From Prostheceraeus crozeri (taxonomy: Eukaryota; Platyhelminthes; Polycladida; Euryleptidae): 64,000 nucleotides of DNA. This document shows, piece by piece, positions 1 to 64,000 of the stretch. The stretch covers positions 124,001-188,000 of the forward strand of contig CAJQUW010000947.1 of the NCBI GenBank assembly GCA_907163375.1. Reading direction: 5' to 3'. A program made the position numbers and the translations under genes. Every line of letters starts with the position of its first letter. The stretch's first letter is position 1. A model generated the notes under the pieces. It searched no databases, was not told where the DNA came from, and was given only the letters and a program-made list of their open reading frames with translations.

Positions 1-329
1 CTAGACGAAGAAGGCCTGATAGCAAGCCAGCAACCGTTTGGGTGTTAAGCTCTTGAATCCGTTTCAGGCATTACTCAGAGGGGATCTTATCCCAACTCGA
101 AGGCCTCGACCCACAAATCCAACCAGCGTGCGTCATGTCACTGTGTTGGTATCCGGGCCCCGATTTTGACATAAAAATCGGTGGAGTTATTTACAAGAGG
201 AAACATCCCAAGTCGTTGCTTTGATCAGCTTGATAGCAAGCCGTAGAGAGGGATAGCAACTTCACCAGCGTTTTGCAATGGAGATGTTTAGAGGCCACCC
301 ATGACAAGATAGCTAGGACTCAACCGATT

Positions 330-480
330 GGCGTTCAAAGTGCTACGTTGAGAACTGTGTCAAATGCCCAACATGAGACATGAGTTGCCCCAGCGGTTTC
401 GGTCTAAAATATGACATACTCCCTTGCCACACTTATCACTACGGCATCATCCGCCGTCCCGAAGGAACACCCTGTCAGTG
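330..480 (-). other. Conserved non-coding block shared with the element-2 polymerase first intron
   Basis: Read on the minus strand, this block has GTTCCTTCGGGACGGCG, TGCCGTAG, TTAGACCGAAACC and CTCATGTTGGGC in that order. The same words in the same order, with similar spacing, lie at about 42427-42540 inside the first intron of the element-2 polymerase gene. The first word can fold as a short hairpin with the strands TTCC and GGAA-like GGGA. It lies downstream of a minus-strand TATA box at 979-986. Function unknown; an intronic enhancer or RNA structure is possible. Confidence 0.6.
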
Positions 481-978
481 GAATATTGCAGCAAAACTCT
501 CCGTTTCTTGCTCGCTTTCAGTGAAAAGCTGCTTGTAACATGAGAAGACTGACTCAGACATCATTAAAAATCCTTTCATTGACTTCAGAAGAGTCGAAAA
601 CCCCAGAAAACCTCCAAAACTAGTGAATTTAAATTTTTTAACTTTTTAGCACTACTTATGAAATTTTATAAGTAGTCTATCACTTAGGGCAGGTCAATAG
701 CGACCGAGCCTTTTTTTGAATCAAGTCAAACGGACTTGTAGAAGCAAAGTTACAAGCCTTTAAAGTTTTGGAGTCTTTTATGGCCTGGAGACGAAGGCCA
801 TCTCCTGGCGAACCTCTAAGTCTGATGCCTTAGCTGACTTCAGCAATGAAATTTTCTAAGTCGGTTTCTTACAGAAACCCGGAATTTGGAATGCCCGAAG
901 CTATCATCGGAGCTCAGAGAGACGACCTACCTTTAACAATCGCTCTCCTCTAAATGAAAAGTCTCTGTCAGTTCCCCG

Positions 979-986
979 CTTATATA
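979..986 (-). promoter_or_regulatory. TATA box reading inward into the upstream Maverick
   Basis: The minus strand reads TATATAAG, followed about 50 bases downstream by a possible splice donor (AAAG then GTAGGT near 930). An equivalent inward-facing TATATAAG with a downstream donor lies in the element-2 left end at 38487-38494, so the arrangement recurs at corresponding ends. Confidence 0.5.
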
Positions 987-2238
987 GTTTGTGGCGATCA
1001 GCTGATGACGTAATACCCATCATCCAAGAACTTAAAACCCGTCCATCTCCGGTTCTAGTGCTCCGATTGAGCTGGAAATTTATCATTTCAATGTAGAATT
1101 TGACGCTGAATCCGAATCTGCCCTCCATTTTCCCATCCGATGCTTCATTTTGGCTCTACAGCCCACAGCCATCGCAAAAATTCTAACTTGTCGTTTTTCG
1201 CCAATGTCCAAAATTTTCAATGACGTCTCACCTCTAAACGAAGGCATATAGGAACAAGCCATGTCTTCCACTGTATTTGTCTCATTCTTAGCTTTCAAAC
1301 GAGCCATTGCACGACTTTCTACCATCTCTGGAACCAAAGTTGGAAGATCGCTGTCGAGGGGGGGGGGGTTCAGAACTTTTTCTCTCCGATTGAGTTGGAA
1401 AGAAGTTCCTAGACCCATAATTGACCAAAACGTCCGAATTTGCACTCCGTTTTCCCATCCGAGACCTCCTTCCTGTCGAAAAGCGACTTTTCTCATCCCA
1501 AAACATCCAACACCCGACTTTTCCAACTCTGACGTTTTCCTGCCATTTTCCTCCCTCAACCCAAGAAAATTAGACCAAACCGAGCTTTCCACTGCATTTT
1601 TCCCATTCTCAGCTTTCAAATGAGCTATTGCACGACTTTCTACGATTTCTAACAAACAAGGTGGAAGTTTGGCAGGAGGGGGGGGGGGGCGTCCTCAAAA
1701 TTTTTTCTCTCCGATTTCGCTGGAAACATCCTTCCTAACCCAAAATTGGCCAAAAATTTCGAATCTGGCCTCCGTTTTCTCATCCGAGCACTCATTCTGC
1801 CCGAAAAATGGACTTTCTCATCCAAAACCACCAAACCCCGCCTTTTTCCAACTCTGCCGTTTTCAGAGATTCTACCCCTTGCCTCCCAGGAAAACTCCTC
1901 CCGCCTTCATTCCCCATCCAAAATTTCACGCAGATTCCAAATCTAAACTCCACTTTCACATCCAAACCCTCCTTCATGACGATTTCCAACTTTTCTCATC
2001 CCAAAACCATCAACACCCACCCTTTCCTCACTCTATCCCTCACACATTCCACCCCTTCCTTCCCATCCCTTGCCCGAAAACTCCTTCCTTCCTTCCAGGG
2101 GGGGGGTAGGGACCTGTTTCCTCCTCTCGGACCCATTCCTCCCAACACATCCTTGACGAACTCCTTCCTGCCTTCCAGAGGGGGGGGATGACTCAGCATT
2201 TCGCATTTTGGAATTGAATTTGGAATGGGGTTACTACT

Positions 2239-3716
2239 GACATACCGTATTTTCTATAATACTTTAAAGATATGTATTTAGCGCAGGTTGCATGACTTTT
2301 TTGCAATTTAGGTGCGGTTTCTATTTGAGAGCAGATTTTTTGAATGTTTTTTCTAGTTTTTGATTGAAGATTTTATAGTTATGTACTGCACTGGCTGGCA
2401 GGAAAGCGGTCGTCAGCCGTGCATCACGGAAAAACAAATATTTATTAGAATACCATTTTTAAGAAAAGTCAATTTGTTAAACAAGTACTATTTCTTGCAT
2501 TTCAACAATCTCACAGACAATGTCTAGAACTTTGATGCATATATTTGTTCACTTTTGTGGGCCTCAGATCGTATGCCATCTTTATTGCCCTCGGTAGTTT
2601 GCTTTGTTCTTCCCTGTCCTCGCTTTCGGAGGTTGAGGTCCTTATGGAATCAATACTATTCCTTTTCCCAGTTAGCAAAATGTTCACACAACGTCATCCT
2701 AAGTAGGGTCTATTTAGAGAATAATGTAGGCGCCCGAGAGACGTTTCCTGATGATTTATTTTGCTGGATTTGTGATGTTCAATGAAATTGGCATGCTTCA
2801 CATTGAAATTCGCGCTCAATAACAGCACCCTAGTCTAAAGAAAAGCTGCAGGTTATTTACAGAGCACATATAGCAGCAGCTGTTGTTCTAAGAACTGTTA
2901 TAGAAAAAAGCAAAAACTGGCCGACTTTTTAGGCTTTCAAGCACAGGCCTCCAGAAATAATTAATTTGGAAACCGGACGCCGGCTGCCGCCTCGAAAAAA
3001 TAGATAATTGGCCGGATTATTTTCGCCAGTACAGTAGTACAAACATTGCGAATGAATGATGAGACGAAAAACGAATGGGAAGAAATTGAAGAGGCAGATG
3101 AATACGATGGTGACGATGAACACGAGACACAATGATTCCTAGACGTAGCTATGTTAAGTGACGATTTGGTGTTGACTGGTGCTGTAGGGCGTCAAAGAAA
3201 GACCTGGTACAATGTGATAGACGAGGATCTGAGAAGTGGAGGATAATCATCAAGCGGAAACCGTCCAACCCAGCATCTTCTGGACCACAAGGACGTAAGA
3301 AGTCGCAATGCTGTCAATCCCGAGATTCCGGCTCTTTGTCCGGTCGAATAACAAGATATACAACGTCTAGAGCGTATGTTGCCAATCCCGATCATAACGC
3401 GAAATGAAAATATAGTTATCAAGCGGAAATAGAGTTCAGAGGTATTTTGAAAACACGACGAAGTAGTCTAAACCAACATTTAACCACGAAAGCTGTTTAT
3501 TTTTTTCTTAACCGTTAATTAGAATAAACAAATTAGAATTAATTATAATAGAAATTAATACGTCACCTGTCCATATTTCTGTTGAAAAAACATTAGGCCA
3601 TTATTACTTGTGTCGAAAATTATCCATTTCGCACAAAACACTACAACCTGTTAAAACAACTACTCTATGTTCAGACCTGGTGCAAATATAATCATTGCTT
3701 CGTCAATTACTTTCAG
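2239..3716. other. Non-coding host sequence
   Basis: I see no gene, RNA or clear mobile element here. The short open frames have no recognisable domains. It precedes the first visible exon of the host zinc-finger gene and is probably intron or upstream sequence of it. Confidence 0.5.
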
Positions 3717-3792
3717 GAAGCGGCTTTCAGATGCCCTCAATTTTCCGCAATATCCCAATGCTGTTATCGAGGAGGTGAATCAAAACACTAAA
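3717..3792 (+). CDS. Internal exon of host C2H2 zinc-finger gene
   Basis: A polypyrimidine-AG acceptor (TTACTTTCAG) precedes this exon and GTAAGT follows it. The only open frame starts with the last base of a split codon and then encodes 25 codons from KRLSDALNFPQYPN to NQNTK, ending on a codon boundary. That phase fits the next candidate exon at 9153, which starts in phase 0. I assign it to the zinc-finger gene because strand, phase and order agree; no domain is recognisable in it. Upstream exons lie outside or are not visible. Confidence 0.55.
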
Positions 3793-4326
3793 GTAAGTGA
3801 TACTGAATGAAAGCCATGGCATACTTTAATGCTTCTATTGACCTACCAACACCGTAAAGATGTCGTTTTCATAGTGCACCACTTCGTGAGCTGTTTTTGG
3901 TAGAAGTTCACTCAACTCAGGATGATTTGAGTGTATATAAAGCGAATAATCGTCTGCGTGAGGAAGCGATTAATTCAGTTATGATCTATCGTTAGCATGA
4001 AGAGCCAAACTTCGGGAGAGTACAAAGCCATTCGTTATCGCGAATTATTGAAATTATAATGAAGTCATTTTTGACGTTGCATTGAGTCATAAAATGTCGC
4101 TTCCAAGTAAATTCATTGAAGCATTTCTCGTTTTGCTTCGAATCACGCATGTGCACTCACGGTTGCTGTTATCGTGTCATGACTGCGTGATGAAGAAATA
4201 TGGAAAGAAGTGGAGGCTATTGTATCAGGCCTGCCACTCTTCCGGTTTTAACCGGAATTCCGGCTTTTTAAAAAACTCTGCTAAGTAGTGAGAAAATGCT
4301 CTCCCAAGGAACAAATAATTCGTTCC

Positions 4327-4860
4327 TTAAGCATTTAAGGGGCCATTTCGAGATGGTGAGAAGCCCTTTAGATTTTGAGGGGGCCTCTTGAGATCGTTAG
4401 GCCCTTTAAGATTGTGAAGGGACCTTTTGACATCGTGAGGGGCCCTGTAAGAGTGTGAGGGGGTCCTTTTGAGATTGTGATGGTGGCCCTTTAAGATTGT
4501 GAAGGGCCCTTTTGACATCGTGAGGGGCCCTGTAAGATTGTGAGGGGGTCCTTTTGAGATTGTGATGGTGGCCCTTTAAGATTGTGAAGGGCCGTTTTGA
4601 GATCGTGAGAGGGCCTTTTGAGATTGTGAAGGGCCCTTTTGAGATAGAGAGGGACCCATTTAGATTGTGAAAGGGCCCTCTTGAGATCGTGAGGTGTTAT
4701 TTTATATTGTGATGGGGTCATTTTGAAATCGAGAGGGAACCCCTTGAGATCGCTGGGCCCTTTTAGATTGTGAAAGGATCCTCTTCACATCGTGAGGAGG
4801 GGCCTCTTGAGATCGTGATGGTTTCTTATAGATTATGAAGCTCGTGAAGTGGCCCTTCAA
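4327..4860. repeat. Minisatellite, about 20-bp units
   Basis: Units of the form GGGCCCTTTTGAGATCGTGA and GGCCCTTTAAGATTGTGA alternate through the whole stretch, diverged but regularly spaced. They create antisense open frames rich in Leu-Lys-Gly-Pro, which I do not consider genes. Confidence 0.85.
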
Positions 4861-6360
4861 TTTTAAACAATCATGAATTTCAAAGCAGGTGCTTTTTAAA
4901 AAATCGCGCAACACTTGATCAGAAGATCATTTTACAGTTGCAAGTCATTGATTCCTTCGTCAATCAGGAAGAAACAGGACTCAACGCAAGTAATCAAGAT
5001 TTCTAAATAAGAAGTAATTTTTAGGTGGGAATGCTTGACGAAGAAGTTGTACTGCGTTCGTATGGGGTTTTGATTCCTTTGATTCCTACAAAATGCGCCT
5101 TTCAAGAGGCGTGCTAGAAAAAGAAAAGTATGAAAGAGAAATCTACCAGAAGTTTGAGCTTTATTCAAGTAGCTTTCACAATCATCTTTAAAATTTTTTT
5201 GAATATGTCATTGTTTTTTCATTTCTTATGTTTGAAAAACAAGAGATGAGAGAATGGTTTTTATTTGAAACATTGCTGGAGCTACAAGCACTTTTCAGTC
5301 GGAACTGTAAACGTTTTTGGCTTCTTAACCGTCATCATTGCAATGTGCCCTATTGTAAGGAATCTGTATCTCACCGCGCAAACCATCAGTATGTGGATGT
5401 GCTTGGAAATTCGGTAGCTCACCTTTGTGCTATTTGCATTCCTGTTTCCAAATATCAATTTTTGAAAACGAGCTCTAGACAATGAGATTTCAACTACATG
5501 CGTTTCATCAATTATTGTAGATTTCTGTAGTTCGGATGAAGATTTATCTGCATGTGAGTTACTGACTATTCACAAGCATACGGACTGCACGGCTAAAATT
5601 CCAGTACACTACTTCTCGTATTGGCTTAAATCAAATATCTCTCTCATCTCTTGCCTTTTTCCTTTCGTGGTCTGGGCATCATTTTAGATTAGATATCATA
5701 TTAACTAGCATGGTGTCTGTAATGTGCGATGGTTTTTAGTCGTCAATTCATGCTGTGTGACATGGATTAATTTTTTTGTGTAGCGTGGCGGATGATGCTT
5801 TACTTTGAACTTTGTTTATAATATAATTTCTTTCCTGTTAATATAGAGGATATCCCACAGTGAGCCCAACGTCACTGTCCTATCAACTCTTTTCTCACTG
5901 ATCATTTCGAAGTTTTTTGAAATGGCAATTAGCGACTCAATGATGACTTTCTGTAAGTTATTTATGATTCAAAAGAAAGCAGTTGTTAACACTAGCAACA
6001 CTAGTACCTCTATGACAGTTTATTTTCTACTTGCTGACCATCTGCCCGAACACAATCTAATTCTTTAAAAAATGAATCCCCTTTTGATAGTTTATAAATA
6101 AAAAGAGCCACGAAATTCATAATGATCTATTAGCACGAGGCCTTTCGTCCAATCTCAACGGGTGCTAACTTTGGACAGAAACAAATCTTAGATGCAAGCT
6201 TAGATATAAAATTTGAATCATTCATAACAGATACTTAGGAAAATATAGAGATATCCTCATGCATGAACATAATAGAAATCAAAGCATAGCAATACTGAAA
6301 GACATAAACTATATAACCTAGTACTCATAGAAAGCATAAAAAATGAAAAAAGGAAGAAAT
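4861..6360. other. No gene seen
   Basis: Intron-like AT-rich sequence between exons of the zinc-finger gene. No conserved motif, RNA gene or repeat end was recognised before the retroelement fragment that follows. Confidence 0.45.
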
Positions 6361-7222
6361 CTACCACGGAAGGAAAAGAATAGCTGTAAAATCTTTTTGA
6401 GCACAAAGATCTGGACTCCTTCGTTTGATAATGAGGGCCTCTATAATTGAAAGGATGTCATACCGCGCGCACTTGTATATCACAGAAAACCTTCTTCTGG
6501 CATCAGTCGAGGAAGCATCACAAATTTGGAGATGTCGAGTAACACTGCTGGATGGAATATTTTTCGATCTTGGGGGACACTTCTGAAGTTTATCAAGCCA
6601 TTTTGGGACGTGTTCTGACACCCTCTCTCCAAGACATCTTGTCGTCCTTCCAATATACATGCATCCACAAGTACAGTCAAATTGATAAATTACGTTTGAG
6701 TTTGAGAGGAATGGCAATTTATCTTTAAGAGATCGAATCGGAATCCGGCGAGATGTGAATACTATTCTAAGTTCAGCACTTGGAAACAACTTGAAAGCCT
6801 GCCGAAAACTCCTCTTAAATGAACTGGCACTTTTATCACCAACAAATGAAATCCTCATGAATATCTGCTTTTTCTCAGGTCCAAAAAATTTCAGTTTCTC
6901 AGAAATGTGTGTGATGGAATGTTTTGCAACAAAGCTTGGTGGATATCCATTTAAGATGAGGGTTGACTTTATTGAATTTAATTCATCCTGTAGGGTATCT
7001 GTGGAACAAATCTTACATGCTCTATGAGTTAATGTTTTCACAAGACCAATCTTATGTTGCATTGGCAAGAAACTGTCGAAATTAGTGTATAAGCCACGCC
7101 ACGTAGATTTGCGAAAGATACTGAGTTTGGAACTTCCTGTTGTCCTACGAGTAACCAACACATCAAGGAAAGCAAGAGATCCCTCAGATTCACGCTCCAT
7201 GGTGAATTCTATTTTTGGATGA
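6361..7222 (-). pseudogene. Penelope-like element fragment: reverse transcriptase end plus GIY-YIG endonuclease
   Basis: The minus-strand frame encodes the end of a Penelope-type reverse transcriptase (conserved FLDVLVTR, then SIFRKSTWR) and runs into a GIY-YIG endonuclease with the core CMYIGRTTR and downstream RLGERVSEH-like residues. Penelope-like elements are known to combine these two domains. The palm motif is missing from this copy, and the N-terminal residues before about 7222 come from antisense of the neighbouring copy. It forms a head-to-head inverted repeat with the fragment at 7223-7701. The copy is truncated and lies in an intron of the host gene. Confidence 0.85.
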
Positions 7223-7701
7223 ATGCTGTTGAATTGGGCAGTTGCTTGGGACCCATTCTTGCGAATATATTCATGGGGTTTGTTGAACTGAAGTTGCAAA
7301 ACACAATTGAAGAAAAATGCAGATTTTATCGAAGATATGTTGATGATTGTTTCTTGTTAGTTGGTGAAGAACATGACATCAATGACATTTTAGACCAATT
7401 CACCAGCATTCGTCCAAAAATAGAATTCACCATGGAGCGTGAATCTGAGGGATCTTTTGCTTTCCTTGATGTGTTAGTTACTCGTAGGACAACAGGAAGT
7501 TCCAAACTCAGTATCTTTCGCAAATCTACGTGGCGTGTCTTATACACTAATTTCCACAGTTTCTTGCCAATGCAATATAAGATTGGTCTTGTGAAAACAT
7601 TAACTCATAGAGCATGTAAGATTTGTTCCACAGATACCCTACAGGATGAATTAAATTCAATAAAGTCAACCCTCATCTTAAATGGATATCCACCAAGCTA
7701 A
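7223..7701 (+). pseudogene. Penelope-like reverse transcriptase fragment, inverted partner
   Basis: The plus-strand frame shows GPILANIFMGF and the palm motif YVDDCF, followed by the same FLDVLVTR and CKICSTDTLQDEL residues as the minus-strand copy. About 280 bp (7418-7702) is an inverted near-identical copy of 6941-7225. It stops at a TAA just where the minus copy continues into its linker and endonuclease. Head-to-head and partial tandem arrangements are typical of Penelope-like elements. Confidence 0.85.
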
Positions 7702-8013
7702 TCGGATTGTGGGATATCGAATGATCGTAATTTTTTTTACTTTAAGGTGGCCCACATCTACGCATTTTAGGGGGCCCATTCCGATTTGACTGTCTGGTTT
7801 TTATTTTTGATAAGAGTGGCAGCCCTGTGTATGAATGATAGTTCAAAAGAGATAATAATGTGATGACGTTTGTACTTGAGGTGAAAACTCTTGAAAAAGT
7901 TGCAAAAATTTCAGACTTTTCTGGGCTTAGGATTGCAGCCAAATTTAAAACGTTGAAAATTCACTTTATTTCGACTCCCAAAACTTCTATCTAAAACAAT
8001 GACGAAGACTTTA
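7702..8013. other. No gene seen
   Basis: About 310 bases between the Penelope fragments and the LINE fragment. Nothing recognisable. Confidence 0.4.
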
Positions 8014-9053
8014 TTATGAAATGACATCGCAATTCCCTATGAAAGCATGCACCAAAGTTGGTTGTTGTTGTTTTACTTTAGAATTATTTATTTGATCGAT
8101 GATGTCTGCAAGTAAAATCAAATTTTTCAAAATGGAGTAATTCAGGTTTCCTTCTCTGTGATTAGGGCAACACGACTTACCTGTTATAGCTACACCAACT
8201 TTCGCTTTTGTATCGTTCATCGTAGGAAACAACACGCTTCCTTGCTTAAGGTTGTCCGTCATTGCTGACGCCGACGTTTTCCTTCTTCCGCCCGTCGCCG
8301 ATTCACCGCGAGATGGGCAACAGTCCAATTCGCGACCGACAGATTCTCGGGAATAGGTTTCAAGGGAATGAGCCAGGTGCAGGGTTGACAGGTCTGAGAT
8401 ATGCGCTTCTTCGAGAGTCTCCTTTCTCGTTTGTTCGAAGTCGGCTACCACTTCGTTACTAATGGAAAGCCAGACGTTTCTATCCTGAGCTAGCGTCTCA
8501 AGATACACAGAGTTGATACTGCAGGAGACAAGAACACACTTGAGGTAGTCCCTACTTTTTGGGGCCTCCAAGTGGTGGATCCGCCGGTTCAAGTTCGCCA
8601 AAGAAGACAATGTCCGACATGCGGATGATATGTCCAACCCATCTCAGAGCCCGCCGTTTGATGATGGCTCCAATGCTTGTGATTCCAGCACGCTGGAGGA
8701 TCTGGGTGTGTGGAATCTTGTCTCTCCACGTGACGTGCATGATGGGTTGAAGGCTATGAATGTGAAAAGTCTCAAGTCGTAGGTAAGCGTCGAGATACCA
8801 ACGGCTCGGTAAACGGCGATCTTAGTGGTGAGTCTGAGGTTGCTGTTAAAGAAAACTCGATCGCGAAGACGTCCAAACGAGGCAGATGCAAGATGTATCC
8901 TTCGGAAGACGTATCCTCAAACACGGAATTAAGGGCTGTTTCATCAGGAATCTTTTTTATCAATTTATGTCCTCTACCGCTCCTTATCACTTGCAAACAT
9001 AAATTCTGATAATAATTAAAGAAGTCCATTCCGAGGTTTGTTTCCACCAGCAT
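8014..9053 (-). pseudogene. 3' end of a non-LTR (LINE) retrotransposon, broken
   Basis: Minus-strand frames contain the C-terminal signature of LINE ORF2-type proteins: LTTKIAVYRAV near 8830, then DKIPHTQILQRAGITSI and LRWVGHIIRM near 8620-8720, then a GGPK box and LAQDRNVW near 8500-8600. These lie in at least three different frames, so the copy carries several frameshifts, one of them near 8550-8640 at the GGPK box. Only the end of the reverse transcriptase and the C-terminal tail are present. The family is known to be 5'-truncated on insertion. It is within a host intron. Confidence 0.75.
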
Positions 9054-9152
9054 CTGTGTGAGATCAATCGTATTCCTACATGTATCTTGATTTGCTTAGT
9101 ACATTGTATTTGTTGTTCTTTTCAAACTGTAATTCAAGAATTGCATTTTCAG

Positions 9153-9186
9153 GGGGATGTCACTTTCTCATCATCAACTTATGACG
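9153..9186 (+). CDS. Small exon of host zinc-finger gene
   Basis: A 34-base exon candidate flanked by an ATTTTCAG acceptor and a GTAAAT donor. It encodes GDVTFSSSTYD plus one base. It starts in phase 0, matching the end of exon 3717-3792, and ends in phase 1, matching the start of exon 9250-9429. Support is from splice sites and phase only, so it is less certain than the two exons that follow. Confidence 0.45.
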
Positions 9187-9249
9187 GTAAATGAGATATG
9201 ATTTGAAGGAAAGGAATGTTATTGAAACGTGATTATTTTCATTCTTCAG

Positions 9250-9429
9250 AATGTGGCTCCGGTGTTTTAGCTCAAGTTGTCCGGCAGGCTTCAATGAATC
9301 CATTTTGGTCTGATTTTGAACCAGATGAACAGCAGGAGATAGAAATGGCGAATCAAATGAAGCAAGAGAAAACCGAAGAAGAATTTCTTTTGCGCTCTGA
9401 AAACAATGATGAGGCCACGGAAATCGAAG
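9250..9429 (+). CDS. Exon of host zinc-finger gene, acidic linker
   Basis: A TTCTTCAG acceptor and a GAAG-GTAGGC donor bound 180 bases, open in phase 1. The peptide includes QASMNPFWSDFEPDEQQE and an acidic, Glu-rich stretch ending EATEIE. It ends one base into a codon, which fits exactly the phase-1 acceptor of the zinc-finger exon at 34952. No enzymatic domain is seen; acidic linkers N-terminal to C2H2 arrays are common in transcription factors. The intron that follows holds element 1. Confidence 0.65.
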
Positions 9430-12400
9430 GTAGGCGTGAACCTTCCGGCAGTTTGACTATAAAATGCGAAGATTTCATAATTCTGTCATCAATTTTCAAG
9501 ATTTAGATCTGACACAAATTTACAAAATACAAACTTAATCGAACGACTGATTTTGCTGGGTTTGTGATGATGACCATATGTGGCCATAGAGTAAGTATAT
9601 GGTAGGTAGTGTCGACTCAAAAAAGCATGTGTATACAGTGAAAATTTTTATATCAGAAGATTCAGTTTTTTGTGGAGATTGAGTTCTTGCGGTCTAAACT
9701 AGAAAAAATATTTGATCACTTTTTAAGAAGCCAAATTTTTGCGAATTATTCCTGTGTTTATATACTATTGACGTGAGCCAAATATATAAGTAGTATGAGA
9801 CATGTTGGATATCAAAAGGAATGAATATTTACTAACAACCATCTTAACCAAGCGGAAATTAAGCTGATTATCGAGGAGATTTCATGAACCACATTATAAT
9901 GCAAGTCTTCAAGGAATTGTACTTTTTTTCAATTTTCGTCGGCATTATTTTATGATTCACTAAACTTCTGTTTCATTTCTTGAATCTGAATAGTAAGGTG
10001 GGCCCATTTACAGTTAATTATGATCGTTCTCTTTGATCGTGATATTTTGCTCTGCCAGTGGCAGGTAGTTCGTGATCTGATCACGCTTAAGAAAATACTC
10101 TTGTTAATAAGGCTGAGCATCAAAATGATATTGTCAGTAGGAGGACACTCCATATTTGATGGAAATATCAGAAAGTAAAAACACTTATCAGTCGCTTGAT
10201 AATGACTGGCGGTGTCGGTCGAAAGCGCTTGCGATAAAGTGTTTTTACTTTTTGATATTTCCATCAAATATGGAGTGTCCTCCTACTGACAATATTGAAA
10301 TACACTCCCTATTCCGTCAATCAAAATGATAGTGGCCCATCGAATATCGAATTGCTAATTTAACAAATATGACCTCTCCAAGGCTGTCATGATCTGCTCT
10401 CCAAGGATCTGTAAAATACTAGAATTCCTTTTGTATTGCTATCATGATCCGTCAAGTCCGTGGTAATTTCTTCAAAACCGCAGAAATTTGCATATCTCAC
10501 ATTTGGGTAGCAATCAATACTTGTGTTCAACACAAGTCATTTAATAGAATCGAAAGTGTAAACACATTGGGGATTTAACTAATACTGAGTTGCTACTATA
10601 CACCTAATATACTTACTCTATGGGTGTAGCACAGATGAAGTCCAAATGGACGCCATCGTCTATCTTCCAGATTTCAACTCGTCTGACCAGTCCAGAACAC
10701 TGCTGTTACATGGGCTTTCATCAACGTTTCTTTTGTGCCTCTGTGTTGGTCATGTGGACAGAACACTTGTTTAAATTTCCAACTGTTAGAATCCTGGTCA
10801 GACGACTTGTGATCAGGAACATAGGATGTTGTCCCCTGTAGTCGAAATCAATTGACGACTAAATTTTATGCTGAATTATGTTATCACAAATGACAAATAT
10901 CCACGCAATAGACTGTTCTACAACAGAAGTGGAAGGCGATGATGTTGATCTCAGTATTTCTTTGCGTCGTTCGATGATGGATCACGATATAAATGTCAAT
11001 TGTTCTATTTGAATAACATTTATCACGCTTTACTTCAGTTTATGTCATTTTGCGGATGTCTGTTGTTGTTGATCCATTGCTGACTGGACCTGGATGCGTA
11101 TTAAAATAATGCACTACAACTAAAACAGTTTTTGAGGTTACCAAAACTTTCCACAGGTCCACAGCAACTGACTGTCACTGCGTAACAGATTGACAGTCAG
11201 TTGCCTGAAGATGACCGTCGGTGACGGCTGAAAAGCGTTGCCAATTTAATATAAAACATACCATCAATCAGAAGGACTTTTCTTCAGATTTCTTAACTTT
11301 GATGACTTTTATGTTCCAAATTTGTCATCTTTTAATATCCTCATCCCTATTCACATACAATGTACTAGCACATTGCCACAGCAGGGCCCATCACATTTTT
11401 GTAAAACGATCAACTTGTAACATTATTTTGATCATGACTTCCATGTAAGGTAGTTCCATCAGCATCTCATTGGCAAGAGACATCCACAAGATAAATTGAT
11501 TAAGTGATTTTGATTAAAACAGACAGATATAGTAAAGGGTGAATTGACGAAAGCATAAGTGTTTTCTGTTATTTAGCTGAGTTCGTGTTTTCAACTTTCA
11601 ACATTTTCAGATGTCGTCATTGATGATGCAGGGTGATTCAAAGGTCGCTTCAAAAAGTAGATGATATCGCAGTAAGTACGAACGAAATCACCCTGCTTTT
11701 TTCTGGTTTGAGTTACTCAGGGTATGGGATTTAACAACATGTTCACATAATCATAATACCGAATATGTGCATCATGACGATTTTCGGTAATAAAAGACAC
11801 ATTTTTTTAAGATTTTATCATCTAATGTTGCATGATTTCACTTAATATCCCCATTATCGAATAAAAGTTAATAAAAAGAGAGGAACATGATTTGACATTC
11901 AAATGCATCACCGCCTACTTTAACTACCGATTCTAATCGACGAAGAACGTCTAAGACGGCATTCGCCATTATTGAATGATGCGTGGAAAGAAGCCTGTGT
12001 TCAGTTCGTCGCTCAGTATCCACCAAGGAATTCGGCAACCTGAGATGACACGCTCACTTTTCATTCGTACCTCAAAAGTAAAGGTCTAAAATAAGACACT
12101 TTATTGAGACATTATTAGACGTTTTATTGCAAATCCATGATCAATAACGCATCGATCATCAAAAAATCCTTATTAATAAGTGGTCAATTTTGTGGGATAA
12201 TGTGGTTGTGTTGGAGTATGATTTCCTTAACCTTTCCCGAATACTGAAGTTGAGGAATAACATGTCTTCGTAGCATAAAACTGTCAACGCGTCAAAGGGA
12301 GTTAGTCTTGTGGAGACTTTTAAATCTGGATGAGGCTTTCTATGATGCGGATCCCAACATGATGGGGTTATGTCGGTTGAAAGCTAATCTGCTGAATATA

Positions 12401-12807
12401 GCCCAGCCGGTCGAGAGAACAGTCCAAAACTCTCTCGGAGATGAGGATTTCACAATAACTGGGAGTTCCTGTCTTGATTTCTTCAGTCTCTGAATTTGCG
12501 GGCCAGTTTCATCTGATAAACATCATTCCAATGACACTTCTGATTTCACAGAAGCGAATAGGCTACATCGTGGAAGTCAAGTCCAGGTGATCTGTCGCTG
12601 CTGCATCTTTTGAAATTAGTTTATCGGCGCAACAAAGTCAGTTAAAGCCGTTTAAAAAATCCACCAGTAGAACACACATGATTCTTGTGTCGCCTCCATA
12701 TACGATCAGATGTCCATGAAAGATATGACAATTTCTATTACTAAATACGATTCTCGTACAAGATTAATTACTTGAGCCATGTTTCCTCATCCCTGCCCTT
12801 AGCCATG
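9430..12807. other. Intron of the zinc-finger gene, left of element 1
   Basis: No gene is supported here. It contains a fold-back repeat (10128-10295) and a 61-codon open frame near 12308-12493 with no recognisable domain. The sequence is ordinary intron-like DNA of moderate AT content. Confidence 0.5.
10128..10295. repeat. Fold-back palindrome
   Basis: Two arms of about 68 bases, starting ATATTGTCAGTAGGAGGACA and ending with its complement, are almost perfectly complementary around a spacer of roughly 35 bases. This is probably a small fold-back or hairpin transposable element; I could not identify a target duplication. Confidence 0.75.
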
Positions 12808-12813
12808 CTATCA
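12808..12813. repeat. Left target-site duplication of element 1
   Basis: CTATCA, repeated exactly at 32082-32087. A 6-bp duplication is characteristic of Maverick/Polinton integration. Confidence 0.95.
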
Positions 12814-12992
12814 AGTAATGGGAATAAGACCGTTCCAGGACACCATAAAATCAAAAAAATTAGTACTTTTAAAAACGACATAAATTTATGAATTTAGTCC
12901 CTTTTTCAGGTTTTAAAGACCTAAATTCATGAATTTAGTCTATTCAAAAAGTACCATTTTTTCAAAAAATGGTATTTTTAAAAACAACATAA

Positions 12993-13024
12993 ATCGGAGC
13001 GAAGCTCCTCTGGCTTAAGCCGAT
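12993..13024. repeat. Double-hairpin repeat, TIR copy
   Basis: 32 bases with outer ATCGG and CCGAT. Hairpin one is GGAGC, loop GAA, GCTCC. After TCT, hairpin two is the palindrome GGCTTAAGCC. It is inverted relative to the next copy. Confidence 0.8.
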
Positions 13025-13071
13025 TCATGAATTTGAACCCTTTTTCAGGTTATGAAGACCTAAATTCATAA

Positions 13072-13103
13072 ATCGGCTAAAGCCAGAGGAGCTTCGCTCC
13101 GAT
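13072..13103. repeat. Double-hairpin repeat, TIR copy, inverted
   Basis: The same family in reverse order: GGCT-AA-AGCC, spacer AGA, GGAGC-TTC-GCTCC. It faces the copy at 12993, so the pair could also form one long hairpin. Confidence 0.8.
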
Positions 13104-13166
13104 TTGGGTGTTTTTAAAAATACCCAATTTTTCACATTTTTCAAAATCTCAAATTTGAGAATTACA

Positions 13167-13198
13167 ATCGGGCGAAGCCCTAGAACCTTCGGTTCGAT
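13167..13198. repeat. Double-hairpin repeat, GGGC/GAACC type
   Basis: Outer ATCG and CGAT. Hairpin one is GGGC-GAA-GCCC, spacer TA, hairpin two GAACC-TTC-GGTTC. This is the commonest type in the element. Confidence 0.85.
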
Positions 13199-13353
13199 TT
13201 TCACCCTCAAAATCATGACCGTTCTAGGACACCAAAAATTATAAAAGTTGAGTAACTCAAATTTGAGAATTACAATTTTTACCTTGAAAATCATGACCGT
13301 TCTAGGACACTAAAAATTATAAAAGTTAAGAATCTCAAAATTTGAGAATTACA

Positions 13354-13385
13354 ATCGGGCGAAGCCCTAGAACCTTCGGTTCGAT
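13354..13385. repeat. Double-hairpin repeat, GGGC/GAACC type
   Basis: Identical in sequence to the copy at 13167; both lie in repeated units of the left terminal repeat. The right repeat has a single counterpart at 31757. Confidence 0.85.
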
Positions 13386-13506
13386 TTTCATTGCTTAAAT
13401 CATGACCGTTCTAGGACACCGAAAATTAGTATTTTTAAAAACGTCTTTTAAATCCATTTTTCAGGTTTTTAAAATATATCATGTGACTAAAAATATTTCT
13501 TTAAAA

Positions 13507-14172
13507 ATGGAAGAAACAAAAGTGGAAGGAACTTCAGAAATGGAAGGAACCTCAAGAATATATCCTTCGTTATCTCAATTAAAAATAAGTGAATTAAATA
13601 TAGAAAAACACAAAGATAGAATACGCTATATGAAAGATAAGGAATCTCAATTATTATTAAGATTAGAGCATTATAAAAAATTAAGAAAGAGATGGACTAA
13701 AGTTAAGAATGTAACACAAGGAATTGGCATATTCTTAACAATAAGTTTAGGTGCTTTAACAATTGTTATATCTTCTGGTGTTTTAGTAATTCCAGTAGTT
13801 GCTACAGCTTTAACAGGTACGGGTGTTTTTGCAACTTCACTTGCTACAATGTTAGAAAAATCTTTAATAACTAAGAAACGAAAATCATTAAAAACTAAGC
13901 ATTTACATATTAAAGAAGTATATGATAAACTACATTACTACTTTCAAAGAGTATGTGATGATAATGTTATTACGTTAGATGAGATTGAAAAATTTGATCA
14001 AATAGCTAATGAAGTAAATCAAATATCATTTCAATCACAGACAGAAAAAGTTTATGATAAAAATAAAAAGGATGGTAAAATTTCTAGTGATGGTAAAACT
14101 TTTAGTGATGATAAAATTTTTTTAGAAGAGCTAAAAACTTTATTAGACAAAACTTTATTAAACAAAACTTAA
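13507..14172 (+). CDS. Element 1 small membrane-like protein, unknown
   Basis: 221 residues. I start at the ATG at 13507 because it has the AAAAATG context of the other element genes and lies just inside the terminal repeat. The frame is open further upstream, but that part is repeat sequence. Residues about 80-120 form two adjacent hydrophobic, Gly/Thr/Val-rich segments that could span a membrane. A basic, coiled-coil-prone helix precedes them, and a charged tail with Asp-Gly-Lys repeats follows. No catalytic motif is seen. It is the only gene transcribed from the left end towards the centre. A virion or membrane-active protein is possible, but I do not recognise the family. Confidence 0.7.
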   Translation: MEETKVEGTSEMEGTSRIYPSLSQLKISELNIEKHKDRIRYMKDKESQLLLRLEHYKKLRKRWTKVKNVTQGIGIFLTISLGALTIVISSGVLVIPVVATALTGTGVFATSLATMLEKSLITKKRKSLKTKHLHIKEVYDKLHYYFQRVCDDNVITLDEIEKFDQIANEVNQISFQSQTEKVYDKNKKDGKISSDGKTFSDDKIFLEELKTLLDKTLLNKT

Positions 14173-14400
14173 TACGAGAAAATTTTAAACGAGAAAATTT
14201 TAAACGTGAAAACTTTAAACGTGAAAACTTTAAACGAAAAGATGTCAAACAACAAAGCAATAAAAAAATAATTTGTTCAGTAAAATGTTTTTGCTGTATA
14301 CCAATGTTACCACAAAATTCAAATATTATATTTTAAAAAAATAGACAAAATTAAAGCTGATAATAAAAAATAAAATATTAAAACATTATATTTGTATATT
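14172..14400. repeat. 17-bp tandem repeats and AT-rich intergenic stretch
   Basis: Four copies of a unit like ACGTGAAAACTTTAAAC follow the stop codon, then low-complexity AT sequence lies between the converging genes. A transcription-end region is likely, but no specific terminator is recognisable. Confidence 0.6.
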
Positions 14401-14404
14401 TTTA

Positions 14405-15193
14405 TTACTCGGTAAACAATTGTTCGATAACTCTTTCATGAATTTTTTTATCAATATTAATTGTGATAAATCCATAATCTTTTGACCAAGCATTATTACA
14501 CGATTGTTTAAATTCATCTTTATCTCTTATACATAAATCTCTTAACAAATCACTTAAGTTTCTTGCATTTATTTCAAATAGTATAAATATATTTGCATTC
14601 TTTCTAATAACACTTCCATCTAATGAATACATACTTTGTGTCAAATAAAATACACTACAGTTATTATGTCTACCTCTTGTGAAATAATTTCTTTGAACTG
14701 ACTGATTTCTATCATTAACACAATCATCAAAAATTACACAATGTTTCATTGTTTTATCTAGTTTACTAGGATCTTGCATATTACCACTATCATCTATTAA
14801 TTGTATTTTTATATGCTTATTTTTATTGGATTCAACTAATTGTTTATTTTTTGCTGCTTCTTCACACCACAAATTTATTTCTTCTTCATATTCAGATTTT
14901 TCGTATTCTTCGAATAGAGAAGCAATTGCTGTTTTTGTAAGATTATTTTCAAATCCATATTTTAAAAATTGATAGACGGGTTGTTCTGCCGTTGTTGTAT
15001 AAATTATAAGATTGTTATAATCCAAAAAATTTGGAGTCGTTAAAATTTTAAATAATAGATATGTTTTTCCACATCCTGATCTTCCACAAATAACTGACAA
15101 AACTTTATTAGATAAATTTGGATGATGATTAAATTTAAGTTTTTTTTTATTTAAAGTCATTTCATTCATTTTTAAAGTAATAAATTCATCCAT
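14405..15193 (-). CDS. Element 1 genome-packaging ATPase (FtsK/HerA superfamily)
   Basis: 262 residues. The Walker A motif is GRSGCGKT at residues 37-44 and Walker B is VIFDD at 153-157. A YLTQS motif about 35 residues later fits the sensor region of A32-type viral packaging ATPases. In Mavericks, adenovirus-like and giant viruses this protein pumps genomic DNA into the preformed capsid. Its length is typical. It is followed on the same strand by the penton-like gene, so the two likely form a late, virion-assembly block. The start ATG is the first in the frame and is preceded by AT-rich DNA. The frame is intact. Confidence 0.92.
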   Translation of the reverse strand: MDEFITLKMNEMTLNKKKLKFNHHPNLSNKVLSVICGRSGCGKTYLLFKILTTPNFLDYNNLIIYTTTAEQPVYQFLKYGFENNLTKTAIASLFEEYEKSEYEEEINLWCEEAAKNKQLVESNKNKHIKIQLIDDSGNMQDPSKLDKTMKHCVIFDDCVNDRNQSVQRNYFTRGRHNNCSVFYLTQSMYSLDGSVIRKNANIFILFEINARNLSDLLRDLCIRDKDEFKQSCNNAWSKDYGFITINIDKKIHERVIEQLFTE

Positions 15194-15254
15194 TATTGAA
15201 TTAGTGTTTTTAAAAACAAAAATATAAAAATTTTAATTTAAGTTTATTTTTTGT

Positions 15255-15320
15255 TTCTAATAATAAGATTAATAAGATTAATAAGATTAATAAGATTAAT
15301 AAGATTAATAAGATTAATAA
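15255..15320. repeat. 10-bp tandem repeat TTAATAAGAT
   Basis: About six head-to-tail copies of TTAATAAGAT upstream of the ATPase gene (which reads leftward) and after the penton-like gene. It lies at the position where promoter and polyadenylation sequences of the neighbours would be. Confidence 0.8.
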
Positions 15321-15387
15321 TGAAAATGATAAAAAAAATTAAACTTCTCTATTGTAGCGTAAAAGTTTATACCTCTCGAACGGGAGT

Positions 15388-16176
15388 TTATACCTCCCGT
15401 ACCAAAAGATCTATCATAATCTCTTCACCTCCAAAATTTATTTCTCGTCCTTTTTCATCAGTGATTCTAATGCCAATGTTGTTAATAGTTTTTCTTGTAA
15501 TAGGAAAATATATTAATGTTTGTGGAATTACATTTAATCTATAACCAATGGGTACAGTAAAAGCTGGAAAACTGAATATTAAATTTGATAATTTACCATT
15601 TATATATCCTCCTTCAATAATGTCACAATGTACAACAATTGAATTTATTTCAGTTATTTTTGGAATCTTCTCACCTAAATGATAACCTTGTCTATAGGTT
15701 TGTTTATTAAATCCTAATAGCTTTGACAATGATCTATCATGATTAAAATCAACTTGATGATTTTCGTCTAAAGTAAGAGAAAATTTATTAACTGCCGGTT
15801 CAACTGCAAAATGTAATTGTTTCTTATCTTTAAATGGTATACCTAAATGCCTCTTAATTTCATTTGATATTGTTTCAACTTCGTAAGAACCAGGAAGAAA
15901 AGTTAGTATTTTCCATGTTTTGCCTTTATCAGTAGAATATCTAAATTGATCATTCACATCTTTGATAACGTTTTGAATAGTGTTAAATGTGGAGAAACTA
16001 GTCAATGCAATTTGATAATTTTTATTTTGTTCCAAATGTAGAATGGGTTCTAAATTACAAGTGTGTGATGAAGTAGTTGTTATAATTTTTAACGTCGTAC
16101 TAAATTTTGATGAACCCAAAATCTCTGTTAAATTTTCTAAATGATTATTAATTTTGTCTAAATCTGCTGAACACAT
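15388..16176 (-). CDS. Element 1 penton-like minor capsid protein
   Basis: 262 residues. The pattern fits Maverick minor capsid proteins: an N-terminal beta-rich half with YQIALTSFSTFNTI near residues 54-67, then LLGF with Tyr-Arg-Gly-like residues near the middle. The C-terminal half has VHCDIIEGGYINGK, then IYFPI and a final INFGGEEIMIDLLV strand. These proteins are single jelly-roll pentons that close the capsid vertices. It sits directly upstream of the ATPase gene on the same strand. The ATG has the AAAAATG context seen through the element, and the reading frame is intact. Confidence 0.85.
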   Translation of the reverse strand: MCSADLDKINNHLENLTEILGSSKFSTTLKIITTTSSHTCNLEPILHLEQNKNYQIALTSFSTFNTIQNVIKDVNDQFRYSTDKGKTWKILTFLPGSYEVETISNEIKRHLGIPFKDKKQLHFAVEPAVNKFSLTLDENHQVDFNHDRSLSKLLGFNKQTYRQGYHLGEKIPKITEINSIVVHCDIIEGGYINGKLSNLIFSFPAFTVPIGYRLNVIPQTLIYFPITRKTINNIGIRITDEKGREINFGGEEIMIDLLVREV

Positions 16177-16195
16177 TTTTAAACTAAAAAATTAA

Positions 16196-16290
16196 ATAAA
16201 TATTTTTTTATGAAATATTTTTTTATGAAATATTTTTTTATGAAATATTTTTTTATGAAATTTTTTTTATGAAATTTTTTTTTATAAAAA
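16196..16290. repeat. 16-bp tandem repeat
   Basis: Head-to-tail copies of TATTTTTTTATGAAA between two minus-strand genes. Probable 5' flank of the penton-like gene. Confidence 0.8.
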
Positions 16291-17127
16291 TTAGAAACAA
16301 CATATTTCAGCTACACTTTTATAATCCTCTTCATTTAGAATCTTTTTTTCTAACAGTCTTTTCAATATAGCATGAATTTCATTGAAACTAGAATTATGTC
16401 CTTCTTTTATTGCAGATATTAAAATATTTAATCTATTTAGTAATTCTTGTGGATCATCTGGTAAAAATATGGTTGTTTCTGTTTTCTGTTTTTTTGTTTT
16501 CTGTTTATCAGATAAACCTTTCCCTACTTTAACTCCCGTTGATAATAAATTTTCTAATTGTTTATAACGTCTAAGAGTTTTTACTGTGCCAACTCTATCT
16601 AATATAGTTTTATATTTTATTAGATCTTCTACAGCATAATTTTTTAAATCTGCTCCTCTTAAAAGATCAACAAAATTTCTATCTAAACTAATAGGTTTTT
16701 TATCTGGAGTAAAAATTAATCCTCGTAAAGGTTGTGGAAATATTTCTTTACCACCAAGATAAAATCTTGCAAATAATTTTTTATCTAAAAAGAAAGTAGC
16801 ATGTTCGAATAACATAGATTTTGGTAATTTTTTATCTATGTTTGCCTCTAATAAACCATAGTCATCTAATAGTGTTTTAAGTACAGGATCCGCTATATCA
16901 ACACGTTTTTCATTAAGTTCCTTTTCAAGAGTTTTAAATGGTTCGACAGTTTTTTCATAATCAGTTTTTACTTCTTCAGTTAATTTTAATTTATCAAACA
17001 TATCAGATTGAATACCAGCTTTTGTCATTCTATGTTGTAGATGATTTTCTTTCATAATATTTCTTTGTTTTATTAATTCGTCTAATTGTTTTATTCTTTT
17101 AAAATTATCAGCTCTAACTTTATCCAT
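16291..17127 (-). CDS. Element 1 conserved-looking protein, function unknown
   Basis: 278 residues. The N-terminal 60 residues are a basic coiled-coil-prone helix. The first 29, MDKVRADNFKRIKQLDELIK onward, are nearly repeated by the short gene at 24508-24681. The middle contains IFPQPLRGLIFTPDKKP, then LLRGADLKNYAVEDLIKYK, a pattern that reminds me of an uncharacterised protein common in Mavericks. A Lys-rich linker (KQKTKKQKTE) leads to a helical C-terminal domain ending EICCF. There is no enzyme motif. Its neighbours are polymerase and capsid genes, so either a virion or a DNA-binding role is possible. Confidence 0.75.
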   Translation of the reverse strand: MDKVRADNFKRIKQLDELIKQRNIMKENHLQHRMTKAGIQSDMFDKLKLTEEVKTDYEKTVEPFKTLEKELNEKRVDIADPVLKTLLDDYGLLEANIDKKLPKSMLFEHATFFLDKKLFARFYLGGKEIFPQPLRGLIFTPDKKPISLDRNFVDLLRGADLKNYAVEDLIKYKTILDRVGTVKTLRRYKQLENLLSTGVKVGKGLSDKQKTKKQKTETTIFLPDDPQELLNRLNILISAIKEGHNSSFNEIHAILKRLLEKKILNEEDYKSVAEICCF

Positions 17128-17235
17128 TTTTATATGATAATTTTATATTATTATTTTATTTTATTTTATAATATTTTATATTTTTATATTGTTATATTGT
17201 TATATTGTTATATTTAGAAAATAGAAATTAGAAAA

Positions 17236-20200
17236 TTAAAAAGGTAAAGTAGTTATTCCATCAGGCAAAATTTTTCTTTTATCATCAAATGGATCTAATG
17301 CTAATTTATGTTCTTCTTTTAAATACATTTTATGTTTTTTTGAATTAAGTCTATAATTACATGCTGTTTTTATTTCATTATTAAATAATGCATTTTTATA
17401 ATCTTGAAATGTTATTTGATTAGCCACTGATGCCTTTGAAATTCCTTTTAATGTTTTATGTGTTTTAACGGGCGAAGCCCTGGAAGACATCTCTAATGTC
17501 CTAATATTTTTAGTTGTATCATAACAGTAACATTTAGATTTTAAAAATATGGCTTCTGTTATGAAATCTTCATTTCCTTCTAATTCATCTTTTACTTTAC
17601 ATAAATCAGAAGGATGAATAATATCTTTTATTTTATTAATTTCTTTATCTAGTGAAGAACCATATGGTATTGTTAATTCTAAGAAAACAGAATCGGTATC
17701 TGTAAAGTGTAATTTATAGTTTTTACCATAAGCAGGTGCTAAATAATCATATATAAAACTATACATAAATAGTTTAGCTAATTCTAATATAGTGAAACCT
17801 ATAAAATTAAACTTATCATGTTTTACAATGCTTCTTCTTAGATGTACAGCACATAGTTCATCACTGAATCTAGTAGTTCTTTTATATGTAGGTTTCCTTG
17901 TTAAATTTTGAAACCTATCTTTATCATAAACTATTTCAATATTTTGTCTATTACGCACATTTTCTAAAGTCTTACCATAAAATGCATTATTCATTAATTT
18001 GAAGAACACGTTTCCAAAATCATCTTTATTTCTTTTAGATATTTTGCGTTTTTCAATATTGAACTCAATATAATCTTTTAACCATTTAGATTTTTTATAC
18101 ACTAGTTTCCGGTGAATTTTTGTGAGAATCATTCCATGATCTAAATACCAATCTAGCATTCTTCCTTCAACAACATACTTTCCTTTATTGCTTTGTGTTA
18201 ACATAAGTTTTTTTGTTGGCCTATATTTCTTAGGAATTAAAGATTTTTGATAATCTGAAAAATCTTCTATATTGGGAATTTTGTTTTCTGGGCAGAAAGG
18301 ATAATATTTTGTTGCATCTTTTATATAATCAGGATATACTAAATCAACTTCATATATATAACCAGAATTACGATTTCCATCATATGTTTTTTGATAATCA
18401 AGATTATTACACCATGTCATCTCACCTGTTGGTAATTCTTGTATCATGCAAGAAGAATATAAGCTATTAAAATCATAATATAACAAATAGTTTTCTCGCA
18501 TGAATTCATCAATTGCTTTTTCACGTTCTACTCCTTCTCGTTTCGTTCGAAAAATTTCTAATATTTTTTCTTTTTCTTCTGGAGATAAAGGTTTCATTAT
18601 TCCATATTCTTGTGGATTTACTTTCTTATTATAACATTTAACATATCTATTACCTAAAACGGATGAAACTCCACCTCTAATTCCAGATTCAAAAAATAAT
18701 AATTTATCATATGTATTTTCTTTATAATGTTTAAGTTTAACGGACTTTGTCCTAGAGCCATCGGCTTGAACATTTGTATGTTTTAATCCTGCTAACCATG
18801 TTAAACCTGGTGTAGAATAACAATAACATGGATCTATTCCGTAATATTCTAAACACATATCACGAAAGTTTTCAAAAAGATCAGCTAGTATTAATACATC
18901 TATCTGTAGATATTTCATTGTATAATCATACATTGTTTTACAATTTAACTCTCTCCAATTTTTTTCAGCTTCTGCATAATCTTCTTCAGATAATTGTGAT
19001 TGTTTTAATGTTGATTTAAATTTATTTATTGGAGGAAGTTGTTCTTCTTCCATAATTTTATTCACAGAATTAAAATCTCCAGTTATGTACTCATACGGAA
19101 ATATTCCTTTTAAAGGTTTTAAATTATATTTATTTAATATTTTACATTGTTCAGGTTTCAAAGTTTTTCCCATAACATCTAATGAATAAGGAGTAAAAAA
19201 TCTAAATGCATCTAAAATTCTAATACAACCTAATTGCATTGAAAAATATTCTTCTTCTTGTTTACATAGTACATTTATTTTTTGTTGTTGTAATTTTTCT
19301 GATGAAAATAAATCTTTCATTACTAGATGAAAATCATATTTAGAACCATTGTAGAAATATAGAGGAACAAAGTTATATTTAAATTTGTTAGCATTAAGAT
19401 TACAAGAATTATGTGCTGCACCTCTATATAATCCATTTAGATGATCATGATCTTTTACTTTATCAATATATCTACCTCTACCAGTTTTATATTTATTTGT
19501 AAAACCTTTTCCACAGTAATAACAATTTATTTCATAATAAAATTCTTTTCTTTCTTCATCCGTTAATGGTATCATGGGTTTATTTGTTTCAAGCAATTGT
19601 GAAAAAAGTCCTTGTAATTCTTCTACTTTCTTTGTAAACATTTCTGAACTATCTTCACCATAGTATTGTAAATATTCTGATTTAAATAATTCAGGATAAT
19701 TCGAATGAATGTACATTCCCCAACATAATGGTTTTTGTTCAAATAAATTTTTTTCTTTACTTTTTTCAGAATTATAATTTTCAGAATTATTTTTTTCAGA
19801 ATTAAAAACCGAAGGTTCTAGGGCTTGGCCCGTACAATTTTCAGAATTATTTTTTTCAGAATCGGGTGAAGCCCTGGAACTTTCCGTTTGATTTTGTGTC
19901 ATATTAACATTATATGCTTCAAAATCACAATAAATAGTAAAGGGTACTTTATTTTTAAAATACCATTTATTATATTCTAAATAATCATCTTTTGGAAATG
20001 TGTTTCTGACTGCTTCATTTTGTTGACAATTCTCCAAATGTCTATTCATTTCTTCTAAAGTTCTAAAACTTGTCATACATTGAAGACAAGGAAAATTTTT
20101 ATTATCTGAAGTTTTTGTAAATATAGAAACATCTTTACACAATATAAAATGTCCCTGATAATATAATATATTCGCTTGTGCTGGTTGTTTTGTCTGTTCT

Positions 20201-21879
20201 AATTTTACAAATTCATCTTTATATATTTCATGTGTTTCATTAATTTCTTTTGTAATATTAAATGTATTTTGATAATAATTTTGATTTAATATTTGTAGCT
20301 GATAACTATATTCTTTATCATATTGTTCTTTATATTGTTGTAGACATTTTTTTAAACATTCATTTATTTTTTGTTTGGTTTCATTTTCTTCATTATTTAA
20401 TTCTTTATTATTTAATCGGAGCGAAGCTCCTCTGGCTTTAGCCGATTCTTTATTATTTTCTTCATTTAATTTTTGAATTGTTTCTATCTTATTTTGATAT
20501 TTATGGTGATATTCTTGTAGTAACATTTTTGTTTGTTGTTGATAATCTATTTTACATTTTTGTAAACTTTCATTTAAATTTTCTAATTTTTGTTGGTATT
20601 CTGAAGATAAAGATGAATATTTGTAATTATAATCATCAGTACGTCCTTTATAATTATTATGATTAATCATTATTGGTGATAGTGTTTTAACAAGTTCAAA
20701 TTTTTCAGTACATATTATATTTCCTTGGTAAAAAATATTATGATGCATGTAATTTCCTCTATCATTATATACTATTTCTGATTGACATAAATTTTTATTA
20801 TTCAAATAAAATTCTTTTGAATCTGAGTAAAGTGGAATAATTTTACCAATAGAAACATAATTCACATTTAATTCAAAAACATTTACTTCTATTAAATTTT
20901 TATTCTTTTTATGAAACTTTTTTAACTTATTATAATCATATGGAAATTCATCTAAGCCATCAGAAAGATCAAATTCATTTATGTATTCTTCTTTATTGTA
21001 ATGACTTAGTCTTTCTTTATGATATTCTGCAGGATGTAAATGTGCTATAATACTCCACAGAAAACAACGTTCATCTTCATTTTTTATGTTGATTAATTGT
21101 GGTGAACTGAAAGGTAAAGGAACATAACTACCACCAGTATTATTTTTATATTTATCAATTACTATTTTCTTAGATAGTATTTTAACAAATCTCCAACCAG
21201 ATTCACGTAACTGGGCTTCAATTATACAATTTTCTAATTTAAGTATCATCGATTCAAATATGGGTTGTATATCATTTACATTATGAATTTCTTGCGAATT
21301 TGTAAAATGTCCTTGTATTATTTCTTCAGGAATTCCATCAGGTCCATTTTTTGTATAAAGTACTTCTACATTCATATAACATTTGAAAGATTTCTTAAAT
21401 ATATTATAAAAGTTGGTTAGAATATCAGAAAAAGTTTTATCGGTTTCATTATATTCAAAAGACTGATTAAATAAATATTTTATATCTGTTTCGGGTGAAG
21501 CCCTGGAAGACATCTCCGATGTCCCATGTACGGCTTCATCAAATTCATCTATTTCGTTAAATTCATCAGTATCGTTAAATAAATATCTTCCATCTGGTAC
21601 GGTCGAAGCCCTAGAACCTTCGGTTTGTATGGTCTCATCTTCACTATTAAAAACTTTTTTATATTCCGAATGTGAATAATCATCAAACATTTTTTTAACT
21701 TTTATATCAGTAGGCAATGTTTCTAGATAGTTTTTATAACTATTTAATTTTAATATATTTCCTTCATCAACTCGTTCTACATTTTGTAAATGCAATTTAC
21801 TATTTAAATGAGATTGATAACTTCTTTTTGTTTGCAACTTTTTTTTACATAAGACACAATAAAACTTGGTATTTTCCAT
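17236..21879 (-). CDS. polB: Element 1 protein-primed type B DNA polymerase
   Basis: 1547 residues, long for the family. An N-terminal C2H2 finger has Cys8, Cys11, His24 and His30. The Maverick N-terminal region with EDERCFLWSIIAHLHP follows, with a second CxxC/H finger near 601. The exonuclease motifs are IYCDFEAYN (about 650), YNGSKYDF (843) and YLQIDVLILAD (996). An HNH-like DHDHLNGLYRGAAHNSC lies between them near 813. The polymerase motifs are A SLYSS (1136), B KLMNNAFYGK (1298), C DTDS (1395) and KxY-like LKSKCYCY (1445). It replicates the linear genome by protein priming. Seven double-hairpin repeats are inserted in frame, contributing peptides such as EGSRAS and EMSSRASP and much of the excess length. 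The frame is intact. Confidence 0.95.
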   Translation of the reverse strand: MENTKFYCVLCKKKLQTKRSYQSHLNSKLHLQNVERVDEGNILKLNSYKNYLETLPTDIKVKKMFDDYSHSEYKKVFNSEDETIQTEGSRASTVPDGRYLFNDTDEFNEIDEFDEAVHGTSEMSSRASPETDIKYLFNQSFEYNETDKTFSDILTNFYNIFKKSFKCYMNVEVLYTKNGPDGIPEEIIQGHFTNSQEIHNVNDIQPIFESMILKLENCIIEAQLRESGWRFVKILSKKIVIDKYKNNTGGSYVPLPFSSPQLINIKNEDERCFLWSIIAHLHPAEYHKERLSHYNKEEYINEFDLSDGLDEFPYDYNKLKKFHKKNKNLIEVNVFELNVNYVSIGKIIPLYSDSKEFYLNNKNLCQSEIVYNDRGNYMHHNIFYQGNIICTEKFELVKTLSPIMINHNNYKGRTDDYNYKYSSLSSEYQQKLENLNESLQKCKIDYQQQTKMLLQEYHHKYQNKIETIQKLNEENNKESAKARGASLRLNNKELNNEENETKQKINECLKKCLQQYKEQYDKEYSYQLQILNQNYYQNTFNITKEINETHEIYKDEFVKLEQTKQPAQANILYYQGHFILCKDVSIFTKTSDNKNFPCLQCMTSFRTLEEMNRHLENCQQNEAVRNTFPKDDYLEYNKWYFKNKVPFTIYCDFEAYNVNMTQNQTESSRASPDSEKNNSENCTGQALEPSVFNSEKNNSENYNSEKSKEKNLFEQKPLCWGMYIHSNYPELFKSEYLQYYGEDSSEMFTKKVEELQGLFSQLLETNKPMIPLTDEERKEFYYEINCYYCGKGFTNKYKTGRGRYIDKVKDHDHLNGLYRGAAHNSCNLNANKFKYNFVPLYFYNGSKYDFHLVMKDLFSSEKLQQQKINVLCKQEEEYFSMQLGCIRILDAFRFFTPYSLDVMGKTLKPEQCKILNKYNLKPLKGIFPYEYITGDFNSVNKIMEEEQLPPINKFKSTLKQSQLSEEDYAEAEKNWRELNCKTMYDYTMKYLQIDVLILADLFENFRDMCLEYYGIDPCYCYSTPGLTWLAGLKHTNVQADGSRTKSVKLKHYKENTYDKLLFFESGIRGGVSSVLGNRYVKCYNKKVNPQEYGIMKPLSPEEKEKILEIFRTKREGVEREKAIDEFMRENYLLYYDFNSLYSSCMIQELPTGEMTWCNNLDYQKTYDGNRNSGYIYEVDLVYPDYIKDATKYYPFCPENKIPNIEDFSDYQKSLIPKKYRPTKKLMLTQSNKGKYVVEGRMLDWYLDHGMILTKIHRKLVYKKSKWLKDYIEFNIEKRKISKRNKDDFGNVFFKLMNNAFYGKTLENVRNRQNIEIVYDKDRFQNLTRKPTYKRTTRFSDELCAVHLRRSIVKHDKFNFIGFTILELAKLFMYSFIYDYLAPAYGKNYKLHFTDTDSVFLELTIPYGSSLDKEINKIKDIIHPSDLCKVKDELEGNEDFITEAIFLKSKCYCYDTTKNIRTLEMSSRASPVKTHKTLKGISKASVANQITFQDYKNALFNNEIKTACNYRLNSKKHKMYLKEEHKLALDPFDDKRKILPDGITTLPF
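17469..17500. repeat. Double-hairpin repeat inside polymerase gene
   Basis: GGGC-GAA-GCCC followed by GACAT-TCT-like loop-ATGTC. Read on the coding strand it gives LEMSSRASP near the polymerase C-terminus. Confidence 0.75.
18741..18768. repeat. Double-hairpin repeat inside polymerase gene, changed stems
   Basis: GGAC-TTT-GTCC, spacer TAG, AGCC-ATC-GGCT. Both stems differ in sequence from the common type yet pair perfectly. The coding strand reads ADGSRTKS. Confidence 0.8.
19807..19892. repeat. Two double-hairpin repeats inside polymerase gene
   Basis: The copy at 19807-19832 is AACC-GAA-GGTT, CTA, GGGC-TTG-GCCC. Relative to the usual direction it is read on the other strand (GQALEPSV). The copy at 19861-19892 is weaker, GGGT-GAA-GCCC with AAC and GTT. 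Between and around them the stretch TCAGAATTATTTTTTTCAGA is itself duplicated, encoding repeated SEKNNSEN. Confidence 0.75.
20415..20446. repeat. Double-hairpin repeat inside polymerase gene, GGAGC type
   Basis: Outer ATCGG and CCGAT, GGAGC-GAA-GCTCC, TCT, GGCT-TT-AGCC. It is almost identical to the TIR copy at 12993. It encodes ESAKARGASLRL within the coiled-coil region. Confidence 0.85.
21491..21630. repeat. Two double-hairpin repeats near the polymerase N-terminus
   Basis: The copy at 21491-21525 is GGGT-GAA-GCCC, then a perfect six-base stem GACATC-TCC-GATGTC. The copy at 21599-21630 has an imperfect first stem, GGTC-GAA-GCCC, then AACC-TTC-GGTT. They encode GTSEMSSRASPE and TEGSRASTV. 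Confidence 0.8.
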
Positions 21880-22009
21880 TTTTTTTATTTTTTTAGAGAA
21901 AATTTAAGAAAAAAATTTGTGTTTTAATTTTAGATATAAACATTCTAATATCAAGGACTTGAGTGTTATTTTATATTATTATATATTTCACGTTCTTTAG
22001 TTATTTTTT

Positions 22010-22065
22010 TCTTTATCACATTAAGTTTTATCATATTAAGTTTTATCATATTAAGTTTTATCATA
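22010..22065. repeat. Short tandem repeat ATTAAGTTTTATCAT
   Basis: About four copies of a 16-17-base unit just after the stop codon of the clamp-like gene. Confidence 0.7.
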
Positions 22066-23361
22066 TTAAGTTTCATCATATAATGTTTTATCAAAAGATA
22101 ATTTAATTTTTTTTTCACTAACTATTGATTCATCATCATCATCATAAATTGTTTCTTCATCATCATCATAAATTGTTTCTTCATCATCATAAATTACACT
22201 TTTTGGTATAGGATGCCCTTCCATGATAGGATACCATTCTCTTATTGGAATATCTAACTCTAAATTACATCTTTTATCTGATAATAATATAATAGAGAAA
22301 AATATTGGTCTTTGATCTCTTTTGGAAAATTTAATAACACCACCATAATCTGAATCACTTTTAGTTTTTGTTAAAGATGATAAAATTTTAAATTGATTAG
22401 ATGTAAATCCTAATTTAAATTTTGTAGACCCGACACATAGTTGTCTAACAGTATCTTCAACTATACCATCATTATTATTTTCAATTGTAAGAAAATGAAA
22501 TTTAGATAAATTTTTATAATTACTAATATTTTTATAATCTTTTTTACCATTTACACCTTTTTCAGATGTTACAGAATCATCATTATTATCATAAGATTCT
22601 TTAAGATCGGGCAAAGCCCTAGAACCTTCAGTTCGTTTATTATGAATATGATTATGGTCATTGTTAATAGTATAAGGTGTAGTCCACATATAAATTTTCT
22701 CTTGTTGAGCTAAACCATTTATATAAGATTTTAACAAATTAATATTTAAGTTTGAATATAATCCTATATATGTATCATCATCATATCTTTGCGGCATTTC
22801 TAATGTTTCTTGTTTATAAATTGTGTCTCTATAATAAACTTGACATAATAATTCTTCATTATGTTTTTTACTCTCTATGTGAATGTTATATTGATTTTGA
22901 TCGTCAACAAATAATCTAATTTTTTCTTTCGAAAAAGATTTTAATTTTTTAACTAATTCTTTAATATTGATATAATTAATAATTTTAGTTTCTATCCAAT
23001 CAGTATTACTAATTGGTAACACTGCTCTAATAAACCCATAAACATTATTATGACCTATTATAACCATATTTTCTTTATTTAATTCAACATAAGCTACATC
23101 ATTATATTTACTTACAATCTCCATAAATTTAATAAATGGATCCCCCGGAAATAAACAATAATTAGTTTCTATAGAAGGTAAACCTTTAGTCTGCTCTCTA
23201 AATATTTCGGCTTGTAATAGAAATAAAATATTAACATCTATACATGGATTATTATTATTATTATTATCAAAACATTTATTTTCAAATCCCGTTGATCTCG
23301 TCGAATAAGAAGAACAGGATGATGCGGGCGAATATAATTTTTTTAAATTTGGATTTTCCAT
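22066..23361 (-). CDS. Element 1 unknown protein, possibly sliding-clamp-like
   Basis: 431 residues. After a low-complexity Ser/Asn-rich start, residues 70-230 alternate predicted strands and helices. They include INIKELVKKLKSF followed by KIRLFVDDQNQYNIHIES, which resembles the arrangement in PCNA-type clamps. A Lys/Asn/Asp-rich linker with one in-frame hairpin repeat (RTEGSRALPD) precedes a second beta-rich block. The C-terminus has three tandem acidic repeats of the type IYDDDEET. It lies directly upstream of the polymerase gene on the same strand, where a processivity factor would make sense. The clamp reading is only suggestive. Confidence 0.7.
   Translation of the reverse strand: MENPNLKKLYSPASSCSSYSTRSTGFENKCFDNNNNNNPCIDVNILFLLQAEIFREQTKGLPSIETNYCLFPGDPFIKFMEIVSKYNDVAYVELNKENMVIIGHNNVYGFIRAVLPISNTDWIETKIINYINIKELVKKLKSFSKEKIRLFVDDQNQYNIHIESKKHNEELLCQVYYRDTIYKQETLEMPQRYDDDTYIGLYSNLNINLLKSYINGLAQQEKIYMWTTPYTINNDHNHIHNKRTEGSRALPDLKESYDNNDDSVTSEKGVNGKKDYKNISNYKNLSKFHFLTIENNNDGIVEDTVRQLCVGSTKFKLGFTSNQFKILSSLTKTKSDSDYGGVIKFSKRDQRPIFFSIILLSDKRCNLELDIPIREWYPIMEGHPIPKSVIYDDEETIYDDDEETIYDDDDESIVSEKKIKLSFDKTLYDET
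22606..22637. repeat. Double-hairpin repeat inside the clamp-like gene
   Basis: GGGC-AAA-GCCC, spacer TA, GAAC-CTTCA-GTTC. It encodes RTEGSRALPD in a disordered linker. Confidence 0.8.
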
Positions 23362-23434
23362 TTTTTATTTTTATTAGAAAAAATTTTATTTTTTATTTTT
23401 ATTAGAAAAAATTTTATTTTTTTATTGTTAAAAA

Positions 23435-24322
23435 ATGATGTTACCAAATGTTGGTGGAGGTGCATATATACCGAATAATCGTGAATCAGAAATAGAACTA
23501 GAAAATTATATAATGAAAACTGGAGACGTTTTATCTGGTCCATTGCATCTTTCTATTCTTCCGCAACAAAATACAGAGTTAACAAATAAACAATATGTTG
23601 ATACACAAATCAATGACTTAAAGGAAAAATATATAAACGATGTTATGGTTCCGCTGATGAACGAATTAAAGTTGCTAAAACTTAATGACAAATCATTAAA
23701 CGAAAAATTATTAAAACTTGATAAAAAGGATAGAGAGCTAGAAGCAGATATAGCAAAACTATTTAAAAAGATTTCAGAACAATCAAAAATTTTAATATTA
23801 CTTTCTTTAAATTTAAAATCTGCAGTCATTAAAAATAAACATCAGATAAAAATGTTAAAAGAACAATTAGAAGATGAAATAGAAAAACTACCTGAAAGAA
23901 TTAAAAAAAATTTAAAGCAGTTACAAACTACATTCCAAAAAAGTGTGAATGAATTGAGTTCTAAAATTGCTCAACAAATTAAAAAAATAAATCAATTAAA
24001 AATTGAAGTAAAATCACTTAATGAAAAAGTTGATAAAATGAAAACTCTGAAAATCAATTTAGAAAATGAATTAAAGAAAAATTTACAAGAAAACTCTAAA
24101 GAAAATAAAGAACAGTTAGATTCCGTTAAAAGAAAAGTAGATGGTCTTAAAGTTCAATTAAATGCTTTAAAAACAGAATTAAAGAAAAGTGAGAAAAAAT
24201 TAGAAATGACTGAAAAAGAAATTAAAGTACATCACACGCTTCTTGATGCAATAGATAAAGTGCAACAAGCAATTAATAAAGTTATCTCGAAGTTGTTGTC
24301 CATTCATAAACGTAAATCTTAG
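23435..24322 (+). CDS. Element 1 coiled-coil protein with tail-fibre-like motif
   Basis: 295 residues. Near residue 29, MKTGDVLSGPLHL is followed about 15 residues later by LTNKQYVD. This pair resembles the trimerisation and knitting motif of phage and virus tail-fibre proteins. The rest, residues 60-290, is almost entirely heptad-patterned Lys/Glu/Leu coiled coil. No C-terminal receptor-binding head is apparent. It starts the rightward block of structural genes. A fibre or spike-shaft role is my inference. The start is the first of two adjacent ATG codons, in AAAAAATG context. The frame is intact. Confidence 0.75.
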   Translation: MMLPNVGGGAYIPNNRESEIELENYIMKTGDVLSGPLHLSILPQQNTELTNKQYVDTQINDLKEKYINDVMVPLMNELKLLKLNDKSLNEKLLKLDKKDRELEADIAKLFKKISEQSKILILLSLNLKSAVIKNKHQIKMLKEQLEDEIEKLPERIKKNLKQLQTTFQKSVNELSSKIAQQIKKINQLKIEVKSLNEKVDKMKTLKINLENELKKNLQENSKENKEQLDSVKRKVDGLKVQLNALKTELKKSEKKLEMTEKEIKVHHTLLDAIDKVQQAINKVISKLLSIHKRKS

Positions 24323-24507
24323 TGTAAATATTAACTTAAATATTTTTTACTTACAAAAAATAAAAATCATAAAAAATATAAATATAATTTTAAAAATATA
24401 AAAATATAAATATAATTTAAAAAATATAAATATAATTTTAAAAATATAAAAGTATAAATATAATTTTTAAAAAAAATTTAAAAATATAAAAGTATATAAT
24501 TTTAAAA

Positions 24508-24681
24508 ATGGATAAAATTAGAGCTAATAATTTTAAAAGAATAAAACAATTAGAAGAGTTAATAAAACAAAGAAATATTATGAAAGAAAATCATAGAATA
24601 AAAAGAATGATTGATGCAGATTTGGTTCCTGATAAAGTTAAACCAAAAACCCAATCTGCAAAACTTAAGAACAAAAAATAA
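24508..24681 (+). CDS. Element 1 short protein, truncated paralogue of the 16291-17127 gene
   Basis: 57 residues, starting at an ATG in TTTAAAAATG context and ending with TAA. The first 29 residues match the start of the protein at 16291-17127 with only three substitutions (Val4 to Ile, Asp7 to Asn, Asp16 to Glu). After that it diverges into a Lys-rich tail ending KLKNKK. It is a small highly basic protein in the structural-gene block. It could be an independent gene made by partial duplication, or a remnant; conservation of its frame favours a gene. Confidence 0.65.
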   Translation: MDKIRANNFKRIKQLEELIKQRNIMKENHRIKRMIDADLVPDKVKPKTQSAKLKNKK

Positions 24682-24701
24682 ACATTTTTTTATAATGGAC
24701 A

Positions 24702-24770
24702 TCGGTTCATGGGTCAACGGAGATGTCTTCCAGGGCTTCGCGCTTCGCGCTTCGCGCTTCACCCGTATTT
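24702..24770. repeat. Expanded double-hairpin repeat in an intergenic gap
   Basis: ACATCGG and a GAGATGTC half, then AGGGCTTCGC followed by three copies of GCGCTTC and CACCCG. The tandem expansion sits where the GGGC-TTC-GCCC hairpin would be. It lies between two + strand genes. Confidence 0.7.
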
Positions 24771-24806
24771 ATATTTTTTCCCAAAAGTCAAATTTATTAC
24801 TAAAAA

Positions 24807-25289
24807 ATGCCTATAATTTATAAACATAATCTTAAACAATTTGCTTCAAATCAAAAAATTGCTCATGAACCACGTATGAATCCGGTTTACCATTATGATA
24901 ATAGAGAAACCGTTCAAAAAGAAGGGGATGGCATCTTTTCTGGTATTGGTAGTATCGTTAACTTAATTAAAAATAATAAAGATTTGATTACATCTGCTGC
25001 AAAAGGAGCAGCTGCTATAGGTAGTACAGCTAGTGCAATATCAAATGCTGTCAAGTCTCAAAACGAATTAAAACAACTAGAAGCTATTCGTAAACTCAAG
25101 AATGATTCTGAAGAACTAAAAAAATTAAAAAAACTTTCAGATGAAACAAAAAATAAAATTGCTAACATAGCTGTAGAGGGTGAAACCTTGAGGAGCGGAG
25201 CTCCGTCTAATAGTAAACAAAATGAAAAAACAATTGAAGAAATAAGAGGTAATGGCATTCATAGCGGAGCTGGTCTAGCAAAATTCTAA
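24807..25289 (+). CDS. Element 1 virion-like small protein
   Basis: 160 residues. The N-terminus is basic. Residues 45-85 are hydrophobic and Ala/Gly/Ser-rich (SAAKGAAAIGSTASAIS), followed by a charged helix of Lys/Glu/Leu. The C-terminus ends GNGIHSGAGLAKF. Ala/Gly-rich amphipathic segments of this kind are typical of small membrane-active or core proteins in Mavericks and adenoviruses. A short hairpin, GGAGC-GGA-GCTCC at 25192-25204, lies in frame and encodes RSGAPS. The ATG context is TAAAAAATG. It is directly upstream of the major capsid gene, which supports a virion role. Confidence 0.7.
   Translation: MPIIYKHNLKQFASNQKIAHEPRMNPVYHYDNRETVQKEGDGIFSGIGSIVNLIKNNKDLITSAAKGAAAIGSTASAISNAVKSQNELKQLEAIRKLKNDSEELKKLKKLSDETKNKIANIAVEGETLRSGAPSNSKQNEKTIEEIRGNGIHSGAGLAKF
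25192..25204. repeat. Single hairpin of the repeat family inside a virion-like gene
   Basis: GGAGC-GGA-GCTCC; only the first hairpin of the family is recognisable. It encodes part of LRSGAPSN. Confidence 0.6.
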
Positions 25290-25358
25290 AATTATATTTT
25301 AGTAAAAATTTTTTTCTGTCTGTGAGAAAAACAAAAAGTCAAATTATTTTTTATAAAA

Positions 25359-26693
25359 ATGTCTTCGCTTATCGAAAATAAATTTAGATTAGACGATCCT
25401 CCGTTCGTCAGTTATAATCAAAAAAAGAATGACTATATAAGAATTGCTATGAATCCCGGATCTTCCAGTAGAGTAAATACTGGAGGAGATTTAATCTTTG
25501 AAGTTGATAATCAGCAGAGTTATTTATATTTACCTGATTCATTTTTACACTGCGAATATTCTTTATATAGTGATGCTAATTTTACAACACCATTACCAGA
25601 TACCGATAATATTACACTAGAGAATAATTTTTTCCCAAGTTTATTTACACAAATGCGTTTAGATGTTGCAACTCAAAATATAGAAACAATAAGTGATTCT
25701 CCAGGTGTAATTGATACAATGCTTAGATTTATAACAATTGGTGAAAATAATAAAAAGTATGAAATCGAAGGTTGGTTTCCTGATACTAATGATGGTATAA
25801 TTGTTGATGATTTAACTCACGCCGGAACAGATGCCGCAGGAATTGCGAAAGATGTAGAAAATATTGCAAAACATTTAAATAAAACAAATAATGATGCATA
25901 TAAAGAAAGACGTGAATTTAACAAAAAAAGTAAACAGACAGTTAATTGGCCATTGTCTCCATTATTCGGATATTTAGATTATGATAAAATATCATATCAA
26001 TTAAAATTTAAATTAATAATTCATCGCACAGCCAATAATGAATTAATCTTTTTTGGTAAGACTGGGAAAAAAGCATATTTAAAAATTGATAGACTTGAAT
26101 GGTGGATTAAGCATATTACTCCTAGTTTAGAGGTTGAAACAGCTATTGCAAAAAGATTAAATACTAACAAACCAATTCCAGTTAATTTTCTAAAGCGTAC
26201 TGCTAGTTCAGTAACTTTTTCCGAACAAAGATTTAACTGGCATTTTACTAGAACTGCGAATACCCCAAGATATTTATTACTAACATTTCAAAGAAATAAT
26301 TCTCCAAGTTTTGATAAGAACAATAATATCTTCCATATTAATACAATTCGAAGTTTACAAGTTTCATTAAATCAAACTCGATATCCAATTGATCCATTAA
26401 GATTCGATGATACCAATAATCAATTTATGGAAGGATATGATTCTTATAGAAATCTTTGTATAGAATTTGGAGTTGAACCACAATTAACTCCTGGAGATTG
26501 GAGACATTTATATCCAATTTTCTGTTTCGATTTAAGTGCACAATCTGAAGATATTATTAAAAATGGTTGTGATGTAACAATTAATATTGAAAAGAAAGAT
26601 TCCACAACTTCATTGATGGCTTATGGTTTATTGCTAGAAGATGCAAAATATTCTATTGAAATTCTTAATGGAAAGATGGTTAGGATTAGTTAA
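25359..26693 (+). CDS. Element 1 major capsid protein (double jelly-roll)
   Basis: 444 residues. Near the N-terminus a segment of the form VNTGGDLIFEVDNQQSYLYL, followed by an FFPSLFTQMRLDV strand, matches the pattern of Maverick capsid proteins. The alternating strand-rich composition with Trp/Tyr/Phe in the second half (PLSPLFGYLDYDK, LEWWIKHI) fits a second jelly roll. The C-terminus is a clear beta strand with short tail, YSIEILNGKMVRIS. It forms the icosahedral shell as trimers. It is shorter than some Maverick hexons, which often exceed 600 residues. It is the only large structural gene in the + block. No hairpin repeat is inserted in it, which may reflect strong constraint. Confidence 0.85.
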   Translation: MSSLIENKFRLDDPPFVSYNQKKNDYIRIAMNPGSSSRVNTGGDLIFEVDNQQSYLYLPDSFLHCEYSLYSDANFTTPLPDTDNITLENNFFPSLFTQMRLDVATQNIETISDSPGVIDTMLRFITIGENNKKYEIEGWFPDTNDGIIVDDLTHAGTDAAGIAKDVENIAKHLNKTNNDAYKERREFNKKSKQTVNWPLSPLFGYLDYDKISYQLKFKLIIHRTANNELIFFGKTGKKAYLKIDRLEWWIKHITPSLEVETAIAKRLNTNKPIPVNFLKRTASSVTFSEQRFNWHFTRTANTPRYLLLTFQRNNSPSFDKNNNIFHINTIRSLQVSLNQTRYPIDPLRFDDTNNQFMEGYDSYRNLCIEFGVEPQLTPGDWRHLYPIFCFDLSAQSEDIIKNGCDVTINIEKKDSTTSLMAYGLLLEDAKYSIEILNGKMVRIS

Positions 26694-26701
26694 TAACCTG
26701 A

Positions 26702-26755
26702 GGACCCTTGGTCCGATCGGCTAAAGCGCTAAAGCCAGAGGAGCTTCGCTCCGAT
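26702..26755. repeat. Hairpin plus double-hairpin repeat after the capsid gene
   Basis: Immediately after the stop codon: GGACC-CTT-GGTCC, then ATCGGCTAAAGC with a GCTAAAGCC duplication, AGA, GGAGC-TTC-GCTCC, GAT. The position would allow it to act as a 3' end signal. A related CTCAGGACC remnant follows the next gene at 27446. Confidence 0.75.
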
Positions 26756-26759
26756 AGGT

Positions 26760-26899
26760 TAATTAAAATTTTTTCATAACTAGAATAGATTTAAATTTTT
26801 TGTTAACTTAAAATTTCTTAACTAAAAATTTTTCATAACTAGAATAGATTTAAATTTTTTGATAACTTTAAATTCTTAACTTAAAATTTTTTATTAAAA
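26760..26899. repeat. Direct repeat upstream of the next gene
   Basis: AACTAGAATAGATTTAAATT and flanking AT sequence occur twice, at about 26777 and 26838. Probable promoter region of the gene at 26900. Confidence 0.6.
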
Positions 26900-27442
26900 A
26901 TGTCGCAAGCGAAAAGTAATATTAATAATAAAACTGTTGAATTAAAATTACGTAATATTGTTGACAAAAATACCCCTAAAACTATTACTATTAATAAAAA
27001 AAAGTATTACATAAGTAAACCAATGATAGAGAATATTAAATTACAAGAAGAAAAGAATGGTGGGATTCTCCCATTAATTCCACTAATAATAGGAGGCATA
27101 GCTGCAGCAGGAAGTGTTGCAGGTGGAACAGCTGGTATTGTCCAAGCAGTAAATAAAAATAAATCAGAGAAGGCAGCATTAGAAGAACAAAAACGTCATA
27201 ATAGGGAGTTAGAGAAAGTTGCTAGGGGTGAAGGGACATCGGTTCATGGAACATCGGAGATGTCTTCTAGGGCTTCGCCCGAAGGAAAAGGAGTAGTAGA
27301 TAATTTTATTAGTAAATTAAAATTAGTTGATGAAGGAAAACGAGTTCTTAAAAATATTCTCCACAATGTTGATGATTTAATTGAAATTAAAGAAACTAAA
27401 GATGGTTCTGGAATATATCTAAGTCCTAGTATGATTCGGTAA
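26900..27442 (+). CDS. Element 1 pX/pVI-like minor virion protein
   Basis: 180 residues. A basic N-terminus with PKTITINKKKYYISKPMI is followed by the hydrophobic segment GGILPLIPLIIGGIAAAGSV AGG and a Lys/Glu-rich helix. It ends with a GSGIYLSPSMIR motif. The hydrophobic Gly/Ala run and the C-terminal GxGIYL motif are, to my knowledge, common in a Maverick virion protein comparable to adenovirus core and membrane-lytic precursors. An in-frame double-hairpin repeat (27234-27281) encodes GTSVHGTSEMSSRASPEG between helix and C-terminal domain. It is followed by six 18-bp repeats and the integrase gene. Confidence 0.75.
   Translation: MSQAKSNINNKTVELKLRNIVDKNTPKTITINKKKYYISKPMIENIKLQEEKNGGILPLIPLIIGGIAAAGSVAGGTAGIVQAVNKNKSEKAALEEQKRHNRELEKVARGEGTSVHGTSEMSSRASPEGKGVVDNFISKLKLVDEGKRVLKNILHNVDDLIEIKETKDGSGIYLSPSMIR
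27234..27281. repeat. Double-hairpin repeat inside the pX-like gene
   Basis: GACATCGG, GGAACATCGG and AGATGTC, then TTCTA, GGGC-TTC-GCCC. It is in frame and encodes TSEMSSRASPE, the same peptide as the polymerase copy at 21491. Confidence 0.8.
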
Positions 27443-27469
27443 TAACCTCAGGACCTTTGTTTCTTTTCG

Positions 27470-27575
27470 GTAAAACAATTTTTTTTATCTTCTTAATTTT
27501 TTTTATCTTCTTAATTTTTTTTATCTTCTTAATTTTTTTTATCTTCTTAATTTTTTTTATCTTCTTAATTTTTTT
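27470..27575. repeat. 18-bp tandem repeat upstream of the integrase gene
   Basis: Six copies of TTTTTTATCTTCTTAATT between the pX-like and integrase genes. Probable promoter or spacer. Confidence 0.9.
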
Positions 27576-27587
27576 TTATCTTTTAAA

Positions 27588-28955
27588 ATGAATACTAAAA
27601 ATTCCGAAAATTTAATTAAATTAAAAATTTCTAATTTAGATTTATTGAATTATCTATTAAACAAAAATAAAAACTCAAACTGTAAAATTTATGAAGGTAA
27701 CGACGATAAACAAAGTTTGGTTACTACCTACGGTGGTGATATACAAAAAACATTAGAAAACTTTCCTGGATTTATTTGGAGTAAATATTCGAAAGAAAAA
27801 CATCTTCCTGGTCATTCATATACTGGGCCAGGAACTCGATTAGATATAAGACTAGATGAGAATAATAATCCGAAACCAGGTGAAGAACCAATAAATAGAG
27901 TAGATGCCGCCGCTTACAGGCATGATTTAGCTTATCGAAATCATGATCTAAGTTCTCGTCATGCAGCTGATAAGAAGATGATTCAAGAATTAGATAGTAT
28001 TCAGAATCCTACATTTAGAGAAAAAATTGAAAGAATGTTTGTTAAGAAAGCTTTACAAGCTAAAATATTATTCGGTCAGGGTTTAAATGAAACTAATAAC
28101 CCTGAGAGCAACGCTCGAAATCATAATTCAGACGTTTATGCATCTGAAATTCATAAAGAATATAGAAAGCCTAAATATTTATTAAAAGTAAAAGTATTTA
28201 ATAAAGATGATATTTGGAGTGCTGATCTTATTCATATGCCGAATGAAAGGGACCGAACCGAAGGTTCTAAGACAAAGTCTGACTACAAATACGCATTGAC
28301 AGTTATAGATTTATATACACGATACGCTTGGGTAAAACCTTTAAAAAATAAAAGTGGTCTTTCAGTTAAATATGCGTTTGAAGAAATCTTTAAAGAAAGT
28401 AATAGAAAGCCAAAAAAATTGTTTGTTGATAAAGGGTCGGAATTTTATAACCGAAACGTTCAGCCACTATTTGAAACTGTTTATTCAACTGAAAACGCTG
28501 GGAAGGCCGTAGTGATAGAAAGATTCAATCGGACGTTAAAAAATAAAATTTTCAAGAAATTTACTCAGCAAGGAAATCAGAAATGGTTAAAAATATTACC
28601 AGGAATTGTGGAAGAGTACAATAATAAAGTTCATTCTGGTATTGAAGAAACTCCAAAGAATGCTTCTGACGACCCTGATTTGATACGAAAGAAAATATTC
28701 GAGAATAATAATTTGAATGAGAGTAATCCGAATTTGCAGAAACTTAAGCCGAAATTTAAAATTGGAGATAGAGTTAGAATATTTAAATATAAGAACAAAT
28801 TTGAAAAAGGCTTTGTTGGCTATTGGACTAAAGAAATATTTGAAGTTTGCAAAATAAATAAAACTTATCCGATTACTTATGAAATTAAAGATTTAGATAA
28901 TGAGGATATCAGAGGTCGTTTTTATCAAAATGAATTACAGAAAACAGAGCTTTAA
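27588..28955 (+). CDS. Element 1 phospholipase A2-integrase fusion protein
   Basis: 455 residues in one frame. The N-terminal domain is parvovirus VP1-type phospholipase A2: calcium loop YTGPGT at 78-83 and catalytic HDLAY with His112-Asp113. Residues 205-330 are a retroviral-type integrase core with DDE residues Asp213 (WSADLI), Asp281 (FVDKGSEF) and Glu311 (VIERFNRT). The C-terminus (about 385-455) is an SH3/chromo-like DNA-binding domain with GDRVRIFKYKNKFEKGF and FYQNELQ. I see no N-terminal HHCC zinc domain; the phospholipase takes its place. Phospholipase would act during entry and integrase at insertion, so processing may separate them. A hairpin repeat inserts DRTEGSKTKSD just after the first catalytic Asp. 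Confidence 0.9.
   Translation: MNTKNSENLIKLKISNLDLLNYLLNKNKNSNCKIYEGNDDKQSLVTTYGGDIQKTLENFPGFIWSKYSKEKHLPGHSYTGPGTRLDIRLDENNNPKPGEEPINRVDAAAYRHDLAYRNHDLSSRHAADKKMIQELDSIQNPTFREKIERMFVKKALQAKILFGQGLNETNNPESNARNHNSDVYASEIHKEYRKPKYLLKVKVFNKDDIWSADLIHMPNERDRTEGSKTKSDYKYALTVIDLYTRYAWVKPLKNKSGLSVKYAFEEIFKESNRKPKKLFVDKGSEFYNRNVQPLFETVYSTENAGKAVVIERFNRTLKNKIFKKFTQQGNQKWLKILPGIVEEYNNKVHSGIEETPKNASDDPDLIRKKIFENNNLNESNPNLQKLKPKFKIGDRVRIFKYKNKFEKGFVGYWTKEIFEVCKINKTYPITYEIKDLDNEDIRGRFYQNELQKTEL
28249..28282. repeat. Double-hairpin repeat inside the integrase core
   Basis: GAACC-GAA-GGTTC at 28255-28267, spacer TA, AGAC-AAA-GTCT at 28270-28280. The second stem differs from all other copies yet pairs fully. 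It encodes RTEGSKTKSD. Confidence 0.85.
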
Positions 28956-28989
28956 CCTTTAGGTGGCGCTTTAGCTAGCTTCGCTTGAG

Positions 28990-29451
28990 TTATAGATTGT
29001 TTAACTCTAACATAATATCTAGAAATGATACTCCTTTTTGTAATTTAAATAAAACATAAAGACATAATTGGCCACAATAAGTTGTTCCCGGTTTTTGAAT
29101 TTGAAACGTATTGTATGTTCCCGTTCCAAGTAATTCTTTTACTTCATTTGTAGGTGGAAGCCCGTATGAGTCAAAATAATAATTATCTCCGTTTTTACTA
29201 AAGATACCTGCTGACCAATGTACGCCGTTTTGGTCTGAAGTGTGAAGATTCGTTATGAAATTTACAGTTATTGATGGAACTTTGTTCCGGGAACTGAAGG
29301 TTCCTGATGGCCTATTTTTTAGGAATTGTAATTCGTTTCTCATTAGAACATGAAAATTCTTTATTCCTAATTCATTTGCGATTTTCTTTAGGTCGAAATT
29401 TGTCGTAGTTTGCGTTCCATATAATTTAAAAAACTCATTTATGTTGCTCAT
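28990..29451 (-). CDS. Element 1 adenain-type cysteine protease
   Basis: 153 residues. The catalytic triad fits adenovirus and Maverick maturation proteases: His78 in GVHWSAG, Asp94 in YYFDSYGLPP and Cys126 in TTYCGQLC. The family cleaves capsid precursor proteins during virion maturation. It is on the minus strand, converging with the integrase gene. An in-frame hairpin repeat (29276-29304) encodes SGTFSSRNKVP at residues 49-59, just before the conserved beta strand that leads to the catalytic His. The frame is intact. The ATG is preceded by TTATAAA. Confidence 0.93.
   Translation of the reverse strand: MSNINEFFKLYGTQTTTNFDLKKIANELGIKNFHVLMRNELQFLKNRPSGTFSSRNKVPSITVNFITNLHTSDQNGVHWSAGIFSKNGDNYYFDSYGLPPTNEVKELLGTGTYNTFQIQKPGTTYCGQLCLYVLFKLQKGVSFLDIMLELNNL
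29276..29304. repeat. Double-hairpin repeat inside the protease gene
   Basis: GGAAC-TTT-GTTCC followed at once by GGAAC-TGAAG-GTTCC (bases 29290-29304), sharing a G. Stems differ from the standard type but pair perfectly. Confidence 0.8.
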
Positions 29452-29484
29452 TTTATAATAAAAAAATTTCTTAAGAGACCCCTA

Positions 29485-29665
29485 GAAGTCAGAAGGGGGG
29501 GGGTATTGATTTAAAACTGGTCTCTAATGATGTCTTTCCTTACTACTTAGTCAGAAGGGGGTATTGATTTAAAACATTTTTATAATGATGACTTTCCTTA
29601 CTACTTGGGGGGGGGGTATTGATTTAAAACTGGTCTCTAATGATGTCTTTCTTTACTACTTATTC
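29485..29665. repeat. About 60-70-bp tandem repeats with G runs
   Basis: Three copies of a unit containing GGGGGTATTGATTTAAAAC, an AATGATG-CTTTC stretch and TTACTACTT. It lies immediately upstream of the protease gene. Confidence 0.85.
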
Positions 29666-29789
29666 GATTTTGAAATTATTTAATTTAATCTAAATTTAAA
29701 CGTTACATTGTTGCATTGTGTTAGTGTTTAACTACATAGAGTTGGTGTTTCGCTCATCTTTTAACAATAGTAAGTCATTACTCATCAAT

Positions 29790-29906
29790 ATGTGTCAATT
29801 CTTTATTCCCAATTGCTTAGCAATCTCATTTAAATCGAAATTTAATGTGGTTTTGTTTGCTGTATATTTTTTGGAAGTCTCTGATGTTTCTCATTTTTAT
29901 AGAAGA
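29790..29906 (-). pseudogene. Decayed copy of the protease gene 5' end
   Basis: The minus strand from 29906 begins ATGAGAAACATCAGAGA and continues with NFDLNEIAKQLGIKN in a shifted frame. This corresponds to residues 1-33 of the protease encoded at 28990-29451 (MSNINEFF, then NFDLKKIANELGIKN). It has a frameshift and a stop at the position of the FHVLM motif. Only about 115 bp of homology is visible. It is a partial duplication, not a working gene. Confidence 0.75.
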
Positions 29907-31540
29907 TACAATATTTCTATTATATTCCCGTAAATGAGAAATTAAAAACAACACATGGATATTTCAATTTGGTTACAACCACTTTGCATACATTCAATTT
30001 GGATACATTGAAATACATGTAAATTTGTCCACGCGAGGACAAGGTTTCATTGGATGAGAGAAAAATGACGTCATATAACAACATAATGAAAATGATTGAA
30101 AACAGGAAATAACATTGCATTTAAAACAGGAAATAACATTGCATTTAAAACAGGAAATAACATTGCATTTAAAACAGGAAATAACATTGCATTTAAAACA
30201 GGAAATAACATTGCATATAAGATACAAATTTTCTAAACAATAAGATTTCTGTCCACGCGAGGACAAGGTTTCATTGGATGAAACACTCTATTGTATTTAC
30301 ATGTGCAAGAGGAAATAACATTGCATTTAAAACAGGAAATAACATTGCATTTAAAACCGACAGATACAAATTTTCTAAACAATAAGATTTCTGTCCACGC
30401 AAGGACAAGGTTTCATTGGATGAAACACTCTATTGTATTTACATGTGCAAGAGGAAATAACATTGCATTTAAAACAGAGGGGTTTAAAGAATGATAAATT
30501 TTCTTCACAGCGCGTCATTTGATTAGTTGAATGGCGCAGTATTTTAGCTGAATGGCGCACCATTGTTAAGAAAATTAAAATGAAATAGCATTGAAAATAA
30601 AGTGTCTTGCGGCCGTATCGCAATAACAATAGCGGAGTTTAACATCCAAATTCCATTGAATATGTCAGCGCGGTATTATCGCTAAATGACGCACCATTGT
30701 TTGAGAGAAGAATGAAATCATTTAGAATGTCACATAATTGCTTTACACAATGAAGTCAATCTTCCGTTAACATTAGGTCGTGATTTTAAAAGTACAATAT
30801 AAACAGACACCCTACAAAGCATAGGAAAATTGTCTGCTAATTTTACCTAATTGAAATGTAACTTCGGTAATTGTTCACTATAAAAATATGTCTTGTCATT
30901 AGCACAAAGAGATAGAAGATAGTTGATGTGCTTACCGATAAAAATTTTACACATAACACTGAGTGAATTGTTTCTTTTTTCATGCAACAAGAATTTGTGT
31001 AAGTTTACAATTGTATTATTGACTCCACCATTTGGCTCTATGAAATCACTCAAAGAATCTGTAAATTCATGCCTCTCAAAATATATTCCTCTTGAATTCC
31101 TCTCGTAATTTTTTCATCCTCCCTGTCAACGATTGTTTTCTTCTATCTTCAAATTGATCTTGTCTCATTTTGAGAAATATATGACGAGAGCGTTTTAACA
31201 CAACCTTCACTGGCAAGAAACACTGTTAAATTAAATAAGTCTTCAGCACAATTGTTTGAAATAGCCATATCGATTATTGTTGTTGTGTATTGTTACACGG
31301 CATTGCAGCCGGAGTAGGATTTGCTGGTTATATATTTCACGTCTTACAAATGTCTAAGTGGGTGTAGCAGCTGTTTGTTCTTTCATACATTGTTTCCTTT
31401 CAAATGTTTGAGTGGGAAGTCACAGCTCTTTACACTGAAATGCATTTTATTCATAAATGCGGGAAGCAGATGTTCTCTACCCTTGAATGACAATTGTAAA
31501 AGTACCTAAACTTATTGTTAAGAATATGTCAATTCCTTCA
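29907..31540. other. Non-coding right flank of element 1, repeat-rich
   Basis: No gene is seen. It holds five copies of a 24-bp unit (AACAGGAAATAACATTGCAT plus TTAA) at 30101-30220. It also holds two copies of a roughly 140-bp block (about 30221-30360 and 30362-30476), and three copies of a GTCCACGCGAGGAC palindrome or its variant near 30030, 30252 and 30393. The rest is AT-rich. GC content and composition are closer to host DNA than to the gene blocks. Confidence 0.7.
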
Positions 31541-32081
31541 AATATTTTTAGTCACATGATATATTTTAAAAACCTGAAAAATGGATAAAATTCATAAATT
31601 TGAAATTCTTAACTTTTATGATTTTTTCGGTGTCCGGGTTTTCGGTGTCCTGGAACGGTCATGATTTTCAAGGTAAAAATTGTAATTCTCAAATTTGAGT
31701 TACTCAACTTTTATAATTTTTGGTGTCCTAGAACGGTCATGATTTTGAGGGTGAAAATCGAACCGAAGGTTCTAGGGCTTCGCCCGATTGTAATTCACAA
31801 ATTTGAGATTTTGAAAAATTTGAAAAATTGGGTATTTTTAAAAACGCCCAAATTCATGAATTTAGTCCCTTTTTCAGGTTTTTAAGACCTAAATTCATGA
31901 ATTTATGTCGTTTTTAAAAGTACCATTTTTGAAAAAAATGGTACTTTTTGAATGAACCAAATTCATGAATTTAGGTCTTAAAAACCTGAAAAAGGGTCTA
32001 AATTTATGAATTTATGTCGTTTTTAAAGATACTAATTTTTTTGATTTTATGGTGTCCTGGAACGGTCTTATTCCCATTACT
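31541..32081. repeat. Right terminal inverted repeat of element 1
   Basis: It matches the left terminal repeat in inverted orientation to the tip CGGTCTTATTCCCATTACT. It carries one GGGC/GAACC double hairpin at 31757-31788. Confidence 0.9.
31757..31788. repeat. Double-hairpin repeat in the right terminal repeat
   Basis: The inverted counterpart of the copies at 13167 and 13354, with identical stems. Confidence 0.85.
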
Positions 32082-32087
32082 CTATCA
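32082..32087. repeat. Right target-site duplication of element 1
   Basis: CTATCA, identical to 12808-12813. Confidence 0.95.
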
Positions 32088-34951
32088 AGCTTGGAGTGCT
32101 GTAGCCTTCATGCATTTCGCATCGCATTTCTCAATAGATTAGGGTCAGTAGCCTGATAGACTTGGACTCGAATCCAGAACTGTCTGCAAGTCCATTCTAA
32201 ATTTCATAAAATTTACTTGATCTCTAAAATTTAACGAAATTGTCTAAAAATAGCCACCTTTCTTAAATTAAATATAATTCTTAATACCAAATAACTAGCT
32301 CCTTCGGGGAAAGAACAAAAATATCAGTTTAAATCGCGTTTTGTAGGCCTACATAGTTTTAAACATTGTTTTACAGCAAGGAATGCACTTTTAGACTTCA
32401 ATAGAGAATTCAGATCCCATTCGTCGATGAAATCAGAAGTCCAATGAGCATGATATAGGCCTGCTGATAGGCATCTGATTCACAGCAAGGGGAGATTGGA
32501 TGCGAATATGCCCATCTTTCCTGCTGCTTATCCATGGATACTTAGAGAGGTGGATTAGGGGCTTTAAAAGACTACCAACACATTTATTTTATTCCGACAA
32601 ATGCATACAGTGCGATATACATTTACAAATAACATGTTATCGAGTATATTTCCTTCACCAAAACAGCTTTTGAATCTGTCGATTCATTCCACAAGTTGTG
32701 CAATTGAAAGGAAGCGATGTAGAAAAATCCAAATGATGTATTGAAAATGTATGATGCGAGTATATCAGTGTCTAATGTATTGCGTCGCGTTGATAAATGG
32801 CTACTCGGTTGATCGGTTGATGATAAAAAAACCAAATGTTGAATACGATCAAGAACACTTTGCTAAACTCCAAGCCTTTTCGAGACAGGCAAAATATTTT
32901 TGTTTCTCATACGGGTCTTAACTATTGATCGAGACGATTTGTTAAATCATTGTAATATCATATGAGTAGTATAGTGAGTTTAGTAACAGTCTGACATTGC
33001 AATCTTGGTGTCATGCAAATCTGATTCCACCACATGCACGTTTCTTACGAATAAGAATCAGCAAGCTACATTGAGGTAATTCAAGTAATCAGTCAAAATT
33101 GTGAATCAGAAGTTAATACGAGACAGCCATGCTTCGATGGTCAAGCATGTTTTTAGGAGAAAGAAGAAGCTGTACTTGGAAATCAAATAATTACATGTAC
33201 ATAATACAGAACGGTACCTTTTAAAGATGAGCGATCTTACCCGAAACCCTACCCGACCCGAAACCCGAACCCGAATGCTCGGGTTCGGGTCGGGTTCGAG
33301 TAGAGCAATTAAGAAGTCAGGTCGGGTAGGATTATCTCTTTTATCTAAAACTTGAAAAAACCGAAATTACCCGAACTCGGGTTTTTTTTCGGGTTGGAGG
33401 ATACAAATTTGAAAATGTTTAGAACTTTAAAAAGTATTTTCTGTGAGGTTAGTACTGTTTCATGTGTACCTGTAGTTAAATGAAGTTTTTCAAGAAATTG
33501 TGGCTTATCACATTATTCTCACTGTGAATTACTGATCTAATAAAATACTTTGCGCTACATATTTTGCCTTTAAAACAACGAAAGATCATTATCAAATTAA
33601 TAGAATCCGTTCTTGTGGTCTCTAAAGGCTTCATTCTCATAATGACATGTAGATCATGGCTCGTAGGATGGATGGAAAGAAATGAAATTTAATTTGAGAT
33701 AAGCTTTACATAGGAACGGAAGCTTAACTATACATCAAATATTGTATAATTGAAATTTTAGCATTTATCTGCAGAATTACGTTGCTACATGTAGTGATGC
33801 AGTTCAGCTGCTTGGACCATGACATCTTCATTAACATTGAGAGTCAAAGTGTCAATCGTAGTTTTGAAGGAGTATGCTGCTACACCTGTAATATATCGCG
33901 AAGGAGTCGATTTTTTTGTTAAGATTCCGAATTTTGTCATGTGTTGTAGGTTATATTAATTTCATGGGTAATTATGATACTTATTTAGCATTTGTTTGAA
34001 TACTTTATTAGCCTAGACAAAATAATATACTAACTACTATGTATTTTAATAAAATACTAAAATAATGCTACTAAGAAGTTAGACTACCACCCGGTATCAC
34101 ATTAGGATTAAGCATTAGCTTCATATATAGAAATGTTTCTGATTTTTCGAATATAATCGGGTCGGGTTCTGGCACTCTTTTTCGGGGTCGGGTCGGGTTC
34201 GGGTCTGGTCGGATTCTGGAACTTTTTGTCGGGTTCGGGTCAGACATTTGTACCCGACCCGACATCGGGTTCGGGTTGAAATTTTGTTCGACTCGGGTAT
34301 CCGAATTTTTAGTACCTTTAGTACCTTTCACTTAATGATATATTTACATTTAATACACACATTTAATAAAACATCTTTCCTTAAGTTTTCCTATCGAAAC
34401 ATAAATACAGAGCTATAAATGAACGTCTATGCTTGGTAAAACTAAATGCTTGTTAATCAAAATCCAAATCATGAATTGTTCGCAACTCCTCATTTCTGCG
34501 TCCACCTCACTCTTCTCTCAGTGAAATGACACATGTTATTAGAATATGTTAGCAAGCATGTATTGTGAGGCTTAAAATAGACCACATATTCATCGACTTT
34601 ATTACTGTTGCTTTTAGATCCAATGGCCAAACCAGGTGGCAGTCGTAACTGCTTTAATTTTTAACGTAAATTTCCAATAATTCTGAAAAATCAGTCGTGT
34701 GTTCTTACTCTAACACGGAAAAATCGTTTGAACCTTCCACCCACCACACCTTGCCTCACATGTGAACTGCACGGATGCTTAGACGCATTGGCAAGATCGT
34801 TCTGATGTATGCGTCGTCTATCAAGCTCTATGTTCGCATTGCCTCTACGCGTTCGTCCGTGAAGGCCATTGTCATCAAATTGTTTTCCATTGTCATTTTA
34901 TTGTTGATGTTTGTCTCATATTTGTCAACAGCATAAACTTGTACATTTCAG
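32088..34951. other. Intron of the zinc-finger gene, right of element 1
   Basis: No gene is supported. It contains a probable non-autonomous transposon with CCCGAAC-rich ends (about 33225-34330). Confidence 0.5.
33225..34330. mobile_element. Probable non-autonomous transposon with CCCGAAC-rich subterminal repeats
   Basis: At 33239-33400 the plus strand is rich in ACCCGAACCCGA and its complement. At 34150-34310 the same motif recurs as GGGTCGGGTTCGGG. The outer parts carry TACCTTT-like sequence at both sides (33217 and 34314). The AT-rich interior has no open frame. This layout suggests a DNA transposon derivative; I could not define exact ends or a target duplication. Confidence 0.5.
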
Positions 34952-35349
34952 AGAAAGTTCACACAATGAACGACATATCTGCGAGATTCGATACGGATGT
35001 CCCAATTTCTTTGCCGATTCCATGCTCACCTTCTTCATCATTCAATCAGAGAAGAGGAAGACCAATCAAGCTTGGTATCAAAATCTATCCTTGTTCTTAC
35101 TGCTCCAAACCATTCAAGACGAGACGTGACAAACAAAGACATGAACGAATTCACAGTGGTGAGCGACCATTTGCATGTCAACATTGTGGTCGAAGCTTCA
35201 ATCAAATATCGCATTTGAGAACTCATGAAAGACGACACTTGAATGACCGTCCTCATCACTGTCAGTTTTGTAATCGTCAATTTTTGCATCATTGTGAATT
35301 ACGAAATCATGAGCAGAAATATCATCCTTTAGATATCCAAAAAGTGTGA
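34952..35349 (+). CDS. Terminal coding exon of host C2H2 zinc-finger gene
   Basis: An acceptor, GTACATTTCAG, precedes a phase-1 exon that runs to a TGA at 35347-35349. It encodes a linker containing RRGRPIKLG, like an AT-hook, then three C2H2 fingers: YPCSYC...H..H, FACQHC...H...H and HHCQFC...H....H. The first two fingers are joined by the HSGERPF linker. C2H2 arrays of this type bind DNA, so a nuclear transcription factor is likely. The phase fits the donor at 9429 exactly, which places the 25.5-kb intron with element 1 between them. Confidence 0.85.
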
Positions 35350-36330
35350 CAAACGATCTCTTGCTCATCTTTGTTTTATAGTTAATTACAGGAACTTGTT
35401 CGCATCAAGTCTGACTTCTTGCATGTCAAGGAATTGTTAAGAAAATTCATATTTGTCTCTCCTGGATCGATTCCACTTATTCAGGGTGGGCGCCGAAAAA
35501 GACTGAATGGTTTCTATCTACGATAAGCAAGCTTGCTATTTTATCTCAGGTATTATGTTAAACAAAATTTCAAAATATCGCTCCCTTTCTTTTAGCCGAA
35601 TAATATTGTTTAAAAAGAAATATACAAACACACGGGTCGACCGGTTTCAGCATTCAATGCTTTCATCAAGACCCAAACAAAAGTAAAAGCAAGGTTTTTA
35701 ATTTTTTTAAACAATATGAATTCGGCTAAAAGAAAGGGAGCGATATTTTGAAATTTTGTTTAACAAAATACCTGAGATGAAGAACCTCCCGTGCGCCACC
35801 ATAAATTTCTTAGTTTTTTGTTAATCCAAATGTGTATTCACTAAATACTCTCCTGCAGATAGCGGATAAAAGTAGCTTGTGCAGTCATAATTCTAGTGAA
35901 CCCGGAGGTTAAGGAGAGTTTTGGTTTTAATCATTATACTCCTATTCGAATAAAAAACTTAGAAGTCTTAATTTTTTGTTATTTCCGTATGGATACAATC
36001 CATCGACTACTGGAGTCAGATTTTACTCTGCAACATCGGAGCTGTGAATTTTGCCTTTCTCTAGTTGGTCATATGATTGATTTTCAGTGTGAAACGTAAT
36101 CAAAGGCGAAAGCGAATACGTACGAAGATTTCATTCTCACTCACAGATTGCTGACCACATGTCTTTTTATGCATTTACAGATGTTTTAGCAATGGGAGAT
36201 GTTGATCGAAAATTTTACTTTATCATTCATTTTATAAGCCGGCAGATCAATTGGTGCACGATGCATATAAAATGAGCAGTAGCAATTCCATGCAAAATAC
36301 TTACAGTGCTTAAGTATGACATAGTGCTTA
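35350..36330. other. 3' flank of the zinc-finger gene
   Basis: Non-coding, with a fold-back repeat at about 35545-35785. No polyadenylation signal was singled out. Confidence 0.5.
35545..35785. repeat. Fold-back element
   Basis: The left arm (GTTAAACAAAATTTCAAAAT, then CGCTCCCTTTCTTTTAGCCG) and right arm are complementary. The centre holds GGTCGACCGGTTTCAGCATT and CTTTCATCAAG, words common in Penelope- and LINE-associated repeats. Confidence 0.8.
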
Positions 36331-37749
36331 CAGTATTGGCCATGGCATTAGAAATTTTTAATTATCTTGCAAAAAAAGAGGGAAATCATCATTAAACCAA
36401 AATATGCACATGTATCATCGATTATTTGATTACAAAATATCAGAAAACAATGTGTAACACGAAAATCAAGGAGCATCAATACAGGAAAATCAATACTTCG
36501 TAGCGTGTCCTTTGTTTTTCAAAACTTTTTTGATACGGTTTGGCATTGAAAATACAAGGTCTTTGCACAGTTGGGTACTGATGTCAAGGCACCAAACAGA
36601 CTTTATCACTTCCTCAAGATAACTAAGGGATGTGATTTCAATCTTTGTTATTTTTTCCTTCATAATCGCCCACAAATTTTCAATCGGATTCAAGTCGGGT
36701 GAGTAACTCGGCCAATCAAGCACTTCGATCTGATTGGTGTTCAGCTACTCAGTCTCAGTTTTTGCTTTATGACATGGTGCGGAGTCGTGTTGAAATATCT
36801 CGCATGATAGGACATTCATCCAGAGAGGCACTTTGTCACACAGAACATTCTGGTATCGTTGAGAATTCATCATTTGACCTTTTGGGACAAAATAGAGACC
36901 ACCGCGGCCACCGTAGGAGAAACATTCCCAAACCATAATTTGTGGGCAATGCTTTACGGTCAGTGTTACAAATCGCGGATCGTAGGGATTTGATGCAGGA
37001 GGTCGACCGACAAGGCCCCGCACATTATTGAATTGTCTAAAAATACTCTCATCGGAAAATAGCACTTTTGCCCAGTCTTCCGATGTCCAATGAGCATATT
37101 TTCGGCAAAATTCAATACGGCGTTTCACAGCTGCCTTCGGCATCAAGGGCTTTTTCGACGCGATGCGAGACTGTAGCTTGAGATCAACCTGTAATCTTCT
37201 TCTGATGGTGCGTGTCGACACGTTGGAAAACGAAGGAAGCACAGCTTTGACTTTAGAAGATGCAATGAAAGGTTGACTATTCACCATCGCTTCAAAAGAG
37301 CATCATCTCGTCGGGTAGTTTTTCTATTCGGACCTTTGCGCTCTTTAGAAATCACTCCGTGGATAATGCGATTCACTATAGAGCAAGACAATAACAATCG
37401 ATCGGCGATGGCATTTTGTCGATAACCTTCTTCGTGTAAAATAAGAACTTGAGCTTTTAAAGTTGCGCTGATGTCAGCTTTCCTACCCATGTCAATGAGA
37501 ATTCGTCGATGTATCAGAATTTGTGACGCTTCACCTACTTAACACTACAGGTTGCATGAAAGAAAAATCTATAAATTACCATAGAAAGCTGACATTTCTT
37601 CTCAAATGAATCAGCATATGAATTTGAATAAAGAGCGTCATAGAAAGCCAACAGATTCAGACACTGAGAGTCATATTTAGATGTTAATGACCTTATATCT
37701 CTACCAAATTGTATTTTGCAGAAAATTTCTAATGCCATGGGCAATACTG
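36331..37749. mobile_element. Tc1/mariner DNA transposon
   Basis: The 1,419-bp element is bounded by TA (36329-36330 and 37750-37751). Its inverted ends start CAGTATTG and share CCATGGCATTAGAAATTTT with one mismatch nearby. It encodes a broken transposase on the minus strand. Its right end lies 19 bp before the target duplication of element 2. Confidence 0.93.
36490..37490 (-). pseudogene. Tc1/mariner transposase, inactivated
   Basis: The N-terminal helix-turn-helix (MGRKADISATLKAQ, AIADRLLLS) is in one frame at 37281-37490. The catalytic part continues in another frame from about 37287: first Asp in VLFSDES, second in FQHDSAPCH, then a TAG at 36745-36747. Beyond the stop, in the same frame, lies WPSYSPDLNPIENLW with the catalytic Glu. 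One frameshift and one nonsense codon therefore inactivate it. The family performs cut-and-paste transposition at TA sites. Confidence 0.9.
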
Positions 37750-37768
37750 TAGACGCAATTAAGAGGTT

Positions 37769-37774
37769 GACATG
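37769..37774. repeat. Left target-site duplication of element 2
   Basis: GACATG, repeated exactly at 59392-59397. Confidence 0.93.
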
Positions 37775-38418
37775 AGTAGTAACCCCATCCCAAATTCAAG
37801 GACAAAATGTGAAATGCTGAGTCATCAGGCTGACTCAGCCCCCCCCTCTGGCAGGAAGGTGAGGGAGAGGGCCAAGGATGTGCTGGGTGGAATGGGTCCG
37901 ACAGGAGGAAACAGGTCCCTCCCCCCTCTGGAAGGAAGGAAGGAGTTTTCGGGTAAGGGATGGGAAGGAAGGTGATAGGAATGTGGGAAGGATAGAGTGT
38001 GGAAAGGGTGGATGTTGGTGGTTTTGGGATGAGAAAGGCTGGAATTCGGCATGAAGGAGGTCTCGGATGAGAAAACGGAGGCCAGATTCGGAATCTACGT
38101 GAAATGTTGGGTTAGGAAGGATGTTTCCAGAGTCATTGGAGAGAAAAAGTTCTGAACCCCCCCCCCTCGGCAGCGATCTTCCAACTTTGGTTGTAGACAT
38201 CGTACAAAGTCGTGCAATAGCTCGTTTGAAAGCTAAGTGTGAGAAAAATTCAGTGCAAAACATGGCTTGTTCGTATCTGCCTTCGTTTAGAGGTGAGATG
38301 TTATTGAAAATTTGGGACCTTGGCGAAAAAACGACAGAGTTAGAATGTTTATGAAAATCGCTCTAGCGGGTGAAGCAAGCCTCAGACGGGAAAACAGAGA
38401 CCAGATTTGGAATCAGCG
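37775..38418. repeat. Left terminal inverted repeat of element 2
   Basis: Inverted match to the right end down to the words CAGAGACCAGATTTGGAATC (about 38397 and 58272). The right copy is about 480 bp longer because of internal duplications. It contains C-runs and the word CCTCGGCAGCGATCTTCC, also found in the tandem array at 63090. Confidence 0.85.
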
Positions 38419-38486
38419 TCAAATTTGTCACAAATAATCATTTGACCCCCCCCCCGGCATGGATTGCCGATTGCATATTCACAGGG

Positions 38487-38494
38487 TATATAAG
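38487..38494 (+). promoter_or_regulatory. TATA box near the inner edge of the left terminal repeat
   Basis: TATATAAG, followed 47 bases later by ACAG-GTAAGT, a strong donor. It probably drives a transcript with a spliced 5' leader. It corresponds to the minus-strand TATA at 979-986. Confidence 0.55.
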
Positions 38495-39336
38495 AATGGG
38501 ATCGGGAGAGGAATTTTACTAAGTTGAGAAACTGACTACAGGTAAGTCGTTTCTCTTCAGTTCTGATATCGAACTTCTGACTTTCCATTGCTGATATCAG
38601 CTAAGGTGTCAGACTTATAGGTTAGTCACTATAGCATGACTGACCATTTGATGATAGTAGGCCGAAATCTTCAAACGGCTATAACTTTGCTTCTACAAGT
38701 CCTTTAGACTTGATTCAAAAAACATTCGACAGCTCTTGCTGTGCTGTAGGTGACAGACTACTTATATACGTTTTATGAGTAGTACTAAAATACTGAAAAG
38801 TTAAAATTCATATTTAATGATAATAATTAAAGCTTTTGAATAAAAAGCAGTTGTTTATGAGTCTCTGTGACTTGGGTCGTTTCCTCTTGTAAATAACTCC
38901 ACCGGTTTTCGTGTCAAAACTGGGGCCCGGATACCAACACAGTGATATGGCGCACGCTCTGTCCGATCGAGGTTGGATTTGTGGGTCGAGGCCTTGGAGC
39001 TGGGATAAGATCCCCTCTGAGTAATGCCTGTAACGGATTCAAGAGCTGAACACCCAAACGGTTGCTGACTTGCTATCAGGCCTTCTTCACCTAGCCTCAG
39101 GAACTCAGGGTTGGCAACGTCTATCGTTTGTCATTGTAACTTGGTAGAAATAGGATGGTTACTGCAAGCATTGACGTCAAACCTTTTCGCGTCATAGGGG
39201 AACCCTTCTTTGTGTTGGGAGTTGGTAACAGAAAGCACGGCGACTGCCGATACCCATACATGGTAAAACTGCTGTTGTCAAGTTAAAAGCATGGCCAAAT
39301 AAGGAAAGTCTGAATTATGGCTTTGTGCTCGCTGGG

Positions 39337-39344
39337 TATATAAA
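39337..39344 (+). promoter_or_regulatory. TATA box of the zinc/coiled-coil gene
   Basis: TATATAAA, followed by a leader exon ending at 39394 (AACG-GTGAGT) and an acceptor at 39573-39574, 10 bases before the ATG at 39585. Confidence 0.65.
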
Positions 39345-39584
39345 CCGCGACTTTTCTCTAGTCTTCACTCCTGTTTCAAGTTGCAAGACGAACGGTGAGT
39401 GCTCTGACAAAGTTTGCTATCAAACTTTGGGATTTAGGATAAAGCTAGGAATCATACTCTTTAAATTTTATTCCAACGTTTGCTATCAAATAATTGATGA
39501 CTTAGTCTTTCAATGCATATCAGCAAGTAGTATCCTATAAACACTTGCTATCAAATTTTACTCTATCTTTACAGAATCTTTACA

Positions 39585-40885
39585 ATGACTAAGCAGTGTA
39601 ATGCAAGAATGCCTGTTGAGAAATGCAGCTGTGGCCGCATCGCACGAGGCAGCGACCTTAAAAAGCACCTGAAAGCTAAAGAGGTGGCGATGGGCCATGA
39701 GAGGAAAGTGATGTTGAGGCTGTGTGTGTCTTGTCGGGTATGTGCGATGGGGGATGAGGCAGAATTTATGAAGGCGCATTTGCAGTGTGAGAGTGGGAAC
39801 ATCGGAGAGAAGGGGTTCAAGACGTGGTTCGAGGGAGAGTTGTTGGAAAGGGAAGAGGTGAGGAAGGCGGTGGCAACGATTGAGGACGTGGTTGGGGAGA
39901 AAGTGGTGACGAAGGCGAGTGATGAGAGTTCGAGTGAGGAAGTTGAGTTGAGAGCGAAAATAAAGAAGGATGATGTTGATTTGGATGCGGTGATGGAAGA
40001 TTTGTTTGGGGATATCGGTGATCTGGAGGGGGAGGGTGAGGAAGTGGGGAAGCCGATGGCATCGTCATCGCCACGGCAGGAAGAGGGGTGTGATACGAAT
40101 GCATTTGTTAGGTTGAAGGATCGTGTGATGGGTTTGGAAAGTGTAAATAGAAAAGTTTTGAAGGAGAATGAAGAGTCGGTGGCGAAGGTTGAGGGGTATA
40201 GGGCAAGAGAGTATGAGAAAGAAGGAGAAGGAATGGATGGCGGAAAGGAGCGAGTTGATGAGGAAGGCAGGTTTGGTGGAGAGTTTACAGGCGAGTGTGT
40301 TGAGGAAGGATGAAGAGATAGAGCGGATGCGAAGCGTGGTGAAGGAAACAGAGGAAGTGAAGGGCGTGAACAAGAGGTTGGTGGCTGAAGTGGAGCGATT
40401 GCATGAGCGTGAGGAGTGTAGAAAAAGAAGAGTGTATGAAGTCCATCTTCCCCTCTTCGAAAATAATGTGTGCGGCGTACCGACAATAACGAGCGACCCC
40501 AATCAGACGCAGCAATGCTACGAGGGCGACGGAGTCCGATGTCTCTACATTAATATGGACTTCACTGGCGAGCTTGAGGACTTCGTCGTCCAAAAAATCC
40601 GGAAGAAAGTTCCCAGTAAGTTACTTCAACATGATCATTTCCTTACCGCATCTAATATCCTATTCTTTTCCTTTCAGAGTTTTTGCAGAAGTGAGAGTGT
40701 CGGTGGACGGAGAACGACCTATGGGCTCTTTTAAGTGCCAACCTTCTAATGCAGCTAAAGCGGTCCCAAGCCCGCCACATATCTACGGATATGGAATGCA
40801 GAGGGGAAGAATAAATGATGAATGGAATGAAGGGAGGACATTCATGCGCCACACGGAGCACATCACAGACTTCTCTCTTCGCTAG
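39585..40885 (+). pseudogene. Element 2 zinc-binding coiled-coil protein, frameshifted, spliced
   Basis: The frame opens at ATG 39585 after a leader intron (39395-39574). Cys/His pairs appear in CSCGRIARGSDLKKH and LCVSCRVC, then a long acidic stretch. Near 40200 the coiled-coil coding sense moves to a second frame (MRKKEKEWMAERSEL), indicating a small indel. A 64-base intron (40616-40679, donor GTAAGT, acceptor CAGAG) leads to a last exon with VRVSVDGERPMGSFKC, ending at 40885. I do not recognise the family. It is the first gene inside the left end and has its own TATA box. The long open frame on the opposite strand is a shadow. Confidence 0.6.
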
Positions 40886-40904
40886 TGAACAAGCTCTTGT
40901 CAGT

Positions 40905-41390
40905 GTCGTCAGAAGCTTTATCATGTCGTACAAAAGTTTTACTGCCACACAGGTTGATGTATAGTTAGAAAGTTTGATCATCAACGTTTTATTCGCAAGT
41001 CTAGTCAGAAACTTTATCATGTCGTACAAAAGTTTTATTGCAACACAGGTTGATGTATAGTTAGAAAGTTTGATCATCAACGTTTTATTTGTAAGTCTAG
41101 TCAGAAACTGTATCATGGTTTGCAAAGTTAGTGTAGTCAAGTAGTTTTACTGTGACACGCGTTTGTAAAAGTAAAGTTTGATCATTGACGTTGTATTCGT
41201 AAGTCGAGTCAGAAAGTGTATCATGGTTTGTAAAAGTTTTATTGCAACACAGGTTGATGTATAGTTAGAAAATTTGATCATGGCGTTTTATGAAACACAA
41301 GTGTTATGAAATGTAAGCGCTAGTGTAGTCAAATAATTTTACTACGACGCATGTTTGTGAAAGTAAAGTTTGATCATGACGTTGTATGAC
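40905..41390. repeat. About 95-bp tandem repeats
   Basis: Diverged copies of a unit with AGTCAGAAACTTTATCATG, ACACAGGTTGATGTATAGTT and AGAAAGTTTGATCAT. They lie between the zinc/coiled-coil gene and the next minus-strand gene. Confidence 0.8.
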
Positions 41391-41675
41391 TGACCGAACT
41401 CACCACAGCACTATAAAGTTTCAGAAGGTTTTACTGCACAGTTTAGATTGTCTTGTAACTTACTTTCACAGTGTTAGAAAGTTTTATTGGACACAGCTGC
41501 CAACTGTTTCCCTATTAGAAAATTCAAACTTCATGACTGTTAGATTAGCTTCATCAGGTTTACTAAAAGCAGTTTTCTACTGCAATGAGACTGCGAGTTT
41601 AGAATGTTATATGAAAACAGTGTTCACCACAGCGCTAGAAAGTTTAGCACAACACAAGTGTCATGAAAAAATACT

Positions 41676-42128
41676 TTATTTGGTCTTTGATTTAACATCA
41701 TTGAAACCCACTTTACTAATAACAATGACAATATGCTTTATTTTATTCAGAAGCAAATGATTGCCGTAACCATGAAAGTTGTCCATACGAGAAATAATCT
41801 TCCGCATATGTCGTGTATAAAACTCAGAAGCATCAGTAACATATTCTTGTCCATAGGAACGAAATTGAAAGTCAACACTTTCCGCTACTTCACCTTCTGG
41901 AAAATGAGTATAATTGACATGTGCAATTAAGTGAGCCTTGATGAGACTGTCTTTGAAATAAGATATCAACTCCGTAAATATTTTTCGTGTGTAGTCTAAA
42001 CATGCTTCCAATTCTGTCTCCTCCCTTTGAAACTCAAGGATGTAATCTTGTATTAAGCCTCCGAAGCTCTCTTGATGAAAACGAATCGTGCAATCATCAT
42101 GTTTCAATGTATTGACTTCAGGTGCCAT
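41676..42128 (-). CDS. Element 2 stand-alone polymerase-N-domain protein, copy a
   Basis: 150 residues from an ATG in good context (ACCATGG). The sequence follows the N-terminal domain of the element's own polymerase: FGGLIQDYILEF, then LIAHVNYTHFPEGEVAESVDFQFRS, FYTRHMRKI and a final KHIVIVIS strand. These correspond to the polymerase residues around YLTARFNKV, GEVESTVTIRI, WIERHATYL and VDIKIN. It is not truncated and has no internal stop. Two further paralogues lie at 50537-50959 and 57789-58211. It is transcribed divergently from the polymerase gene. The biochemical role is unknown; a terminal-protein or DNA-end role is a hypothesis. Confidence 0.75.
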   Translation of the reverse strand: MAPEVNTLKHDDCTIRFHQESFGGLIQDYILEFQREETELEACLDYTRKIFTELISYFKDSLIKAHLIAHVNYTHFPEGEVAESVDFQFRSYGQEYVTDASEFYTRHMRKIISRMDNFHGYGNHLLLNKIKHIVIVISKVGFNDVKSKTK

Positions 42129-42266
42129 GGTTGAGTCTATTGCTAAACATCATTTTGTTTAGGACGATTTCAATAGCGCGTTACAAATGTGCGTGCGCAC
42201 ATCGGGAACTCTAGCTCGTCTGTGATTGGACGAGAGGTCTGATCCATTCACTGCTTAGGAAAATCT

Positions 42267-42275
42267 TATAAAAGG
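42267..42275 (+). promoter_or_regulatory. TATA box of the polymerase gene
   Basis: TATAAAAGG, followed by a leader exon ending at 42315 (ACAAG-GTGAGT). A second leader exon fits 42569-42596, and the ATG exon starts at 42715. Confidence 0.75.
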
Positions 42276-42426
42276 CAGTGTATCAGCTCTGCTCTTCACA
42301 TTTATCCTTCACAAGGTGAGTGTCGGTGAGCTCCTGCTATCAGGTTGTTTTCATGTCGTCTCTTGCTATCTTGAGATTCGCTTCTGCTCATAAAACATAT
42401 CATCGCTGTAATACCTCCTTTACTCG

Positions 42427-42540
42427 AGCGTTCCTTCGGGACGGCGAGTACTGCCGTAGAGGGATTGCGTTGCACGGGTTGTTCGTCGTTTGTTAGACCG
42501 AAACCTCTGAGCCGTTACTCATGTTGGGCGTTCGACTTCA
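42427..42540 (+). other. Conserved non-coding block in the first intron of the polymerase gene
   Basis: It shares GTTCCTTCGGGACGGCG, TGCCGTAG, TTAGACCGAAACC and CTCATGTTGGGC with the minus strand of 330-480. It lies between leader exons. Possible splicing or transcription enhancer, or RNA structure. Confidence 0.6.
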
Positions 42541-42722
42541 TACTTAACGTGATGCTTTCTCTCGACAGGTCAGAGTACTTCAGCCATTCGACAAAGGTTA
42601 GTCTTTATGATATGGAGTAGAGTGAAATGTAATGCATTAGATGTCACTTCCATGATTGTTCCCATGAACAAAGTTGACTAGACAAATATAGCGACTTTTA
42701 TCTTTCCTTTTCAGTGATCGAA

Positions 42723-45700
42723 ATGTGCAAAGCTATCAATTCGTCTGCAAAGTCCGAAATGGAATTTATGAAAATCGAAAATTACTGCATTGCTGCCGAG
42801 ATGGAAAAGGCCACCATTGAGCAATGTAAGTTTTTGTGTGATGGAGTAAGGATGAGGTGCAGGTTGTGCTAATAAAACTCTTTAACTAACGCCATTACGT
42901 TTGCATGTGTGTTGAACGCAGGAATTAATTTTCATAAACCTCTAAATAACACCATGAGGGTAGGAATCTTGTCCTTATTAATTTTCAACGAAAATCAAGA
43001 CCCCTAACTTCTCCCCACTCCGTGATTTTCAAAACCGAAACTAACATTTCGAAAAATTCATTGTGATGTGTTTAGGGGAAATCTCTCACCACCCTCTCTT
43101 CTTCCGTTTCAGTGCATGAATGTATTCGAAATGGGGAACCCGTCCCTGAAGGAGCAATCGGGCAAGCTTACGAGCGGCTCGGAAAGTGTAAGTATCCTCA
43201 CCTATGAGAGTTGGAATGTCATGTTTTAGCACTTCTGTATTCGTATAGCTTGCTCTCCATCATTGTTGTCTCCGCAACCTCTAATCTCATCTCTTTTTCC
43301 TCTCTACAGATTTAGCCAAGAAGTAGAAGTGGGAAGAAGCCGCGAGGCGGAAATACCGCAAGGAATTTCCAGCCCTACCTTCCCACCCATCTACCTCCGC
43401 CCAAGGTGCGACCCCTCTCTCGAGCTCGGGCATTGTCATCGCTCCACCTCCACCGCCTGCTCCACTCCCTGCACCCGTCCCTGTTCCAGTCCCTGCTCCT
43501 CGTCACCACGTCCCTGGCTTTTCCTGTTCTTCGTGTCAGAAGACCTTTCCTGCAGAGTTTGTTCTTTCTTCACACACACTCTGTCACACTCATCCCACTG
43601 AGCTTTACACTGACAACAACGTCACTCTAAGGCTGAGCAAGTTTTCCCTTGAGAGGCTCGTTCGCGATTATCAGTTAGAAAGCTCTGAAGCTGTGCAGGA
43701 CATTCATCCTTTCTTGATGAATAATGTAGGCTTAATTCATCAAATGTTGGCGAGCTTAGATAGATTTTTGTACTCAAAGGCATGTTCTATCTCACTGCTC
43801 GTTTCAATAAGGTAGACAGTAGCACGGGAGAAGTAGAGTCCACTGTGACCATTAGGATAGCCTCCTGTGCTGCTGATCTCATAGGTGATGTAAACGAGTG
43901 GATAGAGAGACATGCGACCTATCTCGTCAGCAATTTAAATAAATTTAATGAAAAAGACAGCGGTCTGGTCTTTGATGGGATAGAGAAGGTAGACATTAAA
44001 ATTAATCTTTTAGAAAATTTACAAGGGAGCGGTTGTTTCACTCTCCCCAAAGCACTGGCTGACAAAAAAGCTGTCATCAATGTAGAGTGTCAGTCCCAGT
44101 GTTTCAAGTATGCCGTCCTCTCCATTCTTCACTACAATGATATAAGGGTACATCGTGAACGAATCAATGAGCTTAAGTTTGACGGGTTAGATGTCAACAC
44201 ATTAGATTTTAAAGGCATCACCCAATTTGAAAAATTGAATAACATTAACATTGTCATCCATCTCTGGGAAAAAGGTCTGAAGGGCGTTAGGTATAACAAC
44301 CGCCAAAGTAACTTCGACCGGGTTGTCAATCTCCTCCTAGTCTATAGCGACAACCACCCAGAATGGCATTACTGTGGCATTCCCAAAATTTCTAGATTGT
44401 ATCGCCACCAGCAAAGTTATGATGACAAACATTATTACTGTGATCGCTGCACACGGCGTTTCATATCAAAAGCATTTTTTGAAGAGCATTACGAGTGGTG
44501 CTCTCGGGGTAAACTGCAAATGGAAGTCATGCCCAAAGATAAATTTTATAGGTATGAGGAAAGCGGCAATGAGGTCAGTCCCATATGTACCATCTATGCG
44601 GACATTGAATGTTACATTGAACAAGACCTAAGTCATGAGCCAGCAGCCATTGCCTGCTATGAAGTCTGGCATCCATATTATAGGAATCAAAATAAAATGC
44701 ATGTGTGGCAAGGCGAGGAGTGCGTTGAAAACTTCCTCAACTTTTTAGATAGGAAAGCCCGTTTTCATCAACGCTATCCAACGGAGCTGACTAGGAAACC
44801 CATGTGCTTCACAGAAGCCGATAAAATCAAGTTTGATAGGACCACGGAATGTCCCCGCTGCTGTTCATCCTTTGATGATCAGCAACATAAGAAAGTGAGG
44901 GACCATTGCCATCTCAGTGGTAAATTTAGGTCTGCCTTATGCAGTAAATGCAATATGAAACTTAGGCTCAAACGGCGAACGCTCCCCGTCATCCTTCATA
45001 ACTACAAATGTTATGATGCTCAAATCATCATTCGCCATGGATTCGGTAAAATGAAATCCTGGTCATCCAAAGTGATTGCACAAAGTAAGGAAAAATTTAT
45101 GTGCATCACTGCTAAAGTCCAAGTCGATAAGACGAAGGAGGGGAAGCCTGTCTACTATGACATAAAGTTTCTAGACAGTTTCCAGTTCATGTCTTCTCCT
45201 TAGCCGCGTTGGCTAATAATTTAGAAACACTTCCCCTCACTCAACATTTAAAGAAAGACTATCCCAACGTAAGTGACAGTCTCATGCGACGGAAAGGGGT
45301 GTTTCCTTGTAGTTATTTTAGTTCAATGGATACATTGAAAGAAACATCCCTTCCGTCCATCGATAAATTTAAAAATGATTTGACGGGTGAGGACTGTTTG
45401 CTGGATGATTATAGGCATGCAGAGCAAGCATGGTTAGAATTTAGGTACCGCACGTTTGGTGAGTACATGCTTGCCTACTTAAAATTAGACGTCTATCTGT
45501 TGGCTGACGTGTTTGAGACTTTTAGGAAAGTCACATTAGAACAGGACGCCTTAGACCCCGTCCATTTTGGTAGTCTACCGGGTCTGTCCTATCAGTCAGC
45601 CTTCAAGATGACGAAAGAGAGCATTCATTTACTGCAAGATGCAGAAATGTACACGTTGTTTGAACGTGGTATTAGGGGTGGCTTGACATTTGTTAACAAA

Positions 45701-47000
45701 CATGTTGTCAACAGCACCCAAGACATAGGATCGACCACGCATTTAATGTACATAGACCAAAATAATTTGTATGGGAGTGCACTCTCCAAGCCTTTGCCAC
45801 AGTCTGACTTCCAATGGGTAGAGCCCCATGACATTGAGCACTTCTCCAATCCAGCACACATCATGGCACTTGGAGATGAGGCCGACATAGGTTATTTATT
45901 TGAAGTCGACCTCATCTATCCAGACTGCATTAAGAATAGGACCGTTGATTTTCCTCTCACACCCGAATCTGGCATAGTCAGTCCAGATATGTTCTCTCCC
46001 TAAGCAGTATGAGGAGGAAAATGACTTAAAGTATAAAGCCACTAGGAAGTTGTTGCTCACCCAATTGAACAAGCAGCATTACATCGTGCACTATTCCATC
46101 CTCAAATTCTATCTAGGTATGGGGATGCAACTTGATAAAGTCCATCGCGCTATCCAGTTTAGGCAGAAGCCCTTTCTAAAACCTTATATAGAATTTAATA
46201 GCAAGAAACGGGCTGAATCCAAGAATCCTTTCGAAAAGGACTTTAAATTTAAGAATAATGCCCTCTTTGGTAAAACTATAGACGATGTAAGAAAGCGCAT
46301 GGACTATCGCATCGTAACTGATCCGGAAGCGAGTATCAAGTTATGTCGCTCGCCGTTGTTTTGCCACCATGATGTCATTTCCGAAGACATCACTGGTTTT
46401 AAAATGTTAAAATCTAAACTAGAACTTTGTAAGCCCATTTATGTCGGTCGAGCTGTCTTGGATCACTCCAAGTTAGAAATGTATAAGTTATTTTACCACA
46501 CTTTTAAGACATGTCCACTTCTCCAACGTGTGGAATTAGTAGGAGGTGATACAGACAGCTTCTTCCTAGCTTTGACAACCACGAGCCAAGTCAAGCAGGA
46601 AGATATTTTAAAATATTTAGCACCCAAGTTTGATAGTTCCAACTATCCCACTGACCATCCGCTTTACTCTACCTCAAATAAAGCGATGCTTGGCTGCTTC
46701 AAGGATGAGTGTGCCGGAAAACAGATAGAGGAGATGATCTTGCTTCGCCCCAAGATGTACTCCATGAAGCTAAAATCCTCAGAGCTTTCTATAAAACGGG
46801 CGAAAGGCATCTCGAAGTCAATCGTTAGAAATATGACACATAGGGACTATCAAGATGCCTTAGATTCTCTTAAAATTAAAAAAGTAGAAATGACCATTTT
46901 AAAATCACAGTCGTATCAAGTCAGAACAACGACGTTTAGGAAACGAGGTCTCTCAGCTTGGGAAGACAAGCGATGCTGGATGAGTCCTAACCACTCACTA
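42723..47000 (+). pseudogene. polB: Element 2 protein-primed type B DNA polymerase, spliced and inactivated
   Basis: Coding exons are 42723-42825, 43113-43187 and from 43310; phases agree. Disruptions: TAG at 43324-43326, a frame change near 43780, another near 45195 and one back near 46000. After a Pro-rich stretch and a C2H2 finger (FSCSSCQKTF) come the N-domain and the CFKYAVL region. The exonuclease motifs are IYADIECYI (about 44600) and NYKCYDAQ (45000). Polymerase motifs are A DQNNLYGS (45760), B KNNALFGKT (46250) and C GGDTDSFF (46545). The C-terminal codons are interrupted by a MITE, beyond which the frame continues. It would replicate the linear element DNA by protein priming. Confidence 0.9.
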
Positions 47001-47467
47001 CACTAGACGAAATGACTTACTTAATCTTACTAAGGAAATCTTACAAGTTCTGACCAGAAAGTACCAGTCGTGCTAAGTCTTATTAGCAAATCTGATCAGA
47101 TCTGATAAGATCTTATTTGTGATTTTTAGAAATCTTTTGAGTAGAAAAAAGTCTTATATTTTGCGTTTTGTCTACACATATTCAGTGCACTGATGTTCCA
47201 GCAAGATCATTTAACAACTATAACCATTGATATCGTCTGATCTTCGCACTGAAATCGGACTTTAAGTTTAAAATTTCAGTTCACTTTTTTAATTTCAATT
47301 ATCAGCTGGTAAGATCTGAAAAGATCTTATTTTGCAAAATATAAGACTTAGTAAGTCTGGTGCTTTCTGGTCAGGAAATGTAAGATCTTACATAAAATAA
47401 GTTCTGATCAGACTTTGCAAGAATCTGATCAGACTTAATAAGACTTAGCAAGTCATTTCGCCTAGTG
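47001..47467. mobile_element. MITE inserted in the last codons of the polymerase gene
   Basis: 467 bp flanked by TA (46999-47000 and 47468-47469). Its inverted ends start CACTAG and share CGAAATGACTT; the interior is rich in AAGTCTTATTAG-like words. Its first bases, CACTAG, supply the TAG that now ends the polymerase frame. The original reading frame resumes right after the right TA. Confidence 0.9.
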
Positions 47468-48667
47468 TACCGTACGGCCATCCAGACAATCATCTACCTC
47501 CACCCAAGAGACAGAAACTTTCTCCTTCTCCGTCCGGCGATGTCTGATGATGAATGCTTCCTCTCTGTTGTGGTTGATGTTTTGCTTTTTCGCTCCATGG
47601 CGTTTTCTATGGGGTGTTGTGAGTGAGTGCCTTGTAACATGCGTCCAATTCCCGATCACTTCATATCATGACTTGCATATCAACTGGTTTTTCCTGACGT
47701 TGTTTTCTCCCTGTAGAGTTTCCGACACATCAGTGACTTTGTTTTCTCCCTGCATATCAGTGACTTTGTTTTCTCCCTGCATATCAGTGACTTTGTTTTC
47801 TCCGGTAATGTGAGCCATAAAGACTTTGTTTTCTGCTACCATCAGTATTAACTATGTGCGGTGCTATGAAAATCGGTTGTGATGATGAATAACATATCAT
47901 GCACATACTGTGTCGTTTTTCTTTTGACATAAAGATGGAAGTCTAACTCATTAGACAGAAGTAAAAATTTTAATCATTTTGTAAGATGGGTAGGGTTAGA
48001 AATAAAGTTGTTGACTGTAAGTTAGAATTAAAGTTATACCCATGTCGCTGTTTGTAAGATAGGTGAAATATAAAATGAAGTCAGAATCACTTCACTGTTT
48101 TTAAAGTTAGCAATAAAGTTGACGTTTGTAAAGTTAGAAATAAAGTTATCACCATGTCGCTGTTTGTAAGATAGGTGAAATATAAATGAAGTTAGAATCA
48201 CTTCATTGTTTGCAAAGTTAGAAATAGAGTTGATGATTGTAAAGTTTGAATTAATGTTAAAATCATTTCACTGTTTGTACAGTTTGTAAGATAGGTGAAA
48301 TATAAAATGAAGTCATAACTATTTCACTATTTGCAAGATAAGTGAAGTATAAAATAAAGTCAAAATCATGTTTGAAATTGTAAGTTAACATCCTCACCAA
48401 CGAATGTAACATCATGACAATTTCTTCGGCTTAGAAAACATTAACCACTTTGCTGACTCATGTCTATAAATACCTCTGACTCATGAAGGGCTAAGGCGTC
48501 AGTCATATGAATCTAATCAGTCTTGTTCAACCTTTTCACCGACATGTGTGTGGGCGTTATTTATCAGACAAAGCGATGGCGCCTCACGTCAGACAGCGGG
48601 ACCTTTTCACCGACAAGTGTGTGGACGATAGTTCATTGCGATGACTCATTCAAAACACATCATGTGA
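47468..48667. other. Intergenic, repeat-rich
   Basis: The first 75 bases or so continue the old polymerase C-terminal frame. Then come a 27-bp tandem repeat (TTTTCTCCCTGCATATCAGT plus GACTTTG, 47700-47825) and 60-120-bp repeats around GTAAGATAGGTGAAATATAA (47950-48380). A duplicated ACCTTTTCACCGACA stretch sits at 48533 and 48601. No gene is seen. Confidence 0.65.
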
Positions 48668-49207
48668 TTAACACGATTCTATTAACTGTGACTCATACAG
48701 ATAACGCATTAAAGATTTAACAATGTCAGCTACTTTACTGATATCACGTAAACCAGTCATGATACAATGTCCGTTGTGAAACACTGCAATATGTACAGGA
48801 TGCCACTTCCGAATCAGAGCAGCAGGAAAGAGTTCAGTTTCATAAAATATGCAATGATTACTGGTTTTAATGTTGGCTAGATTCACTAACATCTTCAATT
48901 GAACAGACACTACTATATTCTTCAATGTCAGGGGACTGAGGCGCAGATGAGGCATGAGTGTTCGCATTTTCTTGACGACTTCGTAACACATGGACTGCAT
49001 CACGAAATGAGAAAGGTTTCCTAGGACTTGGATTTTGCCGCAGCGAAAGATTTGAAGATTTCGACCGTTGCTCATGCGAATGACCAACATTTGCGGACGA
49101 CCGCGATGATAGACTGAATCGAGTAGATGGGTATGCAACTGTTCTAAATCGATGTCTCTTCTGAGATTCATTTCGCGCATGGCGTTGATGATGCGGATGG
49201 GGAGCAT
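48668..49207 (-). CDS. Element 2 TATA-binding-protein-like protein
   Basis: 179 residues, the size of a TBP core, with two TBP repeats. Repeat 1 (about 3-85) has LVIRMSNGRNLQIFRCGKIQVLG, matching the strand-GK-x-x-x-G pattern. Repeat 2 (95-179) has LKNIVVSVQL, FYETELFPAA at 121-130 and VFHNGHCIMTG at 142-152, close to the YEPELFP and IFxSGKxxxTG signatures. Of the four Phe that TBP inserts into DNA, three are kept (Phe54, Phe127, Phe143); the first is lost. TBP bends TATA DNA to start transcription. The gene has its own TATAAAAG at 49243-49250. The overlapping upstream frame is described separately. No stop or frameshift. Confidence 0.88.
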   Translation of the reverse strand: MLPIRIINAMREMNLRRDIDLEQLHTHLLDSVYHRGRPQMLVIRMSNGRNLQIFRCGKIQVLGNLSHFVMQSMCYEVVKKMRTLMPHLRLSPLTLKNIVVSVQLKMLVNLANIKTSNHCIFYETELFPAALIRKWHPVHIAVFHNGHCIMTGLRDISKVADIVKSLMRYLYESQLIESC

Positions 49208-49565
49208 GACTCACAAATGACATGAGGGTGGTGTGAACTTCCCTTTTATACTTTTCCCATGAGGGTTTTGGAATCACAATGTAGCAGTAATCATTATGTA
49301 GAATCATCTCTTGAATGCGAATAAATACAATGTCGTCTCCTACGTTAATGACACGACAAGACTTGGATAGGATTGCGCGATGCAACCTTCGTAGATGAAA
49401 GCGTTCTAGAGTTATCTGAAGTTGACGTTTCGTATCATGAAATGTAACACATTGACTTTTCCATGATACATGGAGCCATGCTGATAATTTCCACATGATT
49501 AAAACTTGAGTGAAGAAGGGTATGCCTAAGAAAGAAGGAGAGAGAGTCATGTTCATGTGTGGCAT
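49208..49565 (-). CDS. Element 2 unidentified frame upstream of the TBP-like gene
   Basis: A frame opens at ATG 49565 (MPHMNMTLSPSFLG) and stays open to 48867, overlapping the TBP-like gene by 340 bp in another frame. The first 120 residues (to about 49208) look protein-like, with RFHLRRLHRAILSKS and YCYIVIPKPSWEKY. The overlapping part is Ser/Arg/His-rich and is probably a shadow of the TBP-like gene. Either this is a separate gene ending in the overlap, or a frameshift has detached an N-terminal extension. I recognise no domain. Confidence 0.4.
49243..49250 (-). promoter_or_regulatory. TATA box of the TBP-like gene
   Basis: TATAAAAG on the minus strand, about 36 bases upstream of the ATG at 49207. 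The spacing would place the transcription start just before the ATG. Confidence 0.75.
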
Positions 49566-49654
49566 GGTGAGTGTACATTTTCTTTCTTGATACGGTGGCC
49601 GTTAGGCCGTGGTCTCATAAAGACCGGTGGCGCGTTCTCATTGTGAGGAGAGTG

Positions 49655-50228
49655 TTACTGTAGTTGATCATCATCAACATTGACATCATTTTTAAAGGTG
49701 ATGGAGACAAGATAGGGATTCAACGTAAACAACCTTCCGTCCCTGCGCGGACCCATGTAGATGGTTTGAATTTTAATTTCGAAGGAGTAGAATCCTTTTC
49801 CCAAAATGGGGTGTGGTTTGCAATTGAGTAAGCCGAATTCGCTACCCTCCTTTTCATGGATGATGAGACATGTATCGTCTTTCCATGATGGGAATTTGTG
49901 ACCGCTTCCCATTGTGTCGAACAATTTCCTTGGGAATGGTGAGATTTTCTTTCAGGAATGTTTCAAGAGTATTGAATTGTAACCGTGTCCAATAGTCTAA
50001 CGACACACACACGGCCAGTCCATACTTTGTTGACATAATCTTTAGATAATCTATCCGTTGACTTGGAGTTTTTATGGTTACGGCTTCTCCATGATGAGTT
50101 ATCTTTTGATTGAAAGCATTTTTACCCGATGCTAAAGTAAGGGAGTTCAGTGTACCCAGTGCGAGAGCAGAGGAGTTGATGGCTTCGAGCAACTGCATGG
50201 TTAGCGCAAGGACGGAAATGATTGCCAT
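49655..50228 (-). pseudogene. Element 2 unknown protein family Q, copy 2, frameshifted
   Basis: Two overlapping frames (from 50228 to 49854, then 49924 to 49655) together parallel copy 1 at 56497-57206. Shared features are VSLDYWTRLQFNTLETFLKE against SIPIDNWLRQQLDILEDFVRQ, and FYSFEIKIQTIYMGPRRDG against LYSFYIEVLAVYVGPHQSDG. The frame change is near 49900. The most upstream ATG in the frame lies before the TATA box, so I start at 50228 or a later ATG. The Gly-x-Tyr-x-Phe then YxGP pattern reminds me of an uncharacterised Maverick protein; function unknown. Confidence 0.6.
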
Positions 50229-50242
50229 GCGCTCAGTCGTCC

Positions 50243-50250
50243 GTTTTATA
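50243..50250 (-). promoter_or_regulatory. TATA box of family Q copy 2
   Basis: TATAAAAC on the minus strand, only 15 bases before the ATG at 50228. The functional start codon may therefore be a later one. Confidence 0.6.
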
Positions 50251-50536
50251 AGCAGACCTAGCTCCAATCACATGCGTTTCCATTTCCTCGTTTTCCCTGT
50301 CTTTGTTATGTGACAAAGAGTTATCACACGTGAACTTTTGACTGAGTGGGTGGAAACCTTCCCTCTTACAAAGTCGTTCTATTCTTCAAAAAGACTTGAG
50401 TGACACACCCTTCTAGTGAACAAAGACGCATTCATTTATCTAACAAAGAGCCTGATAGTAATGCACAAAGCGCAATGACTCATGTTGCTCTATACACGAT
50501 TACAAAATACTCAGTGAAAAGAAAACTTTATTGCAT

Positions 50537-50959
50537 CTACACAATGTGTCGCGCATCAAACAAAGTCGTGGATGTAAACACACTCAGTTGAATCATGATA
50601 TGTTTAACAACGTACGCATTTCCTTCCAACGTCTCTGCTATTCTCTCCATAATTTTCTCCATATGACGACCATAAAATTGATCACTAAGAGTAATCCATT
50701 CTGTGCAAAAAGATCCAAAACGAAGTGGTTTTTGTAAATCTTTCAACTCTATATAAGCAACGAGTCTACCCTTTACATCTTGAGGTTGTAAACTCTCCAT
50801 CAATCTTTTGAAGAGAAGAAGGCTTTCAGTGAGCACTACTTTCATATCATTCATCTTCATTTTAAATGTAAGTTTCCAATCTTGTAAAAATCCATCGAAT
50901 CCTTGTTGATCAAGTGTCAAATGACACATGTGGTTACTTAAGGTACGATGCGCCATCAT
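50537..50959 (-). CDS. Element 2 stand-alone polymerase-N-domain protein, copy b
   Basis: 140 residues from the first of two adjacent ATG codons. It aligns along its whole length with the copies at 41676-42128 and 57789-58211: FDGFLQDWKLTF, LMESLQPQDVKGRLVAYIEL, FGSFCTEWI, FYGRHMEKIMERI and a final KHIMIQLSV strand. No internal stop. It precedes family Q copy 2 on the same strand, the same neighbour order as copy c and family Q copy 1, pointing to a duplicated gene block. Confidence 0.75.
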   Translation of the reverse strand: MMAHRTLSNHMCHLTLDQQGFDGFLQDWKLTFKMKMNDMKVVLTESLLLFKRLMESLQPQDVKGRLVAYIELKDLQKPLRFGSFCTEWITLSDQFYGRHMEKIMERIAETLEGNAYVVKHIMIQLSVFTSTTLFDARHIV

Positions 50960-51129
50960 AAACGTTGTAACTATAGATTTCACATTGCGTCAATGACTTC
51001 CACTATGAATAAAACAGAAATAACAATCATGTTCCACTGTAAGTTTATTCAACACCAGACAAAATTGACAAGTACAGAATACACTTCATAAAATGATCAT
51101 CACTCATTCACAAGGAGTAAAAACATGTT

Positions 51130-51678
51130 TTACATAGACCCATGCTGTTGACAATAATATAGATACAGTTCATAAACGTCATAGAGACTACAATGCCAGC
51201 GTGAAGAGAGTTTTGCAATGTAGGTAGCTTTATTTCTAGTATTTCAATGGGATGATGGTCTGTACAGGTGATGTCTCTCACCGAAACATATAGCCATGTC
51301 AAAAACCATTTCATCTCTAAACTTCTTTTGATCACAATGCATATGATAGTCTTGTCATCATGGAAAATATAAATTATCAATGTGGAACTGAAGTGTTGTT
51401 GCTTCTCGTTCTGAATCCTGTCCTAATATTTTAACAATATGAAAACCTGAAAACCACCGTTTGAAATCACTTATCAAATAAGTTTCATTTACAAATCCAA
51501 TATGAATCAAAATAGAAGGATCAAGTCCATGCACATGACGTCGTGACCATTCGTCTTTGTGTGGAGGACAGTAGGCAAATCTATGATATACACTAACAAC
51601 AGTTTGATCACTTTCTCTCATTGCAATAGCACTCAATTTCTGCATGGGTGTTCCCTCACTGTCTATGAAGATGACAAC
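51130..51678 (-). pseudogene. Element 2 DEDDh 3'-5' exonuclease, three in-frame TGA codons
   Basis: Starting after a TTGTAG acceptor at 51679, one frame runs 183 codons to a TAA. ExoI is VVIFIDSEGTPMQKLSAI with the Asp-x-Glu pair. The ExoII region is RRHVHGLD, then FKRWF and ILGQDSEREATTL. ExoIII is WHCSLYDVYELYLYY with the His-x4-Asp spacing of the DEDDh class (DnaQ/TREX-like). TGA occurs twice in a row at 51355-51360 and once at 51244-51246. From my memory of related proteins Trp is expected there, so TGG to TGA changes are likely. The family removes nucleotides from 3' ends in proofreading or repair. A separate frame at 51108-51380 is a shadow. Confidence 0.7.
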
Positions 51679-51703
51679 CTACAATATCAAAAAGACTTCA
51701 TTA

Positions 51704-51875
51704 CAAAATAATACATTGAGCAGGAACTTTACAAGGATGTCTGTCCTTTACATAACAAAAGATACATACAACATGATGACAATGTTTTATTTCAACATAA
51801 CGCGCAAGGCCGCGTTTTCCACATTCACTACATACTAACTGATTACAATACTTAAGATTTCTCTTTGGTGGTAAC
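51704..51875 (-). pseudogene. Element 2 zinc-finger (RING-like) fragment cut by the LTR element
   Basis: Immediately beyond the LTR insertion the minus strand encodes LVCSECGKRGLARYVEIKHC followed by HHVVCIFC and HPC. The Cys-x2-Cys, Cys-x-His and Cys-x2-Cys spacing suggests a RING-like or similar zinc site. It ends with a TAA at 51701-51703. It lies between family Q copy 1 and the exonuclease and could be the N-terminal part of the exonuclease gene, but I could not find splice phases that join them. Confidence 0.5.
51871..51875. repeat. Target-site duplication of the LTR retrotransposon, left
   Basis: GTAAC, repeated at 56497-56501. Confidence 0.95.
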
Positions 51876-52042
51876 TGTAGTAATATCTTATAGCCCCTGA
51901 GTCGGCAAGGGAAAACCAGCGTGCGTGGCGAGAACGATAGTGTCTCTATCGACAAATCAAATAGACCAATATACGAACAATTCTGCAATCCACTATCAGT
52001 GGTACAGATAAACAACTAAGCAATATACATCATTCTTCTACA
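51876..52042 (-). repeat. 3' LTR
   Basis: 167 bp, identical by eye to 56330-56496. Confidence 0.95.
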
Positions 52043-52172
52043 TCTCCCCTTTTAACAAACATTGTCATTTCACAGTAGGCGTATACAGTCATCGGTGTGT
52101 GTGAACAGTTCGGATCACATGATGATACATTAAACTGCAAATCAATTCAAGGCATGCAATTCAGAGGAAGCA

Positions 52173-55100
52173 CTAATCACTATTAAAGATGTAACGATTA
52201 GGCGGAATAACTGGTCGACCTGATCGTGTCACGTAACAGTTCGTCTGAGGCGAATAGTCATCTGTTGCTGACACCACATTCGATTGAGATGCTGCATCCT
52301 GGAGAGGGTCTGGTATTCTCGAGATAATTGCAGATGAATCTTCTCTCGTCTTCTCTTCCTCCCCCGACCGAACCGGAGATGATGATGAAGAATACTCTCC
52401 GTGAAGCGTCCACGAGTTTCGCCCTTGGTCGAATGAATCGCTGAACTCGTCTCCTTCTCTCGAAGAACACGCTGACATCGACTTCGTCATCAATACCAGT
52501 GCCAAACGATTTCGACGTATCCGGCTGCTACCAGAAGCTACAATAAAAGATCGGGGTTGCTCCGCCCGAGCAATAATATGTCCTATTCGTTTCAAGTCTC
52601 TAATCCAAACCAAATCATTAATTCCCAACTCCGGTAGTTCGCTAGTTCGATAGCGTTTGTCAAAATTTCTTTTTTGTTTCATGCGGTAGGATTCTTCCTT
52701 CTTGCGTAAATTATCCTCATTTGCAATTTCCGGTTTCAGCTTGGAAGGTATCACAGGTATTCTGGTTTGAAGCATTCTATTCATCAATAATTGACAGGGA
52801 GCTTTGCCGTTGATCAGAGGAGCAGTTCGGTATGCCAATAATGCCATGTAAGGGTCTGGATTTTTTCTCAGTAAGTTCTTTACTGTTCTAACTGCTCTTT
52901 CTGCTTCACCGTTAGCTTGAGGGAACCTTGGGGAACTGGTTTCATGCTTGAAGGAGTATATCTGAGCGAATTTCCTGAATTCTTCAGAATTGTATTGAGG
53001 CCCATTATCAGAAATAACAGTTTCTGGTATTCCTTGGCAGGCAAAAATGCTTTTCAAACAGTTGACTAGATGCTCTGTCGTATAACCTTTCATTTCTCTG
53101 ATTTCGATCCAACGGGAATAGTAATCAACAACAAGAGCATAAGTTCGGCTAGCGTGCTCAAAAATGTCGGATCCAACTTTCTGCCATGCATTGGAAGGAA
53201 ATTCAGTAGGAATTAGAGGCTCCTTCCTTTCAGACCTGTTTTTCAAACAAACAGCGCAATTTGAAACAAAGTTCGCAATATGTTTTGAAATTTTAGGCCA
53301 CCAAACAGCGTCTTTTGCTTTGGCACGACATTTAGATATCCCTAAATGGCCATCATGCAGTCTTGAGAGTACATCATCCCTTAGACATTTTGGAATAACA
53401 ATACGTTCATTGTAGAGAAGGATACTGTCGATAATTGTAAAATGTGATCGATCATCCCAGAGCTGATTCAAGTGGGGTTCTGTTGGTCTATACTTCGGCC
53501 AACCGCCTGTAACGTATGTCTTGATTTCCTGGATGTCCTCGTCGTTGTGCTGTGCTGTTATAATTTCGGATAGTTTCTGAGGTGATGCCGGAAGTTTCGA
53601 AACTGTGTGCCTTGCAAAGTGCTGAATTTCCGAGATAAATTCAATTTCTGACACTGTCGGGTTTTCTTGTGACACTCGTGATAACGCATCAGCAGTGTAT
53701 TGAAAGCTTCCTGGTACATATCTGACATTGGGCGAATACCTCATCATCCTAAGTCGGAATCTCTGTATTCTAGCGGGAATTTTCGATAAATCTGTAGTAC
53801 TGAGTAAAGGAACGAGCGGTTTGTGATCGGTTTCCAGATGGAAGTTCAAACCAAGGACGTATTCACTAAATCTTTCACATGCCCAACAGGACGCCAGGGC
53901 TTCTTTTTCAATAACTGCATACCTCTGTTCCGTGTCTGTTAAGGATCTAGAGGCAAAACATACCGGTCGTCTTGCTCCATCGTGTAACTGTAGAAGAACG
54001 GCTCCGATTCCAGTTGATGAGGCGTCCGCTGAGATAATAGTTTCTCTACGTGGGTCATAAGAGGCCAATGTTTCCGACGAAGTCAACATTCTTTTTATCT
54101 GTTCGAATGCTCGCTCTTGGCCGAAGCTCCATGTCCATTCATTATCGTCTTTCAATAGCTGGCGCAGTGGTTCATTGATCTGAGACAGTCGAGGGATAAA
54201 TTTTCCAAGATGGTTTACCATTCCCATGAATCTCTGAAGTTCCTTTATATTTCTGGGCGGGGGAAAATTTCGAATGGCATCAGTCTTTTGTGGGTCAATA
54301 CTAATTCCTTGCTCGTCGATGATATTTCCTAAAAACTTAATGGAATTTTTGGAAAATTCACATTTGTCACACTTCAGCGTTAGACCGGATTCTTGCAATC
54401 TACTTAAAACTTGATGTAGTCGCGAATCGTGTTCGTTGCGATTGGCACCGTGGACCAAGATATCGTCCATGTGACAAATAACTCCCTCGAGACCTTCTAA
54501 GATCCCTGACATGGTACGTTGAAAGATTTCTGGCGCCGACGAAATACCGAATGGCAGGCGGTTATATCTATACCTTCCGAACGGTGTCAAAAATGTAGTT
54601 AAATTCTTCGATTCCTCATCAAGAGGTATTTGCCAGAATCCACTGTTGGCATCAAGTTTGCTAAATACAGTACTTCTCCCCAGTTTTGCTAAGCTGGCAT
54701 CCACGGAAGCCATCGGGTGAATTTCACGTTCTACTGATCTGTTCAAATTCGTCAAATCAACACAAATTCTTACTTTCTTATTGGCTTTCGGTACGCATAC
54801 GAGTCCAGAACACCATTCAGTTGGCTCCGTGACCGGCGATATGACTCCAAGTTCCATCATTCTTTGTATTTCCATCTTAACTTCGGGCAAAAGTGGGTGG
54901 GCTATTCTTCTGGGTGTGAATATTTGTATTGGCTTAGATTCGGGTCTCAATGTGATATGATATTCTGTATTCAGCTTTCCTAATCCGTTGAATAAATTAG
55001 GGTATCTCACTTTGAAATCTTTTAAAGAACTTCCGACAACTTCATTAATTGCAGTCCGAGTAACTAGATTCAGTTTTTCGCAGGCCACCTTACTCAGGAG

Positions 55101-55400
55101 AGAGTATCTCTGATTTCTGAGAACGTACAAAACCTCGGAACAGCTGTTACCTCCGATGGTCAGGGTCGCTTCTATAACTCCGATCGGTCTCAATTCTGTA
55201 CCACCGGGTCCTTGGAGACATTTATCGATGTGTGTCAATGATTCTACGTCGAGCCAAGGGACTGTATCACTCAATATGGAGACCGCCGCACCTGTGTCTA
55301 ACTTGAATGCCGTTTTTCGACCATTAACCTGAACGTTTGCGGTCCAAAAGCTATTGGAATTGCAGTCCACTGTTTCACCCAAAAATGTACTTTCGTCATA
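52173..55400 (-). CDS. pol: Ty3/gypsy Pol polyprotein
   Basis: About 1,070 residues in the order protease, reverse transcriptase, RNase H, integrase, which defines Ty3/gypsy. The protease has LDTGAAVSIL near residue 28. The reverse transcriptase has FSKLDANSGFWQIP and the catalytic box HMDD (about 302) in place of the more usual YxDD. RNase H has SADASSTGIGAVLL (about 450). The integrase has an HHCC finger (HDGHLGISK...CAVCLKNR) and the DDE residues in GSDIFEH, ISDNGPQYN and NGEAERAV. No ATG is near its start, and it continues the gag frame after TAG. The C-terminus extends past the integrase with a Ser-rich tail. Intact otherwise. Confidence 0.95.
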   Translation of the reverse strand, partial: YDESTFLGETVDCNSNSFWTANVQVNGRKTAFKLDTGAAVSILSDTVPWLDVESLTHIDKCLQGPGGTELRPIGVIEATLTIGGNSCSEVLYVLRNQRYSLLSKVACEKLNLVTRTAINEVVGSSLKDFKVRYPNLFNGLGKLNTEYHITLRPESKPIQIFTPRRIAHPLLPEVKMEIQRMMELGVISPVTEPTEWCSGLVCVPKANKKVRICVDLTNLNRSVEREIHPMASVDASLAKLGRSTVFSKLDANSGFWQIPLDEESKNLTTFLTPFGRYRYNRLPFGISSAPEIFQRTMSGILEGLEGVICHMDDILVHGANRNEHDSRLHQVLSRLQESGLTLKCDKCEFSKNSIKFLGNIIDEQGISIDPQKTDAIRNFPPPRNIKELQRFMGMVNHLGKFIPRLSQINEPLRQLLKDDNEWTWSFGQERAFEQIKRMLTSSETLASYDPRRETIISADASSTGIGAVLLQLHDGARRPVCFASRSLTDTEQRYAVIEKEALASCWACERFSEYVLGLNFHLETDHKPLVPLLSTTDLSKIPARIQRFRLRMMRYSPNVRYVPGSFQYTADALSRVSQENPTVSEIEFISEIQHFARHTVSKLPASPQKLSEIITAQHNDEDIQEIKTYVTGGWPKYRPTEPHLNQLWDDRSHFTIIDSILLYNERIVIPKCLRDDVLSRLHDGHLGISKCRAKAKDAVWWPKISKHIANFVSNCAVCLKNRSERKEPLIPTEFPSNAWQKVGSDIFEHASRTYALVVDYYSRWIEIREMKGYTTEHLVNCLKSIFACQGIPETVISDNGPQYNSEEFRKFAQIYSFKHETSSPRFPQANGEAERAVRTVKNLLRKNPDPYMALLAYRTAPLINGKAPCQLLMNRMLQTRIPVIPSKLKPEIANEDNLRKKEESYRMKQKRNFDKRYRTSELPELGINDLVWIRDLKRIGHIIARAEQPRSFIVASGSSRIRRNRLALVLMTKSMSACSSREGDEFSDSFDQGRNSWTLHGEYSSSSSPVRSGEEEKTREDSSAIISRIPDPLQDAASQSNVVSATDDYSPQTNCYVTRSGRPVIPPNRYIFNSD

Positions 55401-56294
55401 CTACTCATTGTTCCTTTCCGTTCCCTCAGCTATGTTTAACTCATTAACTTTAGAAGCTAGATTTGGGGATCTCATTCGCAATCTGTAGGCTTTTACAAAA
55501 TGTCCCCGGTTTGAGCAGTGATGACAAATAGCGTTCTTAGCAGGACAATTTTCTCGTTCATGATACTTCATAGCACAAAAGCGGCATAATTTTGTATAGC
55601 TAGTGCTACCACTGGTTGTAGGACCTCTGTTCGATAGTAAACTGTTGGTAAGGCGTCTGTTTGCGAAACTTTGGTTTACAGTTTGCTTGCTTTGTTTGAC
55701 AAAATCAACAGATTCTTTATTACCCCGAACTACTTCGCGATTTAGTTTCCTCGATTCATGTTGGCGGCTTAAGGTAACTGCTTCTTCGAGAGTCAAATGA
55801 GCTTTTCCTTGGAGCCGATCAGACAAACCCTCGTCATTTACCCCGACAACGATCCTGTCGCGTATCAACTCTTCTCGTAGTGCACCATATTTACACTCTG
55901 CAGCTAATTTGAATAAATCTTGTATAAAATCATCAATTGTTTCCCCATCTCTCTGGCTGCGTTTATTGAACTTTGCTCTAAGAACTATTGTGTTTTTCCG
56001 CGCTTCAAAATACGAGTCGAAGGCATCTATCATGTCCTCGAATGTTGCGACAGTCTCATCGACATTGAGAGTAGACAGAATATCGTCAGCAGAATTGCCT
56101 ACGGCGTACAATAGTGTGCTCACTTGTTCATTTTCCGGTTTTAGGTTCAGTTGAGAAGCAATTCTATACCTTTCAAACCGTCTGCGCCATGTTGGCCATA
56201 CTTCAGCTTGTGTAATAGTGGATTGGGGCAATGGATCAGGCAATGGAATTCCAGATGGGTTTCCGAAAGTTCCCGCAGGTTTATCTTCGGTCAT
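55401..56294 (-). CDS. gag: Ty3/gypsy Gag protein
   Basis: 297 residues from ATG 56294, 36 bases after the 5' LTR. The capsid-like part has WRRRFERYRIASQL and FDSYFEARKNTI near 35-100. The C-terminus has one good CCHC knuckle (CRFCAMKYHERENC). In a second (CHHCSNRGHFVKAY) the final Cys is Tyr. It ends at TAG (55401-55403), in the same frame as pol. Gag assembles the virus-like particle and binds RNA. Confidence 0.92.
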   Translation of the reverse strand: MTEDKPAGTFGNPSGIPLPDPLPQSTITQAEVWPTWRRRFERYRIASQLNLKPENEQVSTLLYAVGNSADDILSTLNVDETVATFEDMIDAFDSYFEARKNTIVLRAKFNKRSQRDGETIDDFIQDLFKLAAECKYGALREELIRDRIVVGVNDEGLSDRLQGKAHLTLEEAVTLSRQHESRKLNREVVRGNKESVDFVKQSKQTVNQSFANRRLTNSLLSNRGPTTSGSTSYTKLCRFCAMKYHERENCPAKNAICHHCSNRGHFVKAYRLRMRSPNLASKVNELNIAEGTERNNE

Positions 56295-56329
56295 TGTTCA
56301 GTTCACGTCCACGTTTACCGCTGCCACCA

Positions 56330-56496
56330 TGTAGTAATATCTTATAGCCCCTGAGTCGGCAAGGGAAAACCAGCGTGCGTGGCGAGAACGATAGTGTCTC
56401 TATCGACAAATCAAATAGACCAATATACGAACAATTCTGCAATCCACTATCAGTGGTACAGATAAACAACTAAGCAATATACATCATTCTTCTACA
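56330..56496 (-). repeat. 5' LTR
   Basis: 167 bp; the first LTR in the reading direction of the element. Followed by GTAAC. Confidence 0.95.
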
Positions 56497-57206
56497 GTAA
56501 CACCATCTTTCTTTGATGTGCGACGACGTTTAGGTTTACTGACAGGTTCTTGAAACTCTTTGACACAAGAATCAATGACTTTCTCAATGTGATCAAGTCC
56601 TGTTAACTCAGGTTGATGATGAATTTGAGCAATGCGCAAATTGAGAGAAATCAAATTACCGTCAGATTGATGAGGTCCCACATAAACAGCAAGCACCTCA
56701 ATATAAAATGAATATAAGTCTGCACCTAACGATGACAATTCTGTTTCAACTGATTATTCAACTGTCACTCCTGAAGTGACTTTACGATACTTGCTTTGTA
56801 AAATATAGCAGCGAGTGCCGCGATACAATGGTTTATAATAAGAAGTTTTCTTTTCTGGCGACAACTGTAATAGTTCAGTAGGAATAAGAGCCTTTTGCCT
56901 CACAAAGTCTTCTAAAATGTCAAGCTGCTGACGCAACCAATTATCAATAGGGATACTCAGGTTTTGACCGCAACGATTTACTTGCGTATCCACTTTTGGT
57001 AAGTATACCGCCGGCGTTTGAAGATAGAGTCGAACACCGTTGTAGCGCACTTGTTGTTTGTAGGTAGGATAGCCGTGAATTACCTTTTCAATTTTCGGAT
57101 TCCACAGCTCGAGATGTTGAGGATTCAGTGATGCAGCAGTTGGAGTAGGATTCATGGCCATGGCAGTCTGCAACGAAAGAATACCACTAAGTACATTCAT
57201 GATCAT
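56497..57206 (-). pseudogene. Element 2 unknown protein family Q, copy 1, with nonsense codon and LTR insertion
   Basis: From ATG 57206 the frame reads MIMNVLSGILSLQTAM and continues with RLYLQTPAVYLPKVDTQV, SIPIDNWLRQQLDILEDF and YRGTRCYILQSKY to a TAA at 56754-56756. It resumes in the same frame with LYSFYIEVLAVYVGPHQ and a basic tail, KPKRRRTSKK, where the LTR element interrupts it at GTAAC. It is paralogous to 49655-50228. The beta-rich, YxGP-containing C-terminal half is the best conserved part. Function unknown; the basic tail would allow DNA binding. Confidence 0.65.
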
Positions 57207-57284
57207 CAGAGAAAAGAAAATTGTTAGCTTAGCAGTGACATATGAGGTGGCCCTTAAGAGGACCTTTTGGAGCGTTCACAGGAT

Positions 57285-57515
57285 TTAAAGCTTATCACCA
57301 AAGTCTAGGTCTTCGTCATCGTCCAGTAAATTAAATGTCTTGGGCTTAGGACCCGAATTGAGTTTAAATTCCGTGAAAGACTTAAAGGTAAAGCGTCTAG
57401 GTGGTGGAGGCGGTGGCGGCGATGGCTCAACAAAATAAGCTTGTGCAATCATCGGCCACACACTCTCCTGCGTCTCTCTTCTAAAATGTTGGTAAGGTTT
57501 AGGCCAGACAGTCAT
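57285..57515 (-). CDS. Element 2 small Pro-rich acidic-tail protein
   Basis: 76 residues if started at ATG 57515. A possible 44-base intron (ACAA-GTGAGT to CATTTTAG near 57482) would move the start to a later ATG, giving MIAQAYFVEPS. Visible features are a run of seven Pro, then RRFTFKSFTEFKL, and an acidic C-terminus, LLDDDEDLDFGDKL. A TATAAAAG box lies at 57643-57650. I do not recognise it. Acidic C-terminal tails are common in viral single-strand DNA-binding proteins, but that is only a thought. Confidence 0.55.
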   Translation of the reverse strand: MTVWPKPYQHFRRETQESVWPMIAQAYFVEPSPPPPPPPRRFTFKSFTEFKLNSGPKPKTFNLLDDDEDLDFGDKL

Positions 57516-57642
57516 GACACTCACTTGTAAATTTGCAAACAGGATTGATCCGACAAAGTTGAGAGGAGAGAATGGCTTGAGCAAGTCACACACGCTTTCC
57601 AAGTCAAGAGAATGAAATGAAGAGAAAATGGGGAGACGTCTG

Positions 57643-57650
57643 CTTTTATA
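57643..57650 (-). promoter_or_regulatory. TATA box of the small Pro-rich gene
   Basis: TATAAAAG on the minus strand, followed by a leader of about 120 bases containing a possible splice donor. Confidence 0.65.
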
Positions 57651-57788
57651 GTCTCCTGTGAATCCACATTTGACACTATGTGAGCCAATCAGAGACCTCC
57701 GTTTCTCCCCTGACTTCCTTGCGGCAGGGAAAAGGAGGCATGCGGACGTCTGACTCATGAATGCTTTTCCCAAATCTTGTAGTCGAAT

Positions 57789-58211
57789 CTAGTTTAGCAC
57801 ATTGAGTTGAATATGAATGTGTTTTATGCGACATAAGAGCAAGTTGGATCCATGCTCATGAAATGAATCTAGTCGAGATGCAATTTTCGCCATGTGTCGC
57901 TGATAGAAATCTTTGGGATCATGCATCGTCTATGCAGAATAGGATGCAAAATCAAACACTGCACGTTCACCTACATGTTCATCAGTCACTTTCTCAAATT
58001 CAATCTCTGCAACTAATCGTCCTTTCACATCTTTATTCATCAAACTCTCCATGAGCTGTTGGAAAACGAAGTAACCTTTAGCAATAGCAAATTCTAAGTC
58101 TGCCTTTTCATGATGAAAGGAGATGATGTAGTCCCTAATCACACCACGAAGACTTTGTCGATGAAAACTTAGTGAACAAAATTCATTCGTAAACTTTACT
58201 GCTTCTGTCAT
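57789..58211 (-). pseudogene. Element 2 stand-alone polymerase-N-domain protein, copy c, one TAG
   Basis: Started at ATG 58211 because upstream codons run into the terminal repeat. The frame is 141 codons, the same length as copy b, with one TAG at 57930-57932. Conserved features are LRGVIRDYIISF, LMESLMNKDVKGRLVAEIEF, then after the TAG FYQRHMAKIASR and a final IKHIHIQL strand. Copy b has LMESLQPQDVKGRLVAYIEL at the corresponding place. It is the outermost minus-strand gene at the right end. Confidence 0.7.
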
Positions 58212-58267
58212 CTTTCTTCCTTTCACTTCGGAGACATAGCATGAATGACATTCAGGTGTAACATGGC

Positions 58268-59391
58268 ACGCTGATTCCAAATCTGGTCTCTGTTTTTCCG
58301 TCCGAGGCTTGCTGCACCCGATAGAGCGATTTTCATAAACATTCTAACTCTGTCGTTTTTTCGCCAAGGTCCCAAATTTTCAATAACATCTCACCTCTAA
58401 ACGAAGGCAGATACGAACAAGCCATGTTTTCCACTGAATTTTTCTCACACTTAGCTTTCAAACGAGCTATTGCACGACTTTGTACGATGTCTACAACCAA
58501 AGTTGGAAGATCGCTGCCGAGGGGGGTTGATTCAGAACTTTTTCTCTCCGATGTCGTTAGAAACATCCTTCCTAACCCAAAATTGGCCAAAAATTCCGAA
58601 TTTGCACTCCGTTTTCCCATCCGAGGTCTCCTTCTGCCCGAAACATGGACTTTCTCATCCCAAAACATCCAAAACCTGCCTTTTCGAACTCTGACGTTTT
58701 CCTGCCATTTTCCTCCCTAAACCCAAGAGAATTAGTCCAAACTGAGCTTTCCACTGCATTTTTCTCATTCTCAGCTTTCAAATGAGCTATTGCACGACTT
58801 TCTACGATCTCTCACACCAAAGTTGGAAGTTTGGCAGGAGGGGGGGGGTGTCCTCAAAACTTTTTCTCTCCAATGTCGCTGGAAACATCCTTCCTAACCC
58901 AAAATTTCACGTAGAGTCCGAATCTGCACTCCGTTTTCCCATCCGAGCACTCCTTCTGCCCGGAAAACGACTTTTCTCATCCCAAAACCACCAAAACCCG
59001 CCTTTTTCCAACTCTGACGGTTTCAAAGATTTCACCCCTTGCTGCTCCTCCTTCCATCCTTCCCAACCCAAAATTTCACGTAGAGTCCGAATATGTACTC
59101 CGTTTTCCCATCCGAGCACCCCTTCCTGTCGATTTCCAACTTTTCTCATCCCAACACCACCAACACCTACCCTTTCCACACTCTATCCCTCCCACATTCC
59201 TATCACCTTCCTTCCCTTGCTGGAAAACTCCTTCCTTCCTTCCAGAGGGGGGGGAGGGAACAGTTTCTTCCTCTCGGACCCATTCCTCCCAGCACATCCT
59301 TGGCGACTTCCTTCCAGAGGGGGGGGCCTGAGTCAGCATGATGACTCATCATTTCACATTTTGTCCTTGAATTTGGAATGGGGTTATTACT
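58268..59391. repeat. Right terminal inverted repeat of element 2
   Basis: Inverted match to 37775-38418. The words CCTAACCCAAAATTTCACGT and TCCGTTTTCCCATCCGAGCA occur twice (about 58895 and 59060), which explains the extra length. Open frames through it on both strands are not genes. Confidence 0.85.
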
Positions 59392-59397
59392 GACATG
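59392..59397. repeat. Right target-site duplication of element 2
   Basis: GACATG, identical to 37769-37774. Confidence 0.93.
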
Positions 59398-60565
59398 GTT
59401 AATGATGAATTCAATTGCAGAAGGCGAAGCACCATTCAGCATGGGAAACTCCTGTCTTTGCTTACAAAACCATCAGAAAGATTTGTGACATGAGAGATAT
59501 ATCGAAAGACATCAAACAATTTGATTGTTCAATCCTTCAGCGCCCACCGTATAGAAGATGATGGATCGCACTCGAGGTTGTAACCGACTAGACTTGAAAA
59601 GAGCGGACTGTGCGCAAATCTGTTAGCGAGTGTGGTGGAATGATTACCACTCTTTGGTTATATGTTGGCGCAGCATGTGTGCCTGTCTTGACTTATACTG
59701 GTCAAGATTTGTTCCGTGGATGTGCGAGATCACAAGCCGGCCATGCATAAATATTTAACTTTGTTACTTAAGTTTTGAAAGCTTTCCGAATAATAATTTT
59801 TATACTACGTGACAATTTTTCTCCATTTCTGCCAGTCTACAATTTTCCGCTAGTCTTCGATCTTAGAAGTTCTAGTTGATACGAAATAATCCATTACCGT
59901 ATCTAGCAAAAGTGTAAGTTAACTTTCAAGAATTTTCGTAATTGTAACATATTGAGCTGATGTTGGATCTTGTAAAGTGATAAAACAATTTCTGAAATGA
60001 AGGTTACAGTCGACTGTTCCCGATCTGGAAATTCTCAGGATTTCTTCAAAATCCTTGGAGCAAGTTTAGGTTTTGGGTTTCATAAAAATCTTGGGTACTA
60101 TAGGTATCCAAAATGAGATCTTCGGTAGTACTACGAAATCGATTCACTAATTTCATTTCACAAGTTTTGACTATAGCCTACTGAGAATTTCGTGTCGGAA
60201 TAAAACCACAATTTAGCATGATGAATACCAATATTGAAGAAGAAGAGGAAATAAGTTTTCAATGAAAATCATTCATGTACAAATGTGGTTGAAAGCATCA
60301 TTTTGGAAATTTCTAAGAACATTCAAACTATGAGTGTGATAAGTCATTATACAACAAATGATGCAGATAGGCGAGCAATTTTGAGATGGGGACAATTAGG
60401 CGTTCACAGCGGCGACTGTTCTGGGCGAACATGGGGGCAATTATTTTGGATTGAGCATTTCTCAAAGAGCCTCAAGCGATTGCTGCTATCGCCTCTCATC
60501 CAAAGACTCCACACAAGTACAAGATGATGCATTAAATGCCACAGATAATACGATATGCTTTACAC

Positions 60566-60982
60566 ACTAGGTGACATGCCACGCTCAATTACGCGTAATT
60601 ACACATGACCCTAAACATCCGTGGCTATGCGTGACATTGCTGCAACATCTGTCGGTAGTCCTGTTATATAGACTTTGCGTTTCATGTGTATGTATGTATC
60701 AGAGGCTAAACAATAGGACCTCAATTTCATGCTCAGGGAAGACAGAACATGCTTAGCGCTTCATCCGTGGTTCAAGCGGCAACGCGGAGAAACGTAGACG
60801 ACGCGCAAACTATAAACGCTCGCCCGCGCGTATTCATAAACATTTCCCATGTTTTAACAGCATCAGATCAAGTGATTTCCGACTCTTAGTGCAGCGGGTA
60901 TGTGCACGCGTAGAAGAATAGAATGTCTTTAACCACGGATGTTTGGGGTGCTCCGTAATTACGCGTGATGGCGTCATCTAGT
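60566..60982. mobile_element. MITE with ACTAG ends
   Basis: Inverted ends begin ACTAGGTGAC and ACTAGATGAC, followed by matching AATTACGCGTAATTAC and AAACATCCGTGG words. Length 417 bp, no open frame. Target duplication not clear. Confidence 0.7.
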
Positions 60983-61163
60983 TTATTGCAATTTTTCCAA
61001 ATGATTCCTCAGATAAGTTGGCATGCCGACAAACAAGGGCGAGGGTAAATCTATTTTATATAACAACATTTTAGCCAGTTTTTTGTCTTTTCAACTTTGC
61101 AGCTTTGCTTTCTTTGAAATGTGTATATATAGTCATTTTTTCACGCTGAATCTGAAAATCATA

Positions 61164-61416
61164 CACTGTAAACTGTAGGGCACTAATTTACGCACGAAGC
61201 CGAAAGTTCGTGCCTTTCTAGTGTCTCGAGGCACCAGTAGGCGCCACTAGGCACTAATAGGCACCAAATCAATTATTTGTTTATCCAATGAAATCGAAGG
61301 AAAAATCATTGGGCACGAACTCGGAACTATGAACTTCGTGCCTTCTGTTGGTTAGAATTGATGCCTAAATTTCGTGCCTAATTCAAGCGAAATTTCGTGC
61401 CCTAGAGTTTACAGTG
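61164..61416. mobile_element. MITE with CACTGTAAAC ends
   Basis: 253 bp flanked by TA on both sides. The inverted ends share CACTGTAAACT and TAGGGCAC. The inside has several GCACGAA and GGCACTA words. The TA duplication fits a Tc1/mariner-type origin. Confidence 0.85.
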
Positions 61417-63089
61417 TAGTATCACACCAAATGATGTATTATATTTTGTATTTGAACTATACACTAGGTACAAGGTGTTTCTGACCGATAATTTTGTGGT
61501 CTCGGTCAGATGGACATTTTGGCCGTTTTACGAGATTTTGAAAATGATAATCATTGTCTTTTCAAAAAAAAATTCGCATGCATGATATATCATGGTTGTT
61601 GATAATTCTGTGAGTTTTCATGAGATCCGGATAAAAAATGGTTTCAGCTCCAAATTGAAATTTTGAGAGAAATCAAAAATTAAAGTCTTTTTGAAAGAAT
61701 ACATGTCATTTCTCTAAATTCACAATTGCTCAATTCAATTGTGATGAACCATAGTTGATGAACAACGAACTTTTGATGCAACAACGACTCATTTGTGATC
61801 ACTGATGTTTTTCGTGCATCGGTCAGAAGACAATTTTTGGGGGACAAAGGGCTAATTGAAAAAATTAATGTAAATGCAATCTTGAATTATAGTCTGGCTG
61901 AAAGTAGGCCTACGGTTCATGCGTTTTCATAACACATGATGATTACAGGTCAACTTCACACTTTGTTTATATAGAAATTCACAACACTGACAAGTTTCAA
62001 TGACACACTGATTTTTCACATGAAAGGTGGAATTTGTTCACAAATTTAGACATTGACAAACTTTAGGCCTACCAAAACATGTGTCATCATAGTCGTGACG
62101 CTGTCCCAGTGTACATACATAGATATCACAAATCGCAATTGACCAAAATCCCACATACCAGGCTCAAAGTTGTTCTGCACAACGAGTTACACTAATTCTC
62201 ACTACATTTAATAAGACTTAAGAACACTCATGTGAAACAGAGGAAAAGTCCACTTCTTTTGAAAATTACGATCATACAAGTGAACTTCTTCTTATAGGAT
62301 GAAATATGCCATTTAGACAGCTGTCCGCGACGCAATATACTATCAATGTGGGTCCGTTCTAGTTCTTTCTAAGGGCAATGCATGATCTTCGGCTCATTGA
62401 AGAGCTTTGAAATTTGATTCATTGCACTCACTACATCAAGACACATCGATGACAGTTTCCGAAAATCCCTTGGTCATGGTTTGCGTATACGTTCTGTTGA
62501 AGAATAAAGGATAAAATATTTACAAAATTACATGTTTCAAAAATCAGAGGCGACAGCTATTCTTTCTATAAATCAATCCGTCATAATAGTATTAACTGCT
62601 TGAATGGGTCAATGTGCAGTGTTTTGTTAAGAATAGTGTACTATATGTCCAAAGTCGTTGCTCTGAGAATAACAATGTTTATGAAAATTATACATTAATT
62701 AAAAATCGACTTCAGAACAGCAGTTTTCCCTTTTATATTAATAAAGTTAAAAATAAGGTCAAGCGTCTTTCAGCAATCGAGTCCAGGAACACAATAGTAA
62801 GTAAATCTACACTTCTGGATAGCGCAAGATGGCCGCCGTGGACCTCCCCCCTCCTGTCAGACTAGGGCGCCGGCCCTAGTCCGACACCTGGTTGCTTCGA
62901 GTCCGACTCCCCCCCTGGAACGACGAGGTTGGCGTTGCCAGAGGTTGTTCGTGGTGCACTCTCCAAGTTGTCGTGGTGTGCTGGCTAGGCTGGCGTGGTG
63001 TGCCGGCCAGGTTGGAATGGTGGAATTTCGGTGCGAGACCACTCCCATCGTGTTTCTCGTCAAAAGTTGGGTTAACAAAATTTTTCATC

Positions 63090-63771
63090 CCCCCCCTCGG
63101 CAGCGATCTTCTAATTTTGGTTCTAGTGGACGGATTTTGTCTTATAGATACTCATTTGAAAGAGGAGAAAAAACTGCTCAATGACATTTTTGCTGCGAGT
63201 CAATCGGATCAGCCGTTCAAAAGTTAGAGCTGTTACAAGATTTTAGGTCGGACCTCACCTGAAAAAATCCTAAGTGTCAGAGTGACTTTGTATGGGAAAA
63301 AATTTTTCCAAAGTGTCGCATTTCGACCTGGGACCTTTACCAAAACAGTTTTCATCAAATTTCACCGACCCCCCCCTCGGCAGCGATCTTCTAATTTTGG
63401 TTCTAGTGGATGGATTTGTCTTATAGATACTCATTTGAAAGAGGAGAAAAAACTGCTCAATGACATTTTTGCTGCGAGTCAATCGGATCAGCCGTTCAAA
63501 AGTTAGAGCTGTTACAAGATTTTAGGTCGGACCTCACCTGAAAAAATCCTAAGTGTCAGAGTGACTTTGTATGGGAAAAAATTTTTCCAAAGTGTCGCAT
63601 TTCGACCTGGGACCTTTACCAAAACAGTTTTCATCAAATTTCACCGACCCCCCCCTCGGCAGCGATCTTCTAATTTTGGTTCTAGTGGATGGATTTGTCT
63701 TATAGATACTCATTTGAAAGAGGAGAAAAAACTGCTCAATGACATTTTTGTTGCGAGTCAATCGGATCAGC
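63090..63771. repeat. 279-bp tandem repeat, about 2.5 copies
   Basis: Units begin with the C-run and CCTCGGCAGCGATCTTCTAA at 63090, 63371 and 63650 and are nearly identical. The starting word and the following TTTTGGTT are shared with the element-2 terminal repeats (38163, 58505). The third unit is interrupted by a new element-1-family insertion. Confidence 0.92.
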
Positions 63772-64000
63772 AGTAATGGTCAAAAGACCGTTCCAGGACA
63801 CCATAAAATTCAAAAAAATGATACTTTTTAAATGGACTAAATTTATGAATTTTGTCCCTTTTTCAGGTTTTTAAGACCTAAATTCATAAATTTAGTCCAT
63901 TTAAAAAGCATCATTTTTTGAAAAAATAGTATTCTTAAAAACGACATAAATTTATGAATTTAGGTCTTAAAAACCTGAAAAAGGGTCAAAATTCATGAAT
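63772..64000. mobile_element. Left end of a second element-1-family Maverick
   Basis: It starts AGTAATGG and continues with AGACCGTTCCAGGACACCAT and the AT-rich hairpin arms of the element-1 terminal repeat. It breaks the third tandem unit after ATCAGC, where the intact units read ATCAGCCGTTC. ATCAGC should therefore be its 6-bp target duplication. It continues beyond the window. Confidence 0.88.

Follow-up and report, generated by a model that had tools for sequence, protein, structure and literature searches.

A dispersed 28-bp double-hairpin unit as a likely minute parasite of Maverick elements in a polyclad flatworm

The Maverick of Prostheceraeus crozeri examined here carries small paired hairpins along its length, within its genes as well as between them, and the question is whether these are folds that the element keeps for a purpose or sequences that arrived from elsewhere. 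The window (the whole 64,000-nucleotide stretch of contig CAJQUW010000947.1 that was analysed) contains an intact Maverick/Polinton at 12814-32081, bounded by a 6-bp target-site duplication (TSD), CTATCA, at 12808-12813 and 32082-32087. It has TIRs at its ends and encodes a DJR capsid, an rve integrase, PolB and an A32-like ATPase. Other transposon remnants adjoin it in the window.

The double-hairpin unit and its copies

An earlier note on this DNA had described a palindromic repeat family throughout the element, in and outside its genes, and had proposed a covariance model as a check. The model that we built from nine window copies bears the description out, with 16 places at E<0.1, all within the Maverick, and a best score outside of E=1.1. 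A structure-only scan counted 16 double hairpins across the Maverick; 20 dinucleotide shuffles, made of the Maverick alone, yielded 0-3 each, with a mean of 0.75. The other 44.7 kb of the window, which is higher in G+C, gave 20 matches to the same loose scan, and none of the 20 had a family likeness by eye. Rfam structured RNA families had no match at the gathering score in window positions 12000-33000.

The core unit is 28 bp long and consists of two adjacent hairpins. Twelve clean copies are present in the Maverick, together with decayed copies and longer variants of 34-49 bp and 69 bp, several of which have GACATC/GATGTC as their second hairpin. The earlier count of at least 18 copies agrees with the 18 listed here, to which two degenerate ones are added. 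The double-hairpin layout stands as first described, but the length of about 32 bp does not, and the supposed ATCG...CGAT frame is really the ends of the core plus a 2-bp TSD, which is mostly AT and elsewhere AA, TA or AC. The copies, in window coordinates, are:

12995..13022, minus strand: 28-bp unit, type B, left TIR; TSD AT; right TIR counterpart empty
13074..13101, plus strand: 28-bp unit, type B, other arm of the TIR palindrome; TSD AT; right TIR empty
13169..13196, plus strand: 28-bp unit, type A; TSD AT; tandem unit at ~13246-13325 empty
13356..13383, plus strand: 28-bp unit, type A, second filled tandem unit; TSD AT
17469..17502, plus strand: 34-bp variant, type C, in PolB; AA direct repeat, 3' boundary fitted
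18741..18768, plus strand: 28-bp unit, type D, conserved part of PolB; TSD AA; exact 10-residue insertion
19805..19832, minus strand: 28-bp unit, type A, in PolB; TSD TA
19863..19890, plus strand: 28-bp unit, type A decayed, in PolB; TSD AT; undecayed in L034 and L039
20417..20444, minus strand: 28-bp unit, type B, in PolB; TSD AT
21492..21528, plus strand: 37-bp variant, type C, in PolB; +39 nt relative to L035
21600..21627, plus strand: 28-bp unit, type A, in PolB; TSD TA; empty in orthologous L032 and L035
22608..22635, plus strand: 28-bp unit, type A, in 431-aa ORF; flanks AT/TT
24697..24765, minus strand: 69-bp intergenic variant, type C; internal tandem expansion; no matching 2-bp flanks
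25177..25204, plus strand: degenerate double hairpin in 160-aa ORF; structural scan only
26687..26715, plus strand: degenerate double hairpin 3' of the capsid gene; weak model match, E=1.6
26718..26753, plus strand: 36-bp intergenic unit, type B; 8-bp internal duplication; TSD AT
27233..27281, minus strand: 49-bp variant, type C, in 180-aa ORF; AA direct repeat, boundary fitted
28254..28281, minus strand: 28-bp unit, type E, in the rve integrase domain; TSD AC; exact 10-residue insertion
29275..29305, plus strand: 31-bp double hairpin in 153-aa ORF; GA direct repeat, boundary fitted
31759..31786, minus strand: 28-bp unit, type A, right TIR counterpart of 13169; TSD AT

An identical type B unit is thus present in the TIR and in PolB. 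The degenerate copy at 26687 has an intact relative, GGTT-AGT-AACC / GGACC-TTT-GGTCC, in another PolB locus (L027). A reading of the 21492 copy as 43 bp with a TT repeat was dropped, as the orthologous empty site in L035 delimits 37 bp with a TSD of TA, the left copy of which is read as mutated to TT.

Target duplications, empty sites and insertion into genes

An exact 2-bp repeat (AT, AA, TA or AC) flanks 11 of the 12 clean copies, the copy at 22608 being the sole exception, against a background of 0.114 (P 5e-10). Leaving out three TIR, tandem or palindrome duplicates, the clean unit occupies nine distinct sites, eight with a matching dinucleotide (P 2e-7). Shifting the boundaries by 1-3 bp leaves the repeat at 0-2 of 12. 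The boundaries at 17469, 27233 and 29275 were fitted to a matching repeat, and these copies are excluded from the duplication and multiple-of-three tests. Since the dinucleotide varies, the flanks fit a cut-and-fill duplication rather than a fixed frame. Repeats of 3, 4 or 5 bp were found at none of the 12 clean copies, whereas mobilisation by an rve integrase would be expected to leave 5-6 bp; as the Maverick's own insertion left 6 bp, its integrase is an unlikely agent.

The repeat is plain in the window copies and less clear at other sites and in other lineages. Among further copies with fetched flanks it is found in 14 of 20, but all 14 occupy sites that the window had already shown, namely 19863, 21600 and, for ten of them, the TIR, so that neither this figure nor its P value is independent. 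At three sites that are new relative to the window copies it is inexact in plain register: near 21457 the flanks are AA/CA or AA/TA (an AC repeat fits L032 with the core shifted by 1 bp), and at 21492 and near 16311 they are TA/TT. Near 16311, the stretch in L049 is 31 nt longer than the window's, which is not a multiple of three. A fixed-layout scan of other Maverick lineages returned 12 rows, of which three had a 2-bp match; without four rows judged to be other-strand or overlapping readings, the proportion is three of eight.

Within one genome a given site can be empty or filled, as seen between the left and right TIR, between tandem units and between PolB copies. At 21600 the site is empty in L032 and L035 and filled in the window and five others; between the same anchors there are 10 bases when empty and 40 when filled, with a TA repeat in the window. 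Near 21457 the window and four others are empty, L032 and L035 carry type A (+30 nt), and L042 carries a type C filling (+39 nt). Orthologous copies, whose comparison the earlier note had proposed, therefore differ by the presence or absence of 30 nt at PolB sites.

A 28-bp core plus a 2-bp repeat makes an insertion of 30 nt, or ten codons, which keeps the reading frame. Copies lie in open frame in PolB, the integrase and the 153-, 180- and 431-aa ORFs, while the intergenic insertion at 26718 is 38 nt and not a multiple of three. All 32 aligned integrase homologues lack the type E insertion and all 17 aligned PolB homologues lack the one at 18741, in both cases as an exact 10-residue gap; the 17469 peptide is likewise absent from 17 of 17 aligned PolB homologues. 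Six-residue words of six translated repeat types were found in none of 287 homologous proteins from three protein searches (47, the best 120 of 1631 and the best 120 of 1353), so we make no claim that other species carry these types.

Copies beyond the window and competing explanations

The commonest 28-mer has 3,186 exact copies in the 2.05-Gb genome, a count that includes copies multiplied passively along with their Mavericks; the reversed control has none. Among 100 listed copies, 56 form facing pairs with a spacing of 12-25 kb, as expected of TIR pairs. Fetched flanks of 20 further copies, 19 of them outside facing pairs, were Maverick sequence in every case. In 20 other PolB loci, where shuffles give about 1.3, there are 32 double hairpins, many of them at shared sites; the layout is that of the window copies but the stems differ. 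Tandem hairpins were seen in L005, L007, L008 and L009. In 40 scored places the integrase segment, insertion included, is matched at 99-100%. For ten copies found by their integrase, the stretches fetched at the window's offsets were other sequence and could not be used for a site comparison; with the integrase segment nearly identical and these PolB-offset stretches differing, Mavericks appear mosaic. The exact 28-mer and near-exact patterns had no match in IMG/VR viral contigs or GTDB genomes. Protein queries of IMG/VR returned nothing for the capsid (tried twice) or the integrase, and two distant loci for PolB, in which there was no convincing copy (best E 4.3).

The arms of the stems do change together, as the earlier note had observed, and a covariance analysis supports this: 8 alignment cells have both stem sides changed against 1.6 in shuffles, a value reached by 0 of 500. 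On the alignment these double changes are real, but they separate founder types from one another. In copies of the commonest 28-mer with one base changed at stem position 4, 0 of 25 were compensated, so there is no evidence of a role for the fold in inserted copies. The arm-swap table, whose types came from a scan demanding pairing, is partly circular and was not relied on, and no pair counts were taken from alignment A7, in which a gap was placed in the loop instead of the spacer. With the second hairpin held fixed, 87 of 100 listed copies have the same sequence in the free first hairpin, and independent founder events may accordingly be few. Between the two explanations that the note had offered, selection for the folded form is unsupported at the place of insertion, whereas a copying mechanism is strongly supported by the exact TSDs, the 30-nt presence/absence and the in-frame insertions into PolB and integrase relative to homologues.

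The repeats are therefore probably a mobile element, ultrashort and non-autonomous, that is copied into 2-nt staggered breaks of Maverick DNA and in this way spreads among Mavericks, and the 28-bp unit is likely a minute parasite of these elements. What the copying enzyme recognises would be the folded hairpins, formed in single-stranded DNA or RNA of the Maverick; this would explain why founder types differ by whole hairpins although inserted copies decay freely. Movement would occur during Maverick DNA replication, and the copies that survive within genes would be ones whose ten added codons do no harm. Neither an enzyme nor an autonomous partner was found for the 28-bp unit. A fuller version of this proposal, to which we give somewhat less than even confidence, is a protein-free hyperparasite of about 30 nt, restricted to Mavericks, that enters at a 2-nt staggered cut made by a structure-reading enzyme of the Maverick or its host, that has radiated into lineages each with stems of its own, and that is tolerated owing to the ten-codon length of its insertions.

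Template switching during Maverick replication could produce similar footprints, if a stalled 3' end jumped to a nearby hairpin, copied it and returned, leaving an apparent 2-bp duplication with no need of a dedicated enzyme. The duplication is of microhomology size, the targets are AT-rich, the flanks at 21457, 21492 and 16311 are inexact, and the internal expansions in 24697 and 26718 resemble replication slippage, as do the tandem hairpins noted above. We nonetheless judge it unlikely, as a jump steered by the flanks of the donor should reproduce that donor's dinucleotide, so that the four matched dinucleotides need differently flanked donors, and 11 of the 12 clean window copies have core boundaries identical to the base. 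That a few old insertions were shuffled among Mavericks by gene conversion, with recombination alone doing the work, is in keeping with their mosaic appearance; recombination predicts a homologous site, yet nine distinct sites in one element carry the clean unit, there are units at sites that lack homology to any other filled site, and the TIR and PolB share an identical type B copy, which makes this account improbable.

Explanations without mobility fare worse. A selected structure at fixed sites, acting in replication, packaging or expression, would suit copies that lie in both TIRs and along the element, at some sites common to many Maverick copies, but the sites that are empty in relatives and sister copies and the uncompensated stem mutations leave it very improbable. 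Hairpins at mRNA ends, such as the available text on giant viruses describes (PMC5413956), fit poorly with copies inside genes and in both orientations. We find it scarcely credible that the repeats are conserved coding segments of the ordinary kind, or small palindromes that arose by chance in AT-rich DNA: 11 of the 18 listed copies do lie inside open reading frames, but homologous proteins lack the segments, shuffles hold far fewer hairpin pairs, and one unit occurs on both strands, in several frames and also in non-coding TIRs. Both readings are thereby refuted, the first being among the outcomes that the earlier note had named as overturning its own.

Relation to known mobile elements

To our knowledge, the smallest class of mobile DNA is known mainly from mitochondria and bacteria. 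The copies described here would extend it to a large virus-like transposon, and one genome offers its sites both empty and filled, exact to the base. The mode of movement becomes directly testable, as target, duplication, donor types and tempo can be read from thousands of copies. The units would also offer a route for ten-residue loops into the replication and integrase genes of virus-like elements, and they call for caution, as Maverick gene annotations and phylogenies may contain mobile inserts.

MITEs and other non-autonomous DNA transposons are short, depend on enzymes encoded elsewhere and leave a target-site duplication. The window unit differs from them in its 28-bp length and in inverted ends of at most 3 bp (CGG...CNG), and no autonomous partner was found for it; where Tc1/mariner-type MITEs target and duplicate TA, the duplications here are AT, AA, TA and AC.

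The short inserted blocks of Magnusiomyces capitatus mitochondria are named byps. The available text on them describes many short nucleotide blocks within protein-coding genes, which disrupt the frames and are skipped in translation (PMC5009743). Insertion of short blocks into protein-coding genes is common to both systems, but the window insertions keep the frame and introduce no in-frame stop, so no skipping is needed.

In keeping with the earlier note, we found no description of such units in Mavericks in the literature as available to us, including the accessible parts of PMC12220804, PMC5799277 and PMC5413956. The note had named Rickettsia palindromic elements as the nearest parallel; these are about 150 bp long, lie in frame in unrelated genes and add extra residues, according to the accessible text (PMC10969869). 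The parallel holds for palindromic sequence and in-frame insertion into unrelated genes, but not for size, since the window core is 28 bp. The Rickettsia elements are moreover bacterial, and that text mentions no double-hairpin layout.

Paquin and colleagues, in 2000, reportedly described double-hairpin elements in the fungal mitochondrial DNA of Allomyces and proposed that they are mobile; by name these too are two adjacent small hairpins, but they are mitochondrial. Yeast mitochondrial GC clusters, as the available text presents them, are palindromic, modular units of tens of bp with AG or ACT direct-repeat flanks, which occur in many copies, in merged or shuffled form and with presence/absence polymorphism, by a mechanism that is unproven (PMC4478555). 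They share with the window unit a compact palindromic form of tens of bp, dispersal and a short direct repeat. They differ from it, on the same text, in being organellar with fixed AG or ACT flanks, whereas the window unit resides in Maverick DNA (as do 20 of 20 fetched copies), has a variable dinucleotide and has many copies within genes, where it preserves the frame. By analogy, and as far as the accessible accounts go, the GC clusters and the double-hairpin elements, rather than the Rickettsia palindromic elements, would be its nearest relatives in kind.

Double hairpins in an intact Maverick

The Maverick (Polinton) at 12814-32081 is intact, with terminal inverted repeats (TIRs) and an exact 6-bp CTATCA duplication on both sides. 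It encodes a double jelly-roll capsid protein, whose named relatives come from Lottia gigantea, an A32-like ATPase, PolB and an integrase fused to a phospholipase-A2-like domain; several of its ORFs matched no Pfam family. The rve integrase and phospholipase-A2-like domain share a single ORF (27588-28955), a pairing also found in many homologues. The TIR palindrome (12990-13104; 31841-31905) has its loop in opposite orientations in the two TIRs, which resembles the flip-flop of hairpin virus ends.

The double-hairpin repeat family claimed for this element by the earlier note is real. A structure-only scan found 16 double hairpins in the Maverick versus 0-3 per shuffle (20 shuffles), and a covariance model of the kind proposed there, built from nine copies, recovered 16 places at E<0.1, all within the Maverick and none in the other 44.7 kb of the window. 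The structure-only scan gave 20 matches in those 44.7 kb, dissimilar to the family, the shuffles having been made for the Maverick only. In single-stranded DNA folding, the named double hairpin was the minimum-energy form in five of eight sequences (two being opposite strands of one copy); two others formed both hairpins with one pair fewer and one took an altered form, with modest z-scores (-1.2 to -2.2).

The 28-bp unit and its filled and empty sites

The core is exactly 28 bp long in twelve "clean" copies, and in 11 of them the dinucleotide 5′ of the core equals that 3′ of it. With the boundaries shifted by 1-3 bp, equal flanking dinucleotides fell to 0-2/12, and 3-, 4- and 5-bp flanking repeats were found in 0/12. 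Against a background of 0.114 for equal dinucleotides 30 bp apart within the Maverick, the excess has P ~5e-10 (2e-7 after dropping three duplicated sites), with the duplication present at 8/9 independent clean sites of the Maverick. Since the duplicated dinucleotides vary (AT, AA, TA, AC), the ATCG...CGAT frame described in the earlier note is core ends plus target duplication. Longer variants (34, 36, 37, 49 and 69 bp) have a common first hairpin or internal expansions. Tandem expansion inside single copies, GCGCTTC-like at 24735-24765 and an 8-bp GCTAAAGC at 26725-26740, suggests slippage at hairpins.

The repeats are insertions. The type B copies (types A-E being stem sequence classes) at 12995 and 13074 of the left TIR are both absent from the right TIR, and two of the three tandem units of the left TIR are filled and one empty. 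At the type E copy in the integrase (28254..28281), ten window residues are missing from 32/32 aligned homologues, the nearest of which is 74% identical. A few residues, unrelated to these, occur there in some homologues, so the turn can accommodate changes in length. The type D copy at 18741 adds exactly ten residues to a conserved part of PolB, and 17/17 aligned homologues lack them. Orthologous PolB copies within this one genome also differ at three neighbouring sites.

Occupancy of three PolB sites in the window and at other loci (L numbers) of the same genome
21600: L032 and L035 are empty, the window and five others filled (10 versus 40 bases between the same anchors)
Near 21457: the window and four others are empty; L032 and L035 carry type A (+30 nt) and L042 type C (+39 nt)
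21492: the window carries type C and four others type A; three are empty or nearly so

At the site orthologous to 21492, L048 has CCGG in place of the insertion, possibly a footprint left by a copy since lost. The genome gave 12,734 matches to a pattern for the TIR site of 12995 that permitted both states, and all 100 of those listed are empty; for this pattern the shortest match may be reported and one TIR may match more than once.

The unit and its duplication together add 30 nt. Eleven of the 18 listed copies lie within ORFs open through them, ORFs that were found by that openness; 8/11 (5/7 clean) share one strand and one reading frame, encoding TEGSRASP-like peptides. The other seven listed copies lie outside ORFs, and two of them contribute 38 and 71 nt. 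On the strand used by ORF copies, type A is open in two of three frames, and insertions in the stop-bearing frame would have been removed by selection.

Genomic distribution and pairing of the stems

Type A, the commonest 28-mer, has 3,186 exact genome occurrences versus 0 for the reversed control. Among 100 listed places, 56 form facing pairs separated by 12-25 kb, as expected of TIR copies. Twenty of the 100, 19 of them outside facing pairs, were examined with their flanks, which in all 20 match Maverick sequence, either TIR or internal; restriction of copies to Mavericks rests on these 20 places, the facing pairs and the other 44.7 kb of the window. Twenty other PolB loci (198 kb) contain 32 double hairpins versus ~1.3 in shuffles, many at shared sites and with layouts not all alike. 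Other Maverick lineages have the same layout with other stems.

Examples of stems of other Maverick lineages
GGCC/GGCC with GCAGC/GCTGC
AGGC/GCCT with GGGGC/GCCCC (AC repeat)
GGTT/AACC with GGACC/GGTCC

Maverick expansion in this 2.05-Gb assembly (14,165 contigs) is very large: besides the 12,734 TIR-site matches, it gave 176 PolB matches from 88 scored candidates. Ten loci (L052, L054, L055, L057, L059, L061, L063, L065, L067, L069) have the window's integrase segment in common and other sequence at its PolB offset (compared with 21300-21800), from which the Mavericks of this genome appear mosaic. Within the window, a second, related Maverick TIR begins at ~63772-64000 (AGTAATGGTCAAAAGACCGTTCC...), its 12995 site empty; fragments with Endonuclease VII-like and PolB domains (43782-46003) are likely remnants of another Maverick; and a Gypsy-like retrotransposon with reverse transcriptase, RNase H, integrase and a gag-like ORF occupies 52176-56294.

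The proposal that both arms change together held between founder types and failed within inserted copies. In the nine-copy alignment, both sides of a pair changed in 8 cells versus 1.6 in shuffles (0/500 reach 8; relatedness uncontrolled), and sliding the pair partners reduced two-sided changes to 0-2. Among 25 copies identical to type A except at stem position 4, with its partner left free (some may share one event), 22 kept the old partner, three had a changed partner that was still unpaired, and 0/25 were compensated. A pattern with a constant second hairpin and a first hairpin variable at all but one loop base has 328 copies in the genome; among 100 listed, 87 share the sequence of the integrase insertion, and the first stem is fully Watson-Crick-paired in 93 (read by eye). 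Pairing marks founder types, not a copy's life after insertion, as expected at that level if copying requires the fold.

Proposed mechanism and known systems

A defined unit inserts at many Maverick sites, in frame in the window's genes. We propose that, during Maverick replication, a nuclease would leave a 2-nt stagger in Maverick DNA, into which a hairpin copy, read in folded form, would be placed before the gaps are filled. The Maverick's rve integrase is an unlikely agent, because the element's own duplication is 6 bp and the clean copies are free of 3- to 5-bp repeats.

Template switching is the main rival to such staggered-break insertion, kept alive by inexact flanks at further sites. 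The 2-bp repeat is present in 14/20 further fetched copies, all 14 at sites that are filled in the window too (TIR, 19863, 21600); at each of three sites new against the window it is inexact in plain register.

Flanks at the three new sites
Near 21457: AA/CA in L032, where an AC repeat fits with the core shifted 1 bp; AA/TA in L035
21492 in L047: TA/TT
Near 16311 in L049: TA/TT; type A, near the end of a gene matching a 278-aa ORF; window empty there, the stretch 31 nt longer than the window's

A fixed-layout scan of other Maverick lineages gave a matching 2-bp repeat in 3/12 rows, or 3/8 after removing four judged other-strand or overlapping readings. Post-insertion mutation or differing core lengths could explain the inexact flanks at further sites and in other lineages.

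In agreement with the earlier note, units of this kind in Mavericks or Polintons were not described in the literature listed by the searches, including the available text of PMC12220804, PMC5799277 and PMC5413956; thin coverage of subscription journals means that this is not proof of absence. Rickettsia palindromic elements, the nearest parallel suggested there, are alike in their in-frame insertion and differ in size (~150 bp, in the text available of PMC10969869); Magnusiomyces nucleotide blocks also insert in genes but, according to the portion available, break frames (PMC5009743). A better match, and the closest in kind, are the yeast mitochondrial GC clusters, which the accessible part of PMC4478555 describes as tens of bp long, palindromic and modular, with AG or ACT flanks and an unproven mechanism.
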